Shown here one piece after another: positions 1 through 64,000 of a DNA stretch of 64,000 nt; the stretch's first letter is position 1; the number at the start of each line of letters is the position of its first letter. This stretch comes from Desulfosporosinus nitroreducens (GTDB lineage Bacteria > Bacillota > Desulfitobacteriia > Desulfitobacteriales > Desulfitobacteriaceae), in assembly GCF_023897015.1 (NCBI RefSeq), contig NZ_JAMHFY010000004.1, positions 124,001-188,000 on the forward strand, read 5' to 3'. The translations under genes and the position numbers were made by a program. The notes below the pieces were generated by a model, which was not told the origin of the DNA, did not search any database, and saw only the letters and a program-made list of their open reading frames with translations.

Positions 1-2
1 TT

Positions 3-308
3 GATGTTGGCAATAATGAACTCACCAATATTACTGCACTAAGTAAGCTAACCAAGTTGCAAACCTTGAAATTGAACGATAATGGTCTTAAGGATATCAA
101 CGCCCTAAAAACTTTAACCTCCCTCACCTATCTTGATCTATCTGATAATTATATTACCAACTTCACACCCTTAAAAGGGCTTGTAAACTTAACCACTCTT
201 TACTTAGATGATAACGAACCCTTGGTTGAAGACGAAAAATATACCCCTGATTACAGCCCCATCAAATCCTATTATGATGATTTAAAAAAGAAGGATTTCA
301 GTATCTAG
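3..308 (+). CDS. Leucine-rich repeat protein, C-terminal part
   Basis: This is the end of a longer protein whose start lies before the window; the frame is open from the first bases. It holds about four leucine-rich repeats of roughly 22 residues of the internalin/bacterial LRR type, recognisable by LxxLxLxxN lines such as LTYLDLSDN and LTTLYLDDN. The repeats are followed by an acidic tail of about 30 residues (near LVEDEKYTPDY) and the stop. Such repeats form a curved protein-binding surface. No anchor or catalytic domain is seen in this part, so cell location and partner are unknown. Confidence 0.8.
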   Translation, partial: DVGNNELTNITALSKLTKLQTLKLNDNGLKDINALKTLTSLTYLDLSDNYITNFTPLKGLVNLTTLYLDDNEPLVEDEKYTPDYSPIKSYYDDLKKKDFSI

Positions 309-365
309 AGCTAATGGATATGCACAAATAAAAGGTAAGCGGCGGAACAAATAGCGTGGTACAGA

Positions 366-408
366 AAATTCGCCCAGATTTTCAGTTATTGAAAATTTGG
401 GCGAATTT
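366..408. terminator. Long hairpin beside an IS200-like remnant
   Basis: The 18-base arms AAATTCGCCCAGATTTTC and GAAAATTTGGGCGAATTT enclose a 7-base loop with one mismatch. The hairpin sits immediately after the stop of the minus-strand transposase remnant. It may be an element-end hairpin of the IS200/IS605 kind or an intrinsic terminator for the upstream LRR gene. Confidence 0.5.
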
Positions 409-472
409 AACGTTCTTCAATATACCTCTTAATCACTTCAATGGGAACTCCACCCGTTGTTACAGGAGATCA
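407..472 (-). pseudogene. IS200-like transposase C-terminal remnant
   Basis: A minus-strand frame of about 20 codons reads SPVTTGGVPIEVIKRYIEER then stop. This resembles the last helix of small Y1 (IS200/IS605 TnpA) transposases, where a glycine/valine turn is followed by an IKxYIE(E/N)Q-type ending. A stop lies in frame just before it and the catalytic part is absent, so it is dead. It lies inside the IS66-type mini-element, showing nested insertion and deletion. The family call rests on this short tail only. Confidence 0.4.
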
Positions 473-614
473 AAAATTCATCCCCCGCCTAACGAGGTGG
501 GAGAATTCTTTGTGAACGTAGGTTAAAAAATGTGTCATGCGTACTTGAGAATTTTACCTTAGTTGAGTTGTCATGAACTTTTTCGCTACGCTATTTAGTC
601 CACCGCTTACAAAT

Positions 615-653
615 AAGAGAGAAGTTGCAGTTTGAAAATGCAACTTCTCTCTT
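615..653 (-). terminator. Intrinsic terminator of the lipoprotein gene
   Basis: The arms AAGAGAGAAGTTGCA and TGCAACTTCTCTCTT pair perfectly around a 9-base loop, just downstream of the minus-strand lipoprotein gene. T-rich sequence follows on both strands, so it may act in both directions. Confidence 0.7.
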
Positions 654-678
654 TTCACATTTAGTATAGCAAACGCCC

Positions 679-1305
679 CTATTTGGTTGCCGTAATTTTA
701 ACCAAAGAATTAAATTGCTGTTCCACATTATTCTGAGTGACGTAATCAATCTCAAGATTAAAGGTTTGTCCTTCTTCGAATTTTAAGGTATCTCGGCCAT
801 TTTGATTCTCTAGTTCCGAGAGATACAAATCAAAATCAGTCAATCCATCAACACGATATCCATTGTCGCTCTGTGGCAACACTGCTTTGCCGCTATTATC
901 TAATACTGCTAGTGCATATCCGTTTAGAGGAAGGTTTTTATTGTATATCCATCCCCACTTCAACGACTTACCAAATTCGGAATACCTAATCCATATGGAT
1001 TTTACGGCTGACGGTTGACCGAAAGGAAGAGTCACATGAAAATGTCCGTCTGGTTTAGTATCGAGTGTTAAGTCATTTGGGCCTAATACATCCTGATCCA
1101 CTCCTATCCAGGAAACCGAGACATCTGTCGATAGTGTGGGACTAATTGGGGCAGTCTGTTCTTGTTGTTCTTGCGAATCGGATGCTTGTGACTCAGGGGG
1201 TGGAGTTTGAGAATTGGTCGTAACCGGACTTTGGGAATTGAAAATTCCACATCCTGAAAGGGTAAGAACTACAATAATTGACATAAGTATTTTTGCAAAT
1301 TTCAT
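679..1305 (-). CDS. Lipoprotein of unknown function
   Basis: The 208-residue product starts with a typical lipoprotein signal: a short basic start, a hydrophobic stretch, then the lipobox LSGC with the acylated cysteine near residue 19. It should be anchored on the outside of the membrane. A Gln/Ser/Pro/Thr-rich linker (about residues 23-60) leads to a globular region of about 145 residues rich in Asp, Trp and Tyr that I do not recognise. The start is preceded by AGAGGTG and a terminator follows. It appears to be a single-gene unit. No enzymatic motif is visible, so a binding or structural role is only a guess. Confidence 0.75.
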   Translation of the reverse strand: MKFAKILMSIIVVLTLSGCGIFNSQSPVTTNSQTPPPESQASDSQEQQEQTAPISPTLSTDVSVSWIGVDQDVLGPNDLTLDTKPDGHFHVTLPFGQPSAVKSIWIRYSEFGKSLKWGWIYNKNLPLNGYALAVLDNSGKAVLPQSDNGYRVDGLTDFDLYLSELENQNGRDTLKFEEGQTFNLEIDYVTQNNVEQQFNSLVKITATK

Positions 1306-1416
1306 TAAATTTCACCTCTAGCGTTACTTCATTGCTAAATATTCGCTACGTCTTCACATTTACCCTTTTAATTTAGTATATCAAAATTATCCCCGTTCAG
1401 AATAATGATTTACTCA

Positions 1417-1584
1417 TTATTCTTTGGTTGGGTCCGACTCCTTGCCCGACTTCAACAGAACCAACTCCCTATCCTTGCCATGTATGAACATGTCTTCCGT
1501 CTGACGCTGTATCTGTTGGATTTCTTCAATGATATCCGTCATTTTGTTGAATAGCATACTATACATCTTATTATAATCTACCAT
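1417..1584 (-). CDS. Small acidic protein, 55 residues
   Basis: A 55-codon frame begins with ATG nine bases after GAGGTG. The product (starting MVDYNKMYSMLFNKMTDII) is predicted to be mostly helical: residues 8-32 alternate hydrophobic with Glu/Gln and could form a short amphipathic or coiled-coil helix, and the tail is charged. It is divergent from the XRE regulator gene, with the two operator-like repeats between them, so the regulator probably controls both. It may be the partner of the regulator, for example an antitoxin-like or sensor peptide. I know no family for it. Confidence 0.55.
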   Translation of the reverse strand: MVDYNKMYSMLFNKMTDIIEEIQQIQRQTEDMFIHGKDRELVLLKSGKESDPTKE

Positions 1585-1622
1585 TGTTCGTCACCTCGAT
1601 AAACAGATTACTTATACCATTT

Positions 1623-1664
1623 TATGCGATAAACGCATAAATTTCAATATGCATTTATCGCATA
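1623..1664. promoter_or_regulatory. Paired operator sites for the XRE regulator
   Basis: TATGCGATAAACGCATA (1623-1639) and, on the other strand, TATGCGATAAATGCATA (1648-1664) are two copies of a 17-base site in opposite orientation, with centres 25 bp apart, between the divergent small gene and the regulator gene. The first copy is a perfect six-base inverted repeat around ATAAA. A related palindrome, TTAGCGATAATATCGCTAA, precedes a dead paralogue at 19011, which supports a role as the binding site. Confidence 0.65.
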
Positions 1665-1691
1665 TTATAGAATAGTATCGAGGTGAATTCA

Positions 1692-1904
1692 ATGTACCAA
1701 CGATTACGGGATTTAAGAGAAGACAGGGATTTAACCCAGCAAGAGCTTGCAACCTTGCTGAAGGTAAGCCAAACAACCTATTCAAGATATGAAAGCGGTG
1801 CCCTTGATATTCCGAGCACTTCACTTATTAAACTTGCCGAATTCTATAAAACCAGTATCGACCATCTGTTGGGGCTGACCAATAATAAAAAACCCTATCG
1901 CTAA
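1692..1904 (+). CDS. XRE-family transcriptional regulator
   Basis: The 70-residue protein is almost entirely one Cro/C1-type helix-turn-helix domain (residues 3-58). LTQQELATLLKVSQTTYSRYE gives the two DNA-contacting helices, and the usual FYKTSIDHLLGLT ending follows. ATG 1692 is chosen over an upstream in-frame GTG because AGGTGA sits six bases before it. Such small proteins bind as dimers and usually repress their own promoter; the paired operator sites just upstream fit this. Decayed copies of its C-terminal end lie at 18538 and 19058, so the gene once belonged to a small local family. Confidence 0.85.
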   Translation: MYQRLRDLREDRDLTQQELATLLKVSQTTYSRYESGALDIPSTSLIKLAEFYKTSIDHLLGLTNNKKPYR

Positions 1905-1930
1905 GATGTAGATCTGTATGAGCAACCACT

Positions 1931-2149
1931 TTACTCTACTAACATTTCCTTGATAGTACATTTCACATTGAGTATTGCAGCAGCCTCCAAAACTCCGATT
2001 TTGTCGCAAAGCCTGGCTTTGTCAACCATCCGAATCTGATCTAATACAATCCACCCATCCACATCACCAACGTTAAGCCTAACACGGGTTGGATATGCTT
2101 CCCTACCTCTACTTGTAACCGGAGCGATCATCACTGTACGAAGATGCTC
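1931..2149 (-). pseudogene. MazF/PemK-type toxin, C-terminal remnant
   Basis: The minus-strand frame reads LRTVMMIAPVTSRG, then a DGWIVLDQIRMVDKARL segment and a C-terminal helix. VxxAPxTS and the VxxDQIRxVDKxRL line are typical of the second half of MazF/PemK endoribonuclease toxins. The N-terminal half, with its RNA-binding loop and catalytic arginine, is missing. Just upstream the sequence switches to a fragment of a DUF4143 ATPase gene, so a rearrangement removed the toxin start and any antitoxin gene. It is almost surely inactive. Confidence 0.65.
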
Positions 2150-2152
2150 ACA

Positions 2153-2262
2153 ATAGCCCCTCTTTCCAGAACCTCAGGATTACCATTTCAAGAGATGGGC
2201 GCAAAGACTGTATCAAGGAAGTGAAGCATCGGCGTCTTTGTGACCCGTTTTAAGAGGTTGTT
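2153..2262 (-). pseudogene. Fragment of a DUF4143-type ATPase gene
   Basis: About 110 bases match positions 4418-4530 of the intact ATPase gene downstream, with a handful of substitutions and small deletions that break the frame (for example CAAAGACTG against CAAAGACCTG). It encodes part of the region around LLKWGNPEALERG. Its junction with the toxin remnant marks an old recombination involving an ATPase paralogue. Confidence 0.7.
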
Positions 2263-2458
2263 ACCGAAATAGCAGACACTCCAGGCTCACATAAGTATAC
2301 CTTGACAGGGGGAGTTTCCTCCTTGTGAAAATAACCTTAAAATGGAATAATTCCGAAATTATAGTAACAACCCTCGACCGAAGTTAATATAGTATAGAGT
2401 AGGACAGACACCCGGGACAAACCTCCTGTCCTGATTATTTTAAAAGGAGTTGACTACT

Positions 2459-2683
2459 ATGGCTGTTATAGCCAGCAGCAGAGACAGTGTGATAGTCATT
2501 ACCATTCAAACGGGGCAAACCCCGCAGGGCGCACCCATTCTGAGACAGCGCAGCCTCTCTAATGTGAGAGCAACTGCCACAGATCAGGATGTTTACGATA
2601 TCGCTGCCGCCCTTTATGGACTTCAGGATCACTCCTTAATCGGAGTTCGAAGAGACAATCGCGTCGACCTTGTTGAAGCCTAG
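2459..2683 (+). CDS. DUF1659 family protein
   Basis: This 74-residue protein matches the DUF1659 family of small Firmicute proteins (start MAVIASSRDSVIVITIQTG, end VDLVEA). ATG 2459 is used because AAGGAG ends ten bases before it; an in-frame TTG upstream overlaps that site. The next gene is a DUF2922 protein, and the two families are commonly paired. Their function is unknown. No signal peptide or membrane segment is present, so it is probably cytosolic. The alternation of hydrophobic residues suggests a small beta-rich fold. Confidence 0.75.
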   Translation: MAVIASSRDSVIVITIQTGQTPQGAPILRQRSLSNVRATATDQDVYDIAAALYGLQDHSLIGVRRDNRVDLVEA

Positions 2684-2753
2684 TGCTCATCGGAGGCATG
2701 CTCATGTTTAAGCAAGACAGGAGACTATTTGATAAGGAAAGGAGTGCCGAGAA

Positions 2754-2993
2754 ATGGCAATCACTACCAAAAAAGTCTTGCGGATGACCTTTACCAACGC
2801 CGCAGGCAAAACGGTCACCATGACTCTTGACCAACCAAAAGAAGGTATAACATCGGCAGAAATCGAAACCGTCATGGATCAAATCATCTCTAAGGATATT
2901 TTCTTCACTTCAGGTGGGGGTCTGGTTTCCAAAAGAGATATAAAAATCGTGGATACAAAAACAGAAGACATGTATGAGCAACCCGAAGGATAA
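2754..2993 (+). CDS. DUF2922 family protein
   Basis: The 79-residue protein shows DUF2922 features: an N-terminal strand pattern (KKVLRMTFTNAAGKTVTMTL), a helix with EIETVMDQII, and the ending GGGLVSKRDIKIVDT. AAAGGAG lies ten bases before the ATG. It is 70 bp downstream of the DUF1659 gene with no terminator between them, so the two are probably co-transcribed; a strong palindrome follows. The role is unknown. The DUF1659/DUF2922 pairing hints at a two-component small complex, which is inference. Confidence 0.75.
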   Translation: MAITTKKVLRMTFTNAAGKTVTMTLDQPKEGITSAEIETVMDQIISKDIFFTSGGGLVSKRDIKIVDTKTEDMYEQPEG

Positions 2994-3030
2994 ATGTAAG
3001 CTCACCCAACTGAATCTCCTTGTGTCAGGC

Positions 3031-3068
3031 CTGTCCGAGAAACGAAAGCGCTTTCGTTTCTCGGACAG
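3031..3068. terminator. Perfect 38 bp palindrome after the DUF2922 gene
   Basis: CTGTCCGAGAAACGAAAGC is followed directly by its reverse complement, with no loop bases and no mismatch. The position, 37 bp after a stop codon, suits a terminator, but there is no clear T-run on either side. A protein-binding or cruciform site is also possible. Confidence 0.6.
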
Positions 3069-3117
3069 ACTGTTTAGATGAAGGTTTAGCACACTCAGGG
3101 ACCAGGCCACATATTCT

Positions 3118-3954
3118 GTGAATAAAAAACAGAAAAGGCAGATGGCTACCCTTATGAAGGATTTGATCTCAGACCGTACGCCCCTCGTGATCGCGGCTGA
3201 AATAAACACCATTAAATACCAGACCAGAAAAGTTCTCCTGGCCGGCGCCATAGAGATTGGCCGGCGCTTGAAGGAGGCCAAGGACCTGCTTCCCTATGGG
3301 GAATGGAGCAAGTGGCTGGAGGAGTCGTGCAGCTATACCAAGAAAACCGCCGAAAAGCTGCTGCGCGTCTTCGATGCCTACGGAAGCCAAGAGCCGCCGA
3401 ATTTGAATTGTACCCAGGCTTATATCCTCTTAGGAGTCCCGGAGGAAGAACGAGCGCAGTTCATCGCGGAGATTGATGCGGAAGGCCTGTCTACCCGCGA
3501 ACTGCAAAAGGCGGTTAAGGATCGGAGCCAGGCCCTTCAGGAACGGGACCTGGCTCTGCAGGAAAAAGATGATCTCCGGCAAGCCCTGAGTGATCAAGAG
3601 AGCCAAATAACCCAGCTGACCACTGAGCGCAACAACCTGAAAACTAAGGCAGAGCAATTAAGCAAGTCCCAAGGAGAGCTGGAGACCAAGGCCCAAACCC
3701 TCGAGACAAAGTTGAACTCCCTTGAGAAAAGCACATCTTACGAAGGCCTCCAAAAGATGAATAAGAACCTTACTGCCGCGCAGCACAAGACCTGCGCCAA
3801 TAAAATTGCCTTTTTATACGAGAATCTGGACAAAACCTTCAAGCAACTGGTCTGGGAAATGAAGGATTTCGCAGCCAAGGATCCGGATACCCATGAAGTG
3901 TATAAAAACAAAGTGCTTGATCTTTTAACGAAAGGTTTGAAGGAGAAAATCTAA
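3118..3954 (+). CDS. DUF3102 domain protein with coiled coil
   Basis: The 278-residue product has a DUF3102 domain at about residues 18-105. It is recognisable by TPLVIAAEINTIKYQTRKVL, IEIGRRLKEAKDLLPYGEWSKWLEE and the following Lys/Thr-rich helix, a layout also found in plasmid and phage-associated proteins. Residues 130-215 are strongly heptad-like (Leu with Glu/Gln/Lys) and should form a coiled coil. The C-terminus is a helical tail of about 60 residues. GTG 3118 gives the full domain; ATG 3142 after AAAAGG is an alternative start. A DNA-related role has been assumed for the family, but nothing here proves it. Confidence 0.7.
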   Translation: MNKKQKRQMATLMKDLISDRTPLVIAAEINTIKYQTRKVLLAGAIEIGRRLKEAKDLLPYGEWSKWLEESCSYTKKTAEKLLRVFDAYGSQEPPNLNCTQAYILLGVPEEERAQFIAEIDAEGLSTRELQKAVKDRSQALQERDLALQEKDDLRQALSDQESQITQLTTERNNLKTKAEQLSKSQGELETKAQTLETKLNSLEKSTSYEGLQKMNKNLTAAQHKTCANKIAFLYENLDKTFKQLVWEMKDFAAKDPDTHEVYKNKVLDLLTKGLKEKI

Positions 3955-3997
3955 CACCCCCTTATTTCTCCTTCGAGGCCTTTTCTACCCCAAGCAA

Positions 3998-4081
3998 AAG
4001 CTCAACCAGAACCACCAAAATAAATATTGTTATAATCAAAGTCGAAACTTCCTGATACATAAAGAGCTTCAGATCATCCAT
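3998..4081 (-). repeat. Displaced phnE fragment with internal deletion
   Basis: Positions 3998-4071 match 8267-8340 inside phnE with one difference. The match then jumps: 4062-4081 equals 8478-8497. The ten bases AAGAGCTTCA occur at both points in phnE, so a 147 bp deletion between short direct repeats explains the join. The fragment overlaps the last codons of the DUF4143 ATPase gene. Confidence 0.85.
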
Positions 4082-5325
4082 ACAGGAACATACCAGTTCT
4101 TTGCATCGATGGGAAGCAGATCATTTGCCATGCAGATGACCGCGCCGTTCCCGATTTTCATTTTTGTCTGAGAAAGTTCACCGAACTTTTCCGGCTCTGT
4201 AACGGGTTCCAACACACCAAAATGCTTAATGGCATCCTTGCCAGGGGAAGCTGATTTTTTGATTTCGATGGGATAAAGCGTTCCGTTCTCGTAGATTATC
4301 AGATCAATTTCCTTCTTATCCTTGTCACGGTAATAATAAATGGGCGGTTCCTTTCCTGCGTTCAGGTAGCTCTTGTAAATCTCCGAAAAAACATAACTCT
4401 CGAAGAATGCCCCGGACATAGCCCCTCTTTCCAGAGCTTCGGGATTACCCCATTTCAAGAGATGAGCGCAAAGACCTGTATCAAGGAAGTGAAGCATCGG
4501 CATCTTTGTGACCCGTTTTAAGAGGTTGTTGTAATAGGGCTGGACAAGTGCGATGATGTGGGATGACATGAGGATGGAAAGCCACCTTTTTGCTGTAGGA
4601 GATGATATGCCACATTCGCTGGCGATTTCGTCATAAACAACAGGCTTCGCTGTTCTTGCCGCAACGACAGTCATGAAATTGTAAAAAGCCATTTCATCTG
4701 CAACCTGTGTCAAATCCTTTATGTCACGTTTAAGGTAACTATCGATATAGGAGCGATAATACATTTCAAGGTCCACATTATCATCCGCATAGAGCTTAGG
4801 CATAGACCCTTTAAAGATGCGGGAATACAGACCATTAAGATCAATCTTCTTAGCCTTTTCGATACGTTTCATCAACCTTTCCGAGTCTGTGGCAAATACT
4901 TCGGATGAAACTGCATTGATTTCACTAGTCGATAAACCCAATAAGTTAATAATCCCGACGCGTCCTGCAAGGGATTCGCTGACATTCTGCATCATGAGAA
5001 ATGACAGTGATCCGGTGATCCAAAAATCCCCGTTACGCTTTGATTTATCTACCGCCATTTTGATATACGGAAATAATTCGGCAGCAGCATATTGGATTTC
5101 ATCAATCAAAACAGGCGGTGTATATCTTTGCAAAAATAATGCGGGGTCACTCTTTGCCAGGTATCGGATATCCGGGTCGTCCAATGTCACGATTTTGCGG
5201 TTAGGCTCTGCCAATCTTTCGAGCATCGTCGATTTTCCTACCTGGCGTGGGCCGGTTACAAGCATTACGGGAAATGTTGCTGATGCTTTTCGAACAGTAT
5301 CTTCCAGCGCTCTTTGTATATACAC
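4069..5325 (-). CDS. DUF4143 family AAA ATPase
   Basis: The 418-residue protein has an N-terminal AAA_14-type ATPase with Walker A GPRQVGKST (about residues 25-33) and Walker B PVLIDEIQY, then a winged-helix-like middle, and a C-terminal DUF4143 domain (YYYRDKDKKEIDLIIYENG), which resembles a restriction-type nuclease fold with the D/E-x-D lines. GTG 5325 is preferred to TTG 5331 because GAGGTG is correctly spaced and MYIQR is the usual family start. The role of this family is unknown; ATP-driven DNA transactions are assumed. Its last codons lie in the displaced phnE fragment, so the C-terminus may be secondary. A partial copy lies at 2153. Confidence 0.85.
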   Translation of the reverse strand: MYIQRALEDTVRKASATFPVMLVTGPRQVGKSTMLERLAEPNRKIVTLDDPDIRYLAKSDPALFLQRYTPPVLIDEIQYAAAELFPYIKMAVDKSKRNGDFWITGSLSFLMMQNVSESLAGRVGIINLLGLSTSEINAVSSEVFATDSERLMKRIEKAKKIDLNGLYSRIFKGSMPKLYADDNVDLEMYYRSYIDSYLKRDIKDLTQVADEMAFYNFMTVVAARTAKPVVYDEIASECGISSPTAKRWLSILMSSHIIALVQPYYNNLLKRVTKMPMLHFLDTGLCAHLLKWGNPEALERGAMSGAFFESYVFSEIYKSYLNAGKEPPIYYYRDKDKKEIDLIIYENGTLYPIEIKKSASPGKDAIKHFGVLEPVTEPEKFGELSQTKMKIGNGAVICMANDLLPIDAKNWYVPVWMI

Positions 5326-5337
5326 AAACAAACACCT

Positions 5338-5370
5338 CGTCTAAAGTAAAATCCAATTTTACAATAGACG
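5338..5370. promoter_or_regulatory. 33 bp operator-like palindrome of the ATPase gene
   Basis: The arms CGTCTAAAGTAAAAT and ATTTTACAATAGACG pair with two mismatches around CCA. It covers the -10 box and start region of the promoter of the minus-strand ATPase gene, so a bound repressor would block transcription. It could also form a hairpin in the leader just before the ribosome binding site. Confidence 0.55.
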
Positions 5371-5389
5371 AATTTACTTATTTTGTCAA
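5361..5389 (-). promoter_or_regulatory. Promoter of the DUF4143 ATPase gene
   Basis: On the minus strand TTGACA (5389-5384) is followed after 17 bp by TATTGT (5366-5361), a near-consensus vegetative promoter about 40 bp before the GTG start. Confidence 0.65.
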
Positions 5390-5404
5390 GCCACTTGGAT
5401 GTTG

Positions 5405-5623
5405 TTACAAATTCAAAGAAACACGGAAGAAGATACGTCCCGCAGTTGAAGGGTTGATCAAAGCACTAATGATCGAACTATTCGCATCGTAGGATGTTAC
5501 TTTAAATAGATACAAATCTAGCCATATAAACTTGCCACCAATAAACCTGCCAGCCGAGCGCCTAAGATCTGTAACTCCACAAGTCAAATAGATCCCTTCA
5601 TAGTTTGTAATATCTTTTAGCAT
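5405..5623 (-). pseudogene. IS66 TnpB (Orf2) N-terminal remnant
   Basis: The first 25 residues (MLKDITNYEGIYLTCGVTDLRRS) match the start of IS66-family TnpB proteins, whose signature is a YLxCGxTDxRKxxxGL line. After that the frame runs into unrelated sequence and the usual middle is missing. No ribosome binding site is evident. Together with the GTAAGCG-ended element at 335 it shows that IS66 elements were once active here. Confidence 0.6.
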
Positions 5624-5674
5624 ACATAATCAACAACCCGAAGTACGTCAGCAAGCAGTGCAGGACTAAATCCT

Positions 5675-5802
5675 GATTCAACACTGATAACGTCACACGT
5701 CATAAGTGAGCATAAAAATGAAGTCTCCTCCTAGCATTATTTGCTTGAGGGTAACTTCTTTTTATGCATTCCCGCCCTGGATTCATGCCACAATTTGTGG
5801 GT
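5675..5802. repeat. 128 bp dispersed repeat, copy 1
   Basis: This matches 7930-8065 over its whole length (GATTCAACACnGATAACG at one end, CCACAATTTGTGGGT at the other). The centre forms a stem around the conserved loop TAGCATTATTTGCTTGA. The two copies differ most in the stem arms, yet both still pair in part. It ends eight bases before the stop of the frameshifted gene. Confidence 0.75.
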
Positions 5803-5809
5803 ATCTCTT

Positions 5810-6438
5810 CTACTGGGTAATATTTAACGAACTGGCTGGCAGTACAGCATGAAGATTACCTTGAGCATCTAGAGAGAAACTTTTTCCATTAAATGAGAAT
5901 GATTTTGATACATCAATACCGAGTGAGGTTAATAATTCTGATGTTGATCCCAAGCCTGTTTCATTGTATTGGTTAACTGAAATAGACCCATTTGCAACTG
6001 AATAAAGAAGTTTAAAACTATTAGCAATTAAGCTTGCTTTTTCCTGTTGAGCAGCTGAATGACTGTAAAAAACATCTGCAGCAAATAGTTGTTCAGGTGT
6101 AGCAGGACCACAATAATCAGGAGCCGGGGCAAGAATAGGTATTGAAAAGCTAGTTGAACCGTACCATCAGCATCAAAACTTATGTTTAATGGAGAACCAT
6201 CGATACTTCCAATATTTTTTATTTCACCTGGTTTAATATTGATACTGTTTGTTTGAGGGTCGGCTGCATTTTGGGCTTTGCCAGAAACAAGCTGTTTCAT
6301 TTTTGATAACAAAAACGAATCTTGTGTATTACTAGATTTAACAGCACCATAATCGTTTGAATTTGAATAGTTAATTTTGTTTAGAATTAATACCTGAGAA
6401 GAAAGAGAATTAATTTTCAACGAAAACACATTCCTCAT
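5810..6438 (-). pseudogene. Hypothetical gene broken by one frameshift
   Basis: The first frame gives about 92 residues ending near ISFDADGT. The reading then continues in another frame as GSTSFSIPILAPAPDYCGP and runs about 110 residues to a stop at 5810-5812. A single missing base near 6155-6165 would restore one protein of about 205 residues. The second half has PEQLFAADVFYSHSAAQ and LTSLGIDVSKSFSFNGKSF, a pattern seen in surface or hook-type proteins, but I recognise no family. No signal peptide is visible. The change could be a recent mutation or a sequencing error; the base composition resembles its neighbours. Confidence 0.65.
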
Positions 6439-6581
6439 TAAGATAAATACATCTGCTAATTATATCGTAATACAGTACATATTTCTTGATATGAATTTGT
6501 AATATTTTCCATTTTATAATGATATAAGGATCGAAATTTTCCTAAAATAAGGTGTATTTGGTTTGATAATAAATTTATGTA

Positions 6582-6618
6582 TAATAGCCCCTGTCTTTAA
6601 TTGGACAAGAGGCTATTA
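6582..6618 (-). terminator. Hairpin after the secreted protein gene
   Basis: TAATAGCC and GGCTATTA pair, with further TGTC/GGACA pairing inside, in the gap downstream of the minus-strand secreted protein gene. The T-tail is weak, so the terminator call is moderate. Confidence 0.45.
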
Positions 6619-6681
6619 CTTGATATGCCATGATTCACATAATGTCAGAATCCTCTTATAGCTTTCCTACTATGGTATTAC

Positions 6682-7263
6682 TTATTTAACTGGTACAGGC
6701 GTTGCATCACCTGCTGGTACAGGTTCTGTAGCACTTATTTCATTTGATGCAGTTGTACTGGGTGTTCCATCCTGAATTACTTGTGTACTAGAAGAACCGT
6801 CAGGTGTTACTGTTGTTATTCCAGACATTCCGGCTGGGTTGTTCCAATATAAGACTATATTTATACCAGTTATACTACCTGAGTATTTTGCACCAGCCTT
6901 AACATACCATTTTTGTTTAACAAGTTTACCTGCATAATCATAAAAAGGAGTACCAGAATAAATTTGATAACCATTAGAAGAAGATGTATTGAAAAATCCG
7001 ACCACCATATCAGCATATGGATAATTTTGAGTCCAATATACAGCCATTTGTACTACTGTTGCTCCATTAGGAATAGAACTATTAGTTGTTAAATCAAAGT
7101 AAGCAGGTTGTGACCAGTTATTAGCTCCATAAAACTGACAATAATTTGGAATAGCAACCCCCCGATAAATTCCATCGTACGTTATTGCCGTTGCTGCCAT
7201 TGCTGGACTTGCTGCTAATAGAAGTGACATAGCTAAAACTACCATCAAAAGAATTTTTTTCAT
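6682..7263 (-). CDS. Secreted protein of unknown function
   Basis: The 193-residue product starts MKKILLMVVLAMSLLLAASP and has a cleavage site after AMA (about residue 23), so it is exported by the Sec route. The mature part is rich in Tyr, Asn, Gly, Ser and Thr (YWTQNYPYADMVVGFF, GSITGINIVLYWNNP), which suggests a beta-sandwich. The last 40 residues are Thr/Pro/Val-rich and unstructured. ATG 7263 is chosen because GAGGGGG precedes it and a signal peptide starts there; the frame remains open upstream to 7395 without a signal. No family is recognised. Confidence 0.75.
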   Translation of the reverse strand: MKKILLMVVLAMSLLLAASPAMAATAITYDGIYRGVAIPNYCQFYGANNWSQPAYFDLTTNSSIPNGATVVQMAVYWTQNYPYADMVVGFFNTSSSNGYQIYSGTPFYDYAGKLVKQKWYVKAGAKYSGSITGINIVLYWNNPAGMSGITTVTPDGSSSTQVIQDGTPSTTASNEISATEPVPAGDATPVPVK

Positions 7264-7807
7264 TTTAGTAAAACCCCCTCTTAAATATAGGACATAAAAC
7301 ACATAGTCTGTTTCTGATAATCCTGAAATTATATTACAGTGACCTAAAGGAGAACCGTTCGTTTGGAATCCATTTTTACTTTCTCCACTAACCACTTTCT
7401 TTAAATGGAAACCTCACCTCCAATTTTTTAACAGTTAAATTCTTGGAGATATATGGAATTCCGATGATAACCTCTCTTGTTCCACTGCATTATTGATTAT
7501 AACCTCTTTTTTCTGATTAAATTGTTATAATATGGTATAAATTTTCATAAAGATTTCTCGGCTATCTCCTATCAGGTTCCTGGATTCGCGATAATAATTG
7601 TTTATATATGGAAATTACATTGCACAAAAGCATGAATATTAGTATTTGACATAATGAAGAAGCAACCTTAAAGCCGTTAGCAGTCCCCGGTCAAAGGTTG
7701 GATCAACGGTAAACTCTAATGACGAATCGAGGTGACGAATCTTAAAGGCCTTTTCCGACCCTAAGCATTTGCCAGTTTTAGGTTCTTAAGAAGTTATAAT
7801 TAAAATA
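7264..7807. other. Gene-free AT-rich stretch
   Basis: No credible gene is seen. A short segment near 7681-7765 shares the words CAGTCCCCGG, AAAGGTTG and AAGGCCTTTTCCGACCC, in the same order, with 18455-18512; this may be a remnant of a mobile element found at both places. Confidence 0.5.
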
Positions 7808-7925
7808 TCAAATGGCAAAAGCAATCCAGCCGCGGCCACCTATAATATTCGTCGTAAACATGCCCAGAAAACCAATGGAATAAAAAGCACTGGCTACTCC
7901 GCCCATAACCCCTGCTAAAAGCACC
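7808..7925 (-). pseudogene. Nucleoside-type ABC permease, C-terminal stub
   Basis: A minus-strand frame of about 38 codons reads VLLAGVMGGVASAFYSIGFL, then GMFTTNIIGGRGWIAFAI and a stop. The glycine-rich line GxxxxGRGWIA(L/F)AI is typical of the YufP/YufQ-type permeases of BmpA-linked ABC transporters. Only this piece remains; its upstream edge meets the dispersed repeat at 7930. Confidence 0.65.
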
Positions 7926-7929
7926 GTAA

Positions 7930-8065
7930 GATTCAACACAGATAACGTCACACGTCATAAGCGAGCATAAAAAGACAAAAGTCACCCCTAGCATTATTTG
8001 CTTGAGGGTGACTTTTGTCTTTTTATGACATTCCCGCCCTGGATTTCATGCCACAATTTGTGGGT
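7930..8065. repeat. Dispersed repeat, copy 2
   Basis: Homologous to 5675-5802. Here the central stem is perfect (AAAAAGACAAAAGTCACCC with GGGTGACTTTTGTCTTTTT) around the same loop. It begins where the ABC permease stub ends and lies 130 bp downstream of phnE, where it could terminate transcription from both sides. Confidence 0.75.
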
Positions 8066-8197
8066 GATCGTTCTTTCTTCTCTAACAGAAATAAACACTT
8101 ATCCTGGGGTATTGGCGTTAATTGGCTTTGAAGACTACAAACAATAAGTAGAATGGAATTAAGGGACACAAAGGCTATACTGAATGTATTGAATCAC

Positions 8198-9055
8198 TTA
8201 TGAAGTCGGAGTTCGGCACGGCACACTATTTTGGTCCAAAATTCGTGTTCTGAGATATTGCCCGATAAGCTCAACCAGAACCACCAAAATAAATATTGCT
8301 ATAATCAAAGTCGAAACTTCCTGATACATAAAGAGCTTCATGCTGATCATAAGCTGAGTTCCGATTCCCCCTGCTCCCACAAATCCTAGTAACGTAGCAG
8401 AGCGCATATTGCACTCCCAACGAAATATCGTATAGGAAAGGAACATGGGCAATGTTATAGGAATCCTCGTCATTACCAAGAGCTTCAGATCATCCATGCC
8501 GCCTACACGTGCCATTTCCACAAGTCGCTGGTCAACCGATTCGAACATTTCGGCATATAATTTGCCGAGAATTCCTGTGCCATGAGCCATCAGTGCTAAA
8601 ACCCCAGGAAAGGGGCCAAGTCCAACCGCCACAACAAAAACAAGTGCCCACATCAGTTCCGGAACACCTCGAAGTAAAGCTAAAAACCCACGAGAAAGAT
8701 AATAGAAAGCCCAACGAAAAGACCATAGAGCGCTCCCAGAAACCTTTCTTGAATATTCTTCCCCGCGTGGCCTCATGGCAAAAAGAGAGAGTGGTAAAGC
8801 GAAAAGAATGGCTAAGACTGTAGCAACTATGGAGATTTCGACGGTTTCTAATAATAGTTTAAAAACATTATTCAAAAAGACGGCACTGGTCTCTGGAGGC
8901 CATAAACCACCTGTAAAACGAGACATCGCCTTGACATTCCCGGGGTCCAAAAATTCGCTTGGAGAAAAATTCGTATCTATCCCGCTGATAATCACGACCC
9001 CCAGGATAATAGCAGTGATGACCCAATTGAGGATGCTAGATCTCTCTTGCTTCAT
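8198..9055 (-). CDS. phnE: Phosphonate-type ABC transporter permease
   Basis: The 285-residue inner membrane protein has about six hydrophobic segments and a PhnE-type permease core (binding-protein-dependent transport fold). The EAA-like loop VEMARVGGMDDLKLLVMTRIPI lies near residues 180-202 and contacts the ATPase. It begins within the ATGA shared with the end of phnC, so translation is coupled. With PhnC and PhnD it should import phosphonate, phosphite or a similar phosphorus oxyanion. No C-P lyase or phosphite dehydrogenase gene is nearby to settle the substrate. A short fragment of this gene lies at 3998. Confidence 0.88.
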   Translation of the reverse strand: MKQERSSILNWVITAIILGVVIISGIDTNFSPSEFLDPGNVKAMSRFTGGLWPPETSAVFLNNVFKLLLETVEISIVATVLAILFALPLSLFAMRPRGEEYSRKVSGSALWSFRWAFYYLSRGFLALLRGVPELMWALVFVVAVGLGPFPGVLALMAHGTGILGKLYAEMFESVDQRLVEMARVGGMDDLKLLVMTRIPITLPMFLSYTIFRWECNMRSATLLGFVGAGGIGTQLMISMKLFMYQEVSTLIIAIFILVVLVELIGQYLRTRILDQNSVPCRTPTS

Positions 9056-9822
9056 ACGACCTTTACCCCCGTCTTAGGAACATTCCCCATAATTTTTTTG
9101 CTCACATCACTTTTGATATAATCCTCAGGACATCCATTATAAACTAAGGTGCCATGATCAAAAGCTAATATTTTAGAACAATACTTTAGAGCGCTATCAA
9201 TTTGATGCAAGCTAAGCAGTATTGTTTTTCCTTGCTTATTTAGGGATTGGAATAGTTGTAGAATAAGTTCCGCTGTTGCAGGGTCTACGGAGGCTATAGG
9301 TTCATCTGCCAAAATCAGTTCTGCACCACAGTAGATGGCGCGGGCAACAGCAACGCGTTGTTGTTGTCCACCCGAGAGCTCTTGACATCTCTCATAAAGC
9401 TTATCTTCAATACCAAGCATGGCTAGGATCTCTTCAATCTCGGATTCCTCTTTTGCGGTGAGGCGGAACGCTCCCCGAACCACTGAAGCGTATGACAATT
9501 TACCAGCTCTTCCCATGAAAACGTTTCTTGCCACATCCAGAGAAGGAATAACGTTGAAATTTTGATATACCGTAGCAATTTTGCTTCGCAGGGTCTGAAG
9601 CTGTCGGCGATTTAAATGGCTCATTTCTTGACCCAGGATATTTAAAGTTCCTTCACTAGGGAAAATGGCTCCACAAAGTAAGCGAAGAAACGTTGATTTC
9701 CCTGCACCGCTGGGGCCTACAATTCCTATGAGTTCCCCTTTGCTCAAGGAAAAGGAAACTTTGTGGAGTCCTTGTCCGTTAGGGTAAACTTTCGAAAGTC
9801 CTTCTGCAACAATGATATCCAT
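9052..9822 (-). CDS. phnC: Phosphonate-type ABC transporter ATPase
   Basis: The 256-residue ABC ATPase has Walker A GPSGAGKST (about residues 37-45), the Q-loop in VYQNFNV, the signature LSGGQQQR, Walker B LILADEP and the switch histidine in SLHQ, so all motifs are intact. The match is to PhnC of the PhnCDE system. ATG 9822 follows GGAGGG; the earlier in-frame ATG overlaps that site. It lies between phnD and phnE in one operon, separated from phnD by a stable hairpin. Confidence 0.9.
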   Translation of the reverse strand: MDIIVAEGLSKVYPNGQGLHKVSFSLSKGELIGIVGPSGAGKSTFLRLLCGAIFPSEGTLNILGQEMSHLNRRQLQTLRSKIATVYQNFNVIPSLDVARNVFMGRAGKLSYASVVRGAFRLTAKEESEIEEILAMLGIEDKLYERCQELSGGQQQRVAVARAIYCGAELILADEPIASVDPATAELILQLFQSLNKQGKTILLSLHQIDSALKYCSKILAFDHGTLVYNGCPEDYIKSDVSKKIMGNVPKTGVKVV

Positions 9823-9840
9823 AATTCCCTCCATAATATA

Positions 9841-9870
9841 TGTTGGCAGGAACAGAGGTTCCTGCCAACA
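9841..9870 (-). promoter_or_regulatory. Intercistronic hairpin between phnD and phnC
   Basis: TGTTGGCAGGAAC and GTTCCTGCCAACA are perfect 13-base arms around a 4-base loop in the 55 bp gap. There is no T-run, so it probably protects the upstream phnD message or reduces read-through rather than ending the transcript. Binding-protein genes are often made in excess this way. Confidence 0.65.
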
Positions 9871-9877
9871 CTGGTTC

Positions 9878-10771
9878 TTATTTATTAGAGTTAATTAAGC
9901 CAAGACGATTCGCTTCTTTTTCTATTTCTGTGTAATTTGCGTCAGTGACTTTGGTAAAACCTTTAGCTCTCATTAGGGTAAGGAGTTCGGGATCTTTCAT
10001 CTCAAGAAAGGAATTGACGATTTTTTCTTCGAGAGATTTATCTAAGCTATCCCGGACAACCCATGGATATCCCTCTACAAGATGCTTATCAATAATTCTA
10101 ATCTTACTGGCGTCGACGGTTTTGTTCGTAATAAGTCGGTTCAAGATCCGGCCTTCGATTCCACCTGCATCAACGGTTCCATTTTGAACCGCTTGAGCCG
10201 TTGCATCATGGCCACCGGAGTAGACTACATTCTCAAGATCATCCGGTACTTTGATCCCTGCTTTATCAAGCATGAAGCGAGGATACAAAGAGCCTGAGGT
10301 TGAGCTAACATCACCGAAGGCAAAGACTCTACCTTTGAGGTCTGCAGTGGATTGAACCGGGCTGTCTGCGGGGACGATAATTAAGCTATAATATTTCGAG
10401 GTTTGTGTCTCCTCATCAATCTCCGTTACGATTGGGTGGATTTTAGCTCGCTGTTTGGCTTGTGCATAAGTAAGACCGCCAAAATACGCAACGTCGAGTT
10501 TATCATTGGCCATCGCTTCTACGACCCCAGCATAATCGGAGGCAACGAAGAGTTCAACAGGCATACCCAATGTGTTAGATAAGAATTCACGAAAAGGTCC
10601 ATACTGGGCTTTAATTTTATCTGGGGCTTGATTAGGAACAAGCCCAACGCGCAAAGTCGATTGGCTTGTTTCTTGAATCCCTTGAGACTGAATCGGGCTT
10701 TGGCCGCAGCCACTGACCAGGAGAGCGAACGTCAAAATGATTGAACTTATAAGTGCCATTTTTTTCTTCAT
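9878..10771 (-). CDS. phnD: Phosphonate-type ABC transporter binding lipoprotein
   Basis: The 297-residue protein has a lipoprotein signal (lipobox VSGC, cysteine near residue 22) and a PhnD/PtxB-type solute-binding domain with VGLVPNQAPDKIKAQYGPF, VAYFGGLTYAQAK and DVSSTSGSLYPRFML. Known family members bind the phosphorus oxyanion through the N-termini of helices carrying the STSG line, present here. ATG 10771 is chosen because AAAGGTGG precedes it and the signal starts there. It is the first gene of the phnDCE operon and has a near-consensus promoter. Confidence 0.9.
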   Translation of the reverse strand: MKKKMALISSIILTFALLVSGCGQSPIQSQGIQETSQSTLRVGLVPNQAPDKIKAQYGPFREFLSNTLGMPVELFVASDYAGVVEAMANDKLDVAYFGGLTYAQAKQRAKIHPIVTEIDEETQTSKYYSLIIVPADSPVQSTADLKGRVFAFGDVSSTSGSLYPRFMLDKAGIKVPDDLENVVYSGGHDATAQAVQNGTVDAGGIEGRILNRLITNKTVDASKIRIIDKHLVEGYPWVVRDSLDKSLEEKIVNSFLEMKDPELLTLMRAKGFTKVTDANYTEIEKEANRLGLINSNK

Positions 10772-10806
10772 CAGATCCACCTTTTCTCGAAAATTCGACA
10801 AAGAAA

Positions 10807-10836
10807 TTATATAACCAATTATAAATGTGTGTCAAT
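10807..10836 (-). promoter_or_regulatory. Promoter of phnDCE
   Basis: TTGACA (10836-10831) and TATAAT (10812-10807) are both perfect consensus boxes with 18 bp between them on the minus strand, about 35 bp before the phnD start. No obvious Pho-box repeat was seen. Confidence 0.75.
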
Positions 10837-10982
10837 AACTAAATACCTATCTATGTTAAAACATCTCGATAAATATCACTTGTATGTCCTTGCGTCCAAA
10901 TTGGCCTGCGCAGTCCAATTTGAATAGGCATCTTATAACGAATGGATGATCATTCTTTCTTTTCTGGCTCTTCTAAACAATA

Positions 10983-11023
10983 AATAGATCACTGCAGAAG
11001 AACTCCCTCTGCAGTGATCTATT
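10983..11023 (-). terminator. Terminator of the cupin gene
   Basis: AATAGATCACTGCAGA pairs perfectly with TCTGCAGTGATCTATT around a 9-base loop, 28 bp after the cupin stop. The minus-strand continuation is T-rich. Confidence 0.75.
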
Positions 11024-11050
11024 ATTGAACTAGAACAACTTATACTTTTA

Positions 11051-11536
11051 CTATAGGTGATGGTCTTCAGCATCCGCCTTTGTTGTATGAACCGTACCCC
11101 GCGGATGCTGAGGCGGTGCATAGATAGAGTACAATTTAAGCGGTACAGGGCCGGTATTTATCAGATTATGCCACTTACCTGCTGGTATCCATATGGCATA
11201 ATTATCACCCACTCTTTGTTGGAAATAAAGCCTGTCTCTGCTGTCTCCCATTAAAACAAGGCCTTGACCTTGTTCAAGGCGAATAAACTGGTCAACATCA
11301 GGATGCATTTCCAATCCTATGCTATCCCCTACATTGATGGTCATTAAGGTAAGTTGTAAATAAGAGCCGGTCCACAAAGCGGTACGGAAGGTATTGTTCT
11401 GCAGAGTAGCCTCTTCGATATTCACAACAAAGGGGTTTGGTCCGTAGTCTCTTAAAGGAAGCATTCTCCTTGGATACATTGGTGTTTCATCCCAGCGAGG
11501 GTCGGGACAATTATATGGGTTATATCCATCATACAT
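11051..11536 (-). CDS. Cupin-domain protein
   Basis: The 161-residue product is a single-domain cupin. Motif 1 is seen as GDSIGLEMHPDVDQFIRLEQG with one metal-ligand-like His and a downstream Glu, and motif 2 as WIPAGKWHNLINTGPVPLKLY with the second His. The Tyr/Pro-rich N-terminus (MYDGYNPYNCPDPRWDE) resembles spore-coat or surface proteins. ATG 11536 follows GGATGGAG. It may bind a sugar or metal; whether it has isomerase activity is unknown. It is transcribed alone, with its own terminator. Confidence 0.8.
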   Translation of the reverse strand: MYDGYNPYNCPDPRWDETPMYPRRMLPLRDYGPNPFVVNIEEATLQNNTFRTALWTGSYLQLTLMTINVGDSIGLEMHPDVDQFIRLEQGQGLVLMGDSRDRLYFQQRVGDNYAIWIPAGKWHNLINTGPVPLKLYSIYAPPQHPRGTVHTTKADAEDHHL

Positions 11537-11680
11537 TTTACTCCATCCTTTCAATATTCCATGCTTTATTGATTTGCCAATGAGAGCAACTAGATCACTC
11601 TTACAGCAATTTAACCAATATTTGGTATATTGATAGTGTATGAAGTCACATCGTCCACAGTGTTTGGTCTAAATAGTAGT

Positions 11681-11785
11681 TTACTTCTGCTTCGAGGCCT
11701 TTACCGCATGCCAAATACTTGCTGCCAGTCCTCCCCAAATTACGATTATGCCCACCAACATCATGACAATGGCGCTTCCGCTCAC
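11681..11785 (-). CDS. MetS-type small subunit of the sodium-dependent transporter
   Basis: A 34-residue peptide (starting MSGSAIVMMLVGIIVIWGG) has a single membrane helix followed by a Lys-rich tail. Its GTG start overlaps the stop of the transporter gene, so the two are translationally coupled. The MetS family in Corynebacterium and many Firmicutes has this size, order and a GGLxxSIxxA pattern, and is needed with its large partner for methionine or alanine uptake. Confidence 0.8.
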   Translation of the reverse strand: MSGSAIVMMLVGIIVIWGGLAASIWHAVKASKQK

Positions 11786-13290
11786 GCTTCATCCACTCCT
11801 TCACTTTTTCTCCACTTCAAAGCGGCCATAATAATGCCGACAACAATCACAACCAGGGCTACTCCCCAGCCGGAATAGAGCAGAAACGCCGCAGGGTAAT
11901 CTTCGTAATTGCTTTTTAAGTTATCCATGAGATTCAATATAAACATATAGCCCAAGACCCCCGGAGTGACTATTTGTAAGCAGACCTTCCACCACAATCC
12001 TGTGCGCAAGTCTGACGTGAGATTAGCATGATCTTGGAACGAAGTTAACTTTTTGAGAAACCAAGAAATAGTAATAACGGATACCAACCCCGCTAAGGCA
12101 ATCCCGAAGGTGTTGATAAAGTAATCCACCACATCTAAGAAGAACAGTCCCCCTTGGGTGGCAAACAAAATGGAAATCAAGGCGGAAAGACCGCCGCCAA
12201 TCATCACCGCCTTGACGCGGGACAGATTAAACTTATCTTGGATAGCAGCCACAAACGTCTCCACAACGGAAATTAAGGAGGATAACCCTGCAAAAACTAA
12301 GGAGCCGAAGAACATCAAACCAAAAAACCCGTTAAAACCGGGGAAAGAGTTTAAAATCTCCGGGAACACGACAAAGGCTAGGCCAATACCTGCCGTTGCC
12401 ACTTCTTCAATAGGAAGATTGGCTTGCTTGGCCATAAATCCCAGGGCAGCGAAAACCCCAAAGCCGGCTAAAAGCTCCACACTTGAATTGCTGAAGGCAG
12501 CAATAAAAGCATTGTTATTAATGTCAGCCCCTTTGGGCAAGTAACTGGAATAAGTGATCATGATGGCAAAGGCAATGGATAAGCTGAAAAATATTTGGCC
12601 ATAGGCGGCAACCCATACTCCCGGAGAAGCAATTTCACTCCAATTTGGCTTAAAAAGTGCTTCCAGGCCTATCATCGCCCCATCCAAGGTCAGGGCGCGA
12701 ATCACAATAATGATAAACATAACCAATAACAAGGGGATAAAAATACGGTTTGCTTTCTCAATCCCCTTTTTGACACCTTTAAATAAGATTGCTAAGCTAA
12801 TCACCCAGACCAGGATCAGAGGGATGAAAACCCCGGGAACAATCGACCCCACCGAACCAATGGGCGCGCCGTTGACAATATCCACCCGCTGCAAATATTC
12901 CCCCATCAGGAATCCCCCCGGGTCGCTCCCCCATTGCAGCCCTACGGAAAAATAGGCATAAGCCATCGCCCAGGCAACAATAACCGAGTAGTAGGTAGAA
13001 ATGACGAAAGCTATGGTTACCTGCCACCAACCGATCCATTCCGTCTTTTTATTCATGCGTAGATAGGCTAAGGGTGCAGAGCCCCGATACTTATGACCCA
13101 TGGTAAATTCCATAATCAGCATGGGAATACCCGCTGTCAAAAGCGCAAATAAGTAGGGAATAAAAAATGCGCCGCCGCCGTTATCATAAGCTACATAAGG
13201 AAAACGCCAAATGTTTCCCAGCCCAACAGCAGACCCTACGGCAGCTAAAATAAAACCGGCTCTTGTACCCCATTGTTCACGGACTTCCAC
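11782..13290 (-). CDS. Sodium-dependent neurotransmitter-family transporter
   Basis: The 502-residue protein is a neurotransmitter:sodium symporter (NSS/SNF) with about 12 membrane helices. The N-terminus WGTRAGFILAAVGSAVGLGN followed by IWRFPY holds the sodium and substrate site of helix 1, and the unwound helix-6 region is near IFFSLSIAFAIMITYSSYL. Because the coupled small gene is MetS-like, methionine, alanine or another small amino acid is the likely substrate. GTG 13290 follows AAAGGTGA. A long leader with a promoter, a stem and a terminator precedes it, which suggests regulated read-through. Confidence 0.88.
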   Translation of the reverse strand: MEVREQWGTRAGFILAAVGSAVGLGNIWRFPYVAYDNGGGAFFIPYLFALLTAGIPMLIMEFTMGHKYRGSAPLAYLRMNKKTEWIGWWQVTIAFVISTYYSVIVAWAMAYAYFSVGLQWGSDPGGFLMGEYLQRVDIVNGAPIGSVGSIVPGVFIPLILVWVISLAILFKGVKKGIEKANRIFIPLLLVMFIIIVIRALTLDGAMIGLEALFKPNWSEIASPGVWVAAYGQIFFSLSIAFAIMITYSSYLPKGADINNNAFIAAFSNSSVELLAGFGVFAALGFMAKQANLPIEEVATAGIGLAFVVFPEILNSFPGFNGFFGLMFFGSLVFAGLSSLISVVETFVAAIQDKFNLSRVKAVMIGGGLSALISILFATQGGLFFLDVVDYFINTFGIALAGLVSVITISWFLKKLTSFQDHANLTSDLRTGLWWKVCLQIVTPGVLGYMFILNLMDNLKSNYEDYPAAFLLYSGWGVALVVIVVGIIMAALKWRKSEGVDEA

Positions 13291-13364
13291 TATTAAATCA
13301 CCTTTTCATTATTATTTTGGTTTTTAGTAGTTACAGTCACCTTAATCCTGTTCAGGCAATCTAA

Positions 13365-13415
13365 AAGGACTCCTTAACTTCTCGTTTGTAAACAAGAAAC
13401 AGTTAAGGCGTCCTT
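13365..13415 (-). terminator. Leader terminator upstream of the transporter
   Basis: The arms AAGGACTCCTTAACT and AGTTAAGGCGTCCTT enclose a second short pairing (GTTTGT/ACAAG). On the minus strand the stem ends in CCTTTT. It lies 75 bp before the transporter start and after the promoter, so it is an attenuator rather than a gene-end terminator. Confidence 0.65.
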
Positions 13416-13434
13416 ATTCGCAATACTTACATAA

Positions 13435-13487
13435 TCCGGACAACACTCAATTATTGGCTCAGAAATCCCTAATAGCTCTTGTCTGAA
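13435..13487 (-). promoter_or_regulatory. Structured leader element, candidate riboswitch or attenuator
   Basis: In the leader RNA TTCAGACAA pairs with TTGTCCGGA around about 35 bases that can fold further. It stands between the promoter and the leader terminator. I could not match it to T-box, SAM, glycine or lysine motifs. A 45-codon frame beginning ATGAGCGGAAAC near 13510 spans it and ends inside the terminator arm, but lacks a good ribosome binding site. Confidence 0.4.
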
Positions 13488-13538
13488 CAAATCTGTATAG
13501 TTTCCGCTCATACTAAATACCAATTTTCCAACCTGTAC

Positions 13539-13567
13539 ATTTTACCATAGAATAATCTAAGTACCAA
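13539..13567 (-). promoter_or_regulatory. Extended -10 promoter of the transporter operon
   Basis: TTGGTA (13567-13562), 17 bp, then TAAAAT (13544-13539), preceded by TGG as an extended -10. The predicted leader is about 240 nucleotides. Confidence 0.65.
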
Positions 13568-13750
13568 TCCGTAAATATCTGACTACATAACAGCTGCCTC
13601 TAGTAAACCACAGGATTTTAGCAGAAACTTAACAATAACGATAGCAGATCCCGAGCAGAGCATGCAAACCTTCCACTTATTATTTTTTCCTAGATGATAA
13701 ACTTTGTATAAAAAGAGTTTAGGAGGGGAACTTATTATTAAAACAATTAG

Positions 13751-14209
13751 GTGGGTGAGGTTTTGTTTAAAGATAGATTGTTACGAGGGGCATTAGCTGG
13801 AATAATTGCGAGTTTATTTATGATTGCTTGGAACTTATTCTCCTACTATATTCTGCACTTTGTTAAAATAACATGGCTCGAATCATTGAGTCAACTTGTA
13901 TTAGGACAGCCACCAAAAAACATTTTAGATTTTTTCGCAGCATTTGGTAGTTTAATTATTTGGAATGGCTTTTTAGGAGGAATCTTTGTTAGTTTTATAA
14001 TTCCAGAACGAAGCGGAAATTATTTAGGAAGAGCTGTTGGCTTTGGATATATAATCTGGTTTATTCTCTATTCCCTTGGGACTTTATACAAAATAGAAAC
14101 ATTACATATTGTCTCTCCGGTAACGGTATTTTCAAATTGGATTGCTATGATAATATACGGGATCGTCTTAGGTTGGATCACAAAATGGTGGGATACCCAT
14201 GAAGCATAA
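13751..14209 (+). CDS. Small integral membrane protein
   Basis: The product of about 150 residues has four hydrophobic segments (near residues 12-35, 60-85, 95-115 and 125-145) with a short basic/charged start and a WITKWWDTHEA end. I recognise no family. The start is uncertain: GTG 13751 keeps the whole open frame, but AGGTGG is best placed for TTG 13763, which would give MFKDRLLRGALAG. A strong AGGAGGGG at 13721 lies too far upstream for either. A terminator hairpin follows 60 bp after the stop, so it is a single-gene unit. Confidence 0.65.
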   Translation: MGEVLFKDRLLRGALAGIIASLFMIAWNLFSYYILHFVKITWLESLSQLVLGQPPKNILDFFAAFGSLIIWNGFLGGIFVSFIIPERSGNYLGRAVGFGYIIWFILYSLGTLYKIETLHIVSPVTVFSNWIAMIIYGIVLGWITKWWDTHEA

Positions 14210-14268
14210 AAAGGATAGAAAAGATAATAGCAAAGGGAAATACGCGCAAGAGATCTTAATTGAAGTCA

Positions 14269-14301
14269 AGAAGAGAGCCTTCTGCAAAAAGGCTCTCTTC
14301 T
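14269..14301 (+). terminator. Terminator after the membrane protein gene
   Basis: AGAAGAGAGCCT pairs with AGGCTCTCTTCT around a 9-base loop. Confidence 0.7.
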
Positions 14302-14342
14302 ATATTGTCTGATAGGCAGTTTCCCCCTCTATCCGGCGACTT

Positions 14343-14689
14343 CTAAACACCCATAGTAAAGGTTTCCGGCAAAGTACTTCCACCATCAAAAACCATTTGA
14401 GTCCCAGTCAAATAACTTGACTCATCACCCCCTAAGAAAGCCGCCAGTTCACCGACTTCTACCGGATCGGCCAATCGTTTTATAGGAATTGCATTGGCAA
14501 TCCCATCAATAACGCTTTGTGGATTCTCAGGATTGCTCTGCAGCGCCATCTCCTTAACCATCGGCGTCAGCACGTAACCTGGACAGATGGCATTCACAGT
14601 AATATTATAGCCACTTCTCGAGCCATTGCTTTGGTAAAGCCAATCAGGGCCGCCTTGGTTGTGGTATAGGCAACTTCACTACCGTTTTC
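14343..14689 (-). pseudogene. Short-chain dehydrogenase, truncated and frameshifted
   Basis: The upstream frame reads GSEVAYTTTKAALIGFTKAM, which is the catalytic YxxxK line (Y-TTT-K) of SDR enzymes. The C-terminal frame continues as YNITVNAICPGYVLTPM and ends DGGSTLPETFTMGV. A missing base near 14610 separates the two, and a stop codon precedes the first. The nucleotide-binding N-terminus is absent. The IPIKRLADPxEVGELAAFL and YLTGTxxVxDGG lines are closest to 3-hydroxybutyrate dehydrogenase or FabG-like SDRs. The gene is inactive. Confidence 0.75.
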
Positions 14690-14981
14690 CTACTGGTAAA
14701 GAACATTTTTCAATAAAATACACTTTTTTACTAAAAAAGACAACCGCTATATTAAACGGTTGTCTTACTGATTTTTTCAACTCCTGAGCGGAGCATTCCC
14801 GAAGGTTCTGGATTGATGAGGCTATGATCCCTCATGCGAATAGAAAAAGATTCGATAATTCGCTCACAGCAAGGACTTTCACTTGCAAGATACACTAAAC
14901 TTCTTGGCGTACTAACGGGAGCCGCAGTGCGGATGGGAGGGCATCCCTCGAGCAGTGAAAGTTGCCGAGCACCGCTAAAAC
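14690..14981. other. Gene-free stretch with a terminator
   Basis: No credible coding sequence. It holds a terminator-like hairpin at 14737-14766 and sequence of unknown origin leading into the GGTGTCAGGCACC repeat. Confidence 0.5.
14737..14766. terminator. Hairpin upstream of the SDR remnant
   Basis: AAGACAACCG pairs with CGGTTGTCTT around a 10-base loop, with A-rich sequence on the left, which suits a minus-strand terminator for the Rpn-type gene. Confidence 0.6.
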
Positions 14982-15020
14982 AATGATAAGTTGGTGTCAG
15001 GCACGAGGCACCGGGTTCGT
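14982..15020. repeat. REP-like repeat, copy 1
   Basis: AATGATAAGTTGGTGTCAGG is followed by CAC and a short partial second copy (GAGGCACCGGG). The core GGTGTCAGGCACC is nearly palindromic. It overlaps the end of the Rpn-type gene. Related copies lie at 16635 and 20018. Confidence 0.75.
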
Positions 15021-15380
15021 TCATGCTTTCAGCCGTTTAACTTCTTCTTCCGTCATACCTGTTGCTTTAACTACCGTTGAGATCTCCATGCCCAAGTCCA
15101 AAAGATTCTTCGCCACTTCTGCCCTTCCTTTATTCTCCGCGGTCTCTATTCTCGTTAGCTGGTCACGAAGCTCGGCTTCTCTGGCATCGTACAGCATTCT
15201 TGCCTTTTCATCCTTACTGATAATCTGCAATAAATCATAGGCCTTTTTGATGTCCTTATTCTTTTCTGCTAACATCTCAATCACTCCTTTTGATTTTGCA
15301 TCTAGGAATTCCATCCATTCAACGATGGGATCATTCTCGTCTCTTTGAATATCCAAATCTGCTAGCTTTACGATCTGTGA
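15021..15380 (-). pseudogene. Rpn-type recombination-promoting nuclease, C-terminal part
   Basis: The frame begins SQIVKLADLDIQRDENDPIV and continues through WMEFLDAKSKG, a helical region with YDAREAELRDQ, and the ending VVKATGMTEEEVKRLK. These are the closing parts of the PDDEXK_2/Rpn family (PF12784). The N-terminal nuclease core with the D..ExK residues is missing and a stop lies just upstream, so about two thirds of the gene is lost. The C-terminal segment might still be expressed from an internal ATG at 15356, but no ribosome binding site is clear. Confidence 0.7.
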
Positions 15381-15426
15381 CTATTTTTAAGCAGATCTTC
15401 CACCACAAATTTGACGTATTTAGACA

Positions 15427-15452
15427 ATATTATCTGTTATAACAGATAATAT
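15427..15452. promoter_or_regulatory. Perfect 26 bp palindrome upstream of the SPFH gene
   Basis: ATATTATCTGTTA is followed directly by its reverse complement. It lies about 95 bp before the SPFH gene start, in the promoter region. It may be an operator for a dimeric regulator, or the terminator of an earlier gene. Confidence 0.55.
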
Positions 15453-15546
15453 ATGACATCGAGCACATATTCTTTATAGCGTTTTATCACTCAATTAAGG
15501 TATAGTAAATATTGACTAAAAAATTAATTAAAAAGGAGGATGCCAG

Positions 15547-16383
15547 TTGGATTCTAAAAAAATTGTTAATATGGTCCCTAAACTAAAAATAAGTCCAGGA
15601 CTTATTACATTTGGCATTGTGATTATAGTTATTTTTTTCACAACGCTTAATTCTTTTGTAATCGTTAATGCTGGTCATAGAGGTATTGTTCTCCAATTGG
15701 GAGCTGTCCGCCCCGTCGTCTTTACTGAAGGACTCCATTTTAAGATTCCTTTCATTCAAGACGTGATCCCTATTGATGTACGAGTCCAGAAATCTCAATC
15801 CGATCAAACTGCTGCTTCCAAAGACCTCCAAATCGTCACCACAACTGTGGCTGTTAACTTTCACCTTGATCCCAATCAAGCGAATACACTTTACCAAAGT
15901 GTAGGTTTGTCCTACGGAGAGCGAATCGTTGATCCCGCCATCGGCGAGGCAGTAAAAGCTGTAACAGCCCAATATACCGCTGAGGAATTGATCTCTAAAC
16001 GTTCTGAAGTAAGCAGCAAGATCAAAGAGACTCTCTCTTCAAAGCTAGCAACCTATTATATGATTCTCGATGAAATTAATATTACAGAATTTAAATTTAG
16101 TCAAGAGTTCAATAACGCGATTGAGCAAAAACAAATTGCTGAGCAGCAAGCTCTAAAGGCCAATCTTGATCTGCAGAGAATAGAGATCGAGGCTAAACAA
16201 AAAATTGAACAAGCTAAAGCAGAAGCTGAGTCTCTACGACTCCAAAAACAAGAAGTCACTGCTGAACTTGTTAAACTAAGAGAAATAGAAGCTCAGATTA
16301 AAGCCATCGAAAAATGGGATGGTAAACTACCGAATGTTACTGGTGGTGCTGTTCCTTTTGTTGATGTTAATAACGCCCAATAA
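15547..16383 (+). CDS. SPFH/prohibitin-family membrane protein
   Basis: The 278-residue protein has one N-terminal membrane helix (about residues 20-42) and a band-7/prohibitin domain. The domain runs from VNAGHRGIVLQLGAVRPVVF through LQIVTTTVAVNFHLDP to a long charged helix at 180-255 (EQKQIAEQQALKANLDL and so on). Such proteins form large ring scaffolds on the membrane and modulate proteases such as FtsH. TTG 15547 follows AAGGAGG at ideal spacing. It is alone between a palindrome and a strong terminator. HflC or eukaryotic prohibitin are its nearest relatives. Confidence 0.88.
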   Translation: MDSKKIVNMVPKLKISPGLITFGIVIIVIFFTTLNSFVIVNAGHRGIVLQLGAVRPVVFTEGLHFKIPFIQDVIPIDVRVQKSQSDQTAASKDLQIVTTTVAVNFHLDPNQANTLYQSVGLSYGERIVDPAIGEAVKAVTAQYTAEELISKRSEVSSKIKETLSSKLATYYMILDEINITEFKFSQEFNNAIEQKQIAEQQALKANLDLQRIEIEAKQKIEQAKAEAESLRLQKQEVTAELVKLREIEAQIKAIEKWDGKLPNVTGGAVPFVDVNNAQ

Positions 16384-16403
16384 ATCCCTGTATAACTATT
16401 ATC

Positions 16404-16436
16404 GCCCCCAAAGATAATTACTTTGGGGGCCTTTTT
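16404..16436 (+). terminator. Terminator of the SPFH gene
   Basis: GCCCCCAAAG pairs with CTTTGGGGGC around 7 bases, followed by CTTTTTG; a classical intrinsic terminator. Confidence 0.9.
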
Positions 16437-16516
16437 GTTCTTTCGATTAAAATATGCTGGACCCATCTTTAAAACTACTAATGCACACTTTGTGCACTTT
16501 AAGCCAATGATAAGTT

Positions 16517-16594
16517 GGGTCGAGTAGAATGGCGCGCTTTACAGCGCAAAACCCTATCAGAACCGTGCTTGCGCAATTAACGCACACGGCTTCT
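16517..16594 (-). mobile_element. Group II intron remnant: domains V and VI
   Basis: On the minus strand AAGCCGTGTGCG, a short loop, then CGCAAGCACGGTTC gives the conserved domain V hairpin, including the AGC triad and the CGGTTC end. It is followed by a second hairpin (GGGTTTTGCGC to CTCGACCC) with a TCTACTC segment in the place of the branch-point adenosine of domain VI. No reverse transcriptase gene or upstream domains are left, so this is only the 3' end of an intron. Confidence 0.65.
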
Positions 16595-16634
16595 CATAGC
16601 GCTTCGGTTAATTCGAACCCCTCTTCTTTTTCGA

Positions 16635-16672
16635 ACAATAAGTTGGTAAGTTGGTGTCAGGCACCGGTCCCC
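16635..16672. repeat. REP-like repeat, copy 2
   Basis: AACAATAAGTTGGTAAGTTG leads to GGTGTCAGGCACCGGTCCCC. It is close to the group II intron tail and shares AATAAGTTG and the palindromic core with copies at 14982 and 20018. Confidence 0.75.
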
Positions 16673-16788
16673 ATTTGCTCTGCTCTTCGACCCCGGTCGG
16701 ACAATGGTACTAGATCTATAAGGTACCATTATGCTGCCCCCGCCTTCTGAAAAACGAAAGCTCCAACGAAGAACTTTTCGAGGCTCAA

Positions 16789-18186
16789 TCAGAATTGTTC
16801 CTCATTGTTTGGGGGGGCAGACCCCCTTGCTAAAGAGGCAAAGATCCCAATGCAACAAAGAACAGAAAAAACAGTGAAACTGGCTCTCGAACTTTGCAGA
16901 AAACTCGTAACATAATCTGGTGAATCGAGAGTTAAATTTTTCATACTTAAAGAAGTGATGAGGGCTACAATCGTCATACTCAGCGTCTGTCCGAGCAGTC
17001 TCATGGTTCCAAGGGTAGAAGAAGCTACTCCGTAAAGCGCTCGATCCACTGAACTCATTACAGCATTTGAATTGGGGGACGAAAAAAAGGCAAAGCCCAG
17101 ACCGATAAACGCCAGATTAATTATAACAAGTAAAATAGAGGTCTTTTCATCCAGAAAGATAAAAAAGAACAGTCCCAAGGTAGTAATAGCCATCCCTAAT
17201 GAAGCAAGTATTTGGGAATTGATTCGATCCGATAAACGTCCGGCTAAAGGGGAAAGAGCGGCCATAAGTATTGGCTGGGACAATAGAATCAAACCTGATT
17301 GAGAGATTTCGATATTCTGTACATTTTGAAGATATAAAGACATCAGGAAGGTTAAAGCAAAGGTAGCACTGTAATTAATGAGAGCAGCCAAATTTGAAAA
17401 AGTAAAGGCACGATTATTCATAAACATGCGTATTGGCAATAAGGGATTAGAAATTTTAGTTTCATAGACAACAAAAGCGATCAAAAGTGTCAGACCGAGA
17501 ATAAAGGTTATCATATATTGGAAACCTGCAGTAATATCAGTTAACCCATAGAGAAAGAGCAATATGCCCAAGATCCAAAGAATACCGCCCCACTTGTCAA
17601 ATTTGTCCACTGCCCCCAACCATTCACCAGAGAGCTTAGCCAATGTTAAGCAGAGGACAACTAAAGCAATTGCAAAGTTAAAATAAAAGATACCTCGCCA
17701 ACCTATCGTACTGCATATCACGCCCCCTAATACAGGCCCTAACGAGAGACCGATATAGGTCGATGCAGCGCTAAGACCCATCGCTTTTCCACGTTCTTTT
17801 GGTGGGACAACTGACGTTAGTATCGCCATAGAGGTCCCAAAAATCATAGCACTAGCGACTCCCTGCAAAACTCTAAAGATTATAAACATCGAGAACGACC
17901 AAGCGAATCCACTGCCTAAAGCCGTTAAGGCAAAAAGGAACATTCCAACTGTAAAGACTTTTTTCCGACCCACAATATCCGCTAAACGTCCAAAGGGAAG
18001 TAAAAAAGCAGCCGATGCCAAGAGATAACTGGTTACGACCCAGTTCAGCAAAGATTGGCCAACGCCGAACTCCAGAGCCATCTGTGGGATACCCAAATTG
18101 ATGGCATTTCCCATAAATGGGGCAATGAAGGATGTTATCATGACGATAACCATAGTAAGCTTAACCATAGATCGATTCTCTTCCAT
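16789..18186 (-). CDS. MFS drug exporter, DHA2 (EmrB/QacA) type
   Basis: The 465-residue membrane protein has about 13-14 helices. Motif A appears as GRLADIVGRKK in the loop after helix 2, and motif C as GLSLGPVLGG in helix 5. Both are typical of drug:proton antiporters. The first helix reads FIAPFMGNAINLGIPQMALEF, with Asn/Gly in place of the D(T/S)TIVN line of many DHA2 pumps, so substrate choice may differ. ATG 18186 follows AGGGGGA. No TetR- or MarR-type regulator gene is adjacent. Confidence 0.87.
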   Translation of the reverse strand: MEENRSMVKLTMVIVMITSFIAPFMGNAINLGIPQMALEFGVGQSLLNWVVTSYLLASAAFLLPFGRLADIVGRKKVFTVGMFLFALTALGSGFAWSFSMFIIFRVLQGVASAMIFGTSMAILTSVVPPKERGKAMGLSAASTYIGLSLGPVLGGVICSTIGWRGIFYFNFAIALVVLCLTLAKLSGEWLGAVDKFDKWGGILWILGILLFLYGLTDITAGFQYMITFILGLTLLIAFVVYETKISNPLLPIRMFMNNRAFTFSNLAALINYSATFALTFLMSLYLQNVQNIEISQSGLILLSQPILMAALSPLAGRLSDRINSQILASLGMAITTLGLFFFIFLDEKTSILLVIINLAFIGLGFAFFSSPNSNAVMSSVDRALYGVASSTLGTMRLLGQTLSMTIVALITSLSMKNLTLDSPDYVTSFLQSSRASFTVFSVLCCIGIFASLARGSAPPNNEEQF

Positions 18187-18537
18187 AATATTTCCCCCTA
18201 AAACACTCTTTCTCATCTAAATATCAAGAACTTGTTTTGTCCTTACCTACAACTATAATCCTAATCTCCCGCGAAACATGCCGAAAACATGAATGGTTTG
18301 AACACTTCTCGGGTTCGACAGTCAAAAGCCAGTTCACTAGAGCCTCTAGCCTTTGCGTTGCAAGGCCTTGAGGTTTTTCGTATGCCTACAGATACAGACT
18401 GCCAGAAAGGCATTGCTAACCCCCTGAACATATTCGACGAAATCTGGGAAGTACAGTCCCCGGGGAGGAAAAGGTTGACCCCCGAAGAACTTCGAAGGCC
18501 TTTTCCGACCCGTGTAAGAAAACAAAGGTTCCGAGTA
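18187..18537. other. Gene-free stretch
   Basis: It contains the MFS gene's leader. Near 18455-18512 are the words CAGTCCCCGG, AAAGGTTG and AAGGCCTTTTCCGACCC, also found in order near 7681-7765. A frame is open but has no ribosome binding site and no recognisable protein. Confidence 0.5.
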
Positions 18538-18600
18538 CTATAAAACCAGTATCCGACTATCTAGTGGGCCTGACCCAATAACAAAAAACCCTATCGCTAA
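18538..18600 (+). pseudogene. Remnant of the XRE regulator, C-terminal end
   Basis: This matches the last 60 bases of the regulator gene at 1846-1904 (CTATAAAACCAGTATC to AACCCTATCGCTAA). At least two inserted bases break the frame of YKTSIDHLLGLTNNKKPYR. No domain remains. Confidence 0.75.
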
Positions 18601-18635
18601 AGGTAAGGGACAAATAGCCTCAATCCTTACAGGAT

Positions 18636-18929
18636 TTATTCTTCCCCACGGAGGAATTCCTCTTTTCCACTCAATACTTCAATCATAATCAATGCCCCTA
18701 GTCTAAATCCGCAGACAAACGATTCAGTAGCTTCCATTGAACTTGATTGAGAACGCAAATCCAATAGGGTTTCCAGCTGATTATAATCATCTTCAGAAAG
18801 CTTCTTCTTCCAGATTGCAAGAATTTCTGATATTCTTTTATTTAATGGACGGTATTTGGGGTCTTTTGAAACAATCAGTTCACTGGGATATAAGTTGCCG
18901 TTATACAATTCTTCCAGAATAGTTTTCAT
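18636..18929 (-). CDS. DUF6809 family protein
   Basis: The 97-residue protein matches the small DUF6809 family of Clostridia: ILEELYNGNLYPSELIVSKDP near the start, a middle helix WKKKLSEDDYNQLETLLDL, and the ending ESFVCGFRLGALIMIEVLSG. It is predicted to be helical and soluble. AAGGCGG stands just before the ATG. Its function is unknown. Family members are often found near small regulators and mobile DNA, as here between two dead XRE genes. Confidence 0.75.
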   Translation of the reverse strand: MKTILEELYNGNLYPSELIVSKDPKYRPLNKRISEILAIWKKKLSEDDYNQLETLLDLRSQSSSMEATESFVCGFRLGALIMIEVLSGKEEFLRGEE

Positions 18930-19010
18930 ATTCCGCCTTCCCTCTTTCTATAATACTTCTGCAGTCACCTCAAGACAATTATAGTTTAGTAAATTATCCA
19001 CTATTGATTT

Positions 19011-19029
19011 TTAGCGATAATATCGCTAA
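19011..19029. promoter_or_regulatory. Operator palindrome before a dead XRE gene
   Basis: TTAGCGATAATATCGCTAA has perfect 9-base arms around one A. It shares GCGATA with the operator sites at 1623-1664 and lies 29 bp before a start codon preceded by GAGGTGAGGTGG, so the control region has outlived the gene. Confidence 0.6.
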
Positions 19030-19057
19030 GATTCTCTCGAGTGGTGAGGTGAGGTGG

Positions 19058-19161
19058 ATGTACCCACCGGAATCTTAATCAAACTGGCCGAATTCCATAA
19101 TACAAGTACAGATTATCTCTTGAACAGAACAAACAGAAAAAAGCCATATCCGAAGGTCTGA
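19058..19161 (+). pseudogene. XRE regulator with internal deletion
   Basis: After a good ribosome binding site comes ATGTAC, matching the MY start of the regulator at 1692. The sequence then jumps, out of frame, to TGILIKLAEFHNTSTDYLL and NRTNRKKPYPKV, the last third of such a regulator. The helix-turn-helix is lost. Judging by its end, it is a divergent paralogue of the 1692 gene. Confidence 0.75.
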
Positions 19162-19262
19162 TTCATCTAACTATTAAATTGACGCTATATGAGCGAGTGT
19201 AAAACCGACTTTGCATTCAACTCGCTACCTTCAACTACGCCTAGGAATGCCGTCAATAAGAT

Positions 19263-19293
19263 AAGGCATCGGAATAAAAACCGATGCCTTTTT
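19263..19293. terminator. Terminator hairpin
   Basis: AAGGCATCGG pairs with CCGATGCCTT around 8 bases, followed by TTTTT on the plus strand. It lies at the downstream end of the polysaccharide locus and after the dead XRE gene. Confidence 0.75.
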
Positions 19294-19330
19294 GATCAAG
19301 CGCAATGAATGTGTTGGCTTCCAGAGATGT

Positions 19331-20012
19331 TTACTTCACATCATAATAATCAACGTACCAATCAGCGAACTTCTGTAACCCTTCTTCAATGCTAGTACTA
19401 GGTTTGAAGTCAAAATCTCTCTCCAAAGGCGAACTATCACTATAGGTAGCTTTAACATCACCTGGTTGCATAGGAAGGAACTCTTTCTCTGCAACAATCG
19501 TTCTCCCAACTGCCTTACTTAATGCTTTTTCGAGTGTAGCGATATAATCCATCAATTGCTCCGGTTGATTGTTACCTATATTGTAAACTGCGTATTGTAT
19601 ACCATTTAGGATGCTGTCCTTATCGTCTTTCTTAGCGGGTGGATTACACAATATCCTCGCCACAGATTCCACGATATCATCTATATATGTGAAGTCCCTA
19701 TAGCAATCCCCAAAAACACCTTGATTGTCTCCCCATTAAAGATCTTCTGAGTAAAACCGAAATAGGCCATGTCAGGTCTTCCCATTGGACCATAAACGGT
19801 GAAGAATCTTAAGCCTGTACAAGGTATACCGTACAATTGACTATAAGTATGGGCCATCAACTCATTTGACTTTTTGGTGGCAGCATAGAGAGAAACAGGA
19901 TTGTCCACCTTATCATCTGTAGAGAACGGTACTTTTGTATTTGCACCGTAGACTGAACTAGAGGATGCATAGACTAAATGTTCGACGGGGTTGCGAACCA
20001 AAGTCTTCACAA
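19331..20012 (-). pseudogene. UDP-sugar epimerase, truncated and frameshifted
   Basis: The upstream frame has [20 protein letters not shown] and the catalytic [17 protein letters not shown] (YxxxK). The downstream frame has ESVARILCNPPAKK to the normal end. Between them, GTGTTTTTGGGGATTGC breaks what should read [19 protein letters not shown]. The N-terminal Rossmann part is missing and the break is next to the REP-like repeat at 20018. The sequence is closest to UDP-glucuronate 4-epimerases of capsule loci, and it probably once supplied a uronic acid for this polysaccharide. Confidence 0.8.
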
Positions 20013-20017
20013 GCTAA

Positions 20018-20074
20018 ACAATAAGTTGATAAGTTGGTGTCAGGCACCGGGTTCCGCTGGCACCGGGTTCCGCT
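20018..20074. repeat. REP-like repeat, copy 3
   Basis: AACAATAAGTTGATAAGTTG, then GGTGTCAGGCACCGGGTTCC, then a second GGCACCGGGTTCCGC. It abuts the truncated end of the epimerase pseudogene, so repeat-associated rearrangement probably removed the gene's start. Confidence 0.75.
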
Positions 20075-20329
20075 TCCATTTTCTTAGTTTTTCATATTTC
20101 TTGAAACAAGCTTCGTTCATAACAATTAATATATTGAAAAGCTCTGTCCTAAATCTATTTGATCAGTCGGTTAGAAGGAGCCGACAATATTCGTGAAGTA
20201 CCACTCCCTACCGAGCGAACATGGCATCCAGGTATTCTTCTAAATTGTGTTGGGGTCAGACCACGGAACAATTCTGACAACGGAACAATTGTTATCGAGC
20301 ATTAACGACACAATTATTATGATACCCAC

Positions 20330-20367
20330 CGGAACGGGCAGCCAACTGATGGATTAGCCCGTTTCCG
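20330..20367 (-). terminator. Terminator at the end of the polysaccharide operon
   Basis: CGGAACGGGC pairs with GCCCGTTTCCG around a 17-base loop, 28 bp after the cysNC stop; the T-run is weak. Confidence 0.55.
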
Positions 20368-20394
20368 TTATCGACGCCAGTTAAGTTAGCGGGA

Positions 20395-22287
20395 TCACCT
20401 GCTTGATGTTACACCCTTTGCTTGACGCACTGCACGACCTCGGAGTAAGGATGACTGAAATAGGAGGCCTTCCCTCAGATATATCATTTGTTTAATAATA
20501 ATATCTGTTGCAATCTCGATAGAAAACTTACTCGTGTCAATCTCAATATCAGGATTTTCAGGTGCTTCATAAGGACTTGAAATCCCAGTGAAATTAGGTA
20601 TCTCCCCTGCTCGAGCTTTTTTGTAAAGCCCTTTTACATCTCTTTTTTCACATTCTTCAAGAGGTGTGCTGACATATATTTCAACGAACTCATTACCTAT
20701 TATTCTTTTCGCATTTTCTCTGTCATTTTTATATGGAGAAATAAAGGAAGTAATGACAATAATTCCTGCATCATTCATTAGATTAGCAACTTCGGCAATC
20801 CTTCTGATATTTTCAATTCTATCGGCCTCTTTAAAGCCTAGGTTTTTATTTAAACCGTGCCTAATATTGTCACCATCAAGCAGCATAGTATGTTTACCCA
20901 TCGCAACAAGTTTCTTCTCTACTTCATTAGCAAGAGTAGACTTCCCAGAACCTGAAAGGCCTGTGAACCAAAGAGTCAGCGGTTTTTGGCCCTTTTGTTC
21001 GGCACGAATTTCCCGAGTGATATCAGTATTCTGCCACACAACATTCGTTGATCTTCTCAACGAATGTTCGATAACCCCCAATGCAGAGGTTTTATTTGTA
21101 ATCTTGTCGATTAAACTAAGAGTCCCTAATGCCCTGTTATTCTTAAATTTATCAAACACAATATTTTCGGATAGAGCTATATCACATACTGCCAGTTCAT
21201 TCCTTAATAGACTGTTGACGCTAATCCTATTGCCTGTATTTGTGTCAATTATATATTTAAGTGCCATAACCGTAGCTGTTAGAACTTTGGCCCCTACCCT
21301 AATGTGGTAGCTTTTTCCCGCAACAAGCTCTGTGTCATCCAGCCAAAGGATTGTAGCGGTAAGCATATCGGCAATTTGAAGATTAACATCTTTAACTAAG
21401 ACACATCCTCTTGTAACATCCACATCTTTGTCAAGACAAATTGTAACTGCTTGCCCCATAAATGCCTGATCTTTTTTACTATCCGTATAAATACCTTTTA
21501 TTTTGGTCTTTTGATTGCTCGGAAGCGTAAGAATCTCATCACCAACAGAAATAGTCCCCGATTCTATCTGTCCCTGAAGTTCTCTGAACGAATCATTAAA
21601 TTTCAGTTTTGCCACCTTTTGAACTAACATGACAAAACTGTCACTGTTCGGGTTTGAGTTAGCGTCGATCTCTTCAAGATAAGGAAGTAGGGGCAATCCC
21701 TCATACCAGGGCATATGATTAGATGGCTTAATAATATTATCTCCCTGAGTTGCCGAAACCGGAATAACCACTACACTTTTTAAATTAAAATTAGCTGTAG
21801 AATTTAGTAAATCTTGTTTGATTTCTCTAAATCTCTTAAAATCATAATAAATGAAATCCATCTTGTTCACGACGAGAACAACGTGTTGAATCCCCATCAA
21901 GGTGCAAATTCTGAGATGCCTTTTAGTTTGCTCAGACACCCCTTGGCCCCCATCCACGACAATAACAGCTAAATCAGTAAAAAAAGCCCCCAGCGCTATT
22001 TCACTCATAGATTGCTCCCGACCAGGCGTATCGGCAACAATGAAAGACCTAGAAGCGGTTGCATAATAACGGCTAGTTACATTCTTAACAATTTCTTGCT
22101 CAGTTAGCAAATCGTTATAGGCAATAGAATCATTAATTTCTTCACCATGAATGCCAGTTTTGCTATCTGGTTCCCCGGCTTTATCATTAGAAGTTAATAA
22201 CTTTTCCTTACCAAACATACTTTCAATCAATGTCGATTTGCCGCCGTCAACTGATCCGCAGGTAACTACTTTAACTATAGTTTTCAT
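20395..22287 (-). CDS. cysNC: CysN-CysC fusion: GTPase-like domain plus APS kinase
   Basis: The 630-residue protein joins a CysN-type translation-factor GTPase (residues 1-410) to an APS kinase (from about 433). In the first half G1 is GSVDGGKST and G4 is NKMD, but switch I reads TEQEIVKNV where CysN has REQGITIDV, and switch II reads DTPGREQ instead of DTPGHEQ. The catalytic Thr and His are therefore missing. The kinase half is complete: GLSGSGKST, DGDNIRHGLN, SFISPY. It should convert APS to PAPS, the sulfate donor for the sulfotransferase upstream. No cysD lies in the window, so APS may come from another ATP sulfurylase (inference). The last 12 residues look non-family. Confidence 0.85.
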   Translation of the reverse strand: MKTIVKVVTCGSVDGGKSTLIESMFGKEKLLTSNDKAGEPDSKTGIHGEEINDSIAYNDLLTEQEIVKNVTSRYYATASRSFIVADTPGREQSMSEIALGAFFTDLAVIVVDGGQGVSEQTKRHLRICTLMGIQHVVLVVNKMDFIYYDFKRFREIKQDLLNSTANFNLKSVVVIPVSATQGDNIIKPSNHMPWYEGLPLLPYLEEIDANSNPNSDSFVMLVQKVAKLKFNDSFRELQGQIESGTISVGDEILTLPSNQKTKIKGIYTDSKKDQAFMGQAVTICLDKDVDVTRGCVLVKDVNLQIADMLTATILWLDDTELVAGKSYHIRVGAKVLTATVMALKYIIDTNTGNRISVNSLLRNELAVCDIALSENIVFDKFKNNRALGTLSLIDKITNKTSALGVIEHSLRRSTNVVWQNTDITREIRAEQKGQKPLTLWFTGLSGSGKSTLANEVEKKLVAMGKHTMLLDGDNIRHGLNKNLGFKEADRIENIRRIAEVANLMNDAGIIVITSFISPYKNDRENAKRIIGNEFVEIYVSTPLEECEKRDVKGLYKKARAGEIPNFTGISSPYEAPENPDIEIDTSKFSIEIATDIIIKQMIYLREGLLFQSSLLRGRAVRQAKGVTSSR

Positions 22288-22328
22288 TATGAAATACCTT
22301 CTTTTTCTTCTTACCTTTAGACAGCTTC

Positions 22329-23123
22329 TTATACCCAGATATTTTCTCTCCTATTAACTACATAAAACCCTTTTTCATTCAGAATGTTCTCCCGATTATA
22401 AAGCATCTCAGATCCATCCATTTGCCTGAAGATGCCCCCGGCTTCTTCAACGATGCACTGCATAGCAGCCGTATCCCATTCAGAAGTTAAACCAAAACGG
22501 TAATATACATCTGCTTTACCTGAGGCTACCATGCAGCCTTTTAGTGAGCTTCCTGCTGAAAGTATCTCTTTAATTTTATCCTTATTGTCCTCAATTAACC
22601 TAGCCTCCTTCTCAGAGGAATGAGATTTACTACCCACCATAATGAGATTCCTTGTTTTATCTGTCACCTTAAGCCTCGTATTCTCAGCTTTATATTCTCT
22701 ATAACCAATTTTTTCTAAATATGCACCTTGATCTTTGCTTGCATAATATAACTCTCCAGTCACAGGAACATAAATAACACCTATAATAACTTTATGCCTA
22801 TAGGCCAAAGCGATGTTGACAGTAAATTGACCATTCCTTTTGACGAATTCCTTAGTTCCATCCAGCGGATCAACAATAAAACAATAGTCAGTTGTTAATC
22901 TACTTTTATCATCTCGTGACTCTTCAGATAGGATTGAGTACTCTGAAAAATTGTCCTTAAGCCCTTTTGCAATAATTTCATTAGCATTTATATCTGCTAT
23001 TGTCAGAGGGGACTTGTCATTCTTCATCTCAACATCAAAATCTGTTGCGTAAACCTTTATAATTACTCTTCCAGCTTCCATTGCCAATGCTTTACATTTA
23101 TCTAATATTTGTTGTATTTTCAT
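22329..23123 (-). CDS. cysQ: 3'(2'),5'-bisphosphate nucleotidase
   Basis: The 264-residue protein is a lithium-sensitive inositol-monophosphatase-fold enzyme. The metal-binding motifs are present: ILSEES, VDPLDGTKEF and SEWDTAA. CysQ removes the 3'-phosphate from PAP left after sulfate transfer and so keeps the sulfotransferase running; it can also act on PAPS. ATG 23123 follows GAGAGG. It sits directly before cysNC in the same operon. Together with the sulfotransferase they form a PAPS make-use-recycle set. Confidence 0.9.
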   Translation of the reverse strand: MKIQQILDKCKALAMEAGRVIIKVYATDFDVEMKNDKSPLTIADINANEIIAKGLKDNFSEYSILSEESRDDKSRLTTDYCFIVDPLDGTKEFVKRNGQFTVNIALAYRHKVIIGVIYVPVTGELYYASKDQGAYLEKIGYREYKAENTRLKVTDKTRNLIMVGSKSHSSEKEARLIEDNKDKIKEILSAGSSLKGCMVASGKADVYYRFGLTSEWDTAAMQCIVEEAGGIFRQMDGSEMLYNRENILNEKGFYVVNRRENIWV

Positions 23124-23151
23124 TTGATCCTCTCTCTTCAATTTTATTAAA

Positions 23152-24519
23152 CTATTTAGTTCGTTCCACTAATTTGTTTTTTAAACATTTCGGAACTATA
23201 GCTGTGCTTATAATTCCGATGCGCCGATACACCTGTTGGACCAAAATTACATTCCAAACAAAAAACGTGGTTGTATTAGCTAATGCCGCCCCATTTATTC
23301 CCAATATTGGTATGAATGCAAAGCAAAAGGCAATATTAACTATTGCAGCTACAGTAACTCCAATAGCTGTATCTCTCTCATGTCCAGTCATATTAAGTAA
23401 GTAACCTACAGATCCAGAACCTGCATTGACTAACTGGCCCAAACAAAGAATAGAAAAAGCTACATACCCTCGTATATACTCCTCACCAAATACATAGCCA
23501 AGAATATAATGCCCAAAAGGGATAAAAATGCTAGCTACAAAAACTCCCGTTAGCAAAATTGCCCTTGAACTCCCTGTGACTGCACGTTGTAGACGCTCAT
23601 GATCACCTACAGTATAAAGTCTTGAAAAGTTAGGGGCGAGAGCCATATTCATAGCAGAAAGGGTAAAGGCCACTAAACTTGAACCTTGTACTACCACGCG
23701 AAAAACACCGACATCAGCTGCTGGTGCAAAGATCCCCAGCATAACAATGCCAGTTTGATTGTTAATAATTTGCATTCCAGCAAGAAAGCTTAAAGGTAAT
23801 ATGCTTCTTATCCATGTACGTTTATCGTATTCCGGCAAAATCTCCTTAGCCTTAACCGGAAGAAACCTAAGCAAAAACCAAGAACCGATAATAAAAGCTA
23901 AAAAAGCTGCTATAACCTGCATGGTTATAGCCATTGATGGCGATATGTTTATCTTTTTAAATAAGCCTATCAGAATAAATACTAGGAATACCCCTGGAAG
24001 AATAAGCTGGTCTGGAAGTTGTCCCCAAAAAACACGACGCAGACCACATAAAGTCGCGCCCCGAAGACTGCCCAACGCGATTAATGGAACCAGAAGTAAC
24101 GCCCATGCAAACGTAGTTGTCCGCACAACATCGTAATGTCCCATATACGCCCAAACGCCTGCAATAAACACAAAAACTAAAGAAATCAATATAACTACTT
24201 CATTTGAAAAACGCAGTATACCCCGCATTAAACCCCATTGTTCTTTAATTTGGTATGCTGCAATATTTCTTGTGAGTAAAGTAGGTAGTCCTATCTGGGC
24301 TGGAATAGCAATTATTGTGGTAAGGGCCAAGGCATAAGAGTATATTCCATAACCCTCCGCTCCCATGATTCGGGCCAGAATTATATTTATTGCCAGTGTT
24401 GCAATAGTGTAAAAAAGTTTTAGAGCAATACTAGCTATCGAGGCTCGTAATAAGTTAGCGAAGAGCCCTTCACCTCGAAATGAACGCATTTTCATCTTAA
24501 GCCAACAAATTAAAGTCAT
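23152..24519 (-). CDS. wzx: Polysaccharide flippase (Wzx/MATE-like)
   Basis: The 455-residue membrane protein has about 12-14 hydrophobic segments and the polysaccharide biosynthesis (PST) family layout. It opens with a cytoplasmic basic region, then FYTIATLAINIILARIMGAE with the GxEGYGxYxYALA line typical of Wzx proteins. It should flip lipid-linked, probably sulfated, repeat units across the membrane. AGAGGT precedes the ATG. It follows the sulfotransferase gene after a 360 bp gap and is 28 bp before cysQ. Confidence 0.85.
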   Translation of the reverse strand: MTLICWLKMKMRSFRGEGLFANLLRASIASIALKLFYTIATLAINIILARIMGAEGYGIYSYALALTTIIAIPAQIGLPTLLTRNIAAYQIKEQWGLMRGILRFSNEVVILISLVFVFIAGVWAYMGHYDVVRTTTFAWALLLVPLIALGSLRGATLCGLRRVFWGQLPDQLILPGVFLVFILIGLFKKINISPSMAITMQVIAAFLAFIIGSWFLLRFLPVKAKEILPEYDKRTWIRSILPLSFLAGMQIINNQTGIVMLGIFAPAADVGVFRVVVQGSSLVAFTLSAMNMALAPNFSRLYTVGDHERLQRAVTGSSRAILLTGVFVASIFIPFGHYILGYVFGEEYIRGYVAFSILCLGQLVNAGSGSVGYLLNMTGHERDTAIGVTVAAIVNIAFCFAFIPILGINGAALANTTTFFVWNVILVQQVYRRIGIISTAIVPKCLKNKLVERTK

Positions 24520-24883
24520 TATATTTACCTCTATTTTTTAGCTTTATATTTCAATGAAAGAACGGCTGGGGCCAACCAAGTTGCAGTGTAACCATTTTAT
24601 AGCATGTCTAGCTCTTCGCCCCCGGGGAAGTCCTACTTCACTCGCCAATAGGTTCAGTAAGATGTTGTCTTAAAGACTTTCGAAACTGTCGACCTTCCCG
24701 GTTTACTCAGTTCGAGGCTCGATTACTTTTAGGCCGCTATCTGACTATCTACGTGTCTACGCTTAACAGCTAGAATTACGGCTTTTAATACCTTCTGGCG
24801 TCGTGTGCTATTTTTTATAATTTTGTCATTTTACAAAGTAAAAATATTTCTATGCTTTAAATATTTTTTATTCCTTCCTACTA
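24520..24883. other. Gap within the operon, possible transposase tail
   Basis: A minus-strand frame ends TRRQKVLKAVILAVKRRHVD, then SQIAA and a stop near 24733, and looks like the end of a gene, perhaps a transposase, but I cannot name it. An isolated GTTCGAGGCTCGA word of the type seen at 55-64 kb lies near 24710. The remaining sequence looks like insertion debris. Confidence 0.4.
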
Positions 24884-25783
24884 TTAAACTAACCACATTT
24901 TCAAATCCTCGCCAATCAAATCCTGTAACTCTAATACATCTTCCCTATAAAAATCTATTAGATATCTACGGGTATTTTCATTTATTGGTATCTTTTTAAT
25001 ATTTTTTGAAATTAACATAGTTTTAATATTTTCTCTAAAATGTCTGGGTAAAAGAGGTTTAATTAAATATTTAAATAGATTTCTCTCTTTTAGAAATTTC
25101 TGTAATCTTACATTTTTAGGTATGCCTGAAACATTATAGTTAATTGACGTTTTTAAAGGAAATACTTTAATTTCTAGAAATTTCTCTATGTCATTAATAA
25201 TGATTTCTATATCTTTCTTCATGTAATCGTTTAATATAATTTTCACATTACTACGTCCAAATACATCTAAATATGATTTGACTTGTCTATAATACTTCCC
25301 AACCTGCTTATAATGCCATATCTGATGATATCCTAATTTTATTCTCTCATCTTCCGCATCTAAAGCATCCTCAAAACTAAGATTTTCTCTAAGATCTCTC
25401 CTTAAATGATTATAAGCAGAATATGCACGATCAATTGGATTTCTTAATATAATTATTATTTTTGCTGTTTTATTAAACACTTTTAAATCATGAGCTACAT
25501 CTGGGTAATATAAATATTCAATTGTCGCATCTCCAATAATTTTCTTCGTTCCTACATCATTAAATAATTTATAATATTCATATTCATTAATGATTCTTGA
25601 GCTATCGTAAATAGTATCACCTGGTCCGTTGTGTTTAATGATGTCATGCTTTAGATTAAAAAATCTAGGTTCTTTTTCTTTTGGAAAAAAAATTTCTGGG
25701 TGTTGACTTAAATAATTATATAAAGATGTTGATCCACTTTTTTGTGTGCCTACTATGAAGAGATTAGGTTTATTGATTGTCAT
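24884..25783 (-). CDS. PAPS-dependent carbohydrate sulfotransferase
   Basis: The 299-residue enzyme has the sulfotransferase fold. The 5'-phosphosulfate loop is FIVGTQKSGSTSLYNYLSQH near residues 9-28. The 3'-phosphate site is in IILRNPIDRAYSAYNH near 110-125, with the Arg and Ser that bind PAP. It is of the heparan/carbohydrate type and cytoplasmic, with no signal or membrane helix. It should place sulfate on the lipid-linked repeat before the flippase acts. GGAGGT precedes the ATG. Its neighbours wzy, wzx, cysQ and cysNC support this role. The low GC content (clearly below flanking genes) suggests acquisition by transfer. Confidence 0.9.
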   Translation of the reverse strand: MTINKPNLFIVGTQKSGSTSLYNYLSQHPEIFFPKEKEPRFFNLKHDIIKHNGPGDTIYDSSRIINEYEYYKLFNDVGTKKIIGDATIEYLYYPDVAHDLKVFNKTAKIIIILRNPIDRAYSAYNHLRRDLRENLSFEDALDAEDERIKLGYHQIWHYKQVGKYYRQVKSYLDVFGRSNVKIILNDYMKKDIEIIINDIEKFLEIKVFPLKTSINYNVSGIPKNVRLQKFLKERNLFKYLIKPLLPRHFRENIKTMLISKNIKKIPINENTRRYLIDFYREDVLELQDLIGEDLKMWLV

Positions 25784-25975
25784 AAATTACCTCCATTACG
25801 ATATTAAGTTTGGACTACCATTATTAGATTTATCATACGGAAACTGTTTAGCATTAGCTGTGAAATCGGCTTTTTTCTTAATAATCTTATATTTGTAACT
25901 TGTATTTTTTGAAGATCTTAGACAATTAAAATTATTTAATAACTTGGGGCATAGCTGTAATACTGAATTCATTTT

Positions 25976-27307
25976 CTAATGCCTTTTAATGCGAATGTTA
26001 TCTATCTCCATTGAAGCTAATGCAAAAAGCAACAAAATAAATGGAAAATACTTTATTCCGTTTGCAACCTGACAAATAAAAACACCTAAAACTGAAACTC
26101 CTAATGCAACCTGATATATTGAACGTCCTCTTTTTAAGAGTGGAATGCTTAAGCTAAGAATAATAGAGCAATAAACTAAGGTTCCCAGAAATCCCAATTC
26201 AAGTTGAGTTGTAATTAAATGGTTAAAGGTACTATAGACTCGTAAACTATATTCATTCATTAACAGTGACGGAACCATATTATATCCTACACCAAAAGGA
26301 TATTTCCAAACTAAATTATATCCTAATAACATATTGGTAAAACGTTCACTATTACTAGAATCAGCAAGATTTGCCGTCTTAAAACTCTCTATTAGTGATT
26401 CTAGAAAATCATTGCTTTGAAAAAGAAAAGAAAGCCTATCAATATTTAAAAATAGGATCAGTATTAGAAAGGAACATCCAATAAAAAATAAAGATGCTTT
26501 AAGTACTAATATCTTTCTGTTAATTAACTTATAAATACTAATTTTATTACATCTAATCATATAAACTAATATAACAAAAGTTAGAGTTACCAAATTAGCT
26601 GACCAAGAAATAATTGTCAAGAATAAACAAGCGATATAGACTACTTTTTTGAAAAAAGAAGGTTTGATATAATCCCAAAATAATAAAAAAGTTCCAACTA
26701 AAAAAGCGACATAATGCGATGTTTCTAGGAATAGCCCCTGCGCCCTATACGAAAATATCACCTTCAGGTTATCATTTATTAACCCCAGTTCATTTGCAGA
26801 TTGCCATGGAACTGGCATTGCAAACGCCGGTTGTGGAAAGTAATTGTAAAGTGAGAAATAATTTCCGCTCTTAAAAAGAAAATAACTCAATAATGAAAAG
26901 AATATATTTATTGAGAATCCAATCCAAACTCCATCTAATAGACTTTTTTTATTATCCCTTAATAAAAGATAACTAAAATACAAAATGATATTCAGAAAAT
27001 AACTTAGTTGTCCATTAAAAAATGTAGTAATATAATCTGAATCACTTTTAGAAACCAAAATCATTGGTATAAAAGATAAAAATACAAGTATACTAAATAT
27101 TAGTAAATACTTACTAAAAATTTTAAAAGTATTAACGATTACATTCGACTTTGTTAAAAAAACAAATAGAATAAAAATAGAAGAAAGGGTATAAATAATA
27201 TTAATATACGTATTTCCAACTTTAAATAGATAGATTATATTATTACATGATAAAACGCCAAATAAAAATGCAAACATATTCCATAATTTTTCTTTTTTAA
27301 TTTGCAA
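25976..27307 (-). CDS. wzy: O-antigen/EPS polymerase (Wzy-like)
   Basis: The 443-residue protein has about 11-12 hydrophobic segments. A large loop between residues 280 and 350 contains ANLADSSNSERFTNMLLGYN, which fits the WaaL/Wzy periplasmic loop. Wzy proteins have little sequence conservation; topology and gene context carry this call. It should join repeat units on the outer face of the membrane. TTG 27307 follows AAGGAG at good spacing. GC content is very low. It lies between a GT2 gene and the sulfotransferase gene. Confidence 0.8.
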   Translation of the reverse strand: MQIKKEKLWNMFAFLFGVLSCNNIIYLFKVGNTYINIIYTLSSIFILFVFLTKSNVIVNTFKIFSKYLLIFSILVFLSFIPMILVSKSDSDYITTFFNGQLSYFLNIILYFSYLLLRDNKKSLLDGVWIGFSINIFFSLLSYFLFKSGNYFSLYNYFPQPAFAMPVPWQSANELGLINDNLKVIFSYRAQGLFLETSHYVAFLVGTFLLFWDYIKPSFFKKVVYIACLFLTIISWSANLVTLTFVILVYMIRCNKISIYKLINRKILVLKASLFFIGCSFLILILFLNIDRLSFLFQSNDFLESLIESFKTANLADSSNSERFTNMLLGYNLVWKYPFGVGYNMVPSLLMNEYSLRVYSTFNHLITTQLELGFLGTLVYCSIILSLSIPLLKRGRSIYQVALGVSVLGVFICQVANGIKYFPFILLLFALASMEIDNIRIKRH

Positions 27308-27322
27308 AGATATGGTCTCCTT

Positions 27323-28288
27323 CTATCTAATATATTTACTATACAATTGCAACAAATATGGATAAAAGTATGGTATATTCTTTAAAAGAAAATATTCAAT
27401 AATTTGCACTTTAAGCAAATGCTTTTTAAATAATTTTATATTCGACCGTATTATTTCTGTATATAACTGTTTTTTAAACTTATTAGCCACATTGCTACGA
27501 GTCATCATCCTGAATAATTGTAATTGTATAGTAAATAAATTAGCCCGAGCTAAAGTACCTAGTTCAGGAATATTGAGATTTATGTGAACCAATATCTTTT
27601 CTGCAAAATAAATGGCATCAAACCACTTACTAGTAAATTCCATGTTCGTCGCAGAATCTATTCTGCCATGATATTTATATTTTGAAATGTCTATTGAACA
27701 AAGTCCGTTAGAAACACAAATTGACTCGAATATGAAAAACTTATCTTCATTCATCTTCTTTCCAACCTCGAACCTAACTTGTTGCACAATATTACGTTTA
27801 AAAATCTTAGTGCAAACACTAATGTTAATTTTTCCACTTTGTAGAAACGCCTCTATTGCTTCTTTACGGTTGTATTTATAAAATTTATTTGTTCCAAACT
27901 TCTCAACTGGTCTAGCATTTAATCTATAAGCGATAAGCCCGCACGAAGAAATGTCCACTCTATACTTTAAGGCATTATTAAGTAAGATCTCATACATATC
28001 TTCTGAGATTTCATCATCACAATCTACAAAACCGATATATTCTCCTGATGATATTTCAATACCAGCATTTCGAGCTGCTGAAACACCTGAGTTTTGTTGA
28101 TGTAATACTTTGATTCTTTTATCCTGTAGACTTAGTTCATCGCAAATTCTTGCAGATTCATCCGTAGACCCATCATCTATCAAAATAATTTCTATATCCT
28201 TTAACACCTGATTTTGGATTGATGAAAGACAATTTCCTAAATATTTAGCACCATTATACACAGGGACAATTACACTTATTATGGGCAT
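27323..28288 (-). CDS. Family 2 glycosyltransferase
   Basis: The 321-residue GT-A enzyme has ISVIVPVYNGAKYLGNCLSS at its start, the nucleotide-binding DDGSTD, and the metal-binding DxD-like line GFVDCDDEI near residue 95. The C-terminus is helical and basic and may touch the membrane. It adds one sugar to the growing lipid-linked unit. ATG 28288 follows GGAG. The gene overlaps the end of the preceding GT4 gene by 35 bp, so the two are likely translated together. Donor and acceptor sugars cannot be read from sequence. Confidence 0.88.
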   Translation of the reverse strand: MPIISVIVPVYNGAKYLGNCLSSIQNQVLKDIEIILIDDGSTDESARICDELSLQDKRIKVLHQQNSGVSAARNAGIEISSGEYIGFVDCDDEISEDMYEILLNNALKYRVDISSCGLIAYRLNARPVEKFGTNKFYKYNRKEAIEAFLQSGKINISVCTKIFKRNIVQQVRFEVGKKMNEDKFFIFESICVSNGLCSIDISKYKYHGRIDSATNMEFTSKWFDAIYFAEKILVHINLNIPELGTLARANLFTIQLQLFRMMTRSNVANKFKKQLYTEIIRSNIKLFKKHLLKVQIIEYFLLKNIPYFYPYLLQLYSKYIR

Positions 28289-29426
28289 TTGTTTCACTCC
28301 AATTTTTAAGCTCAAGATAGAATTTTTCCATTTTCATTGCTTCCATCTGAATGTCAAAACCTTTTTCGCGGATAACATTAGTCGTATCGCTTCGTTCATA
28401 TGAACTTACTATTTTTATAATAGCATCTGCCCAAACTTCTGGCTTTTCAGCAAGACTTACATAACACGTCTCATTAAGAAGCTTCACTTCTTTTGTTATA
28501 CTATCCGAAAATACACAAGGTAATCCTACAGCTTGGGCCTCAACACCAGTGACAGGAAGCCCTTCGTTCAATGAAGGAAAAACAAAAATATCCATTGCTT
28601 GTGTCAAATCTTTTACATCATGCCTAAAGCCTAAAAACCTTACCGCATCCCCTAAACCTAATTGATCTACTTTCTCTTTTATTAACTCCTCTAAACTGCC
28701 TTTTCCTACTAATAAAAGGATAGCAGAATCCTCTCTTTTCTTTATCTCTTTAAAAATATTTAGTAAGAGATCATGATTCTTTTGCTTTTCGAATCTTCCA
28801 ACATTGCCAATAACTAAATCACTGTGAACATTTAATTTTTTTCTCATTCTATCGCGAACAGATTGATCGAAATGAAATGCGTTTAAATCAATGGCATTGT
28901 GGATTATTGATACCTTTCCTTGTTTTGTAGCTCGCTTTCCAAACAACCACGTCCCCGCCTCTGTCGAACAAGCGAAGTAATAATTAGCAACTATTCTTAA
29001 TGGAATCTTTAGTAAATTACCTATCCCAATAACTATTGGTTGAGATGTTTGAAATCTTGTATTATGAGAATGTGCAATGCGAACCTTAATCCCATGTCTT
29101 TTAGCAATTGCCAATGGAAGTGCACTTTTACTTGAAGAGTGAGCATGTATGGCTACATAATCATTGTGTTCTTTAAAGAACTGATTCATTGCTTTTATGC
29201 ACTTATAGATGGATTTTGCTTTCATAGGTGGAACTTTATAGAAGTTCCCGCCCAAACGTATTATTTCATTTTCCAACTCATATTCTTTGCCATCATTCAA
29301 AAGTAAAAAATCAAACTGAATTACATCTCTATTCATATTTTTTATCAAACTCATAACCAGTGTCTGGATTCCTCCAGTGAGCATCCGGTCAATAAAGAAT
29401 AAAACCTTGGCCTTTTTAATCAACAT
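28254..29426 (-). CDS. Family 4 glycosyltransferase
   Basis: The 390-residue GT-B enzyme has an N-terminal acceptor domain (FFIDRMLTGGIQTLVMSLI) and a C-terminal nucleotide-sugar domain with VIGNVGRFEKQKNHDLL and the retaining-enzyme ExxxxxxxE line in PSLNEGLPVTGVEAQAVGLP. It resembles the second GT4 in this locus (31892-32998); they probably arose by duplication and now add different sugars. GGAG lies eight bases before the ATG. Confidence 0.88.
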   Translation of the reverse strand: MLIKKAKVLFFIDRMLTGGIQTLVMSLIKNMNRDVIQFDFLLLNDGKEYELENEIIRLGGNFYKVPPMKAKSIYKCIKAMNQFFKEHNDYVAIHAHSSSKSALPLAIAKRHGIKVRIAHSHNTRFQTSQPIVIGIGNLLKIPLRIVANYYFACSTEAGTWLFGKRATKQGKVSIIHNAIDLNAFHFDQSVRDRMRKKLNVHSDLVIGNVGRFEKQKNHDLLLNIFKEIKKREDSAILLLVGKGSLEELIKEKVDQLGLGDAVRFLGFRHDVKDLTQAMDIFVFPSLNEGLPVTGVEAQAVGLPCVFSDSITKEVKLLNETCYVSLAEKPEVWADAIIKIVSSYERSDTTNVIREKGFDIQMEAMKMEKFYLELKNWSETNAHNKCNCPCV

Positions 29427-29459
29427 TTCTTATCTCCTACTTACTGAAAATGTTGTAAA

Positions 29460-30671
29460 CTATTTTCCTCTAAATCCAACTATATCACCAATTGCTGCTC
29501 TAACAATACTATAGATTCCAAGTCGATAAGCAACAAATCTTCCAATAGATAATGTTTTAACTTTTACTGTATTTGGGAAATACTTGTTAAAAAGGTTAGT
29601 GCTTGACATAGTTACTGCATCGGCAAAGAACATTGCTCTCATAGGATTCATCTTGGTCGGTGTAACAAATTCTTTAACATCACCAAAGGCAGACTCAATA
29701 TTAATTTCTTCGTAATTTATATTGTCTTTAAATTTATAAAACATTTCGAAAGCCTTATTAGTTCTAGCAATTACCCGAGTAGTTCCTTTATCATCATCAA
29801 GCTTTTTACTATATCTTCCTACGGAAAAACAGTCCCAAATAGTAAAATCGCTTGTCCTATATCTTTTCTTAAAGTTACATTCATAGCAAGATGGTCTCAC
29901 GCAAATTCCTGAGAAGAATGCCCTTAGCCATACGTCAGATTCTATGCCTTTATGATAGTCTTTCTTTTTACAACCAGGTTTCATGTATAATGACATTGTA
30001 GAATATTTATAACCGTAACATTTATCTCTGAATCTTACTCTTTCAATACAATATTGGTTTTTTTGTTGTTGATACTCAATATACTTCCTCCACACCATTG
30101 GAGAAGGTACAGCACGACATACTAAATCAATAGTGACAAGATTAGCATACTTTTTTCTTAAGAAATGTTGAAGCCCCTCTATTTGGCATGGAGTCCCACT
30201 AAAACAAACCTCTCTCCCTAGGTCTAAAAATTCTTTAACTTTAGAAAAACACTTCCCTATCTCACTTTGCACATATTTGCTGCTTCTGAATTTTCCGAGG
30301 TCTTCTCGTTTTTCTACGTACATATGATATACAAAATAACCAGCCCCGAGTGTTGCTCCGAATACAACGCCTCCCTGATCGAGGGTATATTGGGCAATAG
30401 CCGAAAATGCCCCTCCAGCTGTACTTTCTTCTCGTATTTTATCGTCCTTAATGTTCACAATGTATGCTTTTTCTTTAACCGGTTTCTCTGGATCATTGTT
30501 TATTATTGGGCATACTTTTTCACAGATGTTACAGTTAATGCACTTTGTAACATTTACATCTGGATAAAGAAAGCCCTCATTATCAGGTTTCATCGATATA
30601 CAATTCTCGGGACAGACATTAGCACAGGAATGGCACCCGCAACACTTAGTTTTGTCAGTAATTTTAATCAT
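29460..30671 (-). CDS. FrhB-type ferredoxin protein of the polysaccharide locus
   Basis: The 403-residue protein starts with two 4Fe-4S clusters (CCGCHSCANVCPENC and CINCNICEKVCPI in the first 55 residues), followed by the coenzyme F420 hydrogenase/dehydrogenase beta-subunit domain (VVFGATLGAGYFVYHMYVE; VCFSGTPCQIEGLQHFL). Members in polysaccharide loci are often next to pyruvyl transferase genes, as here, where the ATG overlaps the previous stop (ATGA). It may carry out a flavin- or F420-linked redox step on a sugar. The exact reaction is unknown. Confidence 0.85.
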   Translation of the reverse strand: MIKITDKTKCCGCHSCANVCPENCISMKPDNEGFLYPDVNVTKCINCNICEKVCPIINNDPEKPVKEKAYIVNIKDDKIREESTAGGAFSAIAQYTLDQGGVVFGATLGAGYFVYHMYVEKREDLGKFRSSKYVQSEIGKCFSKVKEFLDLGREVCFSGTPCQIEGLQHFLRKKYANLVTIDLVCRAVPSPMVWRKYIEYQQQKNQYCIERVRFRDKCYGYKYSTMSLYMKPGCKKKDYHKGIESDVWLRAFFSGICVRPSCYECNFKKRYRTSDFTIWDCFSVGRYSKKLDDDKGTTRVIARTNKAFEMFYKFKDNINYEEINIESAFGDVKEFVTPTKMNPMRAMFFADAVTMSSTNLFNKYFPNTVKVKTLSIGRFVAYRLGIYSIVRAAIGDIVGFRGK

Positions 30672-31849
30672 TCTCTATTCTTCTCCGTCTCTAAAGCTCT
30701 AATTAAATAATTTATTGATTCTTTTCTAAATGAATCTAGCTTTTCCAAAACTGTCTTATAGTCAATTTCTTTCATAAGGCACTCATTTACATCTTGTTCA
30801 ACTGTTATGAAACGTTCATGTAAATCTAACACATTAAATAATGAATGCATCCGTGAATTTGTAGATAAAGAAGATCCCTCTTTAAATCTTCTATAGGTAA
30901 AAAATTTCTTTTGATTTAAAACAGAAAATACCGTTCCATGAAAAGAGTCCGTAAAAACATACTCAGCTTGTCTAATTAAATTAAAGAATTCTGCAGGTCC
31001 GATATCAAATGGCGCATAGTCCGGGAAATTGCAATCACTTTTTACATATTCGTCTAAATGCAATAAAGCAACAATTTTAAAGCCTGTAATTTCTTTAGCC
31101 TTTCTTACAAAATCGCGTTGTTCCGGATTATTTCCCAAGAAATAACAGAATATATATTTTTCCTTTATAATTCTTTTCGAAGGAAACTCCTCTGCCCATT
31201 GATCAGCTGTAAGCAAAAATGTAGGATCACAAACAACCTTTACCTCTCGATTAGCAATTTCCTTAACTATTTGCTGTCCGGCTTCTTCCCTTACTGAAAC
31301 ATGGTTAATTCGATTCAAAAATTCGTTCGCTTTTTCCCACTGCCTTTCTGGAATATTTGATACGCCAAAGCTGGTAGCATAAGACACCTTATTAACCTTA
31401 TCCGGTACGAAAGACAGTGTATAATAATCAGAATCTATATTTGAGGGTAACCATAGTTGATCACTCCCCACAAGAACAGACGAAAAATCTTTACAATAAT
31501 CCGTTAATTCCTGTCGTGATTTACAGGTTCTTGATAATTTAAATCTTGTATTCTTAAATTCAAGAAACTTCTCATCTCTTATAGCCATCTGTCTCGTAAG
31601 TTCTTTATTAATTTTTTTTACGATACTTTTTTTTATAAAACCCAATTTACCTTTAACAACATCAAAATTGTTTAATTGTAAAAGGTAATGCTTTATTTTT
31701 GCCTTTTGTAGCTCTTTATAAATGCCATCTATACATATAGTCTCGTGCTCATAACCCAACATATTGACTATTTTCTGAGTAGCGAAAGATTGTAGCATGC
31801 TACCATAATTTTTTTGAAAGTAACACGATACAATAGCAACTTTTTCCAT
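30668..31849 (-). CDS. Polysaccharide pyruvyl transferase
   Basis: The 393-residue protein shows the pyruvyl-transferase family pattern: VAIVSCYFQKNYGSMLQSFA at the start, SSVLVGSDQLW, VSVREEAG, and FTDSFHGTVFSVL towards the end. It uses phosphoenolpyruvate to form pyruvate ketals on sugar hydroxyls, adding negative charge. The fold is GT-B-like and cytoplasmic. AGGGGG precedes the start at slightly long spacing. It overlaps the FrhB-type gene by 4 bp. A polymer with both pyruvate and sulfate would be strongly anionic. Confidence 0.87.
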   Translation of the reverse strand: MEKVAIVSCYFQKNYGSMLQSFATQKIVNMLGYEHETICIDGIYKELQKAKIKHYLLQLNNFDVVKGKLGFIKKSIVKKINKELTRQMAIRDEKFLEFKNTRFKLSRTCKSRQELTDYCKDFSSVLVGSDQLWLPSNIDSDYYTLSFVPDKVNKVSYATSFGVSNIPERQWEKANEFLNRINHVSVREEAGQQIVKEIANREVKVVCDPTFLLTADQWAEEFPSKRIIKEKYIFCYFLGNNPEQRDFVRKAKEITGFKIVALLHLDEYVKSDCNFPDYAPFDIGPAEFFNLIRQAEYVFTDSFHGTVFSVLNQKKFFTYRRFKEGSSLSTNSRMHSLFNVLDLHERFITVEQDVNECLMKEIDYKTVLEKLDSFRKESINYLIRALETEKNRE

Positions 31850-31891
31850 TAAAATAGTTAACCCCCTAGATCTTATCTAGCTAAATATGAA

Positions 31892-32998
31892 TCAATATAA
31901 ATAATAATTACATAAATTTTCTGCAGCCTTTTTTATTTGAAATCCTGAATCAATAATCTTCTCATCAACCTTTTTTCTCTCAAATCCATCCTTAAAGTGT
32001 AGTACTTTATCTGCCCATTTATCTACAGATTCTTTCAAACTAACAAATTCCGTACTATCCAATATCTTTGTTTCTTCAGTAATTGTATCGGCATACACAC
32101 AGGGAAGCCCTGCAGATTGAGCCTCAACACCCACCACAGGTAATCCTTCATATAAAGAAGGAAGTAAAAATATATCCATTCCCTGCATCAGCTCGTGAAC
32201 ATTATTCTGTACTCCAAGAAAACAAACCGAATCCTTCAATCCCAGCATTCTCACTTTGTTTTCAATCTCTTCCTTTAGCTCGCCTTCTCCGGCGAGGAGC
32301 AATATCGCTGTTGAATCTATTTCATGGATTTTCTTAAAAATATCAACTAAAAAATTATGATTTTTCTGCTTCATAAACCGACCAACATGACCTATAACAA
32401 AGCTATCTTCAACATTCAGTTCTTTTCGAACCCTATTTCTAATCTCCTGATTAAATGAAAACTTTGAAATATCAATTGCATTAGGAATCAACTTAACATT
32501 TCCTTGATCGTAAAACCGTTTACCAAAAAGCCATTTCCCCGCTAAAGCAGAACATGCACAGAAATGGGTCGGGTATACCTTAGCTAAAGGACGTAAAATA
32601 TATTTAACTACCGTTCTCTTCAGCTCATTTTTGCTAGCAGTACTGTGGTTATGGGCAATACGAATTGGGACCCCTGCCATTTTTGCTGCACGAAGTGGGA
32701 ATATGCTCAATGCATTCATATGAACATGTACAATCTTATAATCATTTCTTTTAAAGAGCGAGATCAATTGCCTTTGATATTCTTTTATATCCGTATACGA
32801 TGGAACAAGATATATTTTCCCACCCATTTTCTCTATTTCGTCCCTGTAGGGTATCGTTGAACCTTCCTCAACGATAAAGTCAAACTGCACCTTCGTGCGG
32901 TTTATATGCCGGTAGTAATTCAACACCACCATTTCGATACCGCCTGAATTCATCTTAGATAATATTTGAGCTATTCTAAAGGGTTCATTGCTTTTCAT
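31892..32998 (-). CDS. Family 4 glycosyltransferase
   Basis: The 368-residue GT-B enzyme has an N-terminal IAQILSKMNSGGIEMVVLNYY, a C-terminal VIGHVGRFMKQKNHNFLV and the catalytic PSLYEGLPVVGVEAQSAGLP line. It is similar throughout to the GT4 at 28254. ATG 32998 follows AAAGG; an upstream ATG in the same frame overlaps that site. As the first glycosyltransferase after the initiating sugar transferase it may add the second sugar (inference from order). Confidence 0.88.
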   Translation of the reverse strand: MKSNEPFRIAQILSKMNSGGIEMVVLNYYRHINRTKVQFDFIVEEGSTIPYRDEIEKMGGKIYLVPSYTDIKEYQRQLISLFKRNDYKIVHVHMNALSIFPLRAAKMAGVPIRIAHNHSTASKNELKRTVVKYILRPLAKVYPTHFCACSALAGKWLFGKRFYDQGNVKLIPNAIDISKFSFNQEIRNRVRKELNVEDSFVIGHVGRFMKQKNHNFLVDIFKKIHEIDSTAILLLAGEGELKEEIENKVRMLGLKDSVCFLGVQNNVHELMQGMDIFLLPSLYEGLPVVGVEAQSAGLPCVYADTITEETKILDSTEFVSLKESVDKWADKVLHFKDGFERKKVDEKIIDSGFQIKKAAENLCNYYLY

Positions 32999-33061
32999 AA
33001 ATATACCTTTCATTTGGAGAAAATAAATGTTCTTTTATCAACCAGTTCCAGTTCTAAATAA

Positions 33062-33730
33062 TCATAACGCTCCTTTACGCTTAAACACACAATAAACGGT
33101 TCTAAAAAGTACGGCTATATCAAACGTCATCCCCTGCTTTTCTAGATAGCTTAATTCCACATCCACTCGTTCAGGATATTTTAAATCGCTCCGACCGGAA
33201 ACCTGCCAAACTCCTGTTATTCCTGGCTTCATATTTAAAAAGAGAAATCTCTTACTGCCATATTCATTCAACTCAGCTTGAACAATTGGACGCGGGCCCA
33301 CCAAAGACATATTTCCAATTAACACGTTCCAAAATTGTGGTAGTTCATCCAAGCTAGTTTTTCTTAAGAAAAACCCAATCTTCGTAATCCGTGGATCTTG
33401 TCCCTCAGGCAACTTATAGTTATTCGAAACATATTTGTTATAAATTACCGGGTTACCCCTTAGAACTTCTTCAGCATCCCTTCGCATCGAACGAAATTTA
33501 TATATGTGGAACGTTTCGCCGCCGAGTCCCAGTCTATCTTGAGAAAAAAATATCGGACGACCATCAGTAACGTAAATGATGAAAGATACAACAACAATAA
33601 TTGGAGAAAATAAAATAAGACCGACTAACGCCCCTATAATATCAATCATTCGTTTCCAGCCAGGAAATTTTCTCTCTTCAAATTGGACTTGTGCTTCTTT
33701 TTGCAAAACCTCTGAAGCACGCATATTCAT
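33062..33730 (-). CDS. Initiating undecaprenyl-phosphate sugar transferase
   Basis: The 222-residue membrane enzyme is of the WcaJ/RfbP/PglC family (PF02397). One membrane hairpin (residues 29-53) is followed by FHIYKFRSMRRDA, DPRITKIGFFLRKTSLDELP and QFWNVLIGNMSLVGPRP, then PGITGVWQVSGRS. These include the catalytic Asp-Glu and phosphate-binding Arg residues. It attaches the first sugar phosphate to undecaprenyl phosphate. ATG 33730 is used; a GTG three codons upstream is possible. It lacks the long N-terminal domain of the decayed homologue at 34269 and may have replaced it. Confidence 0.88.
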   Translation of the reverse strand: MNMRASEVLQKEAQVQFEERKFPGWKRMIDIIGALVGLILFSPIIVVVSFIIYVTDGRPIFFSQDRLGLGGETFHIYKFRSMRRDAEEVLRGNPVIYNKYVSNNYKLPEGQDPRITKIGFFLRKTSLDELPQFWNVLIGNMSLVGPRPIVQAELNEYGSKRFLFLNMKPGITGVWQVSGRSDLKYPERVDVELSYLEKQGMTFDIAVLFRTVYCVFKRKGAL

Positions 33731-34268
33731 AATTAACACCCACTCCTCTTCTTTCAATGACTAGGCGATCTTTGCCGAATCTAACGGCGACTCTGCCTAC
33801 TTCTCTATCTAAACAAAAACCATAATCACATTACGGTGTTATGTCACCTTGTTGATGTAAAAAGGACAATCAAAAATTAGAATTCCTTAACAATTACCAA
33901 CTCTATTTCTTAACTCTCCAAATCATATCGTAAATCATTATAAATAACCTAAATCAGGCGAAACCCGCACCAACAGAGGATTCCAGGTCTAATCTCTTTT
34001 CAATCTCCAGCACTTTGTCTAGATGCAAAATTACCAAGCCCAGTGCTACCAAGGCTTCTAGCGTCATAGAGATACTCTCTCTTTTCGCATCTCCACCGGC
34101 CAAAACACTATATATAGTATTAATTATGATAAAAAGCAGAAAAATAAACTATATGTAGTGTTTCTTTGCAATTTCCAGCACTCATATCCCCTTGTATACA
34201 TAAATAACTAAGGGAGTTCATCAATACTAGTTTTTCGTATGAATCTTCCCACGGTTGTCACTATTGGA
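33731..34268. other. Intergenic region between two sugar transferase genes
   Basis: No clear gene. A minus-strand frame at about 33957-34145 reads IYSVLAGGDAKRESISMTLE, then ALVALGLVILHLDKVLEIEK and ends GAGFA; it has no good start or ribosome binding site and matches nothing I know, but the residue pattern looks protein-like. The rest is leader for the downstream operon. Confidence 0.4.
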
Positions 34269-34865
34269 TCATTTGAGAATCTTAAAGACAGGTCCACTCA
34301 TTTCATTTAAATCAGCAAGTCGTTCCTTCAGTTCCTCAGCATTGAAAACCATGGAACGAAACTTGTACATTTCAAACGGTCACCGCAACAGTTTTCCCCA
34401 TGATATCTAGAATTTCAATCGATTCCTGAATACCCTTTTCAGTAATTAGCGCTGTTACAACCGTTAGATCAACAATATTCATACGAATGATGGATTCGAG
34501 ATTCGAATAGTCCCCTAAGTAAGGAATTGTAAGCCCATTTTTAGTTGGGGCTATAGCAAATTTGGATTGTAGAGATTAATTAGTATCATGCTCACTGCAA
34601 GTGAGAAAAAATGCGCTTTTAGCATTTGTCTGAGTTCACGCCATGCAGACATGAAACGGCGAGATTGATAAACTTTATAGACATTACTTCCAACGATCCA
34701 CGTCAGAAGGTAGATCAAAAATATTACCAAGTACTCTGACCATGTTTCACCAGTTATTACATGCTTAATCTGATATAATTTCAAAGCAAATGAGAAGCCT
34801 ATTGATATCAGAACAATGTCAACTAGTTCTGATATGTTTTCAACGATCCCACGCTCCCTTAACAT
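34269..34865 (-). pseudogene. Decayed initiating sugar transferase (EPS polyprenyl type)
   Basis: Three successive pieces in order show a former WcaJ/CpsE-type enzyme: membrane helices (ISELVDIVLISIGFSFALKL, still in one frame of 104 codons), a CoA-binding-like middle (GLTIPYLGDYSNLESIIRMN, IVDLTVVTAL, ILDIMGKTVAV), and the start of the catalytic domain (FEMYKFRSMVFNAEELKERL, ADLNEMSGPVFKIL). Stops and shifts separate them, and the sequence ends before the catalytic core. The shorter intact enzyme at 33062 now probably starts synthesis. Confidence 0.8.
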
Positions 34866-35471
34866 TGTCCCACTTCCCTTTTCCTTCTTCCCCGCGAAAT
34901 ATACTGATTTTTAACTCTGATACTAATTCTGAATATTCATTCACTCTTAGCCATAATTAGTAGCCTTCGCTAAGCCCACCACCTGAAAATAAGATCAATC
35001 TCATTGACAAATCCTCTCTTGTTCTCAGTTAAGATATAGCAAATTCAAGGATAAACTTAACAACACCCTTAAGTTCGGCACCCCAGGACTAAAGTCCTAA
35101 CATCCTAGGCCTACCACCCTAAGAAAGGACTACTTGTTTCCCAATTCGTTGTTAATATGGAAATTCCTGCAGACAAAATGCCAATTATTCCTACAATATT
35201 ACAGTAATTCTATGTATTTCTGGGAAATAAATGTCGGTAACTTGCATTAGCCATCTTATTACTCCTTTTATCGTCTAACATATTCTAAAATCTACCTTTC
35301 TTTCTTTTTCAACTTGTTCGTAAAGAATTTACTTGAGTTTAATTGATAGGTTGCAAAGTAATTTTACAGAACATGGGTAACATTTCTTCGTTCTTATGTT
35401 ACAATAATGTAAATTACCTAATATTTATCAAATTTACCATAGTAATTTTTTACAACAGAAGAGGTAGAACT
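34866..35471. other. Divergent control region, no gene
   Basis: This lies between the decayed minus-strand transferase and the plus-strand regulator. It holds a hairpin AGGACTAAAGTCCT (35086-35099) within a GC-richer segment 35070-35130 that could be a structured RNA. The remainder is AT-rich. I could not match it to a c-di-GMP riboswitch. Confidence 0.4.
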
Positions 35472-36173
35472 ATGCCTGATCTTAATGTTTTAATCGTTGA
35501 CGATGACCCAAGTGTCTTAATCCTGTTGGAATCAGCTCTGAACAAAAACGGCTATCAAGTTTATAAGGCAGAATCCGGTGAGGATGCGCTAAGGATTTTA
35601 GAATCCTTGGACATCGATTTGGTAATCTTGGACGTTATCTTACCGGGCATAGATGGCCTGACAACTCTTAAGGAAATACGGCATCATCCTAGCAATAGAA
35701 TGGTTCCTGTGCTTATGCTGACAAGCCGGGACAGCGAGATAGATAATGTCATTGGTCTGGAATTAGGGGCGGATGATTATATCTCTAAACCGATTCGCTA
35801 TCATGAGCTTATTGCACGCATAAAAGCCGTCCTGCGCAGAACTGACCAGAGTGCAGCCACCTCTTCCTCCAAGATTTCATTTCGGAGTCTGGAGATGGAC
35901 CTTGCTACTCGCAGTGTTACGCTGAACGGCCAAGAGCTACAACTTTCCTTCAAAGAATTTGAGCTCTTATGTCTTTTGGCTAAAAAGCCAGGCAGAGTGT
36001 TTACTCGCAGTGAGATTTTGGATGCTATCTGGTCTGAAGATGTCTTCTGGGAAACTCGCACAGTGGATGTCCATATTCGCAGAATTCGTAAAAAGATAGA
36101 GATAGCCGGGCTAAGTTCTTGTCTGATTGAGACTGTTAGAAATGTGGGGTATCGGCTTCCAAGCTCTTTTTAA
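35472..36173 (+). CDS. OmpR/PhoB-type response regulator
   Basis: The 233-residue protein has an N-terminal receiver domain (VLIVDDDPSV, phosphorylated Asp in LVILDVILPGIDG near residue 53, Thr/Ser switch in VLMLTSRD, Lys in YISKPIR) and a C-terminal winged helix (ELSFKEFELLCLLAKKPGRV; TVDVHIRRIRKKIE). ATG 35472 follows GAGGT. It converges with the giant hybrid kinase gene; their ends overlap by 38 bp. The kinase may phosphorylate it, and the natural target is the polysaccharide operon, but neither is shown by sequence. Confidence 0.88.
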   Translation: MPDLNVLIVDDDPSVLILLESALNKNGYQVYKAESGEDALRILESLDIDLVILDVILPGIDGLTTLKEIRHHPSNRMVPVLMLTSRDSEIDNVIGLELGADDYISKPIRYHELIARIKAVLRRTDQSAATSSSKISFRSLEMDLATRSVTLNGQELQLSFKEFELLCLLAKKPGRVFTRSEILDAIWSEDVFWETRTVDVHIRRIRKKIEIAGLSSCLIETVRNVGYRLPSSF

Positions 36174-39100
36174 GCGTCTGAAGTTCCCCTATTAAGGCAG
36201 GGATTTGTTGCTTGAGTTTATTGTACTGTTCTTGTAACTCTTGCCAATTTCGAGCCTGAGCCTCCCGTTCCAGTTTCTTAGCCAGCTCAAAAACCTTCAT
36301 TGTGTAAAGACAGGATAAAGCGCTCGCCAATCTATGAGCGCTTTTTTCTAATTGGTCAGCATGGCAAGCCTCCAGATCCGTCTGAATGTCTTCCAGCAAA
36401 GATTGATAGTTTATTAGAAATTCCTCGATAATAGACAGCATGACCGTTTTGCCAAATAGCTCTGCTTCCTGGTGGAAAACTTCGTAATCAATAAGCTCAT
36501 CACCCTGCTCTCCTCTGGGTTTGAGTTTTTCCCCTCTAAGATGCTCTTGGTCTACTTCCCTTGAATGACGAATCTTCTGCAAGATGTTTAGTAAATAGTC
36601 CTCCCGAATTGGTTTGGCTAGATAATAATCAATCCCCTGGGCGAGAAGCTTTTCACGGTCTCCGAGAATAGCCGAAGCAGTGAGGGCAACGATGGGGATA
36701 TGCTTACCGGTATTTTCTTCCAGGTTGCGAATAATCCGAGTTGTCTCTATGCCACCCATTACGGGCATATTCTTATCCAGCATAATACAGTCATAGTCCT
36801 TAAGTTTCAGGGCTTGTATTAGTTCAAGGCCATTATTGACAACGGTTACTTCACAGTTGTGATAGGCTAGGACGTACTTGATATACGTCTGATTGGCCAG
36901 ATTGTCTTCTGCGGCAATAATTTTTAAACGCTTTAAGTCGTCTTTCTTTTGATAATCGAACTTCAAGCTATCCTCTGTAACAGCGATCTCCTGCTGAGTT
37001 GCCCTCCCCAAGGGTAAGAGACAACGAAACTTGCTGCCTTGCCCTTCTTTGCTCTGGACTTCAATGTGCCCGTCCATCAATTCCACCAATCTTTTGACGA
37101 TAGTCAGACCAAGCCCGGTACCGCCGTATTTTTTGGTGATACTGCTATCCCCCTGGGAGAAGCTTTCAAAAATGCTTAGAAGCTTTTCGGATGATATGCC
37201 AATTCCGGTATCCTCTATGATAAATTCAACCTCTACCAGCATTTCATTGACGGTAAGACAACAAGCGCTAAAATTCACCTTCCCTTGATGGGTAAATTTT
37301 AGGGCATTGTTTAAGAGATTATTGAGAATCTGACTTATCCTTAAAGGATCTCCGCTTAGATATTCCGGAATCTCTGAACAAATGCTCGATATTAAGGATA
37401 TCCCCTTGCCTCCAGCCTGTGGCTCATAGTTTTCTAAGATTTGCTTAAGTAAGTCTTTTAAGCTAAAGGCCCTCTCCTCAATCACTAACCGATTGGATTC
37501 TATTCTGGAAATGTCCAGGATATCGTTGATAATTCCTAAGAGGGATTCTGCTGAGGATTGAATCATCCTTACATAATCGTCATTGTAGCGATGATTTTTT
37601 TTCAGGAGGCTGGTCATTCCCATAATCCCTTGAAGAGGGGTCCTGATCTCATGGCTTACATTGGCGACGAAGCGGGTTTTATTTTCATTGGCTTCTGCCA
37701 GCTTGTGATTGCTCTCGTTGAGGGCAATATTTTTTTCGGTCAATTCCTTGGTATGGTCTTCTAGAATACTTTCCAGGTTCTTATATTGTCTGGCGTTTTC
37801 TATAGAGACTGCTATCTGAGAAGACAATAACTGTAATAGCTGCAAGCGCTGCTTTGTAAAAATACCCGGTGCCAGGTTGTTTTCCAGGTAAAACAAGCCT
37901 ATTACCTTATTCTTAATAATCACAGGCAGACAGAGGATGGATTTATCCTTCTGCGGGCCATCTAAAGTGACGGTTTCTCCCGTTCTAACCACATAGCTAA
38001 TCAACTTGATGGGCAGGTCAAAACTTGCTTGGTTCAGACCGATGGACTGCAACAGTCTGACAGAGTTATCCTCGGCATTCCCCTCCGCTTCGACGGTTAA
38101 TCTATTTTCATGATTCATGATTAAGACTACGGTTTGAGCGCCCGAGTTTTGGAGCATGATTTTTATCAGCAACTTGAGCAGGTCCTCAAGGACTATTTCA
38201 CTGGAAATCGCTTGCCCGATCTTAATAATTGTGGACAAATCTATATCGGGTATGCCCTTGGGCAAGGGTGGATAAGGCGCATTCTGAAGCAATTTGGGAT
38301 AACGCTTCTGCAGATCATCCACTTTAGCCTGAGCTCCCCACTCTAGATAGCAATCAAGGGCTTGCTGCAGATAGAATTTAGCCGAGACATCTCTCCCTCG
38401 AGAGAGATAAAACTCAGCCGCTAATTCATTAGCCAGGGCTTCCTCTTGGATAAATTGGTGAGTTCCGCCATACTTAATAGCCAAATCGTAGTATGTAGCT
38501 GCTTTAAAGTCCTCTCTGTCCAGTCTGGCCTTTTCAGCTTTGAGGAGATACAGCTTGTTGAAGATATTTTCCGGGGCTGACCGAGATAATTTTTCCAAGG
38601 CTTTTATATTACGCTTAATCTTTTTCCTGCTTAGATATCGTTTAGAGAAACTTTGTCTCTCATAGTTGGCGGCAATCACTAATGATCCGTAAAAATGAAC
38701 CAAGGGCAGGCAGAAGGTTCCTAGGACACCGTCCAGATATTCTTCGACAAAGGGCAGGTTTTCTAAGGCTCGTATTGGTTGATGGAAATAGAAAGCCTGA
38801 ATCAGGCGGTGAAAATAGATGTTGAAGACAATCGTCCGATCATTAGACCTTGTATAAACCGGCAGCAGGATTTCTTCATCAAAATAATCCCCCACTAAGG
38901 CACAGGGGTCCGGGGTTCTTCCGGCAAAATTCAAGGCAGTCTGGCGATAGAGTTGACTGAGGCGGAGGGAGGTTTCATGCCCTGTTTTGTGCATGGCATT
39001 CTGATGTTCCTGCATTTCATCCTCGATGACAGCAAGTTGCCGTCCGGAAAAATATGAATAGACAAAGTATTGCATGATAGAGTGACCGGCAGAAAGCAAG

Positions 39101-41889
39101 TCTCCCGCAGCAAAACCGCTCAAGTAGGTTTTAGGGAAATCCTCTAATGTCGCTCTGAGAGGATCTTTGCTATGTCTAATTACCATGTTAAACATCATGC
39201 GGATCTTGCTGTCAAACCGTTTGACACCCAGTCTGTCCTGCAACTCGAGGGCTAATTGTCCGAATTCATACCCTTTATCTGCTTTTTTCAAGAGCATGTT
39301 GATAATGTATCCATAACCGGAATAGGCCACGATGGTTTCTTCTGTAATCCCATGTCTAAGGGAAATCTGCAAAGCTTTGAGGACGATTAAGATAATGGTG
39401 TTGTAAGAAGCAGAGTAGCTGCCGATCCCTGTGCTGTTGAGGATGCGCATAATGGTCATGTACTTTTCATCAGTCATCTTGGGGAGATTTAGTAAGTCTT
39501 CCCTTTGCTTGCCTCGCAATGCCCAGCCAGTTTTCAGATATTCGAGGATGACATGCCCTAAATGGGGCTTTTTAGGAAAGCGAACTCCTAATAGTCCCAG
39601 AATATTTTCTGCAGTTGCCATAGCTTTTTCCAATTGGTTTTCCGCAGTATAGGTGGCAATCATGATTTCTGAAATTCTCGCCATATCCAGGCTGTCTTGA
39701 CAGTGAACCATGGTCTCTGCTGCTACTTCTTCCATGCGTTCGAACTGTGTACAAACATAGGCCATTTCTGCAAGTTCAATATGTAACTCCAACATAAGCG
39801 GGTACTGAGTAATCCAAGCTTCTTCAGGGCATAATCGTTTGCCCAAGCTGAAATAGTCCAGAGCACGTTCATAGGCTGAGGATGCTTTAGCCTTTTTGCC
39901 GGCTCTTAGATTCAGATTGGCTGCTAAGTATCGTTCAGTTGGATCGTCGATCAAGTTTAGGGCGATGTTCAAATGATCAACAAGTTCGAAGAGGCGGTTT
40001 TCTTGTTCTTGTTTTGTTAGCTTGGCATAAAATAGCTTGCCGATTTTATAGTGAATGATTGCTTTTGTCTCTTCCTCCAGGAGTGAATAGGCGGCCTGCT
40101 GGACCCGGTCGTGCAAAAAAAAGTATTTCGTACCGTTTTCTAGGATAAGGCCCGACTCGACAGCCTCTCCCAGTGTTCTCTCGATTGCGCTCAGGGGCTT
40201 TTCCATCACGATCTCTAAGGTATAGGCGTCAAAGTTATTCCCGATACAGGCGGCCAGTTTCAGGATTTCAACGGTTGGCAAAGGCAGTTTGCTGATCTTT
40301 GCCAGCATCAAGTCGACGACATTTTCCGTGACCTTACAGCTCAAGATGGCCGGAAGATCCCAACCCCAAGCAGATTGCAGGGCTTCCTGATTCAGGAGCC
40401 CTTCTTCTTTGAGCATGTATAAAAACTGAATCAGGAAAAAGGGATTTCCTTTCGTTTTTTCCTGACAGACTTGAGCCAGGGGCAGGGATTCCTCCCAGGT
40501 CCGTTTCAAGGTGGTAGAGATCATTTCGTTGACATGACTTAGCTCCAGTGGCTTGATGTCTAGGACTTGGACGTTTAGGCCTGGGTCTTTAAGACGATAG
40601 AACAGTAACTGAACAGGGTGGGTCGAATCTATCTCATTATCCCGGTAAGCTCCAATGATCATCAAAAACCCAGACTGCTCCAAGACGAGCTGTTCGATCA
40701 GACGTAGGCTGAATAAATCTGCCCATTGCAGGTCGTCCAGAAATAGCACGAGGGGTTTCTCAGGGAGAGCGAAGAGTTGGATAAACTTCAGAAAAACGGA
40801 ATTGAACCTATTTTGGGCCTCAGTGGGGGCTAGGTTATCCACCGGTGGCTGAGGTCCAATAATCATGCCTACTTCAGGGATCAGATCCACGATCAGTTGA
40901 GCATTGGGCGAAAGTGCACTGAGGATCTGTTCTTTCCAGTGACTGACTACTGCCTGGTTTTCTGAAAGTATTTCCTTTAGAATAGCTTGGCAAGCCTGGA
41001 TAAAGGCTAGGTAGGGGAGGTTGCTTTTGTACTGGTCGAATTTCCCTCCTGAAAAGATCCCGCCATTTTCCCGCACATATTCCAAGAATTTGTTGACCAC
41101 AGACGTCTTTCCCACACCCGAATAGCCCGAAACGAAGATGAGTTCCTGACTGCCGTCCTTGACCCGTCGATAAACCTGCTTAAGGGTCTCCAGCTCAGTA
41201 TCCCGCCCATACAGTTTGTTCGGTATTGATAGGCCTCTCAGCTTGTCGAATTGGGCGATTTTGAAGGGTTCGATCTGATGGACCCGGTTTTTGACGTTGA
41301 GAAGTTCGAGACATTTCTCCAGATCCCGTTGCAGAGCGTCGGCAGTTTGGTAGCGATCTTCCGGTTTTTTATGCATAAGTTTATGGGTGATGTCGGACAA
41401 GACCGAGGGAATCCTGGGATTTAACTGGCTTAAGGGCAAGACTTCTCTGGCCAAATGGGCGTAAATCAGTTCCAGGGGATCATCGGCATTAAAGGGAGGT
41501 TGCCCGCAGAGCATATGATAGAAAAGTATGCCCAGGGAATAGAGATCCGTCCTGGGATCGACCTGACGATTGATTCTGCCGGTCTGTTCTGGGGATAAGT
41601 AACGTAAGTCAGCAGGAGGGCAAGAGACCTCCGGACTGAAGTCTTTCAGTTTAACATGGCATCTGTCGAAACTGACCATAATACTGCTGGGACGGATGTT
41701 CTTATAAATGATCTTCTGCCCGTGGAGAAGAGCTAACGCTTCAGAGATCTTGAGGCCGATCTTTAGAATACTCTGGATGTCCAGCGGTTTCCTTCTCAGC
41801 AAGTCTTCCAGCTCGAGGAAATATATCCCTGACAGATCCTTTACGATGTGCGCTGGAATTGTTTCAAGGTCTACCACAACGTTGTCCAA
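36136..41889 (-). CDS. Giant hybrid sensor kinase with pseudokinase and AAA domains
   Basis: The 1,917-residue protein has an N-terminal Ser/Thr-kinase-like domain (1-215), an AAA/NACHT-like ATPase (Walker A GYSGVGKTS, Walker B PLVLFLDDLQWAD), a long helical TPR-like middle (500-1190), a GAF domain (about 1210-1370), HisKA (FVANVSHEIRTPLQGIMG), HATPase (DTGIGIS; GGTGLGLTIVKRL), a receiver (CIMLDKNMPVMGG) and an HPt-like end (SAHRLASALS). The kinase-like domain has no glycine loop, YKNIRPSSI for HRDLKPxN and DFS for DFG, so it is probably a binding module. TTG 41889 follows GGTGG. No membrane helix is seen, so it senses inside the cell. Its position in the locus suggests control of polysaccharide synthesis. 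Confidence 0.85.
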   Translation of the reverse strand: MDNVVVDLETIPAHIVKDLSGIYFLELEDLLRRKPLDIQSILKIGLKISEALALLHGQKIIYKNIRPSSIMVSFDRCHVKLKDFSPEVSCPPADLRYLSPEQTGRINRQVDPRTDLYSLGILFYHMLCGQPPFNADDPLELIYAHLAREVLPLSQLNPRIPSVLSDITHKLMHKKPEDRYQTADALQRDLEKCLELLNVKNRVHQIEPFKIAQFDKLRGLSIPNKLYGRDTELETLKQVYRRVKDGSQELIFVSGYSGVGKTSVVNKFLEYVRENGGIFSGGKFDQYKSNLPYLAFIQACQAILKEILSENQAVVSHWKEQILSALSPNAQLIVDLIPEVGMIIGPQPPVDNLAPTEAQNRFNSVFLKFIQLFALPEKPLVLFLDDLQWADLFSLRLIEQLVLEQSGFLMIIGAYRDNEIDSTHPVQLLFYRLKDPGLNVQVLDIKPLELSHVNEMISTTLKRTWEESLPLAQVCQEKTKGNPFFLIQFLYMLKEEGLLNQEALQSAWGWDLPAILSCKVTENVVDLMLAKISKLPLPTVEILKLAACIGNNFDAYTLEIVMEKPLSAIERTLGEAVESGLILENGTKYFFLHDRVQQAAYSLLEEETKAIIHYKIGKLFYAKLTKQEQENRLFELVDHLNIALNLIDDPTERYLAANLNLRAGKKAKASSAYERALDYFSLGKRLCPEEAWITQYPLMLELHIELAEMAYVCTQFERMEEVAAETMVHCQDSLDMARISEIMIATYTAENQLEKAMATAENILGLLGVRFPKKPHLGHVILEYLKTGWALRGKQREDLLNLPKMTDEKYMTIMRILNSTGIGSYSASYNTIILIVLKALQISLRHGITEETIVAYSGYGYIINMLLKKADKGYEFGQLALELQDRLGVKRFDSKIRMMFNMVIRHSKDPLRATLEDFPKTYLSGFAAGDLLSAGHSIMQYFVYSYFSGRQLAVIEDEMQEHQNAMHKTGHETSLRLSQLYRQTALNFAGRTPDPCALVGDYFDEEILLPVYTRSNDRTIVFNIYFHRLIQAFYFHQPIRALENLPFVEEYLDGVLGTFCLPLVHFYGSLVIAANYERQSFSKRYLSRKKIKRNIKALEKLSRSAPENIFNKLYLLKAEKARLDREDFKAATYYDLAIKYGGTHQFIQEEALANELAAEFYLSRGRDVSAKFYLQQALDCYLEWGAQAKVDDLQKRYPKLLQNAPYPPLPKGIPDIDLSTIIKIGQAISSEIVLEDLLKLLIKIMLQNSGAQTVVLIMNHENRLTVEAEGNAEDNSVRLLQSIGLNQASFDLPIKLISYVVRTGETVTLDGPQKDKSILCLPVIIKNKVIGLFYLENNLAPGIFTKQRLQLLQLLSSQIAVSIENARQYKNLESILEDHTKELTEKNIALNESNHKLAEANENKTRFVANVSHEIRTPLQGIMGMTSLLKKNHRYNDDYVRMIQSSAESLLGIINDILDISRIESNRLVIEERAFSLKDLLKQILENYEPQAGGKGISLISSICSEIPEYLSGDPLRISQILNNLLNNALKFTHQGKVNFSACCLTVNEMLVEVEFIIEDTGIGISSEKLLSIFESFSQGDSSITKKYGGTGLGLTIVKRLVELMDGHIEVQSKEGQGSKFRCLLPLGRATQQEIAVTEDSLKFDYQKKDDLKRLKIIAAEDNLANQTYIKYVLAYHNCEVTVVNNGLELIQALKLKDYDCIMLDKNMPVMGGIETTRIIRNLEENTGKHIPIVALTASAILGDREKLLAQGIDYYLAKPIREDYLLNILQKIRHSREVDQEHLRGEKLKPRGEQGDELIDYEVFHQEAELFGKTVMLSIIEEFLINYQSLLEDIQTDLEACHADQLEKSAHRLASALSCLYTMKVFELAKKLEREAQARNWQELQEQYNKLKQQIPALIGELQTLKKSLEADTPHF

Positions 41890-42167
41890 GGGGTTCCACC
41901 ACCTTACTTAGCGTCTGACGCGTACTTTACAAATGAGCATAGCTAACTTCATAGTCACCCTATTAATAAAAGACGAATTTCATTTTGCCTTTTTCTGCTT
42001 GGTTTAATCAGAAAGATCCTGTCTTGACAAATTCTACCTGAGTCTGTCCTTTTCCTGCCCCATTGACGAGCTAAACGTCAAAAGCACGAGAAATCCGATC
42101 CTAGGAATTCCTCGTGCATTAAAAGAAGCAGCTCCTTCAATTTCAATTGATGGATGCTGCTTTGATT

Positions 42168-42881
42168 TTAGCGATGTTTATGACCTTTATGTTTCTTCTT
42201 ATTATCGTCAGTTCCGTGATAATAGTAGTAGTAATAGTAGTCGCTGGTGTTCATGTCCGCTTTATTGAGAACTGCCCCGAGGATCTTAGCTCCAACTTTG
42301 TCTAACTGCTCCTTAGCAAGCTGGGCATACTCTTTGTTTACTTCACCTGAGGCCAAGACTAAGATAACTCCGTCGACTTCCTGGGCAAGAATGGCGGCAT
42401 CTGTCACCGCAATGATCGGAGGGGTATCGATAAGGACCACATCAAATTGCTCACTGACTTCCTCGATTAAACGCTTCATCCGTTGAGATCCGACGAGCTC
42501 AGCCGGATTGGGGGGAATGGGACCTCCTGTAAGGACCTTGACCCCAGGTATTTCGGTTTCTTTGATGAAATTGTGACTATCTTCTTGATTCTGAGCCAAA
42601 AAACTTGAAAGTCCCTCAAAATTACCTAGTTGAAACATTTTATGCTGAGTTGGATTACGCAAATCCGCATCGATAACCAGGACAGACTTGCCGGATTGAG
42701 CTATACTCACAGCCAGGTTGGCAGCCGTGGTCGATTTTCCTTCTCGCGGGCCTGAACTTGTGACCATAATTTTTTTGGTCTTAGAATCCACACTTGTAAA
42801 CTGCACATTCGTCCGGAGCGTCCTGTAAGCCTCAGAGATAGGTGATTTCGTTTCTTCGTGCGTAATTAGTGAAAATGCCAA
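42168..42881 (-). CDS. CpsD/CapB-type tyrosine kinase
   Basis: The 237-residue BY-kinase has Walker A GPREGKST (about residues 44-51), A' box VLVIDADLRNP and Walker B FDVVLIDTPP. It ends in seven consecutive tyrosines in a His/Lys-rich tail, the sites of trans-autophosphorylation. It works with the Wzz-type membrane protein encoded 15 bp upstream to set polymer length and export. As in other Firmicutes, adaptor and kinase are separate proteins. It is probably the second gene of the locus. Confidence 0.92.
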   Translation of the reverse strand: MAFSLITHEETKSPISEAYRTLRTNVQFTSVDSKTKKIMVTSSGPREGKSTTAANLAVSIAQSGKSVLVIDADLRNPTQHKMFQLGNFEGLSSFLAQNQEDSHNFIKETEIPGVKVLTGGPIPPNPAELVGSQRMKRLIEEVSEQFDVVLIDTPPIIAVTDAAILAQEVDGVILVLASGEVNKEYAQLAKEQLDKVGAKILGAVLNKADMNTSDYYYYYYYHGTDDNKKKHKGHKHR

Positions 42882-42896
42882 GTGAACCTTCTCCTC

Positions 42897-43595
42897 TTAC
42901 CCTTGTTTTCCTGCTTCAAAGTTTGGTATAACTCCTAATACCGGAATTCCTAAAACATTCTCCACATCACTTGAGGTCTTGATCGTATTATCTAAGTACT
43001 CTAACAAAAAGACCAGTCCGAAGGCAGCCATTAAGCCGACAACATAGGCAATCAAGATATTCAACTTTTTATTGGGTTTAACCGGATTATTGGGAACGAC
43101 TGCAGTATCTACGATACTGACACTGTCCACTTTTTTTATCTCAATGACCGCTTTGGAAAACTCAGCTGCCATCGAATTGGCGATGTCCGTGGCAAGTTCG
43201 GGGTTAGTATTCATGACTTGTATTTCTAGAATTTCCGTCGTCTTTACGGGGTTGATAGTGATAAGTTTGTCCAGCTCTGCAACACTCATTGTCAAATCCA
43301 AGTGATTAATGACACTTTGTTCGACGGTACGGCTCTGGGCGATAGTAGCGTAGGTTTTAGCAAGCTGTAGATTAGCTTGGAGGACACTATTGTCCAGCAT
43401 TTGTACGGCTGCTTGACCTGCCTCCGAAGCTTTCTTTCCCACGATCAATGTAGTGGAGGCTTGATATACGGGTTTTATAATAAAGAAACTAACGACCCCG
43501 CTGGTGAGAGCTGCGATGATCGGCAGTACCAGGACGATGATCCAACGCTTTTTTAGCATTTCCCAATACTGTCGTAATTCTATTTCTTCTTCCAT
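42897..43595 (-). CDS. Wzz-type chain-length determinant (kinase adaptor)
   Basis: The 232-residue protein has membrane helices at about 18-40 and 175-197 that frame an extracytoplasmic Wzz domain. A Pro-rich line VVPNNPVKPNKKLNILIAYV precedes the second helix. The C-terminal cytoplasmic tail should activate the tyrosine kinase. ATG 43595 follows GGAGGT. It is the first gene of the minus-strand locus, divergent from the SGNH protein gene, with a 261 bp shared control region. Confidence 0.9.
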   Translation of the reverse strand: MEEEIELRQYWEMLKKRWIIVLVLPIIAALTSGVVSFFIIKPVYQASTTLIVGKKASEAGQAAVQMLDNSVLQANLQLAKTYATIAQSRTVEQSVINHLDLTMSVAELDKLITINPVKTTEILEIQVMNTNPELATDIANSMAAEFSKAVIEIKKVDSVSIVDTAVVPNNPVKPNKKLNILIAYVVGLMAAFGLVFLLEYLDNTIKTSSDVENVLGIPVLGVIPNFEAGKQG

Positions 43596-43856
43596 GGCTA
43601 CCTCCAAATCAATCCAGCAAACTTGTCCGACATACTATATTCGCGATAGTTTTGGTTTTTCCTTCAATTACTAAAAAATGATTCTTTTGTAACTTCTTTT
43701 ACTCAAACGCCAGCCTAGTATTAGGGTAATCAGTCAAAATCTATTTATCTTGGAAAAATATAATAATTTTGGATACTTGAGAAGGATATTACATACTCCA
43801 ACGTCGAATCTTGTTGTCTGTAGGAAATCCCGTATGTTTAGGAGGAAACTGCTCTG

Positions 43857-44690
43857 ATGATAAAACCAGCCAAGCTTGAGTTACACATAATTTTAGCCAC
43901 CTGTATTTTAGCACTTTTTGTTATTGGCCTATTCTGGGTCACAAATAGAGGAGAGACACCGAAATATGCCCTAAAACCATCCACTCCGGTTGACAGCACG
44001 GTAAACATGACCGAGACTTCAAACCCTGAGGATTCAGAGAAAATAGCTGCGAATCCCCTTATCGTTGAGCCGAGCACGATCACCAACCATGGATTAGCTA
44101 AACTTTCCAGTCCTGCTAGTGTTAAGGCCCTTGTCTTCGGAGGAGCTGTGGCTGAAAGCCAAGGGGTTACCAATAAGGAGGAATTAAGCTGGCATGCTTT
44201 AGTCTCAAAAGCTTTACTTGATAAATACCCCGGTAATTTTCAGTGGCTTTTTAAGACAACTGAAAATGCTACCATAAATACGATCTCAGCGTATGCTCCT
44301 GAGGCGACACAAGATACTGACCTAATAATCCTCTGCTTGGGCAGAAACGATTGGGCCACAGTAACCACGGATGATTTTAAGCATAAGTACGAACAACTGC
44401 TGGTAGAACTTAAAGTCCGAAGCCCAAATGCCAACATTTTTTTAGTTGTGGAACCTCCCGTCAAAAACGTCGCTAATAATAATAAGTCTTTCCCTTATCG
44501 CCAGGTCATTATTGAGATTGGAAAAAAACACCAACTTCCTGTTATTGACGAGTGGACAGCCTTTATAAGTGATCCTACACCGCTGGCAGGGCTGTTGGCA
44601 GACGGAGTTAATCCCAACGATAAGGGGTATCAGGTTTTTGCGGCTGCAGTATTAAAGGGATTTGAGGGATATTTGTTGGGGGAGTATTGA
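43857..44690 (+). CDS. SGNH/GDSL-like membrane protein, likely inactive
   Basis: The 277-residue protein has a short cytoplasmic start, one membrane helix (residues 9-28) and an outside SGNH-fold domain. Block I reads LVFGGAVAES where active enzymes have GDS, so the nucleophile serine is absent at the usual place. Block III LCLGRNDW is kept. Block V reads LADGVNPNDKGY, with Asn for the catalytic His. It could bind rather than cut acyl groups, or use a shifted Ser. TAGGAGG precedes the ATG. It is divergent from the polysaccharide operon and shares its control region. Confidence 0.8.
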   Translation: MIKPAKLELHIILATCILALFVIGLFWVTNRGETPKYALKPSTPVDSTVNMTETSNPEDSEKIAANPLIVEPSTITNHGLAKLSSPASVKALVFGGAVAESQGVTNKEELSWHALVSKALLDKYPGNFQWLFKTTENATINTISAYAPEATQDTDLIILCLGRNDWATVTTDDFKHKYEQLLVELKVRSPNANIFLVVEPPVKNVANNNKSFPYRQVIIEIGKKHQLPVIDEWTAFISDPTPLAGLLADGVNPNDKGYQVFAAAVLKGFEGYLLGEY

Positions 44691-44734
44691 AAACCAAGCT
44701 GTAATTGAGCTTTGCATATGATACTCGTCTGTTT

Positions 44735-44766
44735 AAAGAGCCGACCGCCATAGCAGTCGGCTCTTT
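44735..44766. terminator. Bidirectional terminator
   Basis: AAAGAGCCGAC pairs with GTCGGCTCTTT around 10 bases, between convergent genes, with A/T-rich flanks on both sides. Confidence 0.85.
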
Positions 44767-44789
44767 GCTTTCACCTAATTTTCATTTCA

Positions 44790-47399
44790 TTAGTTAAAAT
44801 TGATGGTCCAGATATTATTGTTTTGATCCTTAAAGAAAATTTTCTTATCTTTAAGTTGACTTAAAGTTGCATTTGCCCAAGTAGAACCAACTAGGGTTTC
44901 GATATCAGCTTTAATTTCGGCTTTGCCAGTAGTGGTCGTTGGATCATTCCAATCACCACCGTCAGGCTTTACTGATACAGGAATAATTCCGGCAGAATTG
45001 ACTAGCAGATTATTAATTCCCATAGTACTTAACTTAGTTGTCCCTTTGCCGCTCTTTATTGTTGCAGTAATATCGTTTCCATTGACTGTCATAGTAACCC
45101 ACTCATTATTAGGCGGTGTGACAGATGAACTTAAGTTGAGCGTTAGACTAACACTGCTTGTTGAATATCCTGATTTTGAGAGTGTACCATGAAATGTAAC
45201 AGATGACCCAAATAAATCTCTTAATGTACCTAAGCTAACATCTCCGTTTTTAATTGCTGGAAGAAGGTCCGACATAGTAATTGGATTGCTCACTGAAAAT
45301 GTTTTGTTGTCAAAAGTAACTGTACCCGTACCTGGGGATACAAGACTGGTCAGCTTAAGGGTACTATCTGCCGGACTAGCTGTGATATCAATGGCGCCAA
45401 TCATTTTACTATCATCCAATGCAGTAAGGCTAGCTGTACCACTCGTTCCATTTACCGTGTCACTCGCTAAGACAGTAGAGCCTTTTATAATTGAGAAGTC
45501 TACAATTTTGGTAGACGTTGTAGTACCCGATCCGTTACTGCCACTGCCACTACTTCCACCTGTTGATGGAGTTTTTGGCGGTGTACTGGGAGTTGATGTA
45601 GTATTCTCACCGTTAACTTTTCCACCACCGCTAACTAAAGTGCCAGTTGAACCCGATACTAATTTGCCAATACTTGAACTGATTGGAATAGTAATGTCAA
45701 CTTTTGCAGTGGTTTTCATGGTGTCAACAACAGTATTGTCGGCTAAAACCAGTTTCCCTTGGGATTGTACTTCTACCGCTTTAAAGCTTCCTTCTAAGGT
45801 CACCTTCTGATCTGGATTTTCCGTGTTAATTACAACAGATGGAACAACGGCATTTGTTGCAGCTTTCAGTGTAACCTGACTCTCTACAATAATCGGTTCA
45901 GTGAAAGTTCCCCTTAGCTCAACAACAGGATCTTGTCCAGGGGTACTTGTAATGGTAACTGTACCCATAGAACCGCCATTGGCATCTAAAATAGCGTAGG
46001 TCCGAACTACAGTATCACCAATCGTTGTAGTGCCAGAGGCCTCAACCCGAACATTACTGTCACTGTCAACCGTAAGGACGTCGGCCGTCGAATTTTTTAT
46101 ATGAATACTGTCTGATGCACCAGAGAGGATGACAATGTTAGCAGCGGTTACTCCGTCTAAGGTTGCCGTTCCCTTTTCCCCGGGATCTACAAAGACTGTC
46201 CCACTGACTGTCAGGTTGTTCAGTGTGATATTGTCTCCCTTAACATAGACGCTGTAATTGGCCTTGGCATTTTGTAAGGTGATGTTATCTCCTGTAAGCA
46301 GAACGTTATCTGTCAATACTGCAGGAGTATTCTTATCAGTCGAACCGACGGTTTCGTCATCTGTTGAATATGAAACAGCTGAAGTCAGGGCGTTCATTCC
46401 TGCAGAAGGAACAACAACCTCACCGCCTACTGCAACCATATCATTTGTGGATATGTTTAACTTCACAAAATCCTTGGTGGCATTGTCTAGTTGTTGATTA
46501 ACAAGCACTACGGGGGACCCACTTGCAGCGGCAAGAGGTACCACAGCCAGAGCATCAACTAAGGTTTCTCCGTTTGCGACATACACTTTGTCATTCTTAT
46601 ATTGTCTTGCAAAGCCTTTTAGGATTTGGACGTTCGTATCATACTTCGAAAGGCCTGAGTATCTTTTTACGTTTCCTTTTAACTGCCCTTTGACCGCATC
46701 CGATACTACTGCCGTTCCACCAACTACATAGGAATCTGTGACCTTATCGTTCATGCTGTCCAGATAGGTTTTAACAGAGGCAGGAAGTTGTCCTTGGGTC
46801 GTAGTCAAGATCGGCATACCTTGGGCTGCAGCGATGGGCGCAACAGAAAGAGCATCTGACGGGCTTAACCAACCGGCTGCAATCACAACCTTAGAAATAT
46901 TGACGCCTTGATTGGCCATTTCCTTCGCTATGTTTACGGAGGTTTCATATTGATCATATCCTCCAAGCTGAACTGGGGTAATGCCCATAGCGATGATTTC
47001 ATCAAGAACGGATTGTTTTATGACAGCTGTCCCGCTGGTAATATAGACTTTTTTAGGTTTAAGACGAAGCAACTCCGCTTTAGCTGATACATTTAAGGTT
47101 TGCCCGTTATCTGTTAATAGAATCGGAGCCTTTAATTTGGCTGCTAATGGTCCCGCTGCCAGGGCATCCACAAGGGAGTAGGTCATTCCGGCTGAAAGAA
47201 CGACGCTGTCGCTTGTTCCTGCCCAGCCTTTTTGGGCCATCAGGGCTGCTGTTGCATATTGATCATATCCACCAATCCTAGTCACTGCATTTGGTACGTC
47301 CGGCGTTGCTGCGTTCGCAACAACAGGAGTTAACGTTGCCGACAATGCAACTGCAACTGCCATACATCCGTTTAACAACTTTTGTTTTGTTCTTTTCAT
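44790..47399 (-). CDS. Cell-wall-binding (CWB2) surface protein
   Basis: The 869-residue secreted protein has a signal peptide (cleavage after ANA near residue 30) and three CWB2 repeats (PF04122) at about 37-130, 135-230 and 232-330, each starting R(I/L/Y)xGxxxYxT and with DALAxxPLAA lines. CWB2 triplets bind the anionic wall polymer. Residues 355-580 form a beta-helix-like series of short strands; a Ser/Thr/Gly/Pro linker (590-640) leads to a final beta-rich region. ATG is preceded by GAGGAGG. It is likely an S-layer-associated adhesin or matrix protein. No enzyme motif is seen. Confidence 0.88.
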   Translation of the reverse strand: MKRTKQKLLNGCMAVAVALSATLTPVVANAATPDVPNAVTRIGGYDQYATAALMAQKGWAGTSDSVVLSAGMTYSLVDALAAGPLAAKLKAPILLTDNGQTLNVSAKAELLRLKPKKVYITSGTAVIKQSVLDEIIAMGITPVQLGGYDQYETSVNIAKEMANQGVNISKVVIAAGWLSPSDALSVAPIAAAQGMPILTTTQGQLPASVKTYLDSMNDKVTDSYVVGGTAVVSDAVKGQLKGNVKRYSGLSKYDTNVQILKGFARQYKNDKVYVANGETLVDALAVVPLAAASGSPVVLVNQQLDNATKDFVKLNISTNDMVAVGGEVVVPSAGMNALTSAVSYSTDDETVGSTDKNTPAVLTDNVLLTGDNITLQNAKANYSVYVKGDNITLNNLTVSGTVFVDPGEKGTATLDGVTAANIVILSGASDSIHIKNSTADVLTVDSDSNVRVEASGTTTIGDTVVRTYAILDANGGSMGTVTITSTPGQDPVVELRGTFTEPIIVESQVTLKAATNAVVPSVVINTENPDQKVTLEGSFKAVEVQSQGKLVLADNTVVDTMKTTAKVDITIPISSSIGKLVSGSTGTLVSGGGKVNGENTTSTPSTPPKTPSTGGSSGSGSNGSGTTTSTKIVDFSIIKGSTVLASDTVNGTSGTASLTALDDSKMIGAIDITASPADSTLKLTSLVSPGTGTVTFDNKTFSVSNPITMSDLLPAIKNGDVSLGTLRDLFGSSVTFHGTLSKSGYSTSSVSLTLNLSSSVTPPNNEWVTMTVNGNDITATIKSGKGTTKLSTMGINNLLVNSAGIIPVSVKPDGGDWNDPTTTTGKAEIKADIETLVGSTWANATLSQLKDKKIFFKDQNNNIWTINFN

Positions 47400-47631
47400 A
47401 ATTTGACCTCCTCATTAATTCAGACTCTGGTTTCTATCCTAGGTTGTATTAGAATTAGGGTTGGCGCGGAACCACTCTTATATTGATGATAATAACAATT
47501 AAGGCAAAATGTCCCTCACCTGTCAAAAGTTATTTAATTACTTCGCTATCCCTTAAGGTATTCCTGCAAGAAATATCCTTTTATTCATATTATTTTCACT
47601 TTTAGATATCCTTGTGCTGTATTTAGATAAA

Positions 47632-47668
47632 AAGAAAGAACGGATTCACTTATCATCCGTTCTTTCTT
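47632..47668 (-). terminator. Terminator after the small membrane protein gene
   Basis: AAGAAAGAACGGA pairs with TCCGTTCTTTCTT around 11 bases, on the downstream side of the minus-strand small gene. Confidence 0.75.
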
Positions 47669-47706
47669 CTTTGCACTTTAAAGGTTATTCAACTGTCTTC
47701 AGATTA

Positions 47707-47820
47707 TTACATATTTATAAGATAAAATGTTCCGCCAATAACCGATGCCAATACAACCGCCGCAAGTATAATATAGAAATTCTGCTTCTTGGGATTGAGC
47801 TTGTGCCAAGGTAGGCCCAT
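47707..47820 (-). CDS. Small single-helix membrane protein, 37 residues
   Basis: A 37-codon frame starts ATG after AAAGGGG and encodes MGLPWHKLNPKKQNF, then one membrane helix (YIILAAVVLASVIGGTFYLI) and a short end. A basic start followed by a helix predicts N-inside insertion. It has a terminator 40 bp downstream, so it looks like a real transcription unit. Function unknown; such proteins often attach to larger membrane complexes. Confidence 0.6.
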   Translation of the reverse strand: MGLPWHKLNPKKQNFYIILAAVVLASVIGGTFYLINM

Positions 47821-47997
47821 ACCAGGTGCCCCTTTCTGTAAAACGACTCATAATGGTACTTTATTACAGAATACGACAATAATCAAGGACTTTGTTAGAA
47901 CGACCGTTTACTAGAGAGAAATAAATAAATCGAGACAACTTCAAACTCATAGCTTACAAATTATGTTATAATCATATTGCAAGGGGGGTGTTTTCAA

Positions 47998-48660
47998 ATG
48001 GATCAAAAAGTTATGGAGTTACTTGCAAACATATATCAAACGCAAACCGAAATGCGAAGTGAGTTAAAAGAGCTTAGAGGTGACGTCAAAGAACTCCGTG
48101 GCGAAGTCAATATACTTAGTGGTGACGTCATAGAACTTAGAAGCAAAGTCAATATACTTAGCGGCGACGTCATAGAACTTAGAGGCGACGTCAATGTGCT
48201 TAGAGGCGATGTTAAAGAACTCAGAGGCGAAGTCAATGTGCTCAGCGGCGACGTTAAAGAACTCAGAGACGAAGTCAATGTGCTTAAAGGCGACGTTAAA
48301 GAACTCAGAGACGAAGTCAATGTGCTTAAAGGCGACGTTAAAGAACTCAGAGGCGACGTCAATGTACTTAGTGGTGACGTCAAAGAACTCAGAGACGAAG
48401 TCATTGTACTTAGTGGTGACGTCAAAGAGCTCAAACGCGAAGTCAATGTACTTAGAACAGATCAAGAAACAATAGCTCAAAACGTTGCTAAAATAATCAC
48501 AGTTGTCGAACATGATATCTCCCAAAAAATTGGAGTAATCTTTGATTTCCGTGAAATGCAGATAGAGGATAACCAGAAGACTGGAAAAGCACTAGAACGC
48601 ATAGAAGCCAAGGTCGAGGTCCTACAATTAGAGACATCCCATTTGAGAATGATTAAATGA
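47998..48660 (+). CDS. Coiled-coil protein with 14-residue tandem repeats
   Basis: The 220-residue protein has a 20-residue start, then about ten tandem copies of a 14-residue unit (LxGDVKELRGEVNV, residues 22-160) encoded by 42 bp DNA repeats, then a helical C-terminus without repeats. Two heptads per unit predict a long parallel coiled coil with regular charged edges. ATG 47998 follows GGGGGG. Near-identical DNA repeats allow copy number to change by slippage or recombination. There is no signal or membrane helix, so it is a cytosolic rod or spacer of unknown role. Confidence 0.8.
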   Translation: MDQKVMELLANIYQTQTEMRSELKELRGDVKELRGEVNILSGDVIELRSKVNILSGDVIELRGDVNVLRGDVKELRGEVNVLSGDVKELRDEVNVLKGDVKELRDEVNVLKGDVKELRGDVNVLSGDVKELRDEVIVLSGDVKELKREVNVLRTDQETIAQNVAKIITVVEHDISQKIGVIFDFREMQIEDNQKTGKALERIEAKVEVLQLETSHLRMIK

Positions 48661-48745
48661 ACTCCTGTTATCATTTACGCAGCTATTGTGTTAAATACAT
48701 ACGCACTCAAGTCGTTTATTACTGCTCGCTTAAGGAAGATTCCCT

Positions 48746-48804
48746 AGAAGTCTAAAAAATCTCCCAGACCCTTAATTAGGATTTGAGAGATTTTTTAGAC
48801 TTCT
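48746..48804. terminator. Long hairpin between convergent genes
   Basis: AGAAGTCTAAAAAATCTC pairs with GAGATTTTTTAGACTTCT; the loop is about 23 bases. It follows the coiled-coil gene and precedes the end of the ribonuclease G gene, so it may serve both. Confidence 0.8.
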
Positions 48805-48852
48805 ATGCATATTGATAGGCAATGAAGGCTTCGATAAATTTGACTTAAGAAG

Positions 48853-50130
48853 TTACACCCTCCCACTCCCATCACAGTTCGGACAAGGAGAAGTATAACG
48901 TACTGAAAGCGTCTGACCCACTTTTTTACGAGTCATTTCCACAAGCCCCAGCTGAGTAATCCCTAAAATCTGAGACTTAGTCTTATCCTGGGCACAGGCT
49001 GTCTCCAGCTCATTAATGACTTGTTTCTGTGCCTCTTCGGTTATCATATCGATAAAATCAATAATGATAATTCCACCCAGGTTTCTGAGCCTCAACTGTC
49101 GGGCTATCTCTCGGGCAGCCTCCAGGTTCGTATGGACTACCGTTTCCTCCAAGGAGCGTGTCCCTACATATTTTCCGGTATTCACATCAATTACGATCAA
49201 GGCCTCAGTTTGTTGGATGACTAAATAGCCTCCGCTTTTTAGCCACACTTTAGAGCGCAAGGTTTTCCGAATTTCATCATCCACCCCGTACTTTTCAAAC
49301 AGGTCTTGTCCTGTGACGACATAAATCTGCTTAGCGGCTGGGTGTTCAATCTCCCGTAAAGCTTTACGCAGTATTTGACCGACCTCATCATGATCAACCG
49401 TGATTCTCTCTACATCATGATCAATCCAGTCCCGGATTAAGCGGGAAATAAGATCAACATCTTTATGTACCAGACCGGGCACGGAAACGTGTGGGATTTT
49501 CGGCACTAAGGCTTGCCAAAAAGCAACGAGTTGCCTGATATCTTCCGCTATCTCGTCCCCATCTATCCCTTCAGCAAGAGTACGAACTATGACTCCCATA
49601 CCTTCCGGTTTGGATGCAGCCGCCAAATCCCGCAACCTTGCCCGTTCATTGTTATCTAAAATCTTCCGAGACACCCCAATATAGCTAACCTGGGGCATTA
49701 GTACGACATACCTCCCCGGCATGGTTATGTTAACACTGATCCGAGCGCCCTTTGTACTCACTGGTTCTTTAGTAACCTGTACTAAAAGCTCTTGGCGAGG
49801 TTTAAGAACATTTTCGATCCGATCCTGAACAACCGTCGAAGCCTTTTCATCCTCATCAAAGCGGGATGGAACAGCATCTCCTACATACAAAAACGCGTTC
49901 TTGTCCAAACCAATATCAACAAAAGCAGCCTGCATACCAGGAAGGATATTCTCAACCCGCCCCCGATAAATATTCCCCACCAAATGGGACGAACCGCCTT
50001 CATCCTCGAAAACTTCCATCAGTTCACCCTGCTCAAAGACGGCTGCCCGTATCTTTTGAGATTGGTTTTGGCCGTTACCTATAGTTTGGCTTTGTAGAAC
50101 GATTTCTTTACGCTCACGCTCACTTTTCAT
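48853..50130 (-). CDS. rng: Ribonuclease G/E family protein
   Basis: The 425-residue protein has an S1 RNA-binding region (GNIYRGRVENILPGMQAAFV) and the RNase G/E catalytic core, with metal-binding Asp in VIDVNTGKYVG and IIIDFIDM and the zinc-link CPNCDGSG at the very end. It cuts single-stranded RNA and matures rRNA. ATG 50130 follows GGGAGG. Translation stops directly after the zinc-link, whereas many relatives continue some 60-80 residues, so the C-terminus may be shortened. Neighbours are the usual ones for Clostridia. Confidence 0.88.
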   Translation of the reverse strand: MKSERERKEIVLQSQTIGNGQNQSQKIRAAVFEQGELMEVFEDEGGSSHLVGNIYRGRVENILPGMQAAFVDIGLDKNAFLYVGDAVPSRFDEDEKASTVVQDRIENVLKPRQELLVQVTKEPVSTKGARISVNITMPGRYVVLMPQVSYIGVSRKILDNNERARLRDLAAASKPEGMGVIVRTLAEGIDGDEIAEDIRQLVAFWQALVPKIPHVSVPGLVHKDVDLISRLIRDWIDHDVERITVDHDEVGQILRKALREIEHPAAKQIYVVTGQDLFEKYGVDDEIRKTLRSKVWLKSGGYLVIQQTEALIVIDVNTGKYVGTRSLEETVVHTNLEAAREIARQLRLRNLGGIIIIDFIDMITEEAQKQVINELETACAQDKTKSQILGITQLGLVEMTRKKVGQTLSVRYTSPCPNCDGSGRV

Positions 50131-50677
50131 CGAATACACCTCCCAGCTCAGCTTCGAAGCCAATGCAATCCAAGAACAACCCTATACCTAATGCAGAATA
50201 AATCCCCCGCACCGATTCAGAGGTGCCCATGCCTAAAGCATGTCCCAACATTCAGCTTGCAACAACATCCTAAGCACCTGCCAACGCCCCACCTATCACC
50301 CAGATCCGTTCCCAGCCCTACGGCACCGCTCAGCTTGGAAGCCATACGCTCCCCCAACACTTACCCCAGCAGACCCCAGAGCGAGGGTCACGATCACACG
50401 GCGAGAAACCTTTGCGAGAGTCGTAGCCAAACTCGGCTTTAAATCCCTTTCATAAGCGGGGCGGGAAACAGGGACGTTTCCCGCCGGCCATGCGGCACGG
50501 TCCCTTCTCGCCGTCCATGGCTACAGGGACACTTGGCCATCCTTGGCCTGCGGACGCCGCTTTGGCCGGGAACCCCGCCCGCTTGCATCAGGATTTAAAG
50601 CCCTAGTTTGACACGACGAACGCATGGTTGAACAAGTGTGCTCGTGACCCTCTCTCCCACCAATGCTTCAAATCTCA
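50131..50677. other. GC-rich intergenic region
   Basis: There is no gene between rng and the TIGR03936 gene. The central 170 bp is the inverted-repeat element listed separately; the left part (50160-50430) is C-rich with no frame that looks coding. Confidence 0.55.
50435..50602. repeat. 168 bp inverted-repeat element, GC-rich
   Basis: The left arm starts GGCTTTAAATCC and runs to AAGCGGGGCGGG; the right arm reads CCCGCCCGCTTGC to GGATTTAAAGCC. Inside are smaller hairpins such as GCGGGAAACAGGGAC with GTTTCCCGC, and AGGGAC/GTCCC words. The GC content far exceeds that of neighbouring genes. It could be a REP/MITE-like insertion or a structured RNA gene. Confidence 0.65.
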
Positions 50678-51373
50678 TCAAGCCAACTCGATCGGCGAGC
50701 TCTTCCCGCCCTCATAGCTTACATGAACCCCCGTCCGAATAACCTGGATCCCATCCAACTCAATCGGCAAATTCTCAAGTTCCCTCAGACTGGCCAGTAC
50801 TTCCTCCGGACGTACACTTCCTGAGTTCCCCATCTCAACTTCCAGGTCAAAGATGACTTCATCCCCTTGGATTTTAGCCTCCAACAGCTTAATCCAAGGT
50901 CGAATGTCCTTATCCGTCGGTCCCTTTTTAGAATAACGCGAATAAGTCACGTGTTCTCTTCCCAGCCAGCCGCTTACTGCTTCCTGCAAACGTTCCGCTT
51001 GAATCGGCAGAGCCATGGGCACACGTATCCGATAACTGGCGGCATTGAGCACTGCCATCAAGGATTTAGCTCCCTGATCCAAGGCACGCCCTTGCAGCAG
51101 GCGAATTCCAGGAGGTAGTTGTTCCTGAACTCGTGCTAAAACTTCTCCTAAATCTATCTCCTCTTGAAGCTCAACATCCACGTATTCCCGCTCGCCCTCT
51201 GTTCCAACCGCTAAGGCAAAACCAAAGGAAATCTTGGGACGGGGGTTAAAACCTTCTGAATAAGACATATGGATTCCAGCTCGTCGGATCGCACGTTCAA
51301 ATACCCTCGTCAGGTCAAGGTGTGCGATATACCTTGCATCTTCAATTTTAGTATAGGCGATTCTTAGCCGCAT
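50678..51373 (-). CDS. TIGR03936 (DUF2344) radical-SAM-linked protein
   Basis: The 231-residue protein is of the DUF2344 family that is almost always next to, or fused with, the TIGR03960 radical SAM enzyme: IAYTKIEDARYIAHLDLTRV, RRAGIHMSYSEGFNPRPKIS and FGFALAVGTEGEREYVDVEL. ATG 51373 is preferred, with AGGGTGAG before it; an in-frame GTG overlaps the radical SAM stop codon. It probably assists the radical SAM protein in RNA or ribosome modification (inference from the fixed pairing). Confidence 0.85.
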   Translation of the reverse strand: MRLRIAYTKIEDARYIAHLDLTRVFERAIRRAGIHMSYSEGFNPRPKISFGFALAVGTEGEREYVDVELQEEIDLGEVLARVQEQLPPGIRLLQGRALDQGAKSLMAVLNAASYRIRVPMALPIQAERLQEAVSGWLGREHVTYSRYSKKGPTDKDIRPWIKLLEAKIQGDEVIFDLEVEMGNSGSVRPEEVLASLRELENLPIELDGIQVIRTGVHVSYEGGKSSPIELA

Positions 51374-51378
51374 GGCAC

Positions 51379-53235
51379 TCACCCTTTCAACTCAATCTGA
51401 ACCCCTCTGCTCGGGCAAACTCCGCACCCGGTACAATCCTCATATCGACAGTCGATCGTCTTTGCTTCCTGTAGCGCCCGATGGTGTTCTTCAGCCAAAA
51501 ACTGTTTCGATACGCCACTCCCTATATGCTCCCAAGGCAAGATGTCATCATAATCCATTGCTCGATTAGCGTAAAAACGAGGGTCGATTCCTAACTCTTT
51601 CAATCCCTCCATCCACACATCATATCGGAATTGATCAGACCAACCATCAAAACGACATCCGTGTTTAACTGCCCATTCCAGAAGTGGGGCCAATTTCCGG
51701 TCCCCTTTGGCAAAGACGGCTTCTAAATAACTTGTTGTCACATCATGATAGCTATATTTAAAGCGGCGATCTCTTAATTTCTCTCTCAGATATCTCTGCT
51801 TAAGTTCCACTGAAGAGCCTGCTTCCTGCGGCTCCCATTGAAATGGAGTGTGACTTTTAGGAACAAAGACACTCGTCGAGACCGTCACTGTGATATTTCG
51901 GCGTCCCAGCTTGGTCCCCAGATTAGCAACTTTTTTTGCCAGATCAATGATTCCATCAATGTCTTCCTGAGTCTCCGTAGGTAAACCGACCATAAAGTAG
52001 AGCTTAATGGTGGACCATCCCTTTTTAAAGGCTGCCTCTGCAGCTTCTAAAAGGTTTTGCTCCTCGACTCCCTTGTTAATCACGTTACGCAAGCGTTGTG
52101 AACCAGCTTCCGGGGCAAAGGTCAAGCCGGATTTACGAGCCTTCTGTACGGTTTCTGCTAAATCAACATCAAAAGAGTCTACTCTCAGTGACGGGAGGGA
52201 TACTCCTACCCCTTCTGCTCCATGCTTCTCCATGATGTTATGAATCACAGGCTGTATACAGGTGTAATCCCCGGTGGAAAGTGAGGTGAGAGCGATCTGA
52301 TCATATCCTGTAGCGCGCACCAGCTCCTCTGTTTGTTTGAGCAGAGTTTCCGGAGAACGTTCCCGGACAGGTCGGTAAATCATACCCGCTTGGCAAAAAC
52401 GGCATCCTCGTGAGCAGCCGCGCATCACCTCTAGCATCATGCGATCATGCACAATTTCCAAGTACGGGACGACCGGATTAGTAGGGAAAAACGCTTGATC
52501 TAAATCGGCGACGATGGCCTTTTCCACTAAAGCCGGAACACCCTCATCAGCCACAATCTTCTCAATTCGACCGTCGTCTTTATAAGTTACATGGTAGAAC
52601 TCCGGAACGTATACCCCTTGGACTTGGGCGACTTTCCGTAAAAAGTCTTGCCTAGAAACGGGGTTTTTCTTCTGTTCAGCCACTAGACGAAGCACTTCAG
52701 GCAATTGTTCTTCACTCTCTCCGATAAGGAAAAAGTCAATAAATCCAACCAGAGGTTCGGGGTTATAGGCGCAGGGTCCTCCGGCAATAATCCACGGATC
52801 TTCAGGTCCCCGGTCCTCCACTCGCATCGGAATTCCTGCCATATCCAGCATGTTAAGGATATTCGTATAACTCATTTCATACTGTAGGGTGAATCCAACC
52901 ACATCAAATTCCTTAAGCGGCTGAAAGGATTCGAGAGCATAGAGGGGAATTTCCTTTTCTCGCAACTCTTTTTCCATATCGATCCAAGGGGCAAAAACCC
53001 TTTCACAGAGAAATTCAGGATATGAATTAACCAGGTGGTAGAGGATTCTAGTTCCTAAATGGGACATTCCTACTTCATAGACGTCCGGGAAAGCAAAGAC
53101 CATCTGGACATCGGTTTTATCCCAATCTTTCTTAATCACATTCCATTCAGATCCGATATATCGGCTAGGTTTTAAGACTTTAGGTAAAAAGCGTTCGACC
53201 TGCCGGCGTATCTCAGCCGCAGTATTATTACTCAT
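51379..53235 (-). CDS. TIGR03960 B12-binding radical SAM protein
   Basis: The 618-residue enzyme has an N-terminal cobalamin-binding-like domain, then the radical SAM core with the cluster motif in RGCSRGCRFCQAG (CxxxCxxC), and a C-terminal ferredoxin-like CRYEDCTGCGVCPSRG. This is the typical TIGR03960 layout. Substrate is unknown. AAGGAGG precedes the ATG. It is coupled to the TIGR03936 gene and then rng, a conserved order in Clostridia. Confidence 0.9.
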   Translation of the reverse strand: MSNNTAAEIRRQVERFLPKVLKPSRYIGSEWNVIKKDWDKTDVQMVFAFPDVYEVGMSHLGTRILYHLVNSYPEFLCERVFAPWIDMEKELREKEIPLYALESFQPLKEFDVVGFTLQYEMSYTNILNMLDMAGIPMRVEDRGPEDPWIIAGGPCAYNPEPLVGFIDFFLIGESEEQLPEVLRLVAEQKKNPVSRQDFLRKVAQVQGVYVPEFYHVTYKDDGRIEKIVADEGVPALVEKAIVADLDQAFFPTNPVVPYLEIVHDRMMLEVMRGCSRGCRFCQAGMIYRPVRERSPETLLKQTEELVRATGYDQIALTSLSTGDYTCIQPVIHNIMEKHGAEGVGVSLPSLRVDSFDVDLAETVQKARKSGLTFAPEAGSQRLRNVINKGVEEQNLLEAAEAAFKKGWSTIKLYFMVGLPTETQEDIDGIIDLAKKVANLGTKLGRRNITVTVSTSVFVPKSHTPFQWEPQEAGSSVELKQRYLREKLRDRRFKYSYHDVTTSYLEAVFAKGDRKLAPLLEWAVKHGCRFDGWSDQFRYDVWMEGLKELGIDPRFYANRAMDYDDILPWEHIGSGVSKQFLAEEHHRALQEAKTIDCRYEDCTGCGVCPSRGVQIELKG

Positions 53236-53336
53236 GGGTCAACGAGGCCTCCTTGTATCTATATTGTGAACTTAAATTATATCATATATAAGTTAAATTC
53301 CCTATAATTTCAAGGATTATCCCCGAAAATCGTTGG

Positions 53337-54212
53337 CTAGAGCTTTCCGACGGGAAAACGGATCCCCTCCCGCAGCATTCCTTCAACGATATCTGTCTCG
53401 GTAAGGATTTTCTCCATTCCCGCTTTTTCGTTGGTAAGGGTTACCATGGTATAACGATCCGGGGTGAATTCTTCTACAATCCGCACCAAAGGAGTTTCTC
53501 CCTGAACTGTTAGCCATAGACTGCGCATCAACCCTCTTTTCATTAATTCCTCTTTTTTGCGAGTTAATTGCCTAAGAAAGGTAATATGAGCGGAAGAAAT
53601 TTCTTTGCTCCCTGCAAACCAAAAGAAGCCTCCCAATATGAGATAGAAAAGCGTGCCTTCAGAAAACTTCCCGCTAACTCCTATAATTATTCCATAAAGG
53701 GCAAAGAGAACACCAAGCCATCTTCCTGCCTCAGCTAAAAACTTTGTGGTCCGGACGAATCCGAAGCCTTCGACTAAGAGTGCTCGCACTACCCGCCCAC
53801 CATCCAAGGGCAAAACCGGGATTAAGTTAAAAGCGGCCAACCAAAGGTTATACCGGACAAAGTCTTCCGCCAGTTCCCCCGTCCACACTCCGTTCCAGCG
53901 TAAAGCCTGAGCGCCAAAGAGGAGGACAACGTTAAACGCCGGACCGGCTAAAGCCATAACGCTCTCTTCGAGTTTCCGTCCTTCGAAGAGGCCGTCACAG
54001 TAAGCTGCTCCTCCGAAGGGAAACAGTTCAAGCCCTTCGACTTTAAAACCGTAGGCTTTAGCCACCAAAAGATGGGCTAATTCATGCCCTATTACTAAGG
54101 CAAAGATGAGAAGAGCCTGGGCCGCTAAACCCAGGACTCCATAGAGTAACAATACAACTAGAAATGAGGGATGGATTCGGATGCTCACCCCAGATATTTT
54201 GAAAAGCTCCAT
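53337..54212 (-). CDS. Site-2 (M50) membrane protease, SpoIVFB-like
   Basis: The 291-residue integral membrane protease has the zinc motif HELAH (in VIGHELAHLLVAKAYGF, about residues 43-47) and the third ligand in NLIPVLPLDGGRV, both in membrane helices. The C-terminal 90 residues form a soluble CBS-like domain. SpoIVFB cleaves pro-sigma-K during sporulation. The adjacent upstream gene encodes a SpoIVFA-like partner, which supports this assignment. GGGGAG precedes the ATG. Confidence 0.87.
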   Translation of the reverse strand: MELFKISGVSIRIHPSFLVVLLLYGVLGLAAQALLIFALVIGHELAHLLVAKAYGFKVEGLELFPFGGAAYCDGLFEGRKLEESVMALAGPAFNVVLLFGAQALRWNGVWTGELAEDFVRYNLWLAAFNLIPVLPLDGGRVVRALLVEGFGFVRTTKFLAEAGRWLGVLFALYGIIIGVSGKFSEGTLFYLILGGFFWFAGSKEISSAHITFLRQLTRKKEELMKRGLMRSLWLTVQGETPLVRIVEEFTPDRYTMVTLTNEKAGMEKILTETDIVEGMLREGIRFPVGKL

Positions 54213-54354
54213 TTTCTCGCACTCCCCCCTAGAACTGTGTCAATAAGCTAAGATCATTCATAAAGCTAACCATAACTATACTTCGCCTTAAAGCAAAAAG
54301 TGAACTCGTTCAACCAAAGTTGGGAGTCTCATGATTGGATAAATGATGCTCCCT

Positions 54355-55122
54355 CTAATTCTTCGATTCAGGAGGTACGAGATAGGGGATTGGATTAACT
54401 GGTTGATTATTTTTTCTCAATTCAAAATGAAGCCACGGTTTTTTGAGAGGGGCGGAAAGACCAACAGTTCCTACGAGCTGTCCCTTCTCAATTCGTTGAC
54501 CTTTCTCAACCTTTATTTCGCCGAGATTCCCAAGCACCGTGGTCCACCCATCTCCAAAATCAATTTTAACCATCTTACCCAACTGAGGATCTTCCCCGAC
54601 TATAGTTACAACCCCACTGGCAGGCGTAACCACAGGAATTCCCAAGGCACTTCCCACGTCAAGACCTTGATGGACTGAGTCATCACTTCCCACGTCTCCA
54701 AAGCCGGCCATGACCGGTCCGGAAATGGGAGGTAAGAATTTCCCTTTCATCTTGAGATCGACTGGGACACTTTCACTGGGCATCCCCCCCAAGGATAATG
54801 CTTCTTTCGCCATATTATTGAGAGCTGTGTAATAATTCCCTGAACCCATAGCACCCCGATAGATAGAATGGACGGCTGAGGAAACTTGATCCGAACTGTT
54901 GGCACTAAAAAATACCATTAGGAACATCATGGCAGCTAAGAGGGTTCGCTTCTGTGTACCATTCCAATGGTTCAGGAAGTTTCCCCACCCTTTCTTGACA
55001 GGATTTCGATGACGATTGTATTGGTTATAGCGCGGCGTCGATTTACCCCGCCCCTGTTCTTTGCCAACTTCCTGGATCGCCCGTTCCCATTCCCAATCAT
55101 CCCAACGTTCAAAAGGATTCAT
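54355..55122 (-). CDS. M23 peptidase, SpoIVFA-like
   Basis: The 255-residue protein has a Trp/Arg/Lys-rich cytoplasmic start, one membrane helix (about residues 60-77) and an outside LytM/M23 domain with HQGLDVGSA (HxGxD), the G-x-V turn line and LHFELRKN (HxE-like). In SpoIVFA this fold has lost activity and regulates SpoIVFB. Here HxGxD and the late His are kept, so peptidase activity is possible. ATG 55122 follows AAGGGGG; the frame upstream runs through repeat DNA and is not coding. Confidence 0.83.
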   Translation of the reverse strand: MNPFERWDDWEWERAIQEVGKEQGRGKSTPRYNQYNRHRNPVKKGWGNFLNHWNGTQKRTLLAAMMFLMVFFSANSSDQVSSAVHSIYRGAMGSGNYYTALNNMAKEALSLGGMPSESVPVDLKMKGKFLPPISGPVMAGFGDVGSDDSVHQGLDVGSALGIPVVTPASGVVTIVGEDPQLGKMVKIDFGDGWTTVLGNLGEIKVEKGQRIEKGQLVGTVGLSAPLKKPWLHFELRKNNQPVNPIPYLVPPESKN

Positions 55123-55137
55123 CCGCTTAACCCCCTT

Positions 55138-55205
55138 CTCGAGGTTCGAAGTTCGAGGCTCGATGTTCGAATTGTGATTTCGATTCTCAATTCTCGTGCC
55201 TCGTG
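55138..55205. repeat. GAGGTTCGA-type array, before spoIVFA
   Basis: Repeated 7-8 base words (GAGGTTCGA, AAGTTCGAG, GCTCGATGTTCG) are followed by TTCGATTCTCAATTCTCGTG and GCCTCGTGCCTC. It is one of at least seven arrays in 55-64 kb. Confidence 0.75.
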
Positions 55206-55255
55206 CCTCAAATATGGCTCGTACACTCATTAATAGTCTATGAAATAGGCAAAAA

Positions 55256-55282
55256 AAATAGAACTGCGATGCAGTCCTATTT
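55256..55282 (-). terminator. Terminator of the rodA transcript
   Basis: On the minus strand AAATAGGACTGC, CATC-type loop, GCAGTTCTATTT, then eight T. A strong intrinsic terminator placed beyond the repeat arrays that follow rodA. Confidence 0.85.
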
Positions 55283-55350
55283 CGAGGCTCGATGTTCGAG
55301 GTTCGAGGCTCGAGGCTCGATGTTCGAATTGTGATTTCGATTCTGCGAAT
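55281..55350. repeat. GAGGTTCGA-type array with hairpin
   Basis: About six copies of (GAGG)CTCGA/TTCGA words are followed by ATTTCGATTCTGCGAATCGA, which can form a hairpin (TTCGATTC/GAATCGAA). The same hairpin follows words of this type at 61040 and 63868. Confidence 0.8.
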
Positions 55351-55429
55351 CGAAGAACGGAATTGACTTTAGCTTGAACTTAAGCTTAAACTAAGACCTT
55401 AAACTAGGCTAAGGCTTTAAATACTTTGC

Positions 55430-55528
55430 GAACTTTGTTCGCTTCCAGTTCGAACCTCGTACCTCGCACCTCGTACCTCGCACCTCGCACCTCGCACCTC
55501 GTACCTCGCACCTCGCACACTACCTCGA
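55430..55528. repeat. Array of seven-base CTCGTAC/CTCGCAC units
   Basis: A GCGAACTTTGTTCGC hairpin is followed by about eleven tandem seven-base units (ACCTCGT/ACCTCGC), ending at the rodA stop codon. It is the longest and most regular array. Confidence 0.8.
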
Positions 55529-56689
55529 TTAAAACATCAACCTTCGGTGTCTTAAGTTTACACTTAGTAATAACCCGATTGCGGCCATATTTGACCACAT
55601 GGCACTGCCTCCGGCACTGATGAGAGGGAGGGGAATTCCTGTGACCGGCATGATTCCTGAGGTCATACCGACATTGACTAGAATATGAAACGTAAACATC
55701 GAAATAACACCCGTACCAATCAACATTCCGTACATATCACGAGCTCTCAAGGTAATATAGATGCTGCGCAAAAGAAAAATCAGAAAGAGGAACAGTAAGG
55801 TGATGGTTCCGATAAAGCCGAACTCTTCTCCTACCACAGAAAAAACGAAGTCTGTGTGGTGCTCCGGCAGAAAGTTCAACTGGCCCTGGGTTCCCATGCG
55901 ATATCCTTTTCCCCATAATCCGCCCGACCCTATAGCCCAGAGAGATTGTAGAATGTGCCATCCGTCTCCCGACTGATCTGATGCCGGATCCATGAAGATA
56001 ACCAGACGATTCAACTGATATTCCTGCAGAGGAAGGGGGAGCCCTTGAGCCCATTGTAACCACCCCGGCAGGTTCGTGGAGAAGTGGAGCCAAAGTGCTA
56101 TCCCTACTACGACGGCCCCCCCCAATAACAAGCCTCCAAATTTCTTCGGGTTAGCTCCGGCAACGAACATCATACCAATAAATATGGCCACGAAAACTAA
56201 GGTCGTTCCTAAATCCGGTTGTTTAAAGATGAGGAGCATTGGGAATACCATAAACAAAAACGGCGCAATAAAATCCTTAATATTATTAAGTTTTCCTTTG
56301 CGTTCGGCTAAAAAATCTGCGAAGGTAATGATGATAAAAATCTTGGCAAACTCTGAGGGTTGTATTCCAATGGTTGGAGTAAAATAAATCCAGCGGGTGG
56401 CACCTTTAGCTGTGTCTCCAAAAAAAATGACAATTAGGAGCAACACCAAATTAAAGCCATAAATCCACCATCGAAAATGTTGCCATTTCTGATAATCGAT
56501 GACGGCAATAACCAATGCAATCACGGTCCCTGTCAGAATCCAGACGGTTTGGGTCTCAACATAGTGAAAGGGATCTGATTTAATGACGTTAATTGAAGCA
56601 GTACTCAAGATCACGAGACTGGCTGCTAATAATAACAAAGTAAATAGAATGAATAACAAGTCTAGGTTTCTTAATGCTCGTTTATCCAC
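55529..56689 (-). CDS. rodA: Rod-shape SEDS glycosyltransferase RodA
   Basis: The 386-residue protein has 10 membrane helices of the SEDS family. Key lines are GIQPSEFAKIFIIITFADFL, KQPDLGTTLV, and the glycan polymerase loop with the catalytic Asp-type region before HHTDFVFSVVGEEFGFIG, ending with GMTSGIMPVTGIPLPLISAG. It polymerises lipid II with PBP2 during elongation. GTG 56689 lies after AAGGGG at 9-10 bases. It is placed after minCDE rather than next to mrdA. Its last codons directly adjoin the seven-base repeat array. Confidence 0.9.
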   Translation of the reverse strand: MDKRALRNLDLLFILFTLLLLAASLVILSTASINVIKSDPFHYVETQTVWILTGTVIALVIAVIDYQKWQHFRWWIYGFNLVLLLIVIFFGDTAKGATRWIYFTPTIGIQPSEFAKIFIIITFADFLAERKGKLNNIKDFIAPFLFMVFPMLLIFKQPDLGTTLVFVAIFIGMMFVAGANPKKFGGLLLGGAVVVGIALWLHFSTNLPGWLQWAQGLPLPLQEYQLNRLVIFMDPASDQSGDGWHILQSLWAIGSGGLWGKGYRMGTQGQLNFLPEHHTDFVFSVVGEEFGFIGTITLLFLFLIFLLRSIYITLRARDMYGMLIGTGVISMFTFHILVNVGMTSGIMPVTGIPLPLISAGGSAMWSNMAAIGLLLSVNLRHRRLMF

Positions 56690-56754
56690 GTGATAAATTC
56701 CCCTTAGATTATTTGCTGAATACTTGTTTGATCATTATACCATAACTAACGCGA

Positions 56755-56775
56755 TGTTCGAAGTTCGAGATTCCT
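56755..56775. repeat. Short GAGGTTCGA-type remnant
   Basis: GATGTTCGAAGTTCGAGATT: two to three words of the array family in the rodA leader. Confidence 0.6.
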
Positions 56776-56801
56776 TTAACCAACAGCAACCCACACCAAG
56801 C

Positions 56802-56834
56802 AAAATGGCATGACAACAAGTGTCATGCCATTTT
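56802..56834 (-). terminator. Terminator after minE
   Basis: AAAATGGCATGACA pairs perfectly with TGTCATGCCATTTT around 5 bases, 30 bp after the minE stop. It separates minCDE from rodA. Confidence 0.85.
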
Positions 56835-56863
56835 CTAACAGAATCCAACTCAGATCCATAATT

Positions 56864-57151
56864 CTATTCAGCTAATCCCTTGGTTGCATAATCCCGCTTC
56901 ATTTTCACGACTGGAATGTTGGCAACTAACGCCACTTCCCGATCATCTTGACAGAGATTAAACTCGAGTGCAGCTTCGTCAATTTCCATGTAGTTTGAGA
57001 TAACTTTAACTAAATCTTCCCTTAATTTGTTGAGCATGGCAGGCGAGATGCTGGCACGGTCATGCACTAAGACGAGCCGCAGACGTTCTTTTGCCACCGT
57101 CTTGCTCGAGGCGCTTTCCCTGCCTAGCATTCGGCTGATAAATTCTAACAA
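56864..57151 (-). CDS. minE: Division-site topological factor MinE
   Basis: The 95-residue protein starts with a membrane-targeting helix (MLEFISRMLGRE) and the MinD-contact region KERLRLVLVHDRASISP, then the dimerising beta domain. It releases MinD from the membrane by stimulating its ATPase. TTG 57151 is chosen because GAGGAGG is at 8-base spacing; an upstream TTG is too close. minE in this setting implies an oscillating Min system rather than the DivIVA/MinJ type. Confidence 0.9.
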   Translation of the reverse strand: MLEFISRMLGRESASSKTVAKERLRLVLVHDRASISPAMLNKLREDLVKVISNYMEIDEAALEFNLCQDDREVALVANIPVVKMKRDYATKGLAE

Positions 57152-57180
57152 GGACAATTCCTCCTCTCAGTACCGAACGG

Positions 57181-57975
57181 TCAACGTAATCCGATGAGTC
57201 TCTTGAGTCTATCCATAATTCCTTTGGGTACCTCAAGGTTCATCAGTGGGATATCTTCCCCTTCAATTCTCTTTGTAATCCGCCGGTATGCTTCTCCAGC
57301 TTTTGATCCCATATCCATTACTGCCGGCTCACCACGGTTCGTAGAAACCACGATGCTCTCGTCTTCTGGAACCACACCAATGAGCTCGATAGCTAAAATA
57401 TCTAAAATATCGGAGATATCCATCATATCTCCACGTTTCACCATATCAGGGCGCAGACGGTTAATGATCAATTTTGGATTTCTCAGCTCCGCAGCTTCCA
57501 ATAGGCCAATAATTCGGTCTGCGTCGCGGACTGCACTGACTTCAGGAGTGCAAACGACAACCGCTCGATCTGCACCGGCAATCGCATTGCGGAATCCTTG
57601 CTCAATTCCTGCCGGACAGTCAATAATTGCATAATCAAATTCTGCCTTAAGCTCCTCAGCTAACGTTTTCATCTGTTCAGGGTTAACGGCTGTTTTATCC
57701 TTTGTTTGTGCAGCTGGAAGCAAAAAGAGATTTGGAAAACGTTTATCTTTGATAAGCGCTTGTTTCAAGCGGCAATTTCCACTCGTTACATCCACTAGAT
57801 CGTAAACAATACGATTTTCTAAACCCAAAACGACATCAAGGTTACGCAAACCGATATCTGTATCGACAAGAACGACTTTATGACCATTACTGGCTAATCC
57901 TGTGCCAATATTTGCAGATGTCGTCGTCTTGCCTACGCCCCCTTTTCCAGAAGTTACTACGATTACCTCACCCAT
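57181..57975 (-). CDS. minD: Septum-site ATPase MinD
   Basis: The 264-residue deviant Walker ATPase has TSGKGGVGKTT (residues 8-18), the switch VDTDIGLRNLDVVLGLE, DCPAGIEQGF and a C-terminal amphipathic membrane helix (GIMDRLKRLIGL). It dimerises with ATP on the membrane and recruits MinC and MinE. It lies 29 bp before minE. Confidence 0.95.
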   Translation of the reverse strand: MGEVIVVTSGKGGVGKTTTSANIGTGLASNGHKVVLVDTDIGLRNLDVVLGLENRIVYDLVDVTSGNCRLKQALIKDKRFPNLFLLPAAQTKDKTAVNPEQMKTLAEELKAEFDYAIIDCPAGIEQGFRNAIAGADRAVVVCTPEVSAVRDADRIIGLLEAAELRNPKLIINRLRPDMVKRGDMMDISDILDILAIELIGVVPEDESIVVSTNRGEPAVMDMGSKAGEAYRRITKRIEGEDIPLMNLEVPKGIMDRLKRLIGLR

Positions 57976-58012
57976 AGTTAGACCTGCCTTTCCCTATAGA
58001 CTTATTCTCTCA

Positions 58013-58717
58013 TTAACGGGCCTTGCTGCGCCAGCCACTCATTCCGGCCGCTTCAACCATCAATTGATCATCTTTGATCCTAGCTATCTCCGGACCTCGT
58101 CCATCCGTTCCATCATCCGGTGCCCTAGTCACCAAATCTGCAATTCGTAATTGAGTAGGTGCCAAATGATAGGCGCTTACTGAGGCCTTCCGATCACCCG
58201 TCGCTCCAGCATGGGCAACTCCTCTAAGGGAACCTAGAACGACAATGTTACCGGTCGCTATAATTTCCGCACCCGGGTTAACATCACCCAGCACAACAAC
58301 ATGCCCCTCATACTGCACACTATTTCCAGAACGAAGTGTGCGTTCCATAAAGAGACAGTGTCCTTCCAACATTCCTTCCTCCCCGCGTGCATCTTTTCCC
58401 TCCGGTACATAGGACCTAGCTTTAGGAAGGTAGACTTCGTCCGGGGTCATCCATCCAGCAAGTTCCAATCCGTTCTGTTTCAAAACGGTTGTCAAACTAG
58501 CGTGTTCATCCTCGGAAAACTCTCTTTTCCCAGCATAGCACCGGACGGTTGCGCCCTGGAGGAATTGGTCAGAGTTCTTCATAAGGTTATCGAGTTCATT
58601 CATTAGCAATTCAAAGTCCGCAGCCGGATCCAAGTATAACACCAATCCGTCGCGGGTGCCCTTTAGTGCCACATGTTCTGTCCGTGTCAACCTGCACAAT
58701 CCCCCATTGCTTGTCAT
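58013..58717 (-). CDS. minC: Septum-site inhibitor MinC
   Basis: The 234-residue protein has an N-terminal FtsZ-binding domain (ALKGTRDGLVLYLDPAADFE) and a C-terminal beta-helix that dimerises and binds MinD (RTLRSGNSVQYEGHVVVLGD, VNPGAEIIATGNIVVLGSLR, GVAHAGA). It blocks FtsZ rings away from mid-cell. The ribosome binding site is weak. It is the first gene of minCDE, after the terminator of the mre-mrdA operon. Confidence 0.9.
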   Translation of the reverse strand: MTSNGGLCRLTRTEHVALKGTRDGLVLYLDPAADFELLMNELDNLMKNSDQFLQGATVRCYAGKREFSEDEHASLTTVLKQNGLELAGWMTPDEVYLPKARSYVPEGKDARGEEGMLEGHCLFMERTLRSGNSVQYEGHVVVLGDVNPGAEIIATGNIVVLGSLRGVAHAGATGDRKASVSAYHLAPTQLRIADLVTRAPDDGTDGRGPEIARIKDDQLMVEAAGMSGWRSKAR

Positions 58718-58865
58718 AGATTCTACCAGTGATAAAGTATATTATTTCGGGTGGCATAAGTGCAACTAGCAGACGCCTTCGCAAAACTCGACGCCAGCTA
58801 AGTGTTCTATAAATGCACTCCTATAAATTCTACAAGCCTGTCCAAATTCCCTTTATCCAAATAAA

Positions 58866-58893
58866 AAAAACGAGGATAAATTTCCTCGTTTTT
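58866..58893 (-). terminator. Terminator of the mreBCD-mrdA operon
   Basis: AAAAACGAGGA pairs with TCCTCGTTTTT around 6 bases; on the minus strand it is followed by more T. It overlaps the last base of the mrdA stop codon. Confidence 0.85.
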
Positions 58894-61013
58894 CAGCCTC
58901 CATTCGTGTTCTTCCAACCAAAATATTCCATAAAAGCCGCCTTGGCGACGTAACCTGCTGTTTCTCCGCCGTGTCCTCCAAATTCAACGACCCCTGCGAA
59001 GGCAATCTGTGGATTATCATAAGGAGCAAAGGCGACAAAGACCCCGTTGTATATTTCTCCGGAGATCGTATCTTTAGATCCGATCTGGGCTGTTCCTGTT
59101 TTACCTCCGCCTGTGAATTCCGGTACATCTGCGAAGAGCCAGTTGGCAGTTCCCTCTCCAGTCGTTACAGCACGCATCGCCTGTTTGACCTGATCTAAGA
59201 CTTCAGGAGAAACCGAGACGGTATTGAGAACCTTAGGTTCATATTGTTGAACTGTCTCCCCTGTAATCGGATCCAAGAGTTTCTCCACTACAAAGGGGCG
59301 ATAATGCTTGCCTCCATTTACTATCGTTGCCACATAGTTCGCTAATTGCAAGGGAGTGTAGGCGTTATACCCTTGACCGATAGAATTGTTGTAACTGTCA
59401 TAGCCTTGCCATTCAAGAGGTTCCAAAGTTCGCAGTTTATACAAATCATTAATCTTTTTAATTTCGGTATCTTTCTCTTTTTGCACTAGCTGTCTGTTTG
59501 TCTCGTCCGTAGCCCGCTCCAGTTTGGGAGCGTAATCACTCTCAATCTTCGCAAGTGCTTCATCACGCGACTTAAGCGCATTTTCGTTGATATTTGTAAA
59601 ATAGGTTTTCTTCCATTCGGCTGAAGGTGAAATTCCTTTAGCTTCGCCGGGCAAATCAATTCCGCTTTCAATACCCAGACCAAATTCGCGGGCGATCTGT
59701 CCGATCATTTCTGGATTAGAATCAAAAACTCGACGACCCATGATTTCAAAGTAAATATTTGAGGATTTAGCCATCGCTCGATAAAGGTTGACAAGTCCGA
59801 AGTAATTGCCGCCCCATTCCTCAATCCCTTGTTGCTGAGCACCACGCCCCCCTAATGAGGTAAGTCTGTCATCAATCTGCTCATACGGCGTAGTTAGTTT
59901 CAGTTGCAAAGCCGACATAGCTGTCACCATCTTAAAGGTGGATCCTGGTGGATATAAACCGGTCAACGCCCGATTTAGGGAAGCTGCTTCGGAGGCGCGT
60001 TTTGGATCTTGGGGCCAATACTTATCGGCCATTTGTTCGGATATGATGCCGATCAAGTCATTCGGATCCATTGCCGGACGAGAAGTCATGGCTAGGATCT
60101 TACCGGTATTAACATCCATTACGACAGCTGCTCCGGCATGGGCAGCTGGGTTTTTCTTTTGAATATCCAGTATAACTTGATCAAGGGTATCATCCACGGT
60201 CTTTTGCAGGTCTGCATCAAGGGTCAGTTGAACTGTCTTTCCCGCTTTCGCATCTTGGATGATCTGTTTAGAAACGGGACGGGCGTTATTATCAACTTCA
60301 ACTTGTTGAACCCCTTCCTTCCCTCGCAGCCAAAAGTCATAGGATTTTTCAACCCCCATTTTGCCGACCAGGTCCCCCTGTGCGTACTCAAAACCGGCCT
60401 CTTGAGCATCTGTGTTTTTATTAAACTGAGTAATTTCCGGATCCGAAATTTCTCGAACATACCCTAAGAGTTGACCAAGTAAGTTTGTTTCGGGGTACGA
60501 ACGAACGGGAATTGCATCCACACTTACGCCGGGGAGCTCTTCCTGGTGTTCGGCAATAACAGCCTGGAGCTCGGGAGAAATCTCATCGAGAATAATGACC
60601 GGGCGATAGCGTTCCCATTGGTGATTCTGAATATTGGCGAAAATATCTTCAGCAATTGACTCGACCGTTTGGTTGGCATTCGGCCATTCCGGCTGGACGT
60701 AAACTGCTAATCGTTGGACAACATCTTTCCACGCATTGCCTTTTGCCTGTTGCAAATCCATCCAATTTAAGTGGACAACGAACTCAGGAACACTCGTTAC
60801 CAAAAGCTTACCATTTCTGTCCACAATATCTCCCCTTGTAGGAGGCACCTTGACCAACTTCATGACGTTTCCTTTGGCCATGGCAGAATAATATGAACCT
60901 TGGGCAATCTGTAAGCGCCATAAGTTAAAGCTTAGAATTAAAAAAATAAGAACAACTACGGCGCTCAAGCCCCAGATTCGATAGGTATAGGGTTTTCGTT
61001 CTCTATCATCCAT
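58893..61013 (-). CDS. mrdA: Penicillin-binding protein 2, elongation transpeptidase
   Basis: The 706-residue class B PBP has one membrane helix (12-34), a pedestal domain (PTRGDIVDRNGKLLVTS onwards) and a transpeptidase domain with the active Ser in PPGSTFKM, SSN in AKSSNIYF and KTG in GGKTGTAQIG. It crosslinks side-wall peptidoglycan together with RodA and MreBCD. AGGGAGGAG precedes the ATG. It is the last gene of the mre operon. Confidence 0.93.
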   Translation of the reverse strand: MDDRERKPYTYRIWGLSAVVVLIFLILSFNLWRLQIAQGSYYSAMAKGNVMKLVKVPPTRGDIVDRNGKLLVTSVPEFVVHLNWMDLQQAKGNAWKDVVQRLAVYVQPEWPNANQTVESIAEDIFANIQNHQWERYRPVIILDEISPELQAVIAEHQEELPGVSVDAIPVRSYPETNLLGQLLGYVREISDPEITQFNKNTDAQEAGFEYAQGDLVGKMGVEKSYDFWLRGKEGVQQVEVDNNARPVSKQIIQDAKAGKTVQLTLDADLQKTVDDTLDQVILDIQKKNPAAHAGAAVVMDVNTGKILAMTSRPAMDPNDLIGIISEQMADKYWPQDPKRASEAASLNRALTGLYPPGSTFKMVTAMSALQLKLTTPYEQIDDRLTSLGGRGAQQQGIEEWGGNYFGLVNLYRAMAKSSNIYFEIMGRRVFDSNPEMIGQIAREFGLGIESGIDLPGEAKGISPSAEWKKTYFTNINENALKSRDEALAKIESDYAPKLERATDETNRQLVQKEKDTEIKKINDLYKLRTLEPLEWQGYDSYNNSIGQGYNAYTPLQLANYVATIVNGGKHYRPFVVEKLLDPITGETVQQYEPKVLNTVSVSPEVLDQVKQAMRAVTTGEGTANWLFADVPEFTGGGKTGTAQIGSKDTISGEIYNGVFVAFAPYDNPQIAFAGVVEFGGHGGETAGYVAKAAFMEYFGWKNTNGG

Positions 61014-61039
61014 TCAAAAAAACTCCTCCCTTTATCGAT

Positions 61040-61090
61040 ATTCGTGGTTCGAGTTGTGAATTCGATTCTACGAATCGAAGAATCGGAATA
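61040..61090. repeat. GAGGTTCGA-type word with hairpin
   Basis: GTGGTTCGAGTTGTGAATTC and GATTCTACGAATCGAAGAAT form the word and hairpin module also seen at 55281 and 63868, in the mreD-mrdA gap. Confidence 0.75.
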
Positions 61091-61274
61091 GACCTTCGAG
61101 CTCAATCGTAGTGTTAACAGCTTCGTGCTTTATGATAAATCCGAAGCGAAGTTCTCGGAAGCAAGGGGACGATTCTCTTGCTTCCCCTTTGAACGCCACT
61201 TTGCGTAAGGTCGGGGATGTTTTCGACTTACACTTGAACTACCTAACTTGCGGCTATACTTACCTGATGAATTA

Positions 61275-61331
61275 AATCGTTCTGCGAACTTGTTCGCTTC
61301 AATTTCGAACCTCGAACCTCGAACCTCGAGT
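61275..61331. repeat. GCGAAC hairpin plus GAACCTC array
   Basis: TGCGAACTTGTTCGC, then three CGAACCT/CGAACCTCGA words running into the mreD stop codon. It mirrors the arrangement at 55430. Confidence 0.75.
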
Positions 61332-61838
61332 TTAGCGTTCATATCTCGGTCGATAACGCAGCCAGCCGCGAACGAAGGACTGATGAATCAAAGGATAGGT
61401 TAGGGGAACCAGGATCGCGTTATACAAGGAAACCCCGATTACCAATCGGCCGATATCCCCCAGCGTCCAATGAAGTCCAGCGCCTAAACTTAAAAAGGCA
61501 ACTAACAATTGTCCCACTGAGGTGACAATGAATACCAAAAAGGTCGTTAAAAGAAAATTTTCTCGATACCAGCGTTCTGCTAACCAATAGCTTAAAAAAG
61601 CGACCACGACGAGGGTGAGAGTATACATTCCAATGTAACGCCCCAAATATAGATCTTCTAAGAAACCCGCAACCAGACCCCAAATTAAACCTGAACGAAG
61701 TCTGTGATGCATGGCTATATACATGGTTAAAAGCATGAGCAAATCTGGTTTAATCCCTGACCAAGACCAAAAGTGAAAAAGTGTGCCCGGTAAAATCAGG
61801 CTTAAGAAAAACATAACCGCAATCAAAACATAACGCAC
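61332..61838 (-). CDS. mreD: Rod shape-determining membrane protein MreD
   Basis: The 168-residue protein has five to six hydrophobic segments and the MreD pattern (HFWSWSGIKPDLLMLLTMYI, SGLIWGLVAGFLEDLYLGRY). It belongs to the elongasome with MreB, MreC, RodA and PBP2. GTG 61838 begins two bases after the mreC stop, with GGTGG as a weak ribosome binding site, so it depends on mreC translation. Confidence 0.88.
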   Translation of the reverse strand: MRYVLIAVMFFLSLILPGTLFHFWSWSGIKPDLLMLLTMYIAMHHRLRSGLIWGLVAGFLEDLYLGRYIGMYTLTLVVVAFLSYWLAERWYRENFLLTTFLVFIVTSVGQLLVAFLSLGAGLHWTLGDIGRLVIGVSLYNAILVPLTYPLIHQSFVRGWLRYRPRYER

Positions 61839-61840
61839 TA

Positions 61841-62710
61841 TTATCCACCAACCATTTTAACGATATATACCTCTTCTAAGGAGTCAAAGTCGACGAGTGG
61901 TTGAATATAAGCAGTCTTAAGCAAACCGGAAGGGTCCAATTGAATTTCCTTAACTTGCCCGATGGGAACATCTTTGGGGTAAACTCCGCCCAGGCCGGAC
62001 GTAAATACTAAGTCTCCTACGTTAATACTGTCCTCTCTGCGAAAAAGCATTTGTAAATTCCCTTCCGCTGTCAGACGGGAGCCGCGTTGATAGTTCCCTT
62101 GCACAATGCCAAAGGTACTGTTAGCAGTGCTCCCACGCACCGACGCACTGACCTGCCCTTCCCCATCGAGGATTAACAGGACTTCAGACGTGGTTGGCGT
62201 AACGGATACAATTTTCCCTATAAGCCCCAAGTCTCCGATAACTGGGGCATTCGCCACAATCCCGTCCTGGCTTCCACGATTTAACGTTAACGTTCGGTAC
62301 CAAGTGGTCGGGTTGCGATTAACTACTGTAGCCCCAACTTTTTCAAACTTTTCGAGGGTTGGACTGCGAAACTGACCCTGATCAAGCTCATTATATCGCA
62401 TCCCAGCCAAGATTTCTGTTTTCAGCTTAATATTGTCTCCTGTAAGCTGGTCAACTTTCTTGAGCAGTTCTTCGTTTTGACGTGATACCTCAGTGAAGCT
62501 CCACAATGCCCGCGTATTATTCTTTATCCCATTCCCAATCTGAAGAATTGGTTGTTCTAAAGGGCTTAAAACACGTTGCATGACTCCACCAACAGGGTTA
62601 GAGAAATTACTTTCCAGTCCCGTAAACCGAATCGCTATCAATACACCCAATAAGAGAAAGAAAACGAGAACCGCAATTCCCGTTACATTGACTCGCTTTT
62701 TCCTCACCAC
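61841..62710 (-). CDS. mreC: Rod shape-determining protein MreC
   Basis: The 289-residue protein has a single membrane helix (11-30), a coiled coil (about 65-100, RQNEELLKKVDQLTGDNIKL) and the paired beta-barrel domain (VVNRNPTTWYRTLTLNRGSQDG; FTSGLGGVYPKDVPIGQV). It links MreB to the peptidoglycan enzymes. GTG 62710, or the GTG immediately after it, follows GGGAGG. Confidence 0.92.
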   Translation of the reverse strand: MVRKKRVNVTGIAVLVFFLLLGVLIAIRFTGLESNFSNPVGGVMQRVLSPLEQPILQIGNGIKNNTRALWSFTEVSRQNEELLKKVDQLTGDNIKLKTEILAGMRYNELDQGQFRSPTLEKFEKVGATVVNRNPTTWYRTLTLNRGSQDGIVANAPVIGDLGLIGKIVSVTPTTSEVLLILDGEGQVSASVRGSTANSTFGIVQGNYQRGSRLTAEGNLQMLFRREDSINVGDLVFTSGLGGVYPKDVPIGQVKEIQLDPSGLLKTAYIQPLVDFDSLEEVYIVKMVGG

Positions 62711-62728
62711 AATTCCTCCCCGCTCTTT

Positions 62729-63754
62729 TTAGCTCTTTTGCGAGGCGGCAATTCTACGAAGGATTTCTGCATGTTCCAATACATTTCCTGTCCCTATAGC
62801 GACACAGGACAATGGGTCCTCCGCTATGTGCACCGCAATACCCGTTTCCTCTGAAATCAGTCGATCCAGGTTGCGCAGTAACGAGCCGCCACCTGCCATC
62901 ATAATGCCGCGATCCATAATGTCGGATGATAATTCCGGCGGAGTCTTTTCTAAACAAGATTTAACCGCATCCACAATTGCCATTACCGGTTCTTGTAAGG
63001 CTTCTTGAATTTCTTCCGAGGTTACTTCAATCGTCTTAGGAAGCCCCGTCAATAGGTCCCGTCCGCGTACAGTGTACATTCCTTTTTCGGCTTTGTAGGC
63101 ATATCCAATTTCAAATTTGAGGGTCTCAGCCGTGCGATAACCAATCATTAAATTATAGCGTCGTTTAATATGAGCGATGATGGCATCGTCCATTTCATCT
63201 CCCGCTACACGAATTGACCGGCTTGTCACGATTCCGCCTAAGGAAATCACAGCAACTTCTGTTGTCCCTCCGCCAATATCGACGATCATGTTTCCTGTCG
63301 GCTCACTGACTGGGAGTCCTGCCCCAATCGCAGCCGCCATGGGCTCTTCTAAAATTATCGGATCTTTTGCACCAGCCGCCATAGCTGCCTCTTTCACTGC
63401 CCGTTCTTCAACGGGGGTAACTCCGGAAGGTACACAGATAACAACGCGCGGACGAATATATGGGTGCTCTGTCCCTAACGCTCGGCTGATAAAATATTTG
63501 AGCATTTTCTGTGTGACGTTGAAATCAGAGATGACTCCATCTTTCAAGGGACGAATTGCTACAATATTACTTGGAGTCCGACCGATCATTTCCTTAGCTT
63601 TATCACCCACAGCCATAGGAGTTTTTGTAGTGATATCCATAGCCACTACAGAGGGTTCCCGTACAACGATCCCTTTACCCTTCACATGAACCACAGTATT
63701 TGCGGTTCCCAAATCTATTCCTAAATCCCTGCTAAAAAAGTTAAAAAACGCCAT
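62729..63754 (-). CDS. mreB: Actin-like shape protein MreB
   Basis: The 341-residue actin-fold ATPase has phosphate 1 [12 protein letters not shown], phosphate 2 [12 protein letters not shown] and the adenosine motif [13 protein letters not shown]. The N-terminal [10 protein letters not shown] is an amphipathic membrane anchor. It organises side-wall synthesis. GGAAGGAG precedes the ATG. It is the first gene of the operon; a repeat-rich leader of about 170 bp separates it from radC. Confidence 0.95.
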
Positions 63755-63776
63755 GGTTTTGTTAAGCTCCTTCCGT

Positions 63777-63930
63777 TATTCGAGGTTCGAGGCGACGCGA
63801 GGCGCGAGGTCCGAATCGAAGCGAACAGAGTTCGCAACTAATGATTAAAGCCAGAAAGTCTAGTTAGTTCTTCGATTCGTAGAATCGAATTCAAAGTTCG
63901 TGCCTCGCGCATCGAACTTCGAGCCTCGCG
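63777..63930. repeat. GAGGTTCGA-type array with both hairpins, before mreB
   Basis: TTCGAGGTTCGAGGCGACGC, a GCGAACAGAGTTCGC hairpin, TTCGATTCGTAGAATCGAAT hairpin and a final run of GTGCCTCGCGC/ACTTCGAGCCTCGCG words fill the whole gap between radC and mreB. This is the most complete copy of the module. Confidence 0.8.
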
Positions 63931-64000
63931 TCATATGATTCCGCGTTCCTTCAAGCTGATAAAACGATTATCCCCGATAATCACGTGATCTAAAACTTCA
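63931..64000 (-). CDS. radC: RadC family JAB-domain protein, C-terminal end
   Basis: The last 23 codons read EVLDHVIIGDNRFISLKERG and end II-stop. This is the usual closing sequence of RadC-type proteins (LGIxVLDHIIIGDxxxxSLKExGL). The rest, including the JAMM metal site, is outside the window. RadC next to mreB is a common order in Firmicutes. Confidence 0.85.
   Translation of the reverse strand, partial: EVLDHVIIGDNRFISLKERGII

Follow-up and report, generated by a model that had tools for sequence, protein, structure and literature searches.

Does a polysaccharide locus of the Gram-positive bacterium Desulfosporosinus nitroreducens encode a sulfated surface polymer, and from where would the activated sulfate come? 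The locus lies in a 64,000-nucleotide stretch of genomic DNA (the window). The original prediction had placed a complete module for making, using and recycling PAPS inside a Wzx/Wzy polymer pathway on one strand of a Firmicute genome. The Firmicute host is confirmed as a Desulfosporosinus, a spore-forming dissimilatory sulfate reducer with sat-aprBA genes, whose assembly is a draft of 95 contigs with an estimated completeness of 99.99% and an estimated contamination of 4.61%.

A Wzx/Wzy-type locus with a sulfotransferase

Pfam and NCBIfam profile searches located the core polysaccharide and sulfation genes in a main run on the minus strand (20395-33757), and the following features were assigned.

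19331-20010: broken epimerase, just downstream of the locus
20395..22287, minus: CysN-CysC fusion, 630 aa (TIGR02034 and apsK matches; motif alignment)
22288..22328, minus: cysQ/cysNC gap, 41 bp, no cysD remnant found
22329..23141, minus: CysQ, 3'(2'),5'-bisphosphate nucleotidase, 270 aa (TIGR01331; PDB 3b8b)
23152..24519, minus: Wzx-type flippase, 455 aa (PF01943, 52.7 bits; 9 hydrophobic segments)
24884..25783, minus: PAPS-type sulfotransferase, 299 aa (PF00685, PF13469; PDB 3rnl)
25976..27307, minus: putative Wzy polymerase, 443 aa (hydrophobic segments and position)
27323..28315, minus: glycosyltransferase family 2 (PF00535, 127.1 bits)
28254..29426, minus: glycosyltransferase family 4 (PF00534, 104.5 bits)
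29460..30671, minus: FrhB-type protein with ferredoxin domain (PF04432, 82.2 bits; Fer4)
30668..31849, minus: polysaccharide pyruvyl transferase family protein (PS_pyruv_trans; PF04230)
31892..33013, minus: glycosyltransferase family 4 (PF00534, 92.8 bits)
33062..33757, minus: initiating sugar-phosphate transferase, short form, intact, 231 aa (PF02397, 209.3 bits)
about 33760-34865, minus: decayed second, WbaP-like initiating transferase (named by eye from sequence)
35343-36173, plus: response regulator, divergent to the locus genes
42168..42881, minus: CpsD-type tyrosine kinase (ParA/AAA_31 ATPase matches; YYYYYYY tail)
42897..43607, minus: Wzz-type chain-length regulator (PF02706, 57.5 bits)

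The predicted gene list is real and confirmed by profiles, except that the putative Wzy lacks a family match and CpsD is named from its ParA/AAA_31 matches and tyrosine-rich tail. The listed genes are indeed all on the minus strand, but they do not form one run: Wzz and CpsD (42168-43607) are separated from the main run by a gene for a 1917-aa hybrid sensor kinase, the plus-strand response regulator and the decayed sugar-transferase gene. The initiating transferase, flippase and glycosyltransferases exceed the cut-offs of PF02397, PF01943, PF00535 and PF00534, and the curated cut-offs are exceeded for all but Wzy, so that chance or mis-called domains were rejected. The putative Wzy matched no Pfam or NCBIfam family at E ≤ 0.001; its name comes from its position and from a crude hydropathy scan, which assigns 8 hydrophobic segments to it and a single one to each of CysNC and CpsD. 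The gene lies in the stretch of lowest G+C content (27.8% for 26001-28000). The predicted pyruvyl transferase domain scores 117.4 bits with PF04230 (cut-off 25.3), but the protein falls outside the CsaB subfamily (TIGR03609, 23.7 against a cut-off of 213.1) and had no PDB match at E ≤ 0.1. Pyruvylation of the polymer, suggested by this broad family, is the weaker of the proposed modifications.

The sulfotransferase gene sits between wzy and wzx on the same strand, and its product scores 59.6 bits with PF00685 and 51.2 bits with PF13469. It aligns with PDB 3rnl (E 2.4e-68), including the segments GTQKSGSTS, LRNPIDRAYSAY and KExxFF, which we take to be the PAPS-binding loops; the crude hydropathy scan found no hydrophobic segment in it. 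CysQ exceeds the cut-off of TIGR01331 (238.3 against 228.8 bits) and matches the CysQ structure 3b8b (E 2.3e-49). A genome-wide profile search found no other PF00685/PF13469 sulfotransferase in the host, and the only APS kinase (PF01583) is the CysNC of the locus. As no PF01507 protein is present either, the genome has no CysH-type PAPS user. These data support the prediction that genes for a sulfotransferase and a PAP phosphatase form part of a Wzx/Wzy locus, and sulfation of the polymer, judged from gene content, is well supported but unproven.

Related sulfotransferases are rare: at E ≤ 1e-30 only one other genome (G409) among 398 of the phylum has one, and a common phylum trait was rejected on this count. 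A plasmid origin was also rejected, since 20395-25783 had no near match among 72,556 plasmid records, and no repeats of at least 40 bp were found in 13000-35500. In the decayed transferase, 34551-34865 is open and the remainder is scattered over broken frames; the open part (104 aa) has no Pfam match, and by eye the gene resembles an intact one in a related locus (L067:10250-11677). The decayed genes within and beside the locus suggest remodelling, and some parts could be inactive.

Loss of CysD and erosion of the CysN GTPase domain

The claim of a complete PAPS-making module did not survive. The fusion exceeds the cut-offs of TIGR02034 (356.8 against 336.1 bits) and apsK (251 against 138.7 bits), but falls below that of the bifunctional model NF004035 (672.9 against 715). 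In the motif alignment, its APS-kinase half (about residues 412-605) is intact, with the P-loop GLSGSGKST and DGDN, and its CysN GTPase domain (about residues 1-200) is eroded: the P-loop GSVDDGKS has become GSVDGGKS, the switch-I segment EREQGITIDVAYRYF has become EQE--IVKNVTSRYY with loss of the switch-I Thr and a two-residue deletion, and PGHE has become PGRE with loss of the His. GSVDDGKS, GITIDVAY and PGHE are present in 28 of the 28 relatives holding that region, and all three are altered here. The reading frame of the fusion is open, but its motifs are not those of an intact enzyme for sulfate activation.

For CysD, the host genome gave no match to TIGR02039 or PF01507, and tblastn detected no cysD remnant in the window. 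Petroclostridium (L032) has the order cysQ-cysD-cysNC, with 41 bp at the place of cysD in the host. Among 31 relatives found in genome contigs, 28 have CysD next to CysNC; of the other three, two are cut by contig edges and one is Desulfosporosinus HMP52. A complete CysDN-based module was rejected on the absence of CysD and of any remnant, the broken GTPase motifs and the existence of CysD-less relatives, and the supply of APS would fall to Sat, encoded on another contig. There, the order is sat-aprB-aprA (513.2, 185.8 and 888.4 bits, all above cut-off) behind HdrA-like genes, which are named qmo from matches below cut-off and gene order.

The ratio dN/dS is raised in the GTPase domain. Between the locus and G009, a second member of the genus with a full-length but eroded CysN, dN/dS is 0.30 (0.20-0.47) for this domain, above the maximum of 0.143 in 43 intact pairs (40 of them from one clade), and 0.076 for the APS-kinase half, which is normally constrained and under purifying selection. 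CysN domains II-III, at 0.23 (upper bound 0.37), lie within the intact range (up to 0.295, with 12 of the 43 pairs reaching at least 0.228), so the rate evidence covers the GTPase domain only. Synonymous divergence varies from 0.29 to 0.80 along the gene, and recombination may therefore blur these comparisons.

Across the genus, the loss of CysN is graded. An orthologue of the kinase at 80% identity or more occurs in 4 of 29 genus genomes, all four with Sat and without a CysD match, the kinases of the other carriers being 87-94% identical to that of the host. CysN is of full length but eroded in the host and G009; HMP52 lacks the GTPase domain and some of the remainder, and G017 lacks CysN altogether. 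A sulfotransferase and a flippase are encoded nearby in all four loci, although the sulfotransferases of the other three show no BLAST similarity to that of the host. The kinase tree groups the host, HMP52 and G009 (99/93) among CysD-bearing relatives; the host and G009 share one event, and genome counts overstate independence. G009 has a second APS kinase elsewhere, and its CysQ looks frameshifted.

At E ≤ 1e-70, matches that cover CysN occur in 15 of the 398 phylum genomes. In 13 of these the motifs are intact and CysD lies within the 1.5-kb flanks; 12 of the 13 are not among the Sat-positive genomes, and in the other (G416) Sat is reduced to a fragment of 71 codons. CysN is eroded in the remaining two, the host and G009, both of which have full Sat but lack CysD. 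Sat occurs in 21 of 45 family genomes, CysD in 10 and both in one (Fisher p 0.012, kinship ignored), namely G002, where the CysD match lies in a frame with two stops. CysD was counted there at a best E of 1e-14 or less, at which 2 of the 10 pass the curated cut-off of the model, and eight weaker matches with E between 3.5e-5 and 5.4e-4, of which seven lie in frames of 566-810 codons and the eighth in a frame of 421, were left out as other proteins. Seven of these eight are in Sat-bearing genomes and counting them would abolish the exclusion, which we treat as weak support. In a further genus member, G033 (92% complete), the CysNC is distant and its P-loop is broken, and a sulfotransferase is encoded about 9 kb from it; neither CysD nor Sat was seen in this genome, so Sat does not explain this case.

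Proposed route of sulfate and alternative readings

We consider it probable that the locus makes a Wzx/Wzy-type surface polysaccharide with sulfate esters, that respiratory Sat provides APS, and that the fusion acts as an APS kinase only, its CysN half being a leftover. The Sat encoded with AprBA would supply APS, which the C-terminal half of the old fusion would phosphorylate to PAPS. The soluble sulfotransferase would then act in the cytoplasm, placing the sulfate on one of the sugars in the undecaprenol-linked repeat unit before flipping; Wzx would flip the sulfated unit, Wzy with Wzz/CpsD would polymerize it, and CysQ would destroy the by-product PAP. In a Sat-bearing cell, cysD may have been lost and the GTPase domain left to decay because the GTP-driven CysD/CysN sulfurylase is needless there.

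The eroded half could instead have been kept for a new job: as a domain that binds GTP without hydrolysing it, or as a docking module, it would control the APS kinase or recruit this kinase to Sat. The P-loop GKS and NKMD are retained, about 400 codons are still open in two species, and dN/dS stays well below 1, with upper bounds of 0.47 for the GTPase domain and 0.37 for domains II-III, after the shared two-residue deletion; with these motifs and rates, the CysN half is not a plain pseudogene domain. Some of this constraint may reflect only folding and read-through to the kinase, however, and the kinase is kept in HMP52 without the GTPase domain and in G017 without CysN, making the half dispensable there. 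We regard a new job as unlikely. Still less likely is a more specific form, in which the dead GTPase half docks on respiratory Sat or senses GTP, yielding a Sat-dependent PAPS synthase that diverts APS from AprBA and ties sulfation of the coat to the respiration rate.

Regarding the destination of the sulfate, the substrates of PF00685 enzymes are not readable from sequence, and another genus member (L088) has two APS kinase-sulfotransferase pairs in an apparent peptide cluster. Nevertheless, the enzyme is flanked by wzy and wzx on one strand and has heparan sulfate sulfotransferases among its weaker relatives, and in each of the three other genus loci a sulfotransferase, though dissimilar by BLAST, is encoded near a flippase. 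We therefore doubt that its target is a lipid, a protein or a small molecule and that its place in a polysaccharide locus is accidental. Slightly less credible is a decaying relic from which no polymer is made now: the second initiating transferase and the epimerase are broken and CysN is eroded, but an open frame of the length expected is present for every pathway step, and the kinase is strongly constrained. A working CysD/CysN pathway, with CysD merely missing from a 95-contig draft in which the CysN model is still over cut-off, is very improbable given the estimated completeness, the 41 bp at the cysD site of Petroclostridium, the lost switch-I Thr and PGHE His, and the equal lack of CysD in G009 (3 contigs) and G017 (1 contig).

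Comparison with other sulfation systems

Two other clusters are close parallels to the sulfated Wzx/Wzy polymer that we favor. The synechan (xss) cluster of Synechocystis 6803 likewise combines Wzx, Wzy, a co-polymerase, glycosyltransferases and sulfotransferases; the Desulfosporosinus locus differs in belonging to a Gram-positive anaerobe and in having its own APS kinase and CysQ, the available part of the source naming no PAPS-supply genes for xss (PMC8205485). The wps-1 cluster of Actinoplanes missouriensis would also make a putative, chemically unproven sulfated Wzx/Wzy polymer in a Gram-positive, but in an actinomycete and with two sulfotransferases, and PAPS does not occur in the main text of that report (PMC13390465). 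The CysD-CysN(C) complex of Mycobacterium tuberculosis shares the CysN-CysC fusion and provides PAPS for sulfotransferases, and its CysC domain alone is active; there, in contrast, CysD is present and driven by the CysN GTPase (PMC4373884).

In Lachnospiraceae and other Clostridiales, cysD-cysNC-sulfotransferase loci (L016, L018-L024, L029), all of one clade, have the same CysNC family adjoining a sulfotransferase, but keep CysD and intact GTPase motifs, and their sulfotransferases are more distant. G409 resembles the host in Sat-type PAPS supply for a related sulfotransferase (31% identity), with an in-locus APS kinase-Sat fusion (PAPS synthetase) rather than a separate respiratory Sat. The protein of PDB 3rnl, named just 'Sulfotransferase', belongs to the same enzyme family over its full length.

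If the proposed route is correct, a Gram-positive sulfate reducer draws on its respiratory APS to sulfate its own coat. The series within the genus, from an open frame with a broken GTPase, through deletion of the GTPase domain, to a kinase only, illustrates how a fusion enzyme may lose one half when the product of that half comes from another enzyme. With the CysN model still over cut-off, annotation pipelines can assign to these genomes a second route of sulfate activation, which they probably lack. Such polymers had been predicted to be rare in Gram-positives, and no chemically proven sulfated polymer of a Firmicute was found in the literature, among the matches listed, so that the locus would bring them to a group with no proven case found there. 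However, a sulfotransferase-like frame is also present at 14 of the 31 CysNC loci; 12 of these 14 fall in one kinase clade, making the figure a lower bound from few lineages. The CysNC of Anaerosacchariphilus polymeriproducens, a species for which the one paper listed deals with colitis in mice, was among the matches.

Layout of the locus

The candidate sulfated polysaccharide locus comprises a main run of genes and several neighboring elements, at the following window coordinates:

20395-33757, minus strand, from 33757 downward: initiating transferase, GT4, pyruvyl-transferase-family protein, FrhB-type protein, GT4, GT2, putative Wzy, sulfotransferase, Wzx, CysQ, and CysN-CysC fusion (CysNC; 20395-22287)
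19331-20010: truncated and frame-broken epimerase, just downstream of the main run
33760-34865: decayed WbaP-like initiating transferase, beside the intact short initiating transferase
36136-41889: 1917-aa protein with kinase, AAA, GAF, histidine kinase, receiver, and Hpt domains
42168-43607: Wzz and CpsD, separated from the main run

Genes of the main run are mostly spaced by -62 to 48 bp, the exceptions being the 192 bp before and the 364 bp after the sulfotransferase gene. Between this run and Wzz/CpsD lie the decayed second initiating transferase, a divergent response regulator, and the 1917-aa hybrid sensor kinase, which lies inside the polysaccharide region and may control it. The decayed transferase and the decayed epimerase are signs of past remodelling. 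Outside the main genes, a short sequence with SWCQA encoded on one of its strands is repeated at ~14962, ~16529, and 19978-20060; no repeats of at least 40 bp were found in window 13000-35500.

The original prediction described a sulfated and pyruvylated exopolysaccharide locus. Sulfation is credible, with a sulfotransferase, CysQ, and APS kinase all in the locus, and pyruvylation of the polymer is possible, on the basis of one broad family.

CysD absence and CysN erosion

The same prediction held that the locus carries a complete module to make, use, and recycle PAPS. The making step was wrong: CysD is missing, the GTPase domain of CysN is eroded, and Sat is encoded elsewhere in the genome. 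In the host assembly, a draft of 5.46 Mb in 95 contigs (estimated completeness 99.99%, contamination 4.61%) with the window on contig C44, the CysD model TIGR02039 had no match (10 of 14 control genomes were positive in the same search), nor did the wider family PF01507 (14 of 14 controls positive). CysD adjoins CysNC in 28 of 31 loci from named genomes with CysNC relatives; of the other three, one belongs to Desulfosporosinus sp. HMP52, another member of the genus, and two run into contig ends. The gene order in Petroclostridium is cysQ-cysD-cysNC, and in the window cysQ and cysNC are 41 bp apart. No CysD remnant was found by tblastn in the window or in the tested stretches of the genus members G009, HMP52, and G017, while the positive control was detected.

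The motifs GSVDDGKS, GITIDVAY, and PGHE are invariant across 28 relatives with a CysN N-terminus. The window has GSVDGGKS and PGRE in place of the first and third, and IVKNVTSRYY with a two-residue gap at the second. The threonine and histidine lost in this way correspond, in translational GTPases, to the magnesium ligand of switch I and to the catalytic residue. G009 shares the two-residue deletion and is eroded further (GPVNSGKS, DAPGDEQ). The GTPase domain is gone from HMP52, where an internal deletion still leaves most of domains II-III (154 of 205 positions align), and in G017 only the kinase is left of CysNC. Between the window and G009, dN/dS (Nei-Gojobori) was 0.30 for the GTPase domain (bootstrap 0.20-0.47), 0.23 for CysN domains II-III, and 0.076 for the kinase domain, compared with medians of 0.071 (maximum 0.143), 0.110 (0.295), and 0.045 (0.135), respectively, in 43 intact control pairs of similar divergence, 40 of them from one clade; thus, only the GTPase domain lies outside the intact range. 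The kinase-domain tree groups the window, HMP52, and G009 (99/93) near the CysD-bearing Petroclostridium, with G017 unplaced. The eroded CysN of the window and that of G009 go back to one shared event, and the deletions in HMP52 and G017 are further events. The CysQ frame of G009 (L066:11955-12698) stops early with a shifted tail, and this copy looks frameshifted.

Proposed role of Sat in place of CysD/CysN

The host has one Sat, on contig C6 (513.2 bits, cut-off 387), together with aprB (185.8 bits, cut-off 135.65), aprA (888.4 bits, cut-off 641.75), and HdrA-like genes that gene order suggests to be Qmo, with scores below the cut-offs of those models. From sat and aprBA, the host is read as a dissimilatory sulfate reducer.

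In a 45-genome family set, CysNC orthologues (at least 80% identity) occur in 4 of 29 genus members, all four with Sat and without a CysD match; in G009 there is a further, stand-alone match to APS kinase (58%). Among 398 phylum genomes, 16 have a CysNC match at E ≤ 1e-70; the match in G159 is confined to the kinase. Thirteen of the 15 genomes matching over CysN combine intact motifs with CysD no more than 1.5 kb away. The list of Sat-positive genomes lacks 12 of the 13, and in the other (G416) Sat is a 71-codon scrap containing a stop, a count in which Sat absence means not being on that list and the two 398-genome samples are assumed identical. The remaining two, the window and G009, have a full Sat, no CysD, and broken CysN motifs. 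Against this link stands G033 (92% complete), a genus member in which neither CysD nor Sat was found and whose distant CysNC has a broken P-loop, with a sulfotransferase ~9 kb away. This CysNC (L073, G033:C34:28000-40466; frame 9571-11442, GPIDYGENG, no CysD found; sulfotransferase 6-899) may have undergone CysN erosion independently. In the Sat-bearing G002, a CysD match (L086:3816-4298) lies in a reading frame that contains two stops, beside APS kinase and AprA/AprB-like genes named by eye; it seems to be another CysD decaying where Sat is present.

Sulfotransferase and proposed route to the polymer

A crude scan of the sulfotransferase (299 aa) shows no hydrophobic segment, so the enzyme should act on the membrane side where PAPS is. 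PDB 3rnl aligns over its length (E 2.4e-68), with heparan sulfate N- and 3-O-sulfotransferases weaker. It is the only PF00685/PF13469 match in the host genome, and the only APS kinase there is that of CysNC. With this single sulfotransferase of the two families and no CysH-type protein, the cell has no other visible use of PAPS.

We infer that Sat would make APS and the kinase half of CysNC would convert it to PAPS; the CysC domain of M. tuberculosis is active alone (PMC4373884). The lipid-linked repeat unit would then receive sulfate from the sulfotransferase and be flipped and polymerised by Wzx, Wzy, Wzz, and CpsD, and CysQ would remove PAP. What sets the locus apart as a new variant is its PAPS supply, which appears to depend on the respiratory Sat. 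Synechan is the worked example of a sulfated Wzx/Wzy polymer (PMC8205485), another was proposed, unproven, for an actinomycete in 2026 (PMC13390465), Pontiella makes sulfated exopolymers (PMC7356697), and one listed paper concerns a Vibrio sulfated capsule and its gene cluster (PMC11641403). Among the papers listed on Desulfosporosinus with exopolysaccharide or sulfotransferase, on Firmicute gene clusters, on Gram-positive capsules, and on Lachnospiraceae, mostly from non-subscription literature, none showed a sulfated polymer from this group or CysN decay of this kind.

Only one other sulfotransferase relative was found at E ≤ 1e-30 among the 398 phylum genomes; it adjoins an APS kinase-Sat fusion (G409, L087:8372-11124). 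A sulfotransferase lies near a flippase in each of G009, HMP52, and G017, the three relatives with eroded CysNC; the best family match is Sulfotransfer_3 in the first two and Sulfotransfer_2 in G017, and BLASTP of these proteins gave no match to that of the window at E ≤ 1e-3. Sulfotransferase-like frames occur in at least 14 of the 31 named CysNC loci, 12 of the 14 belonging to one kinase clade. Neither Sat nor CysD was found in G032, a genus member whose locus L088 (G032:C121:16000-35900) contains, at 987-18548, two sets of APS kinase, PF00685 sulfotransferase, NTP_transf_5, HPr-kinase-like protein, and ABC transporter (families assigned from one set), with an asparagine-synthase-like gene between them; the whole arrangement resembles a lasso-peptide cluster with its own APS kinase.
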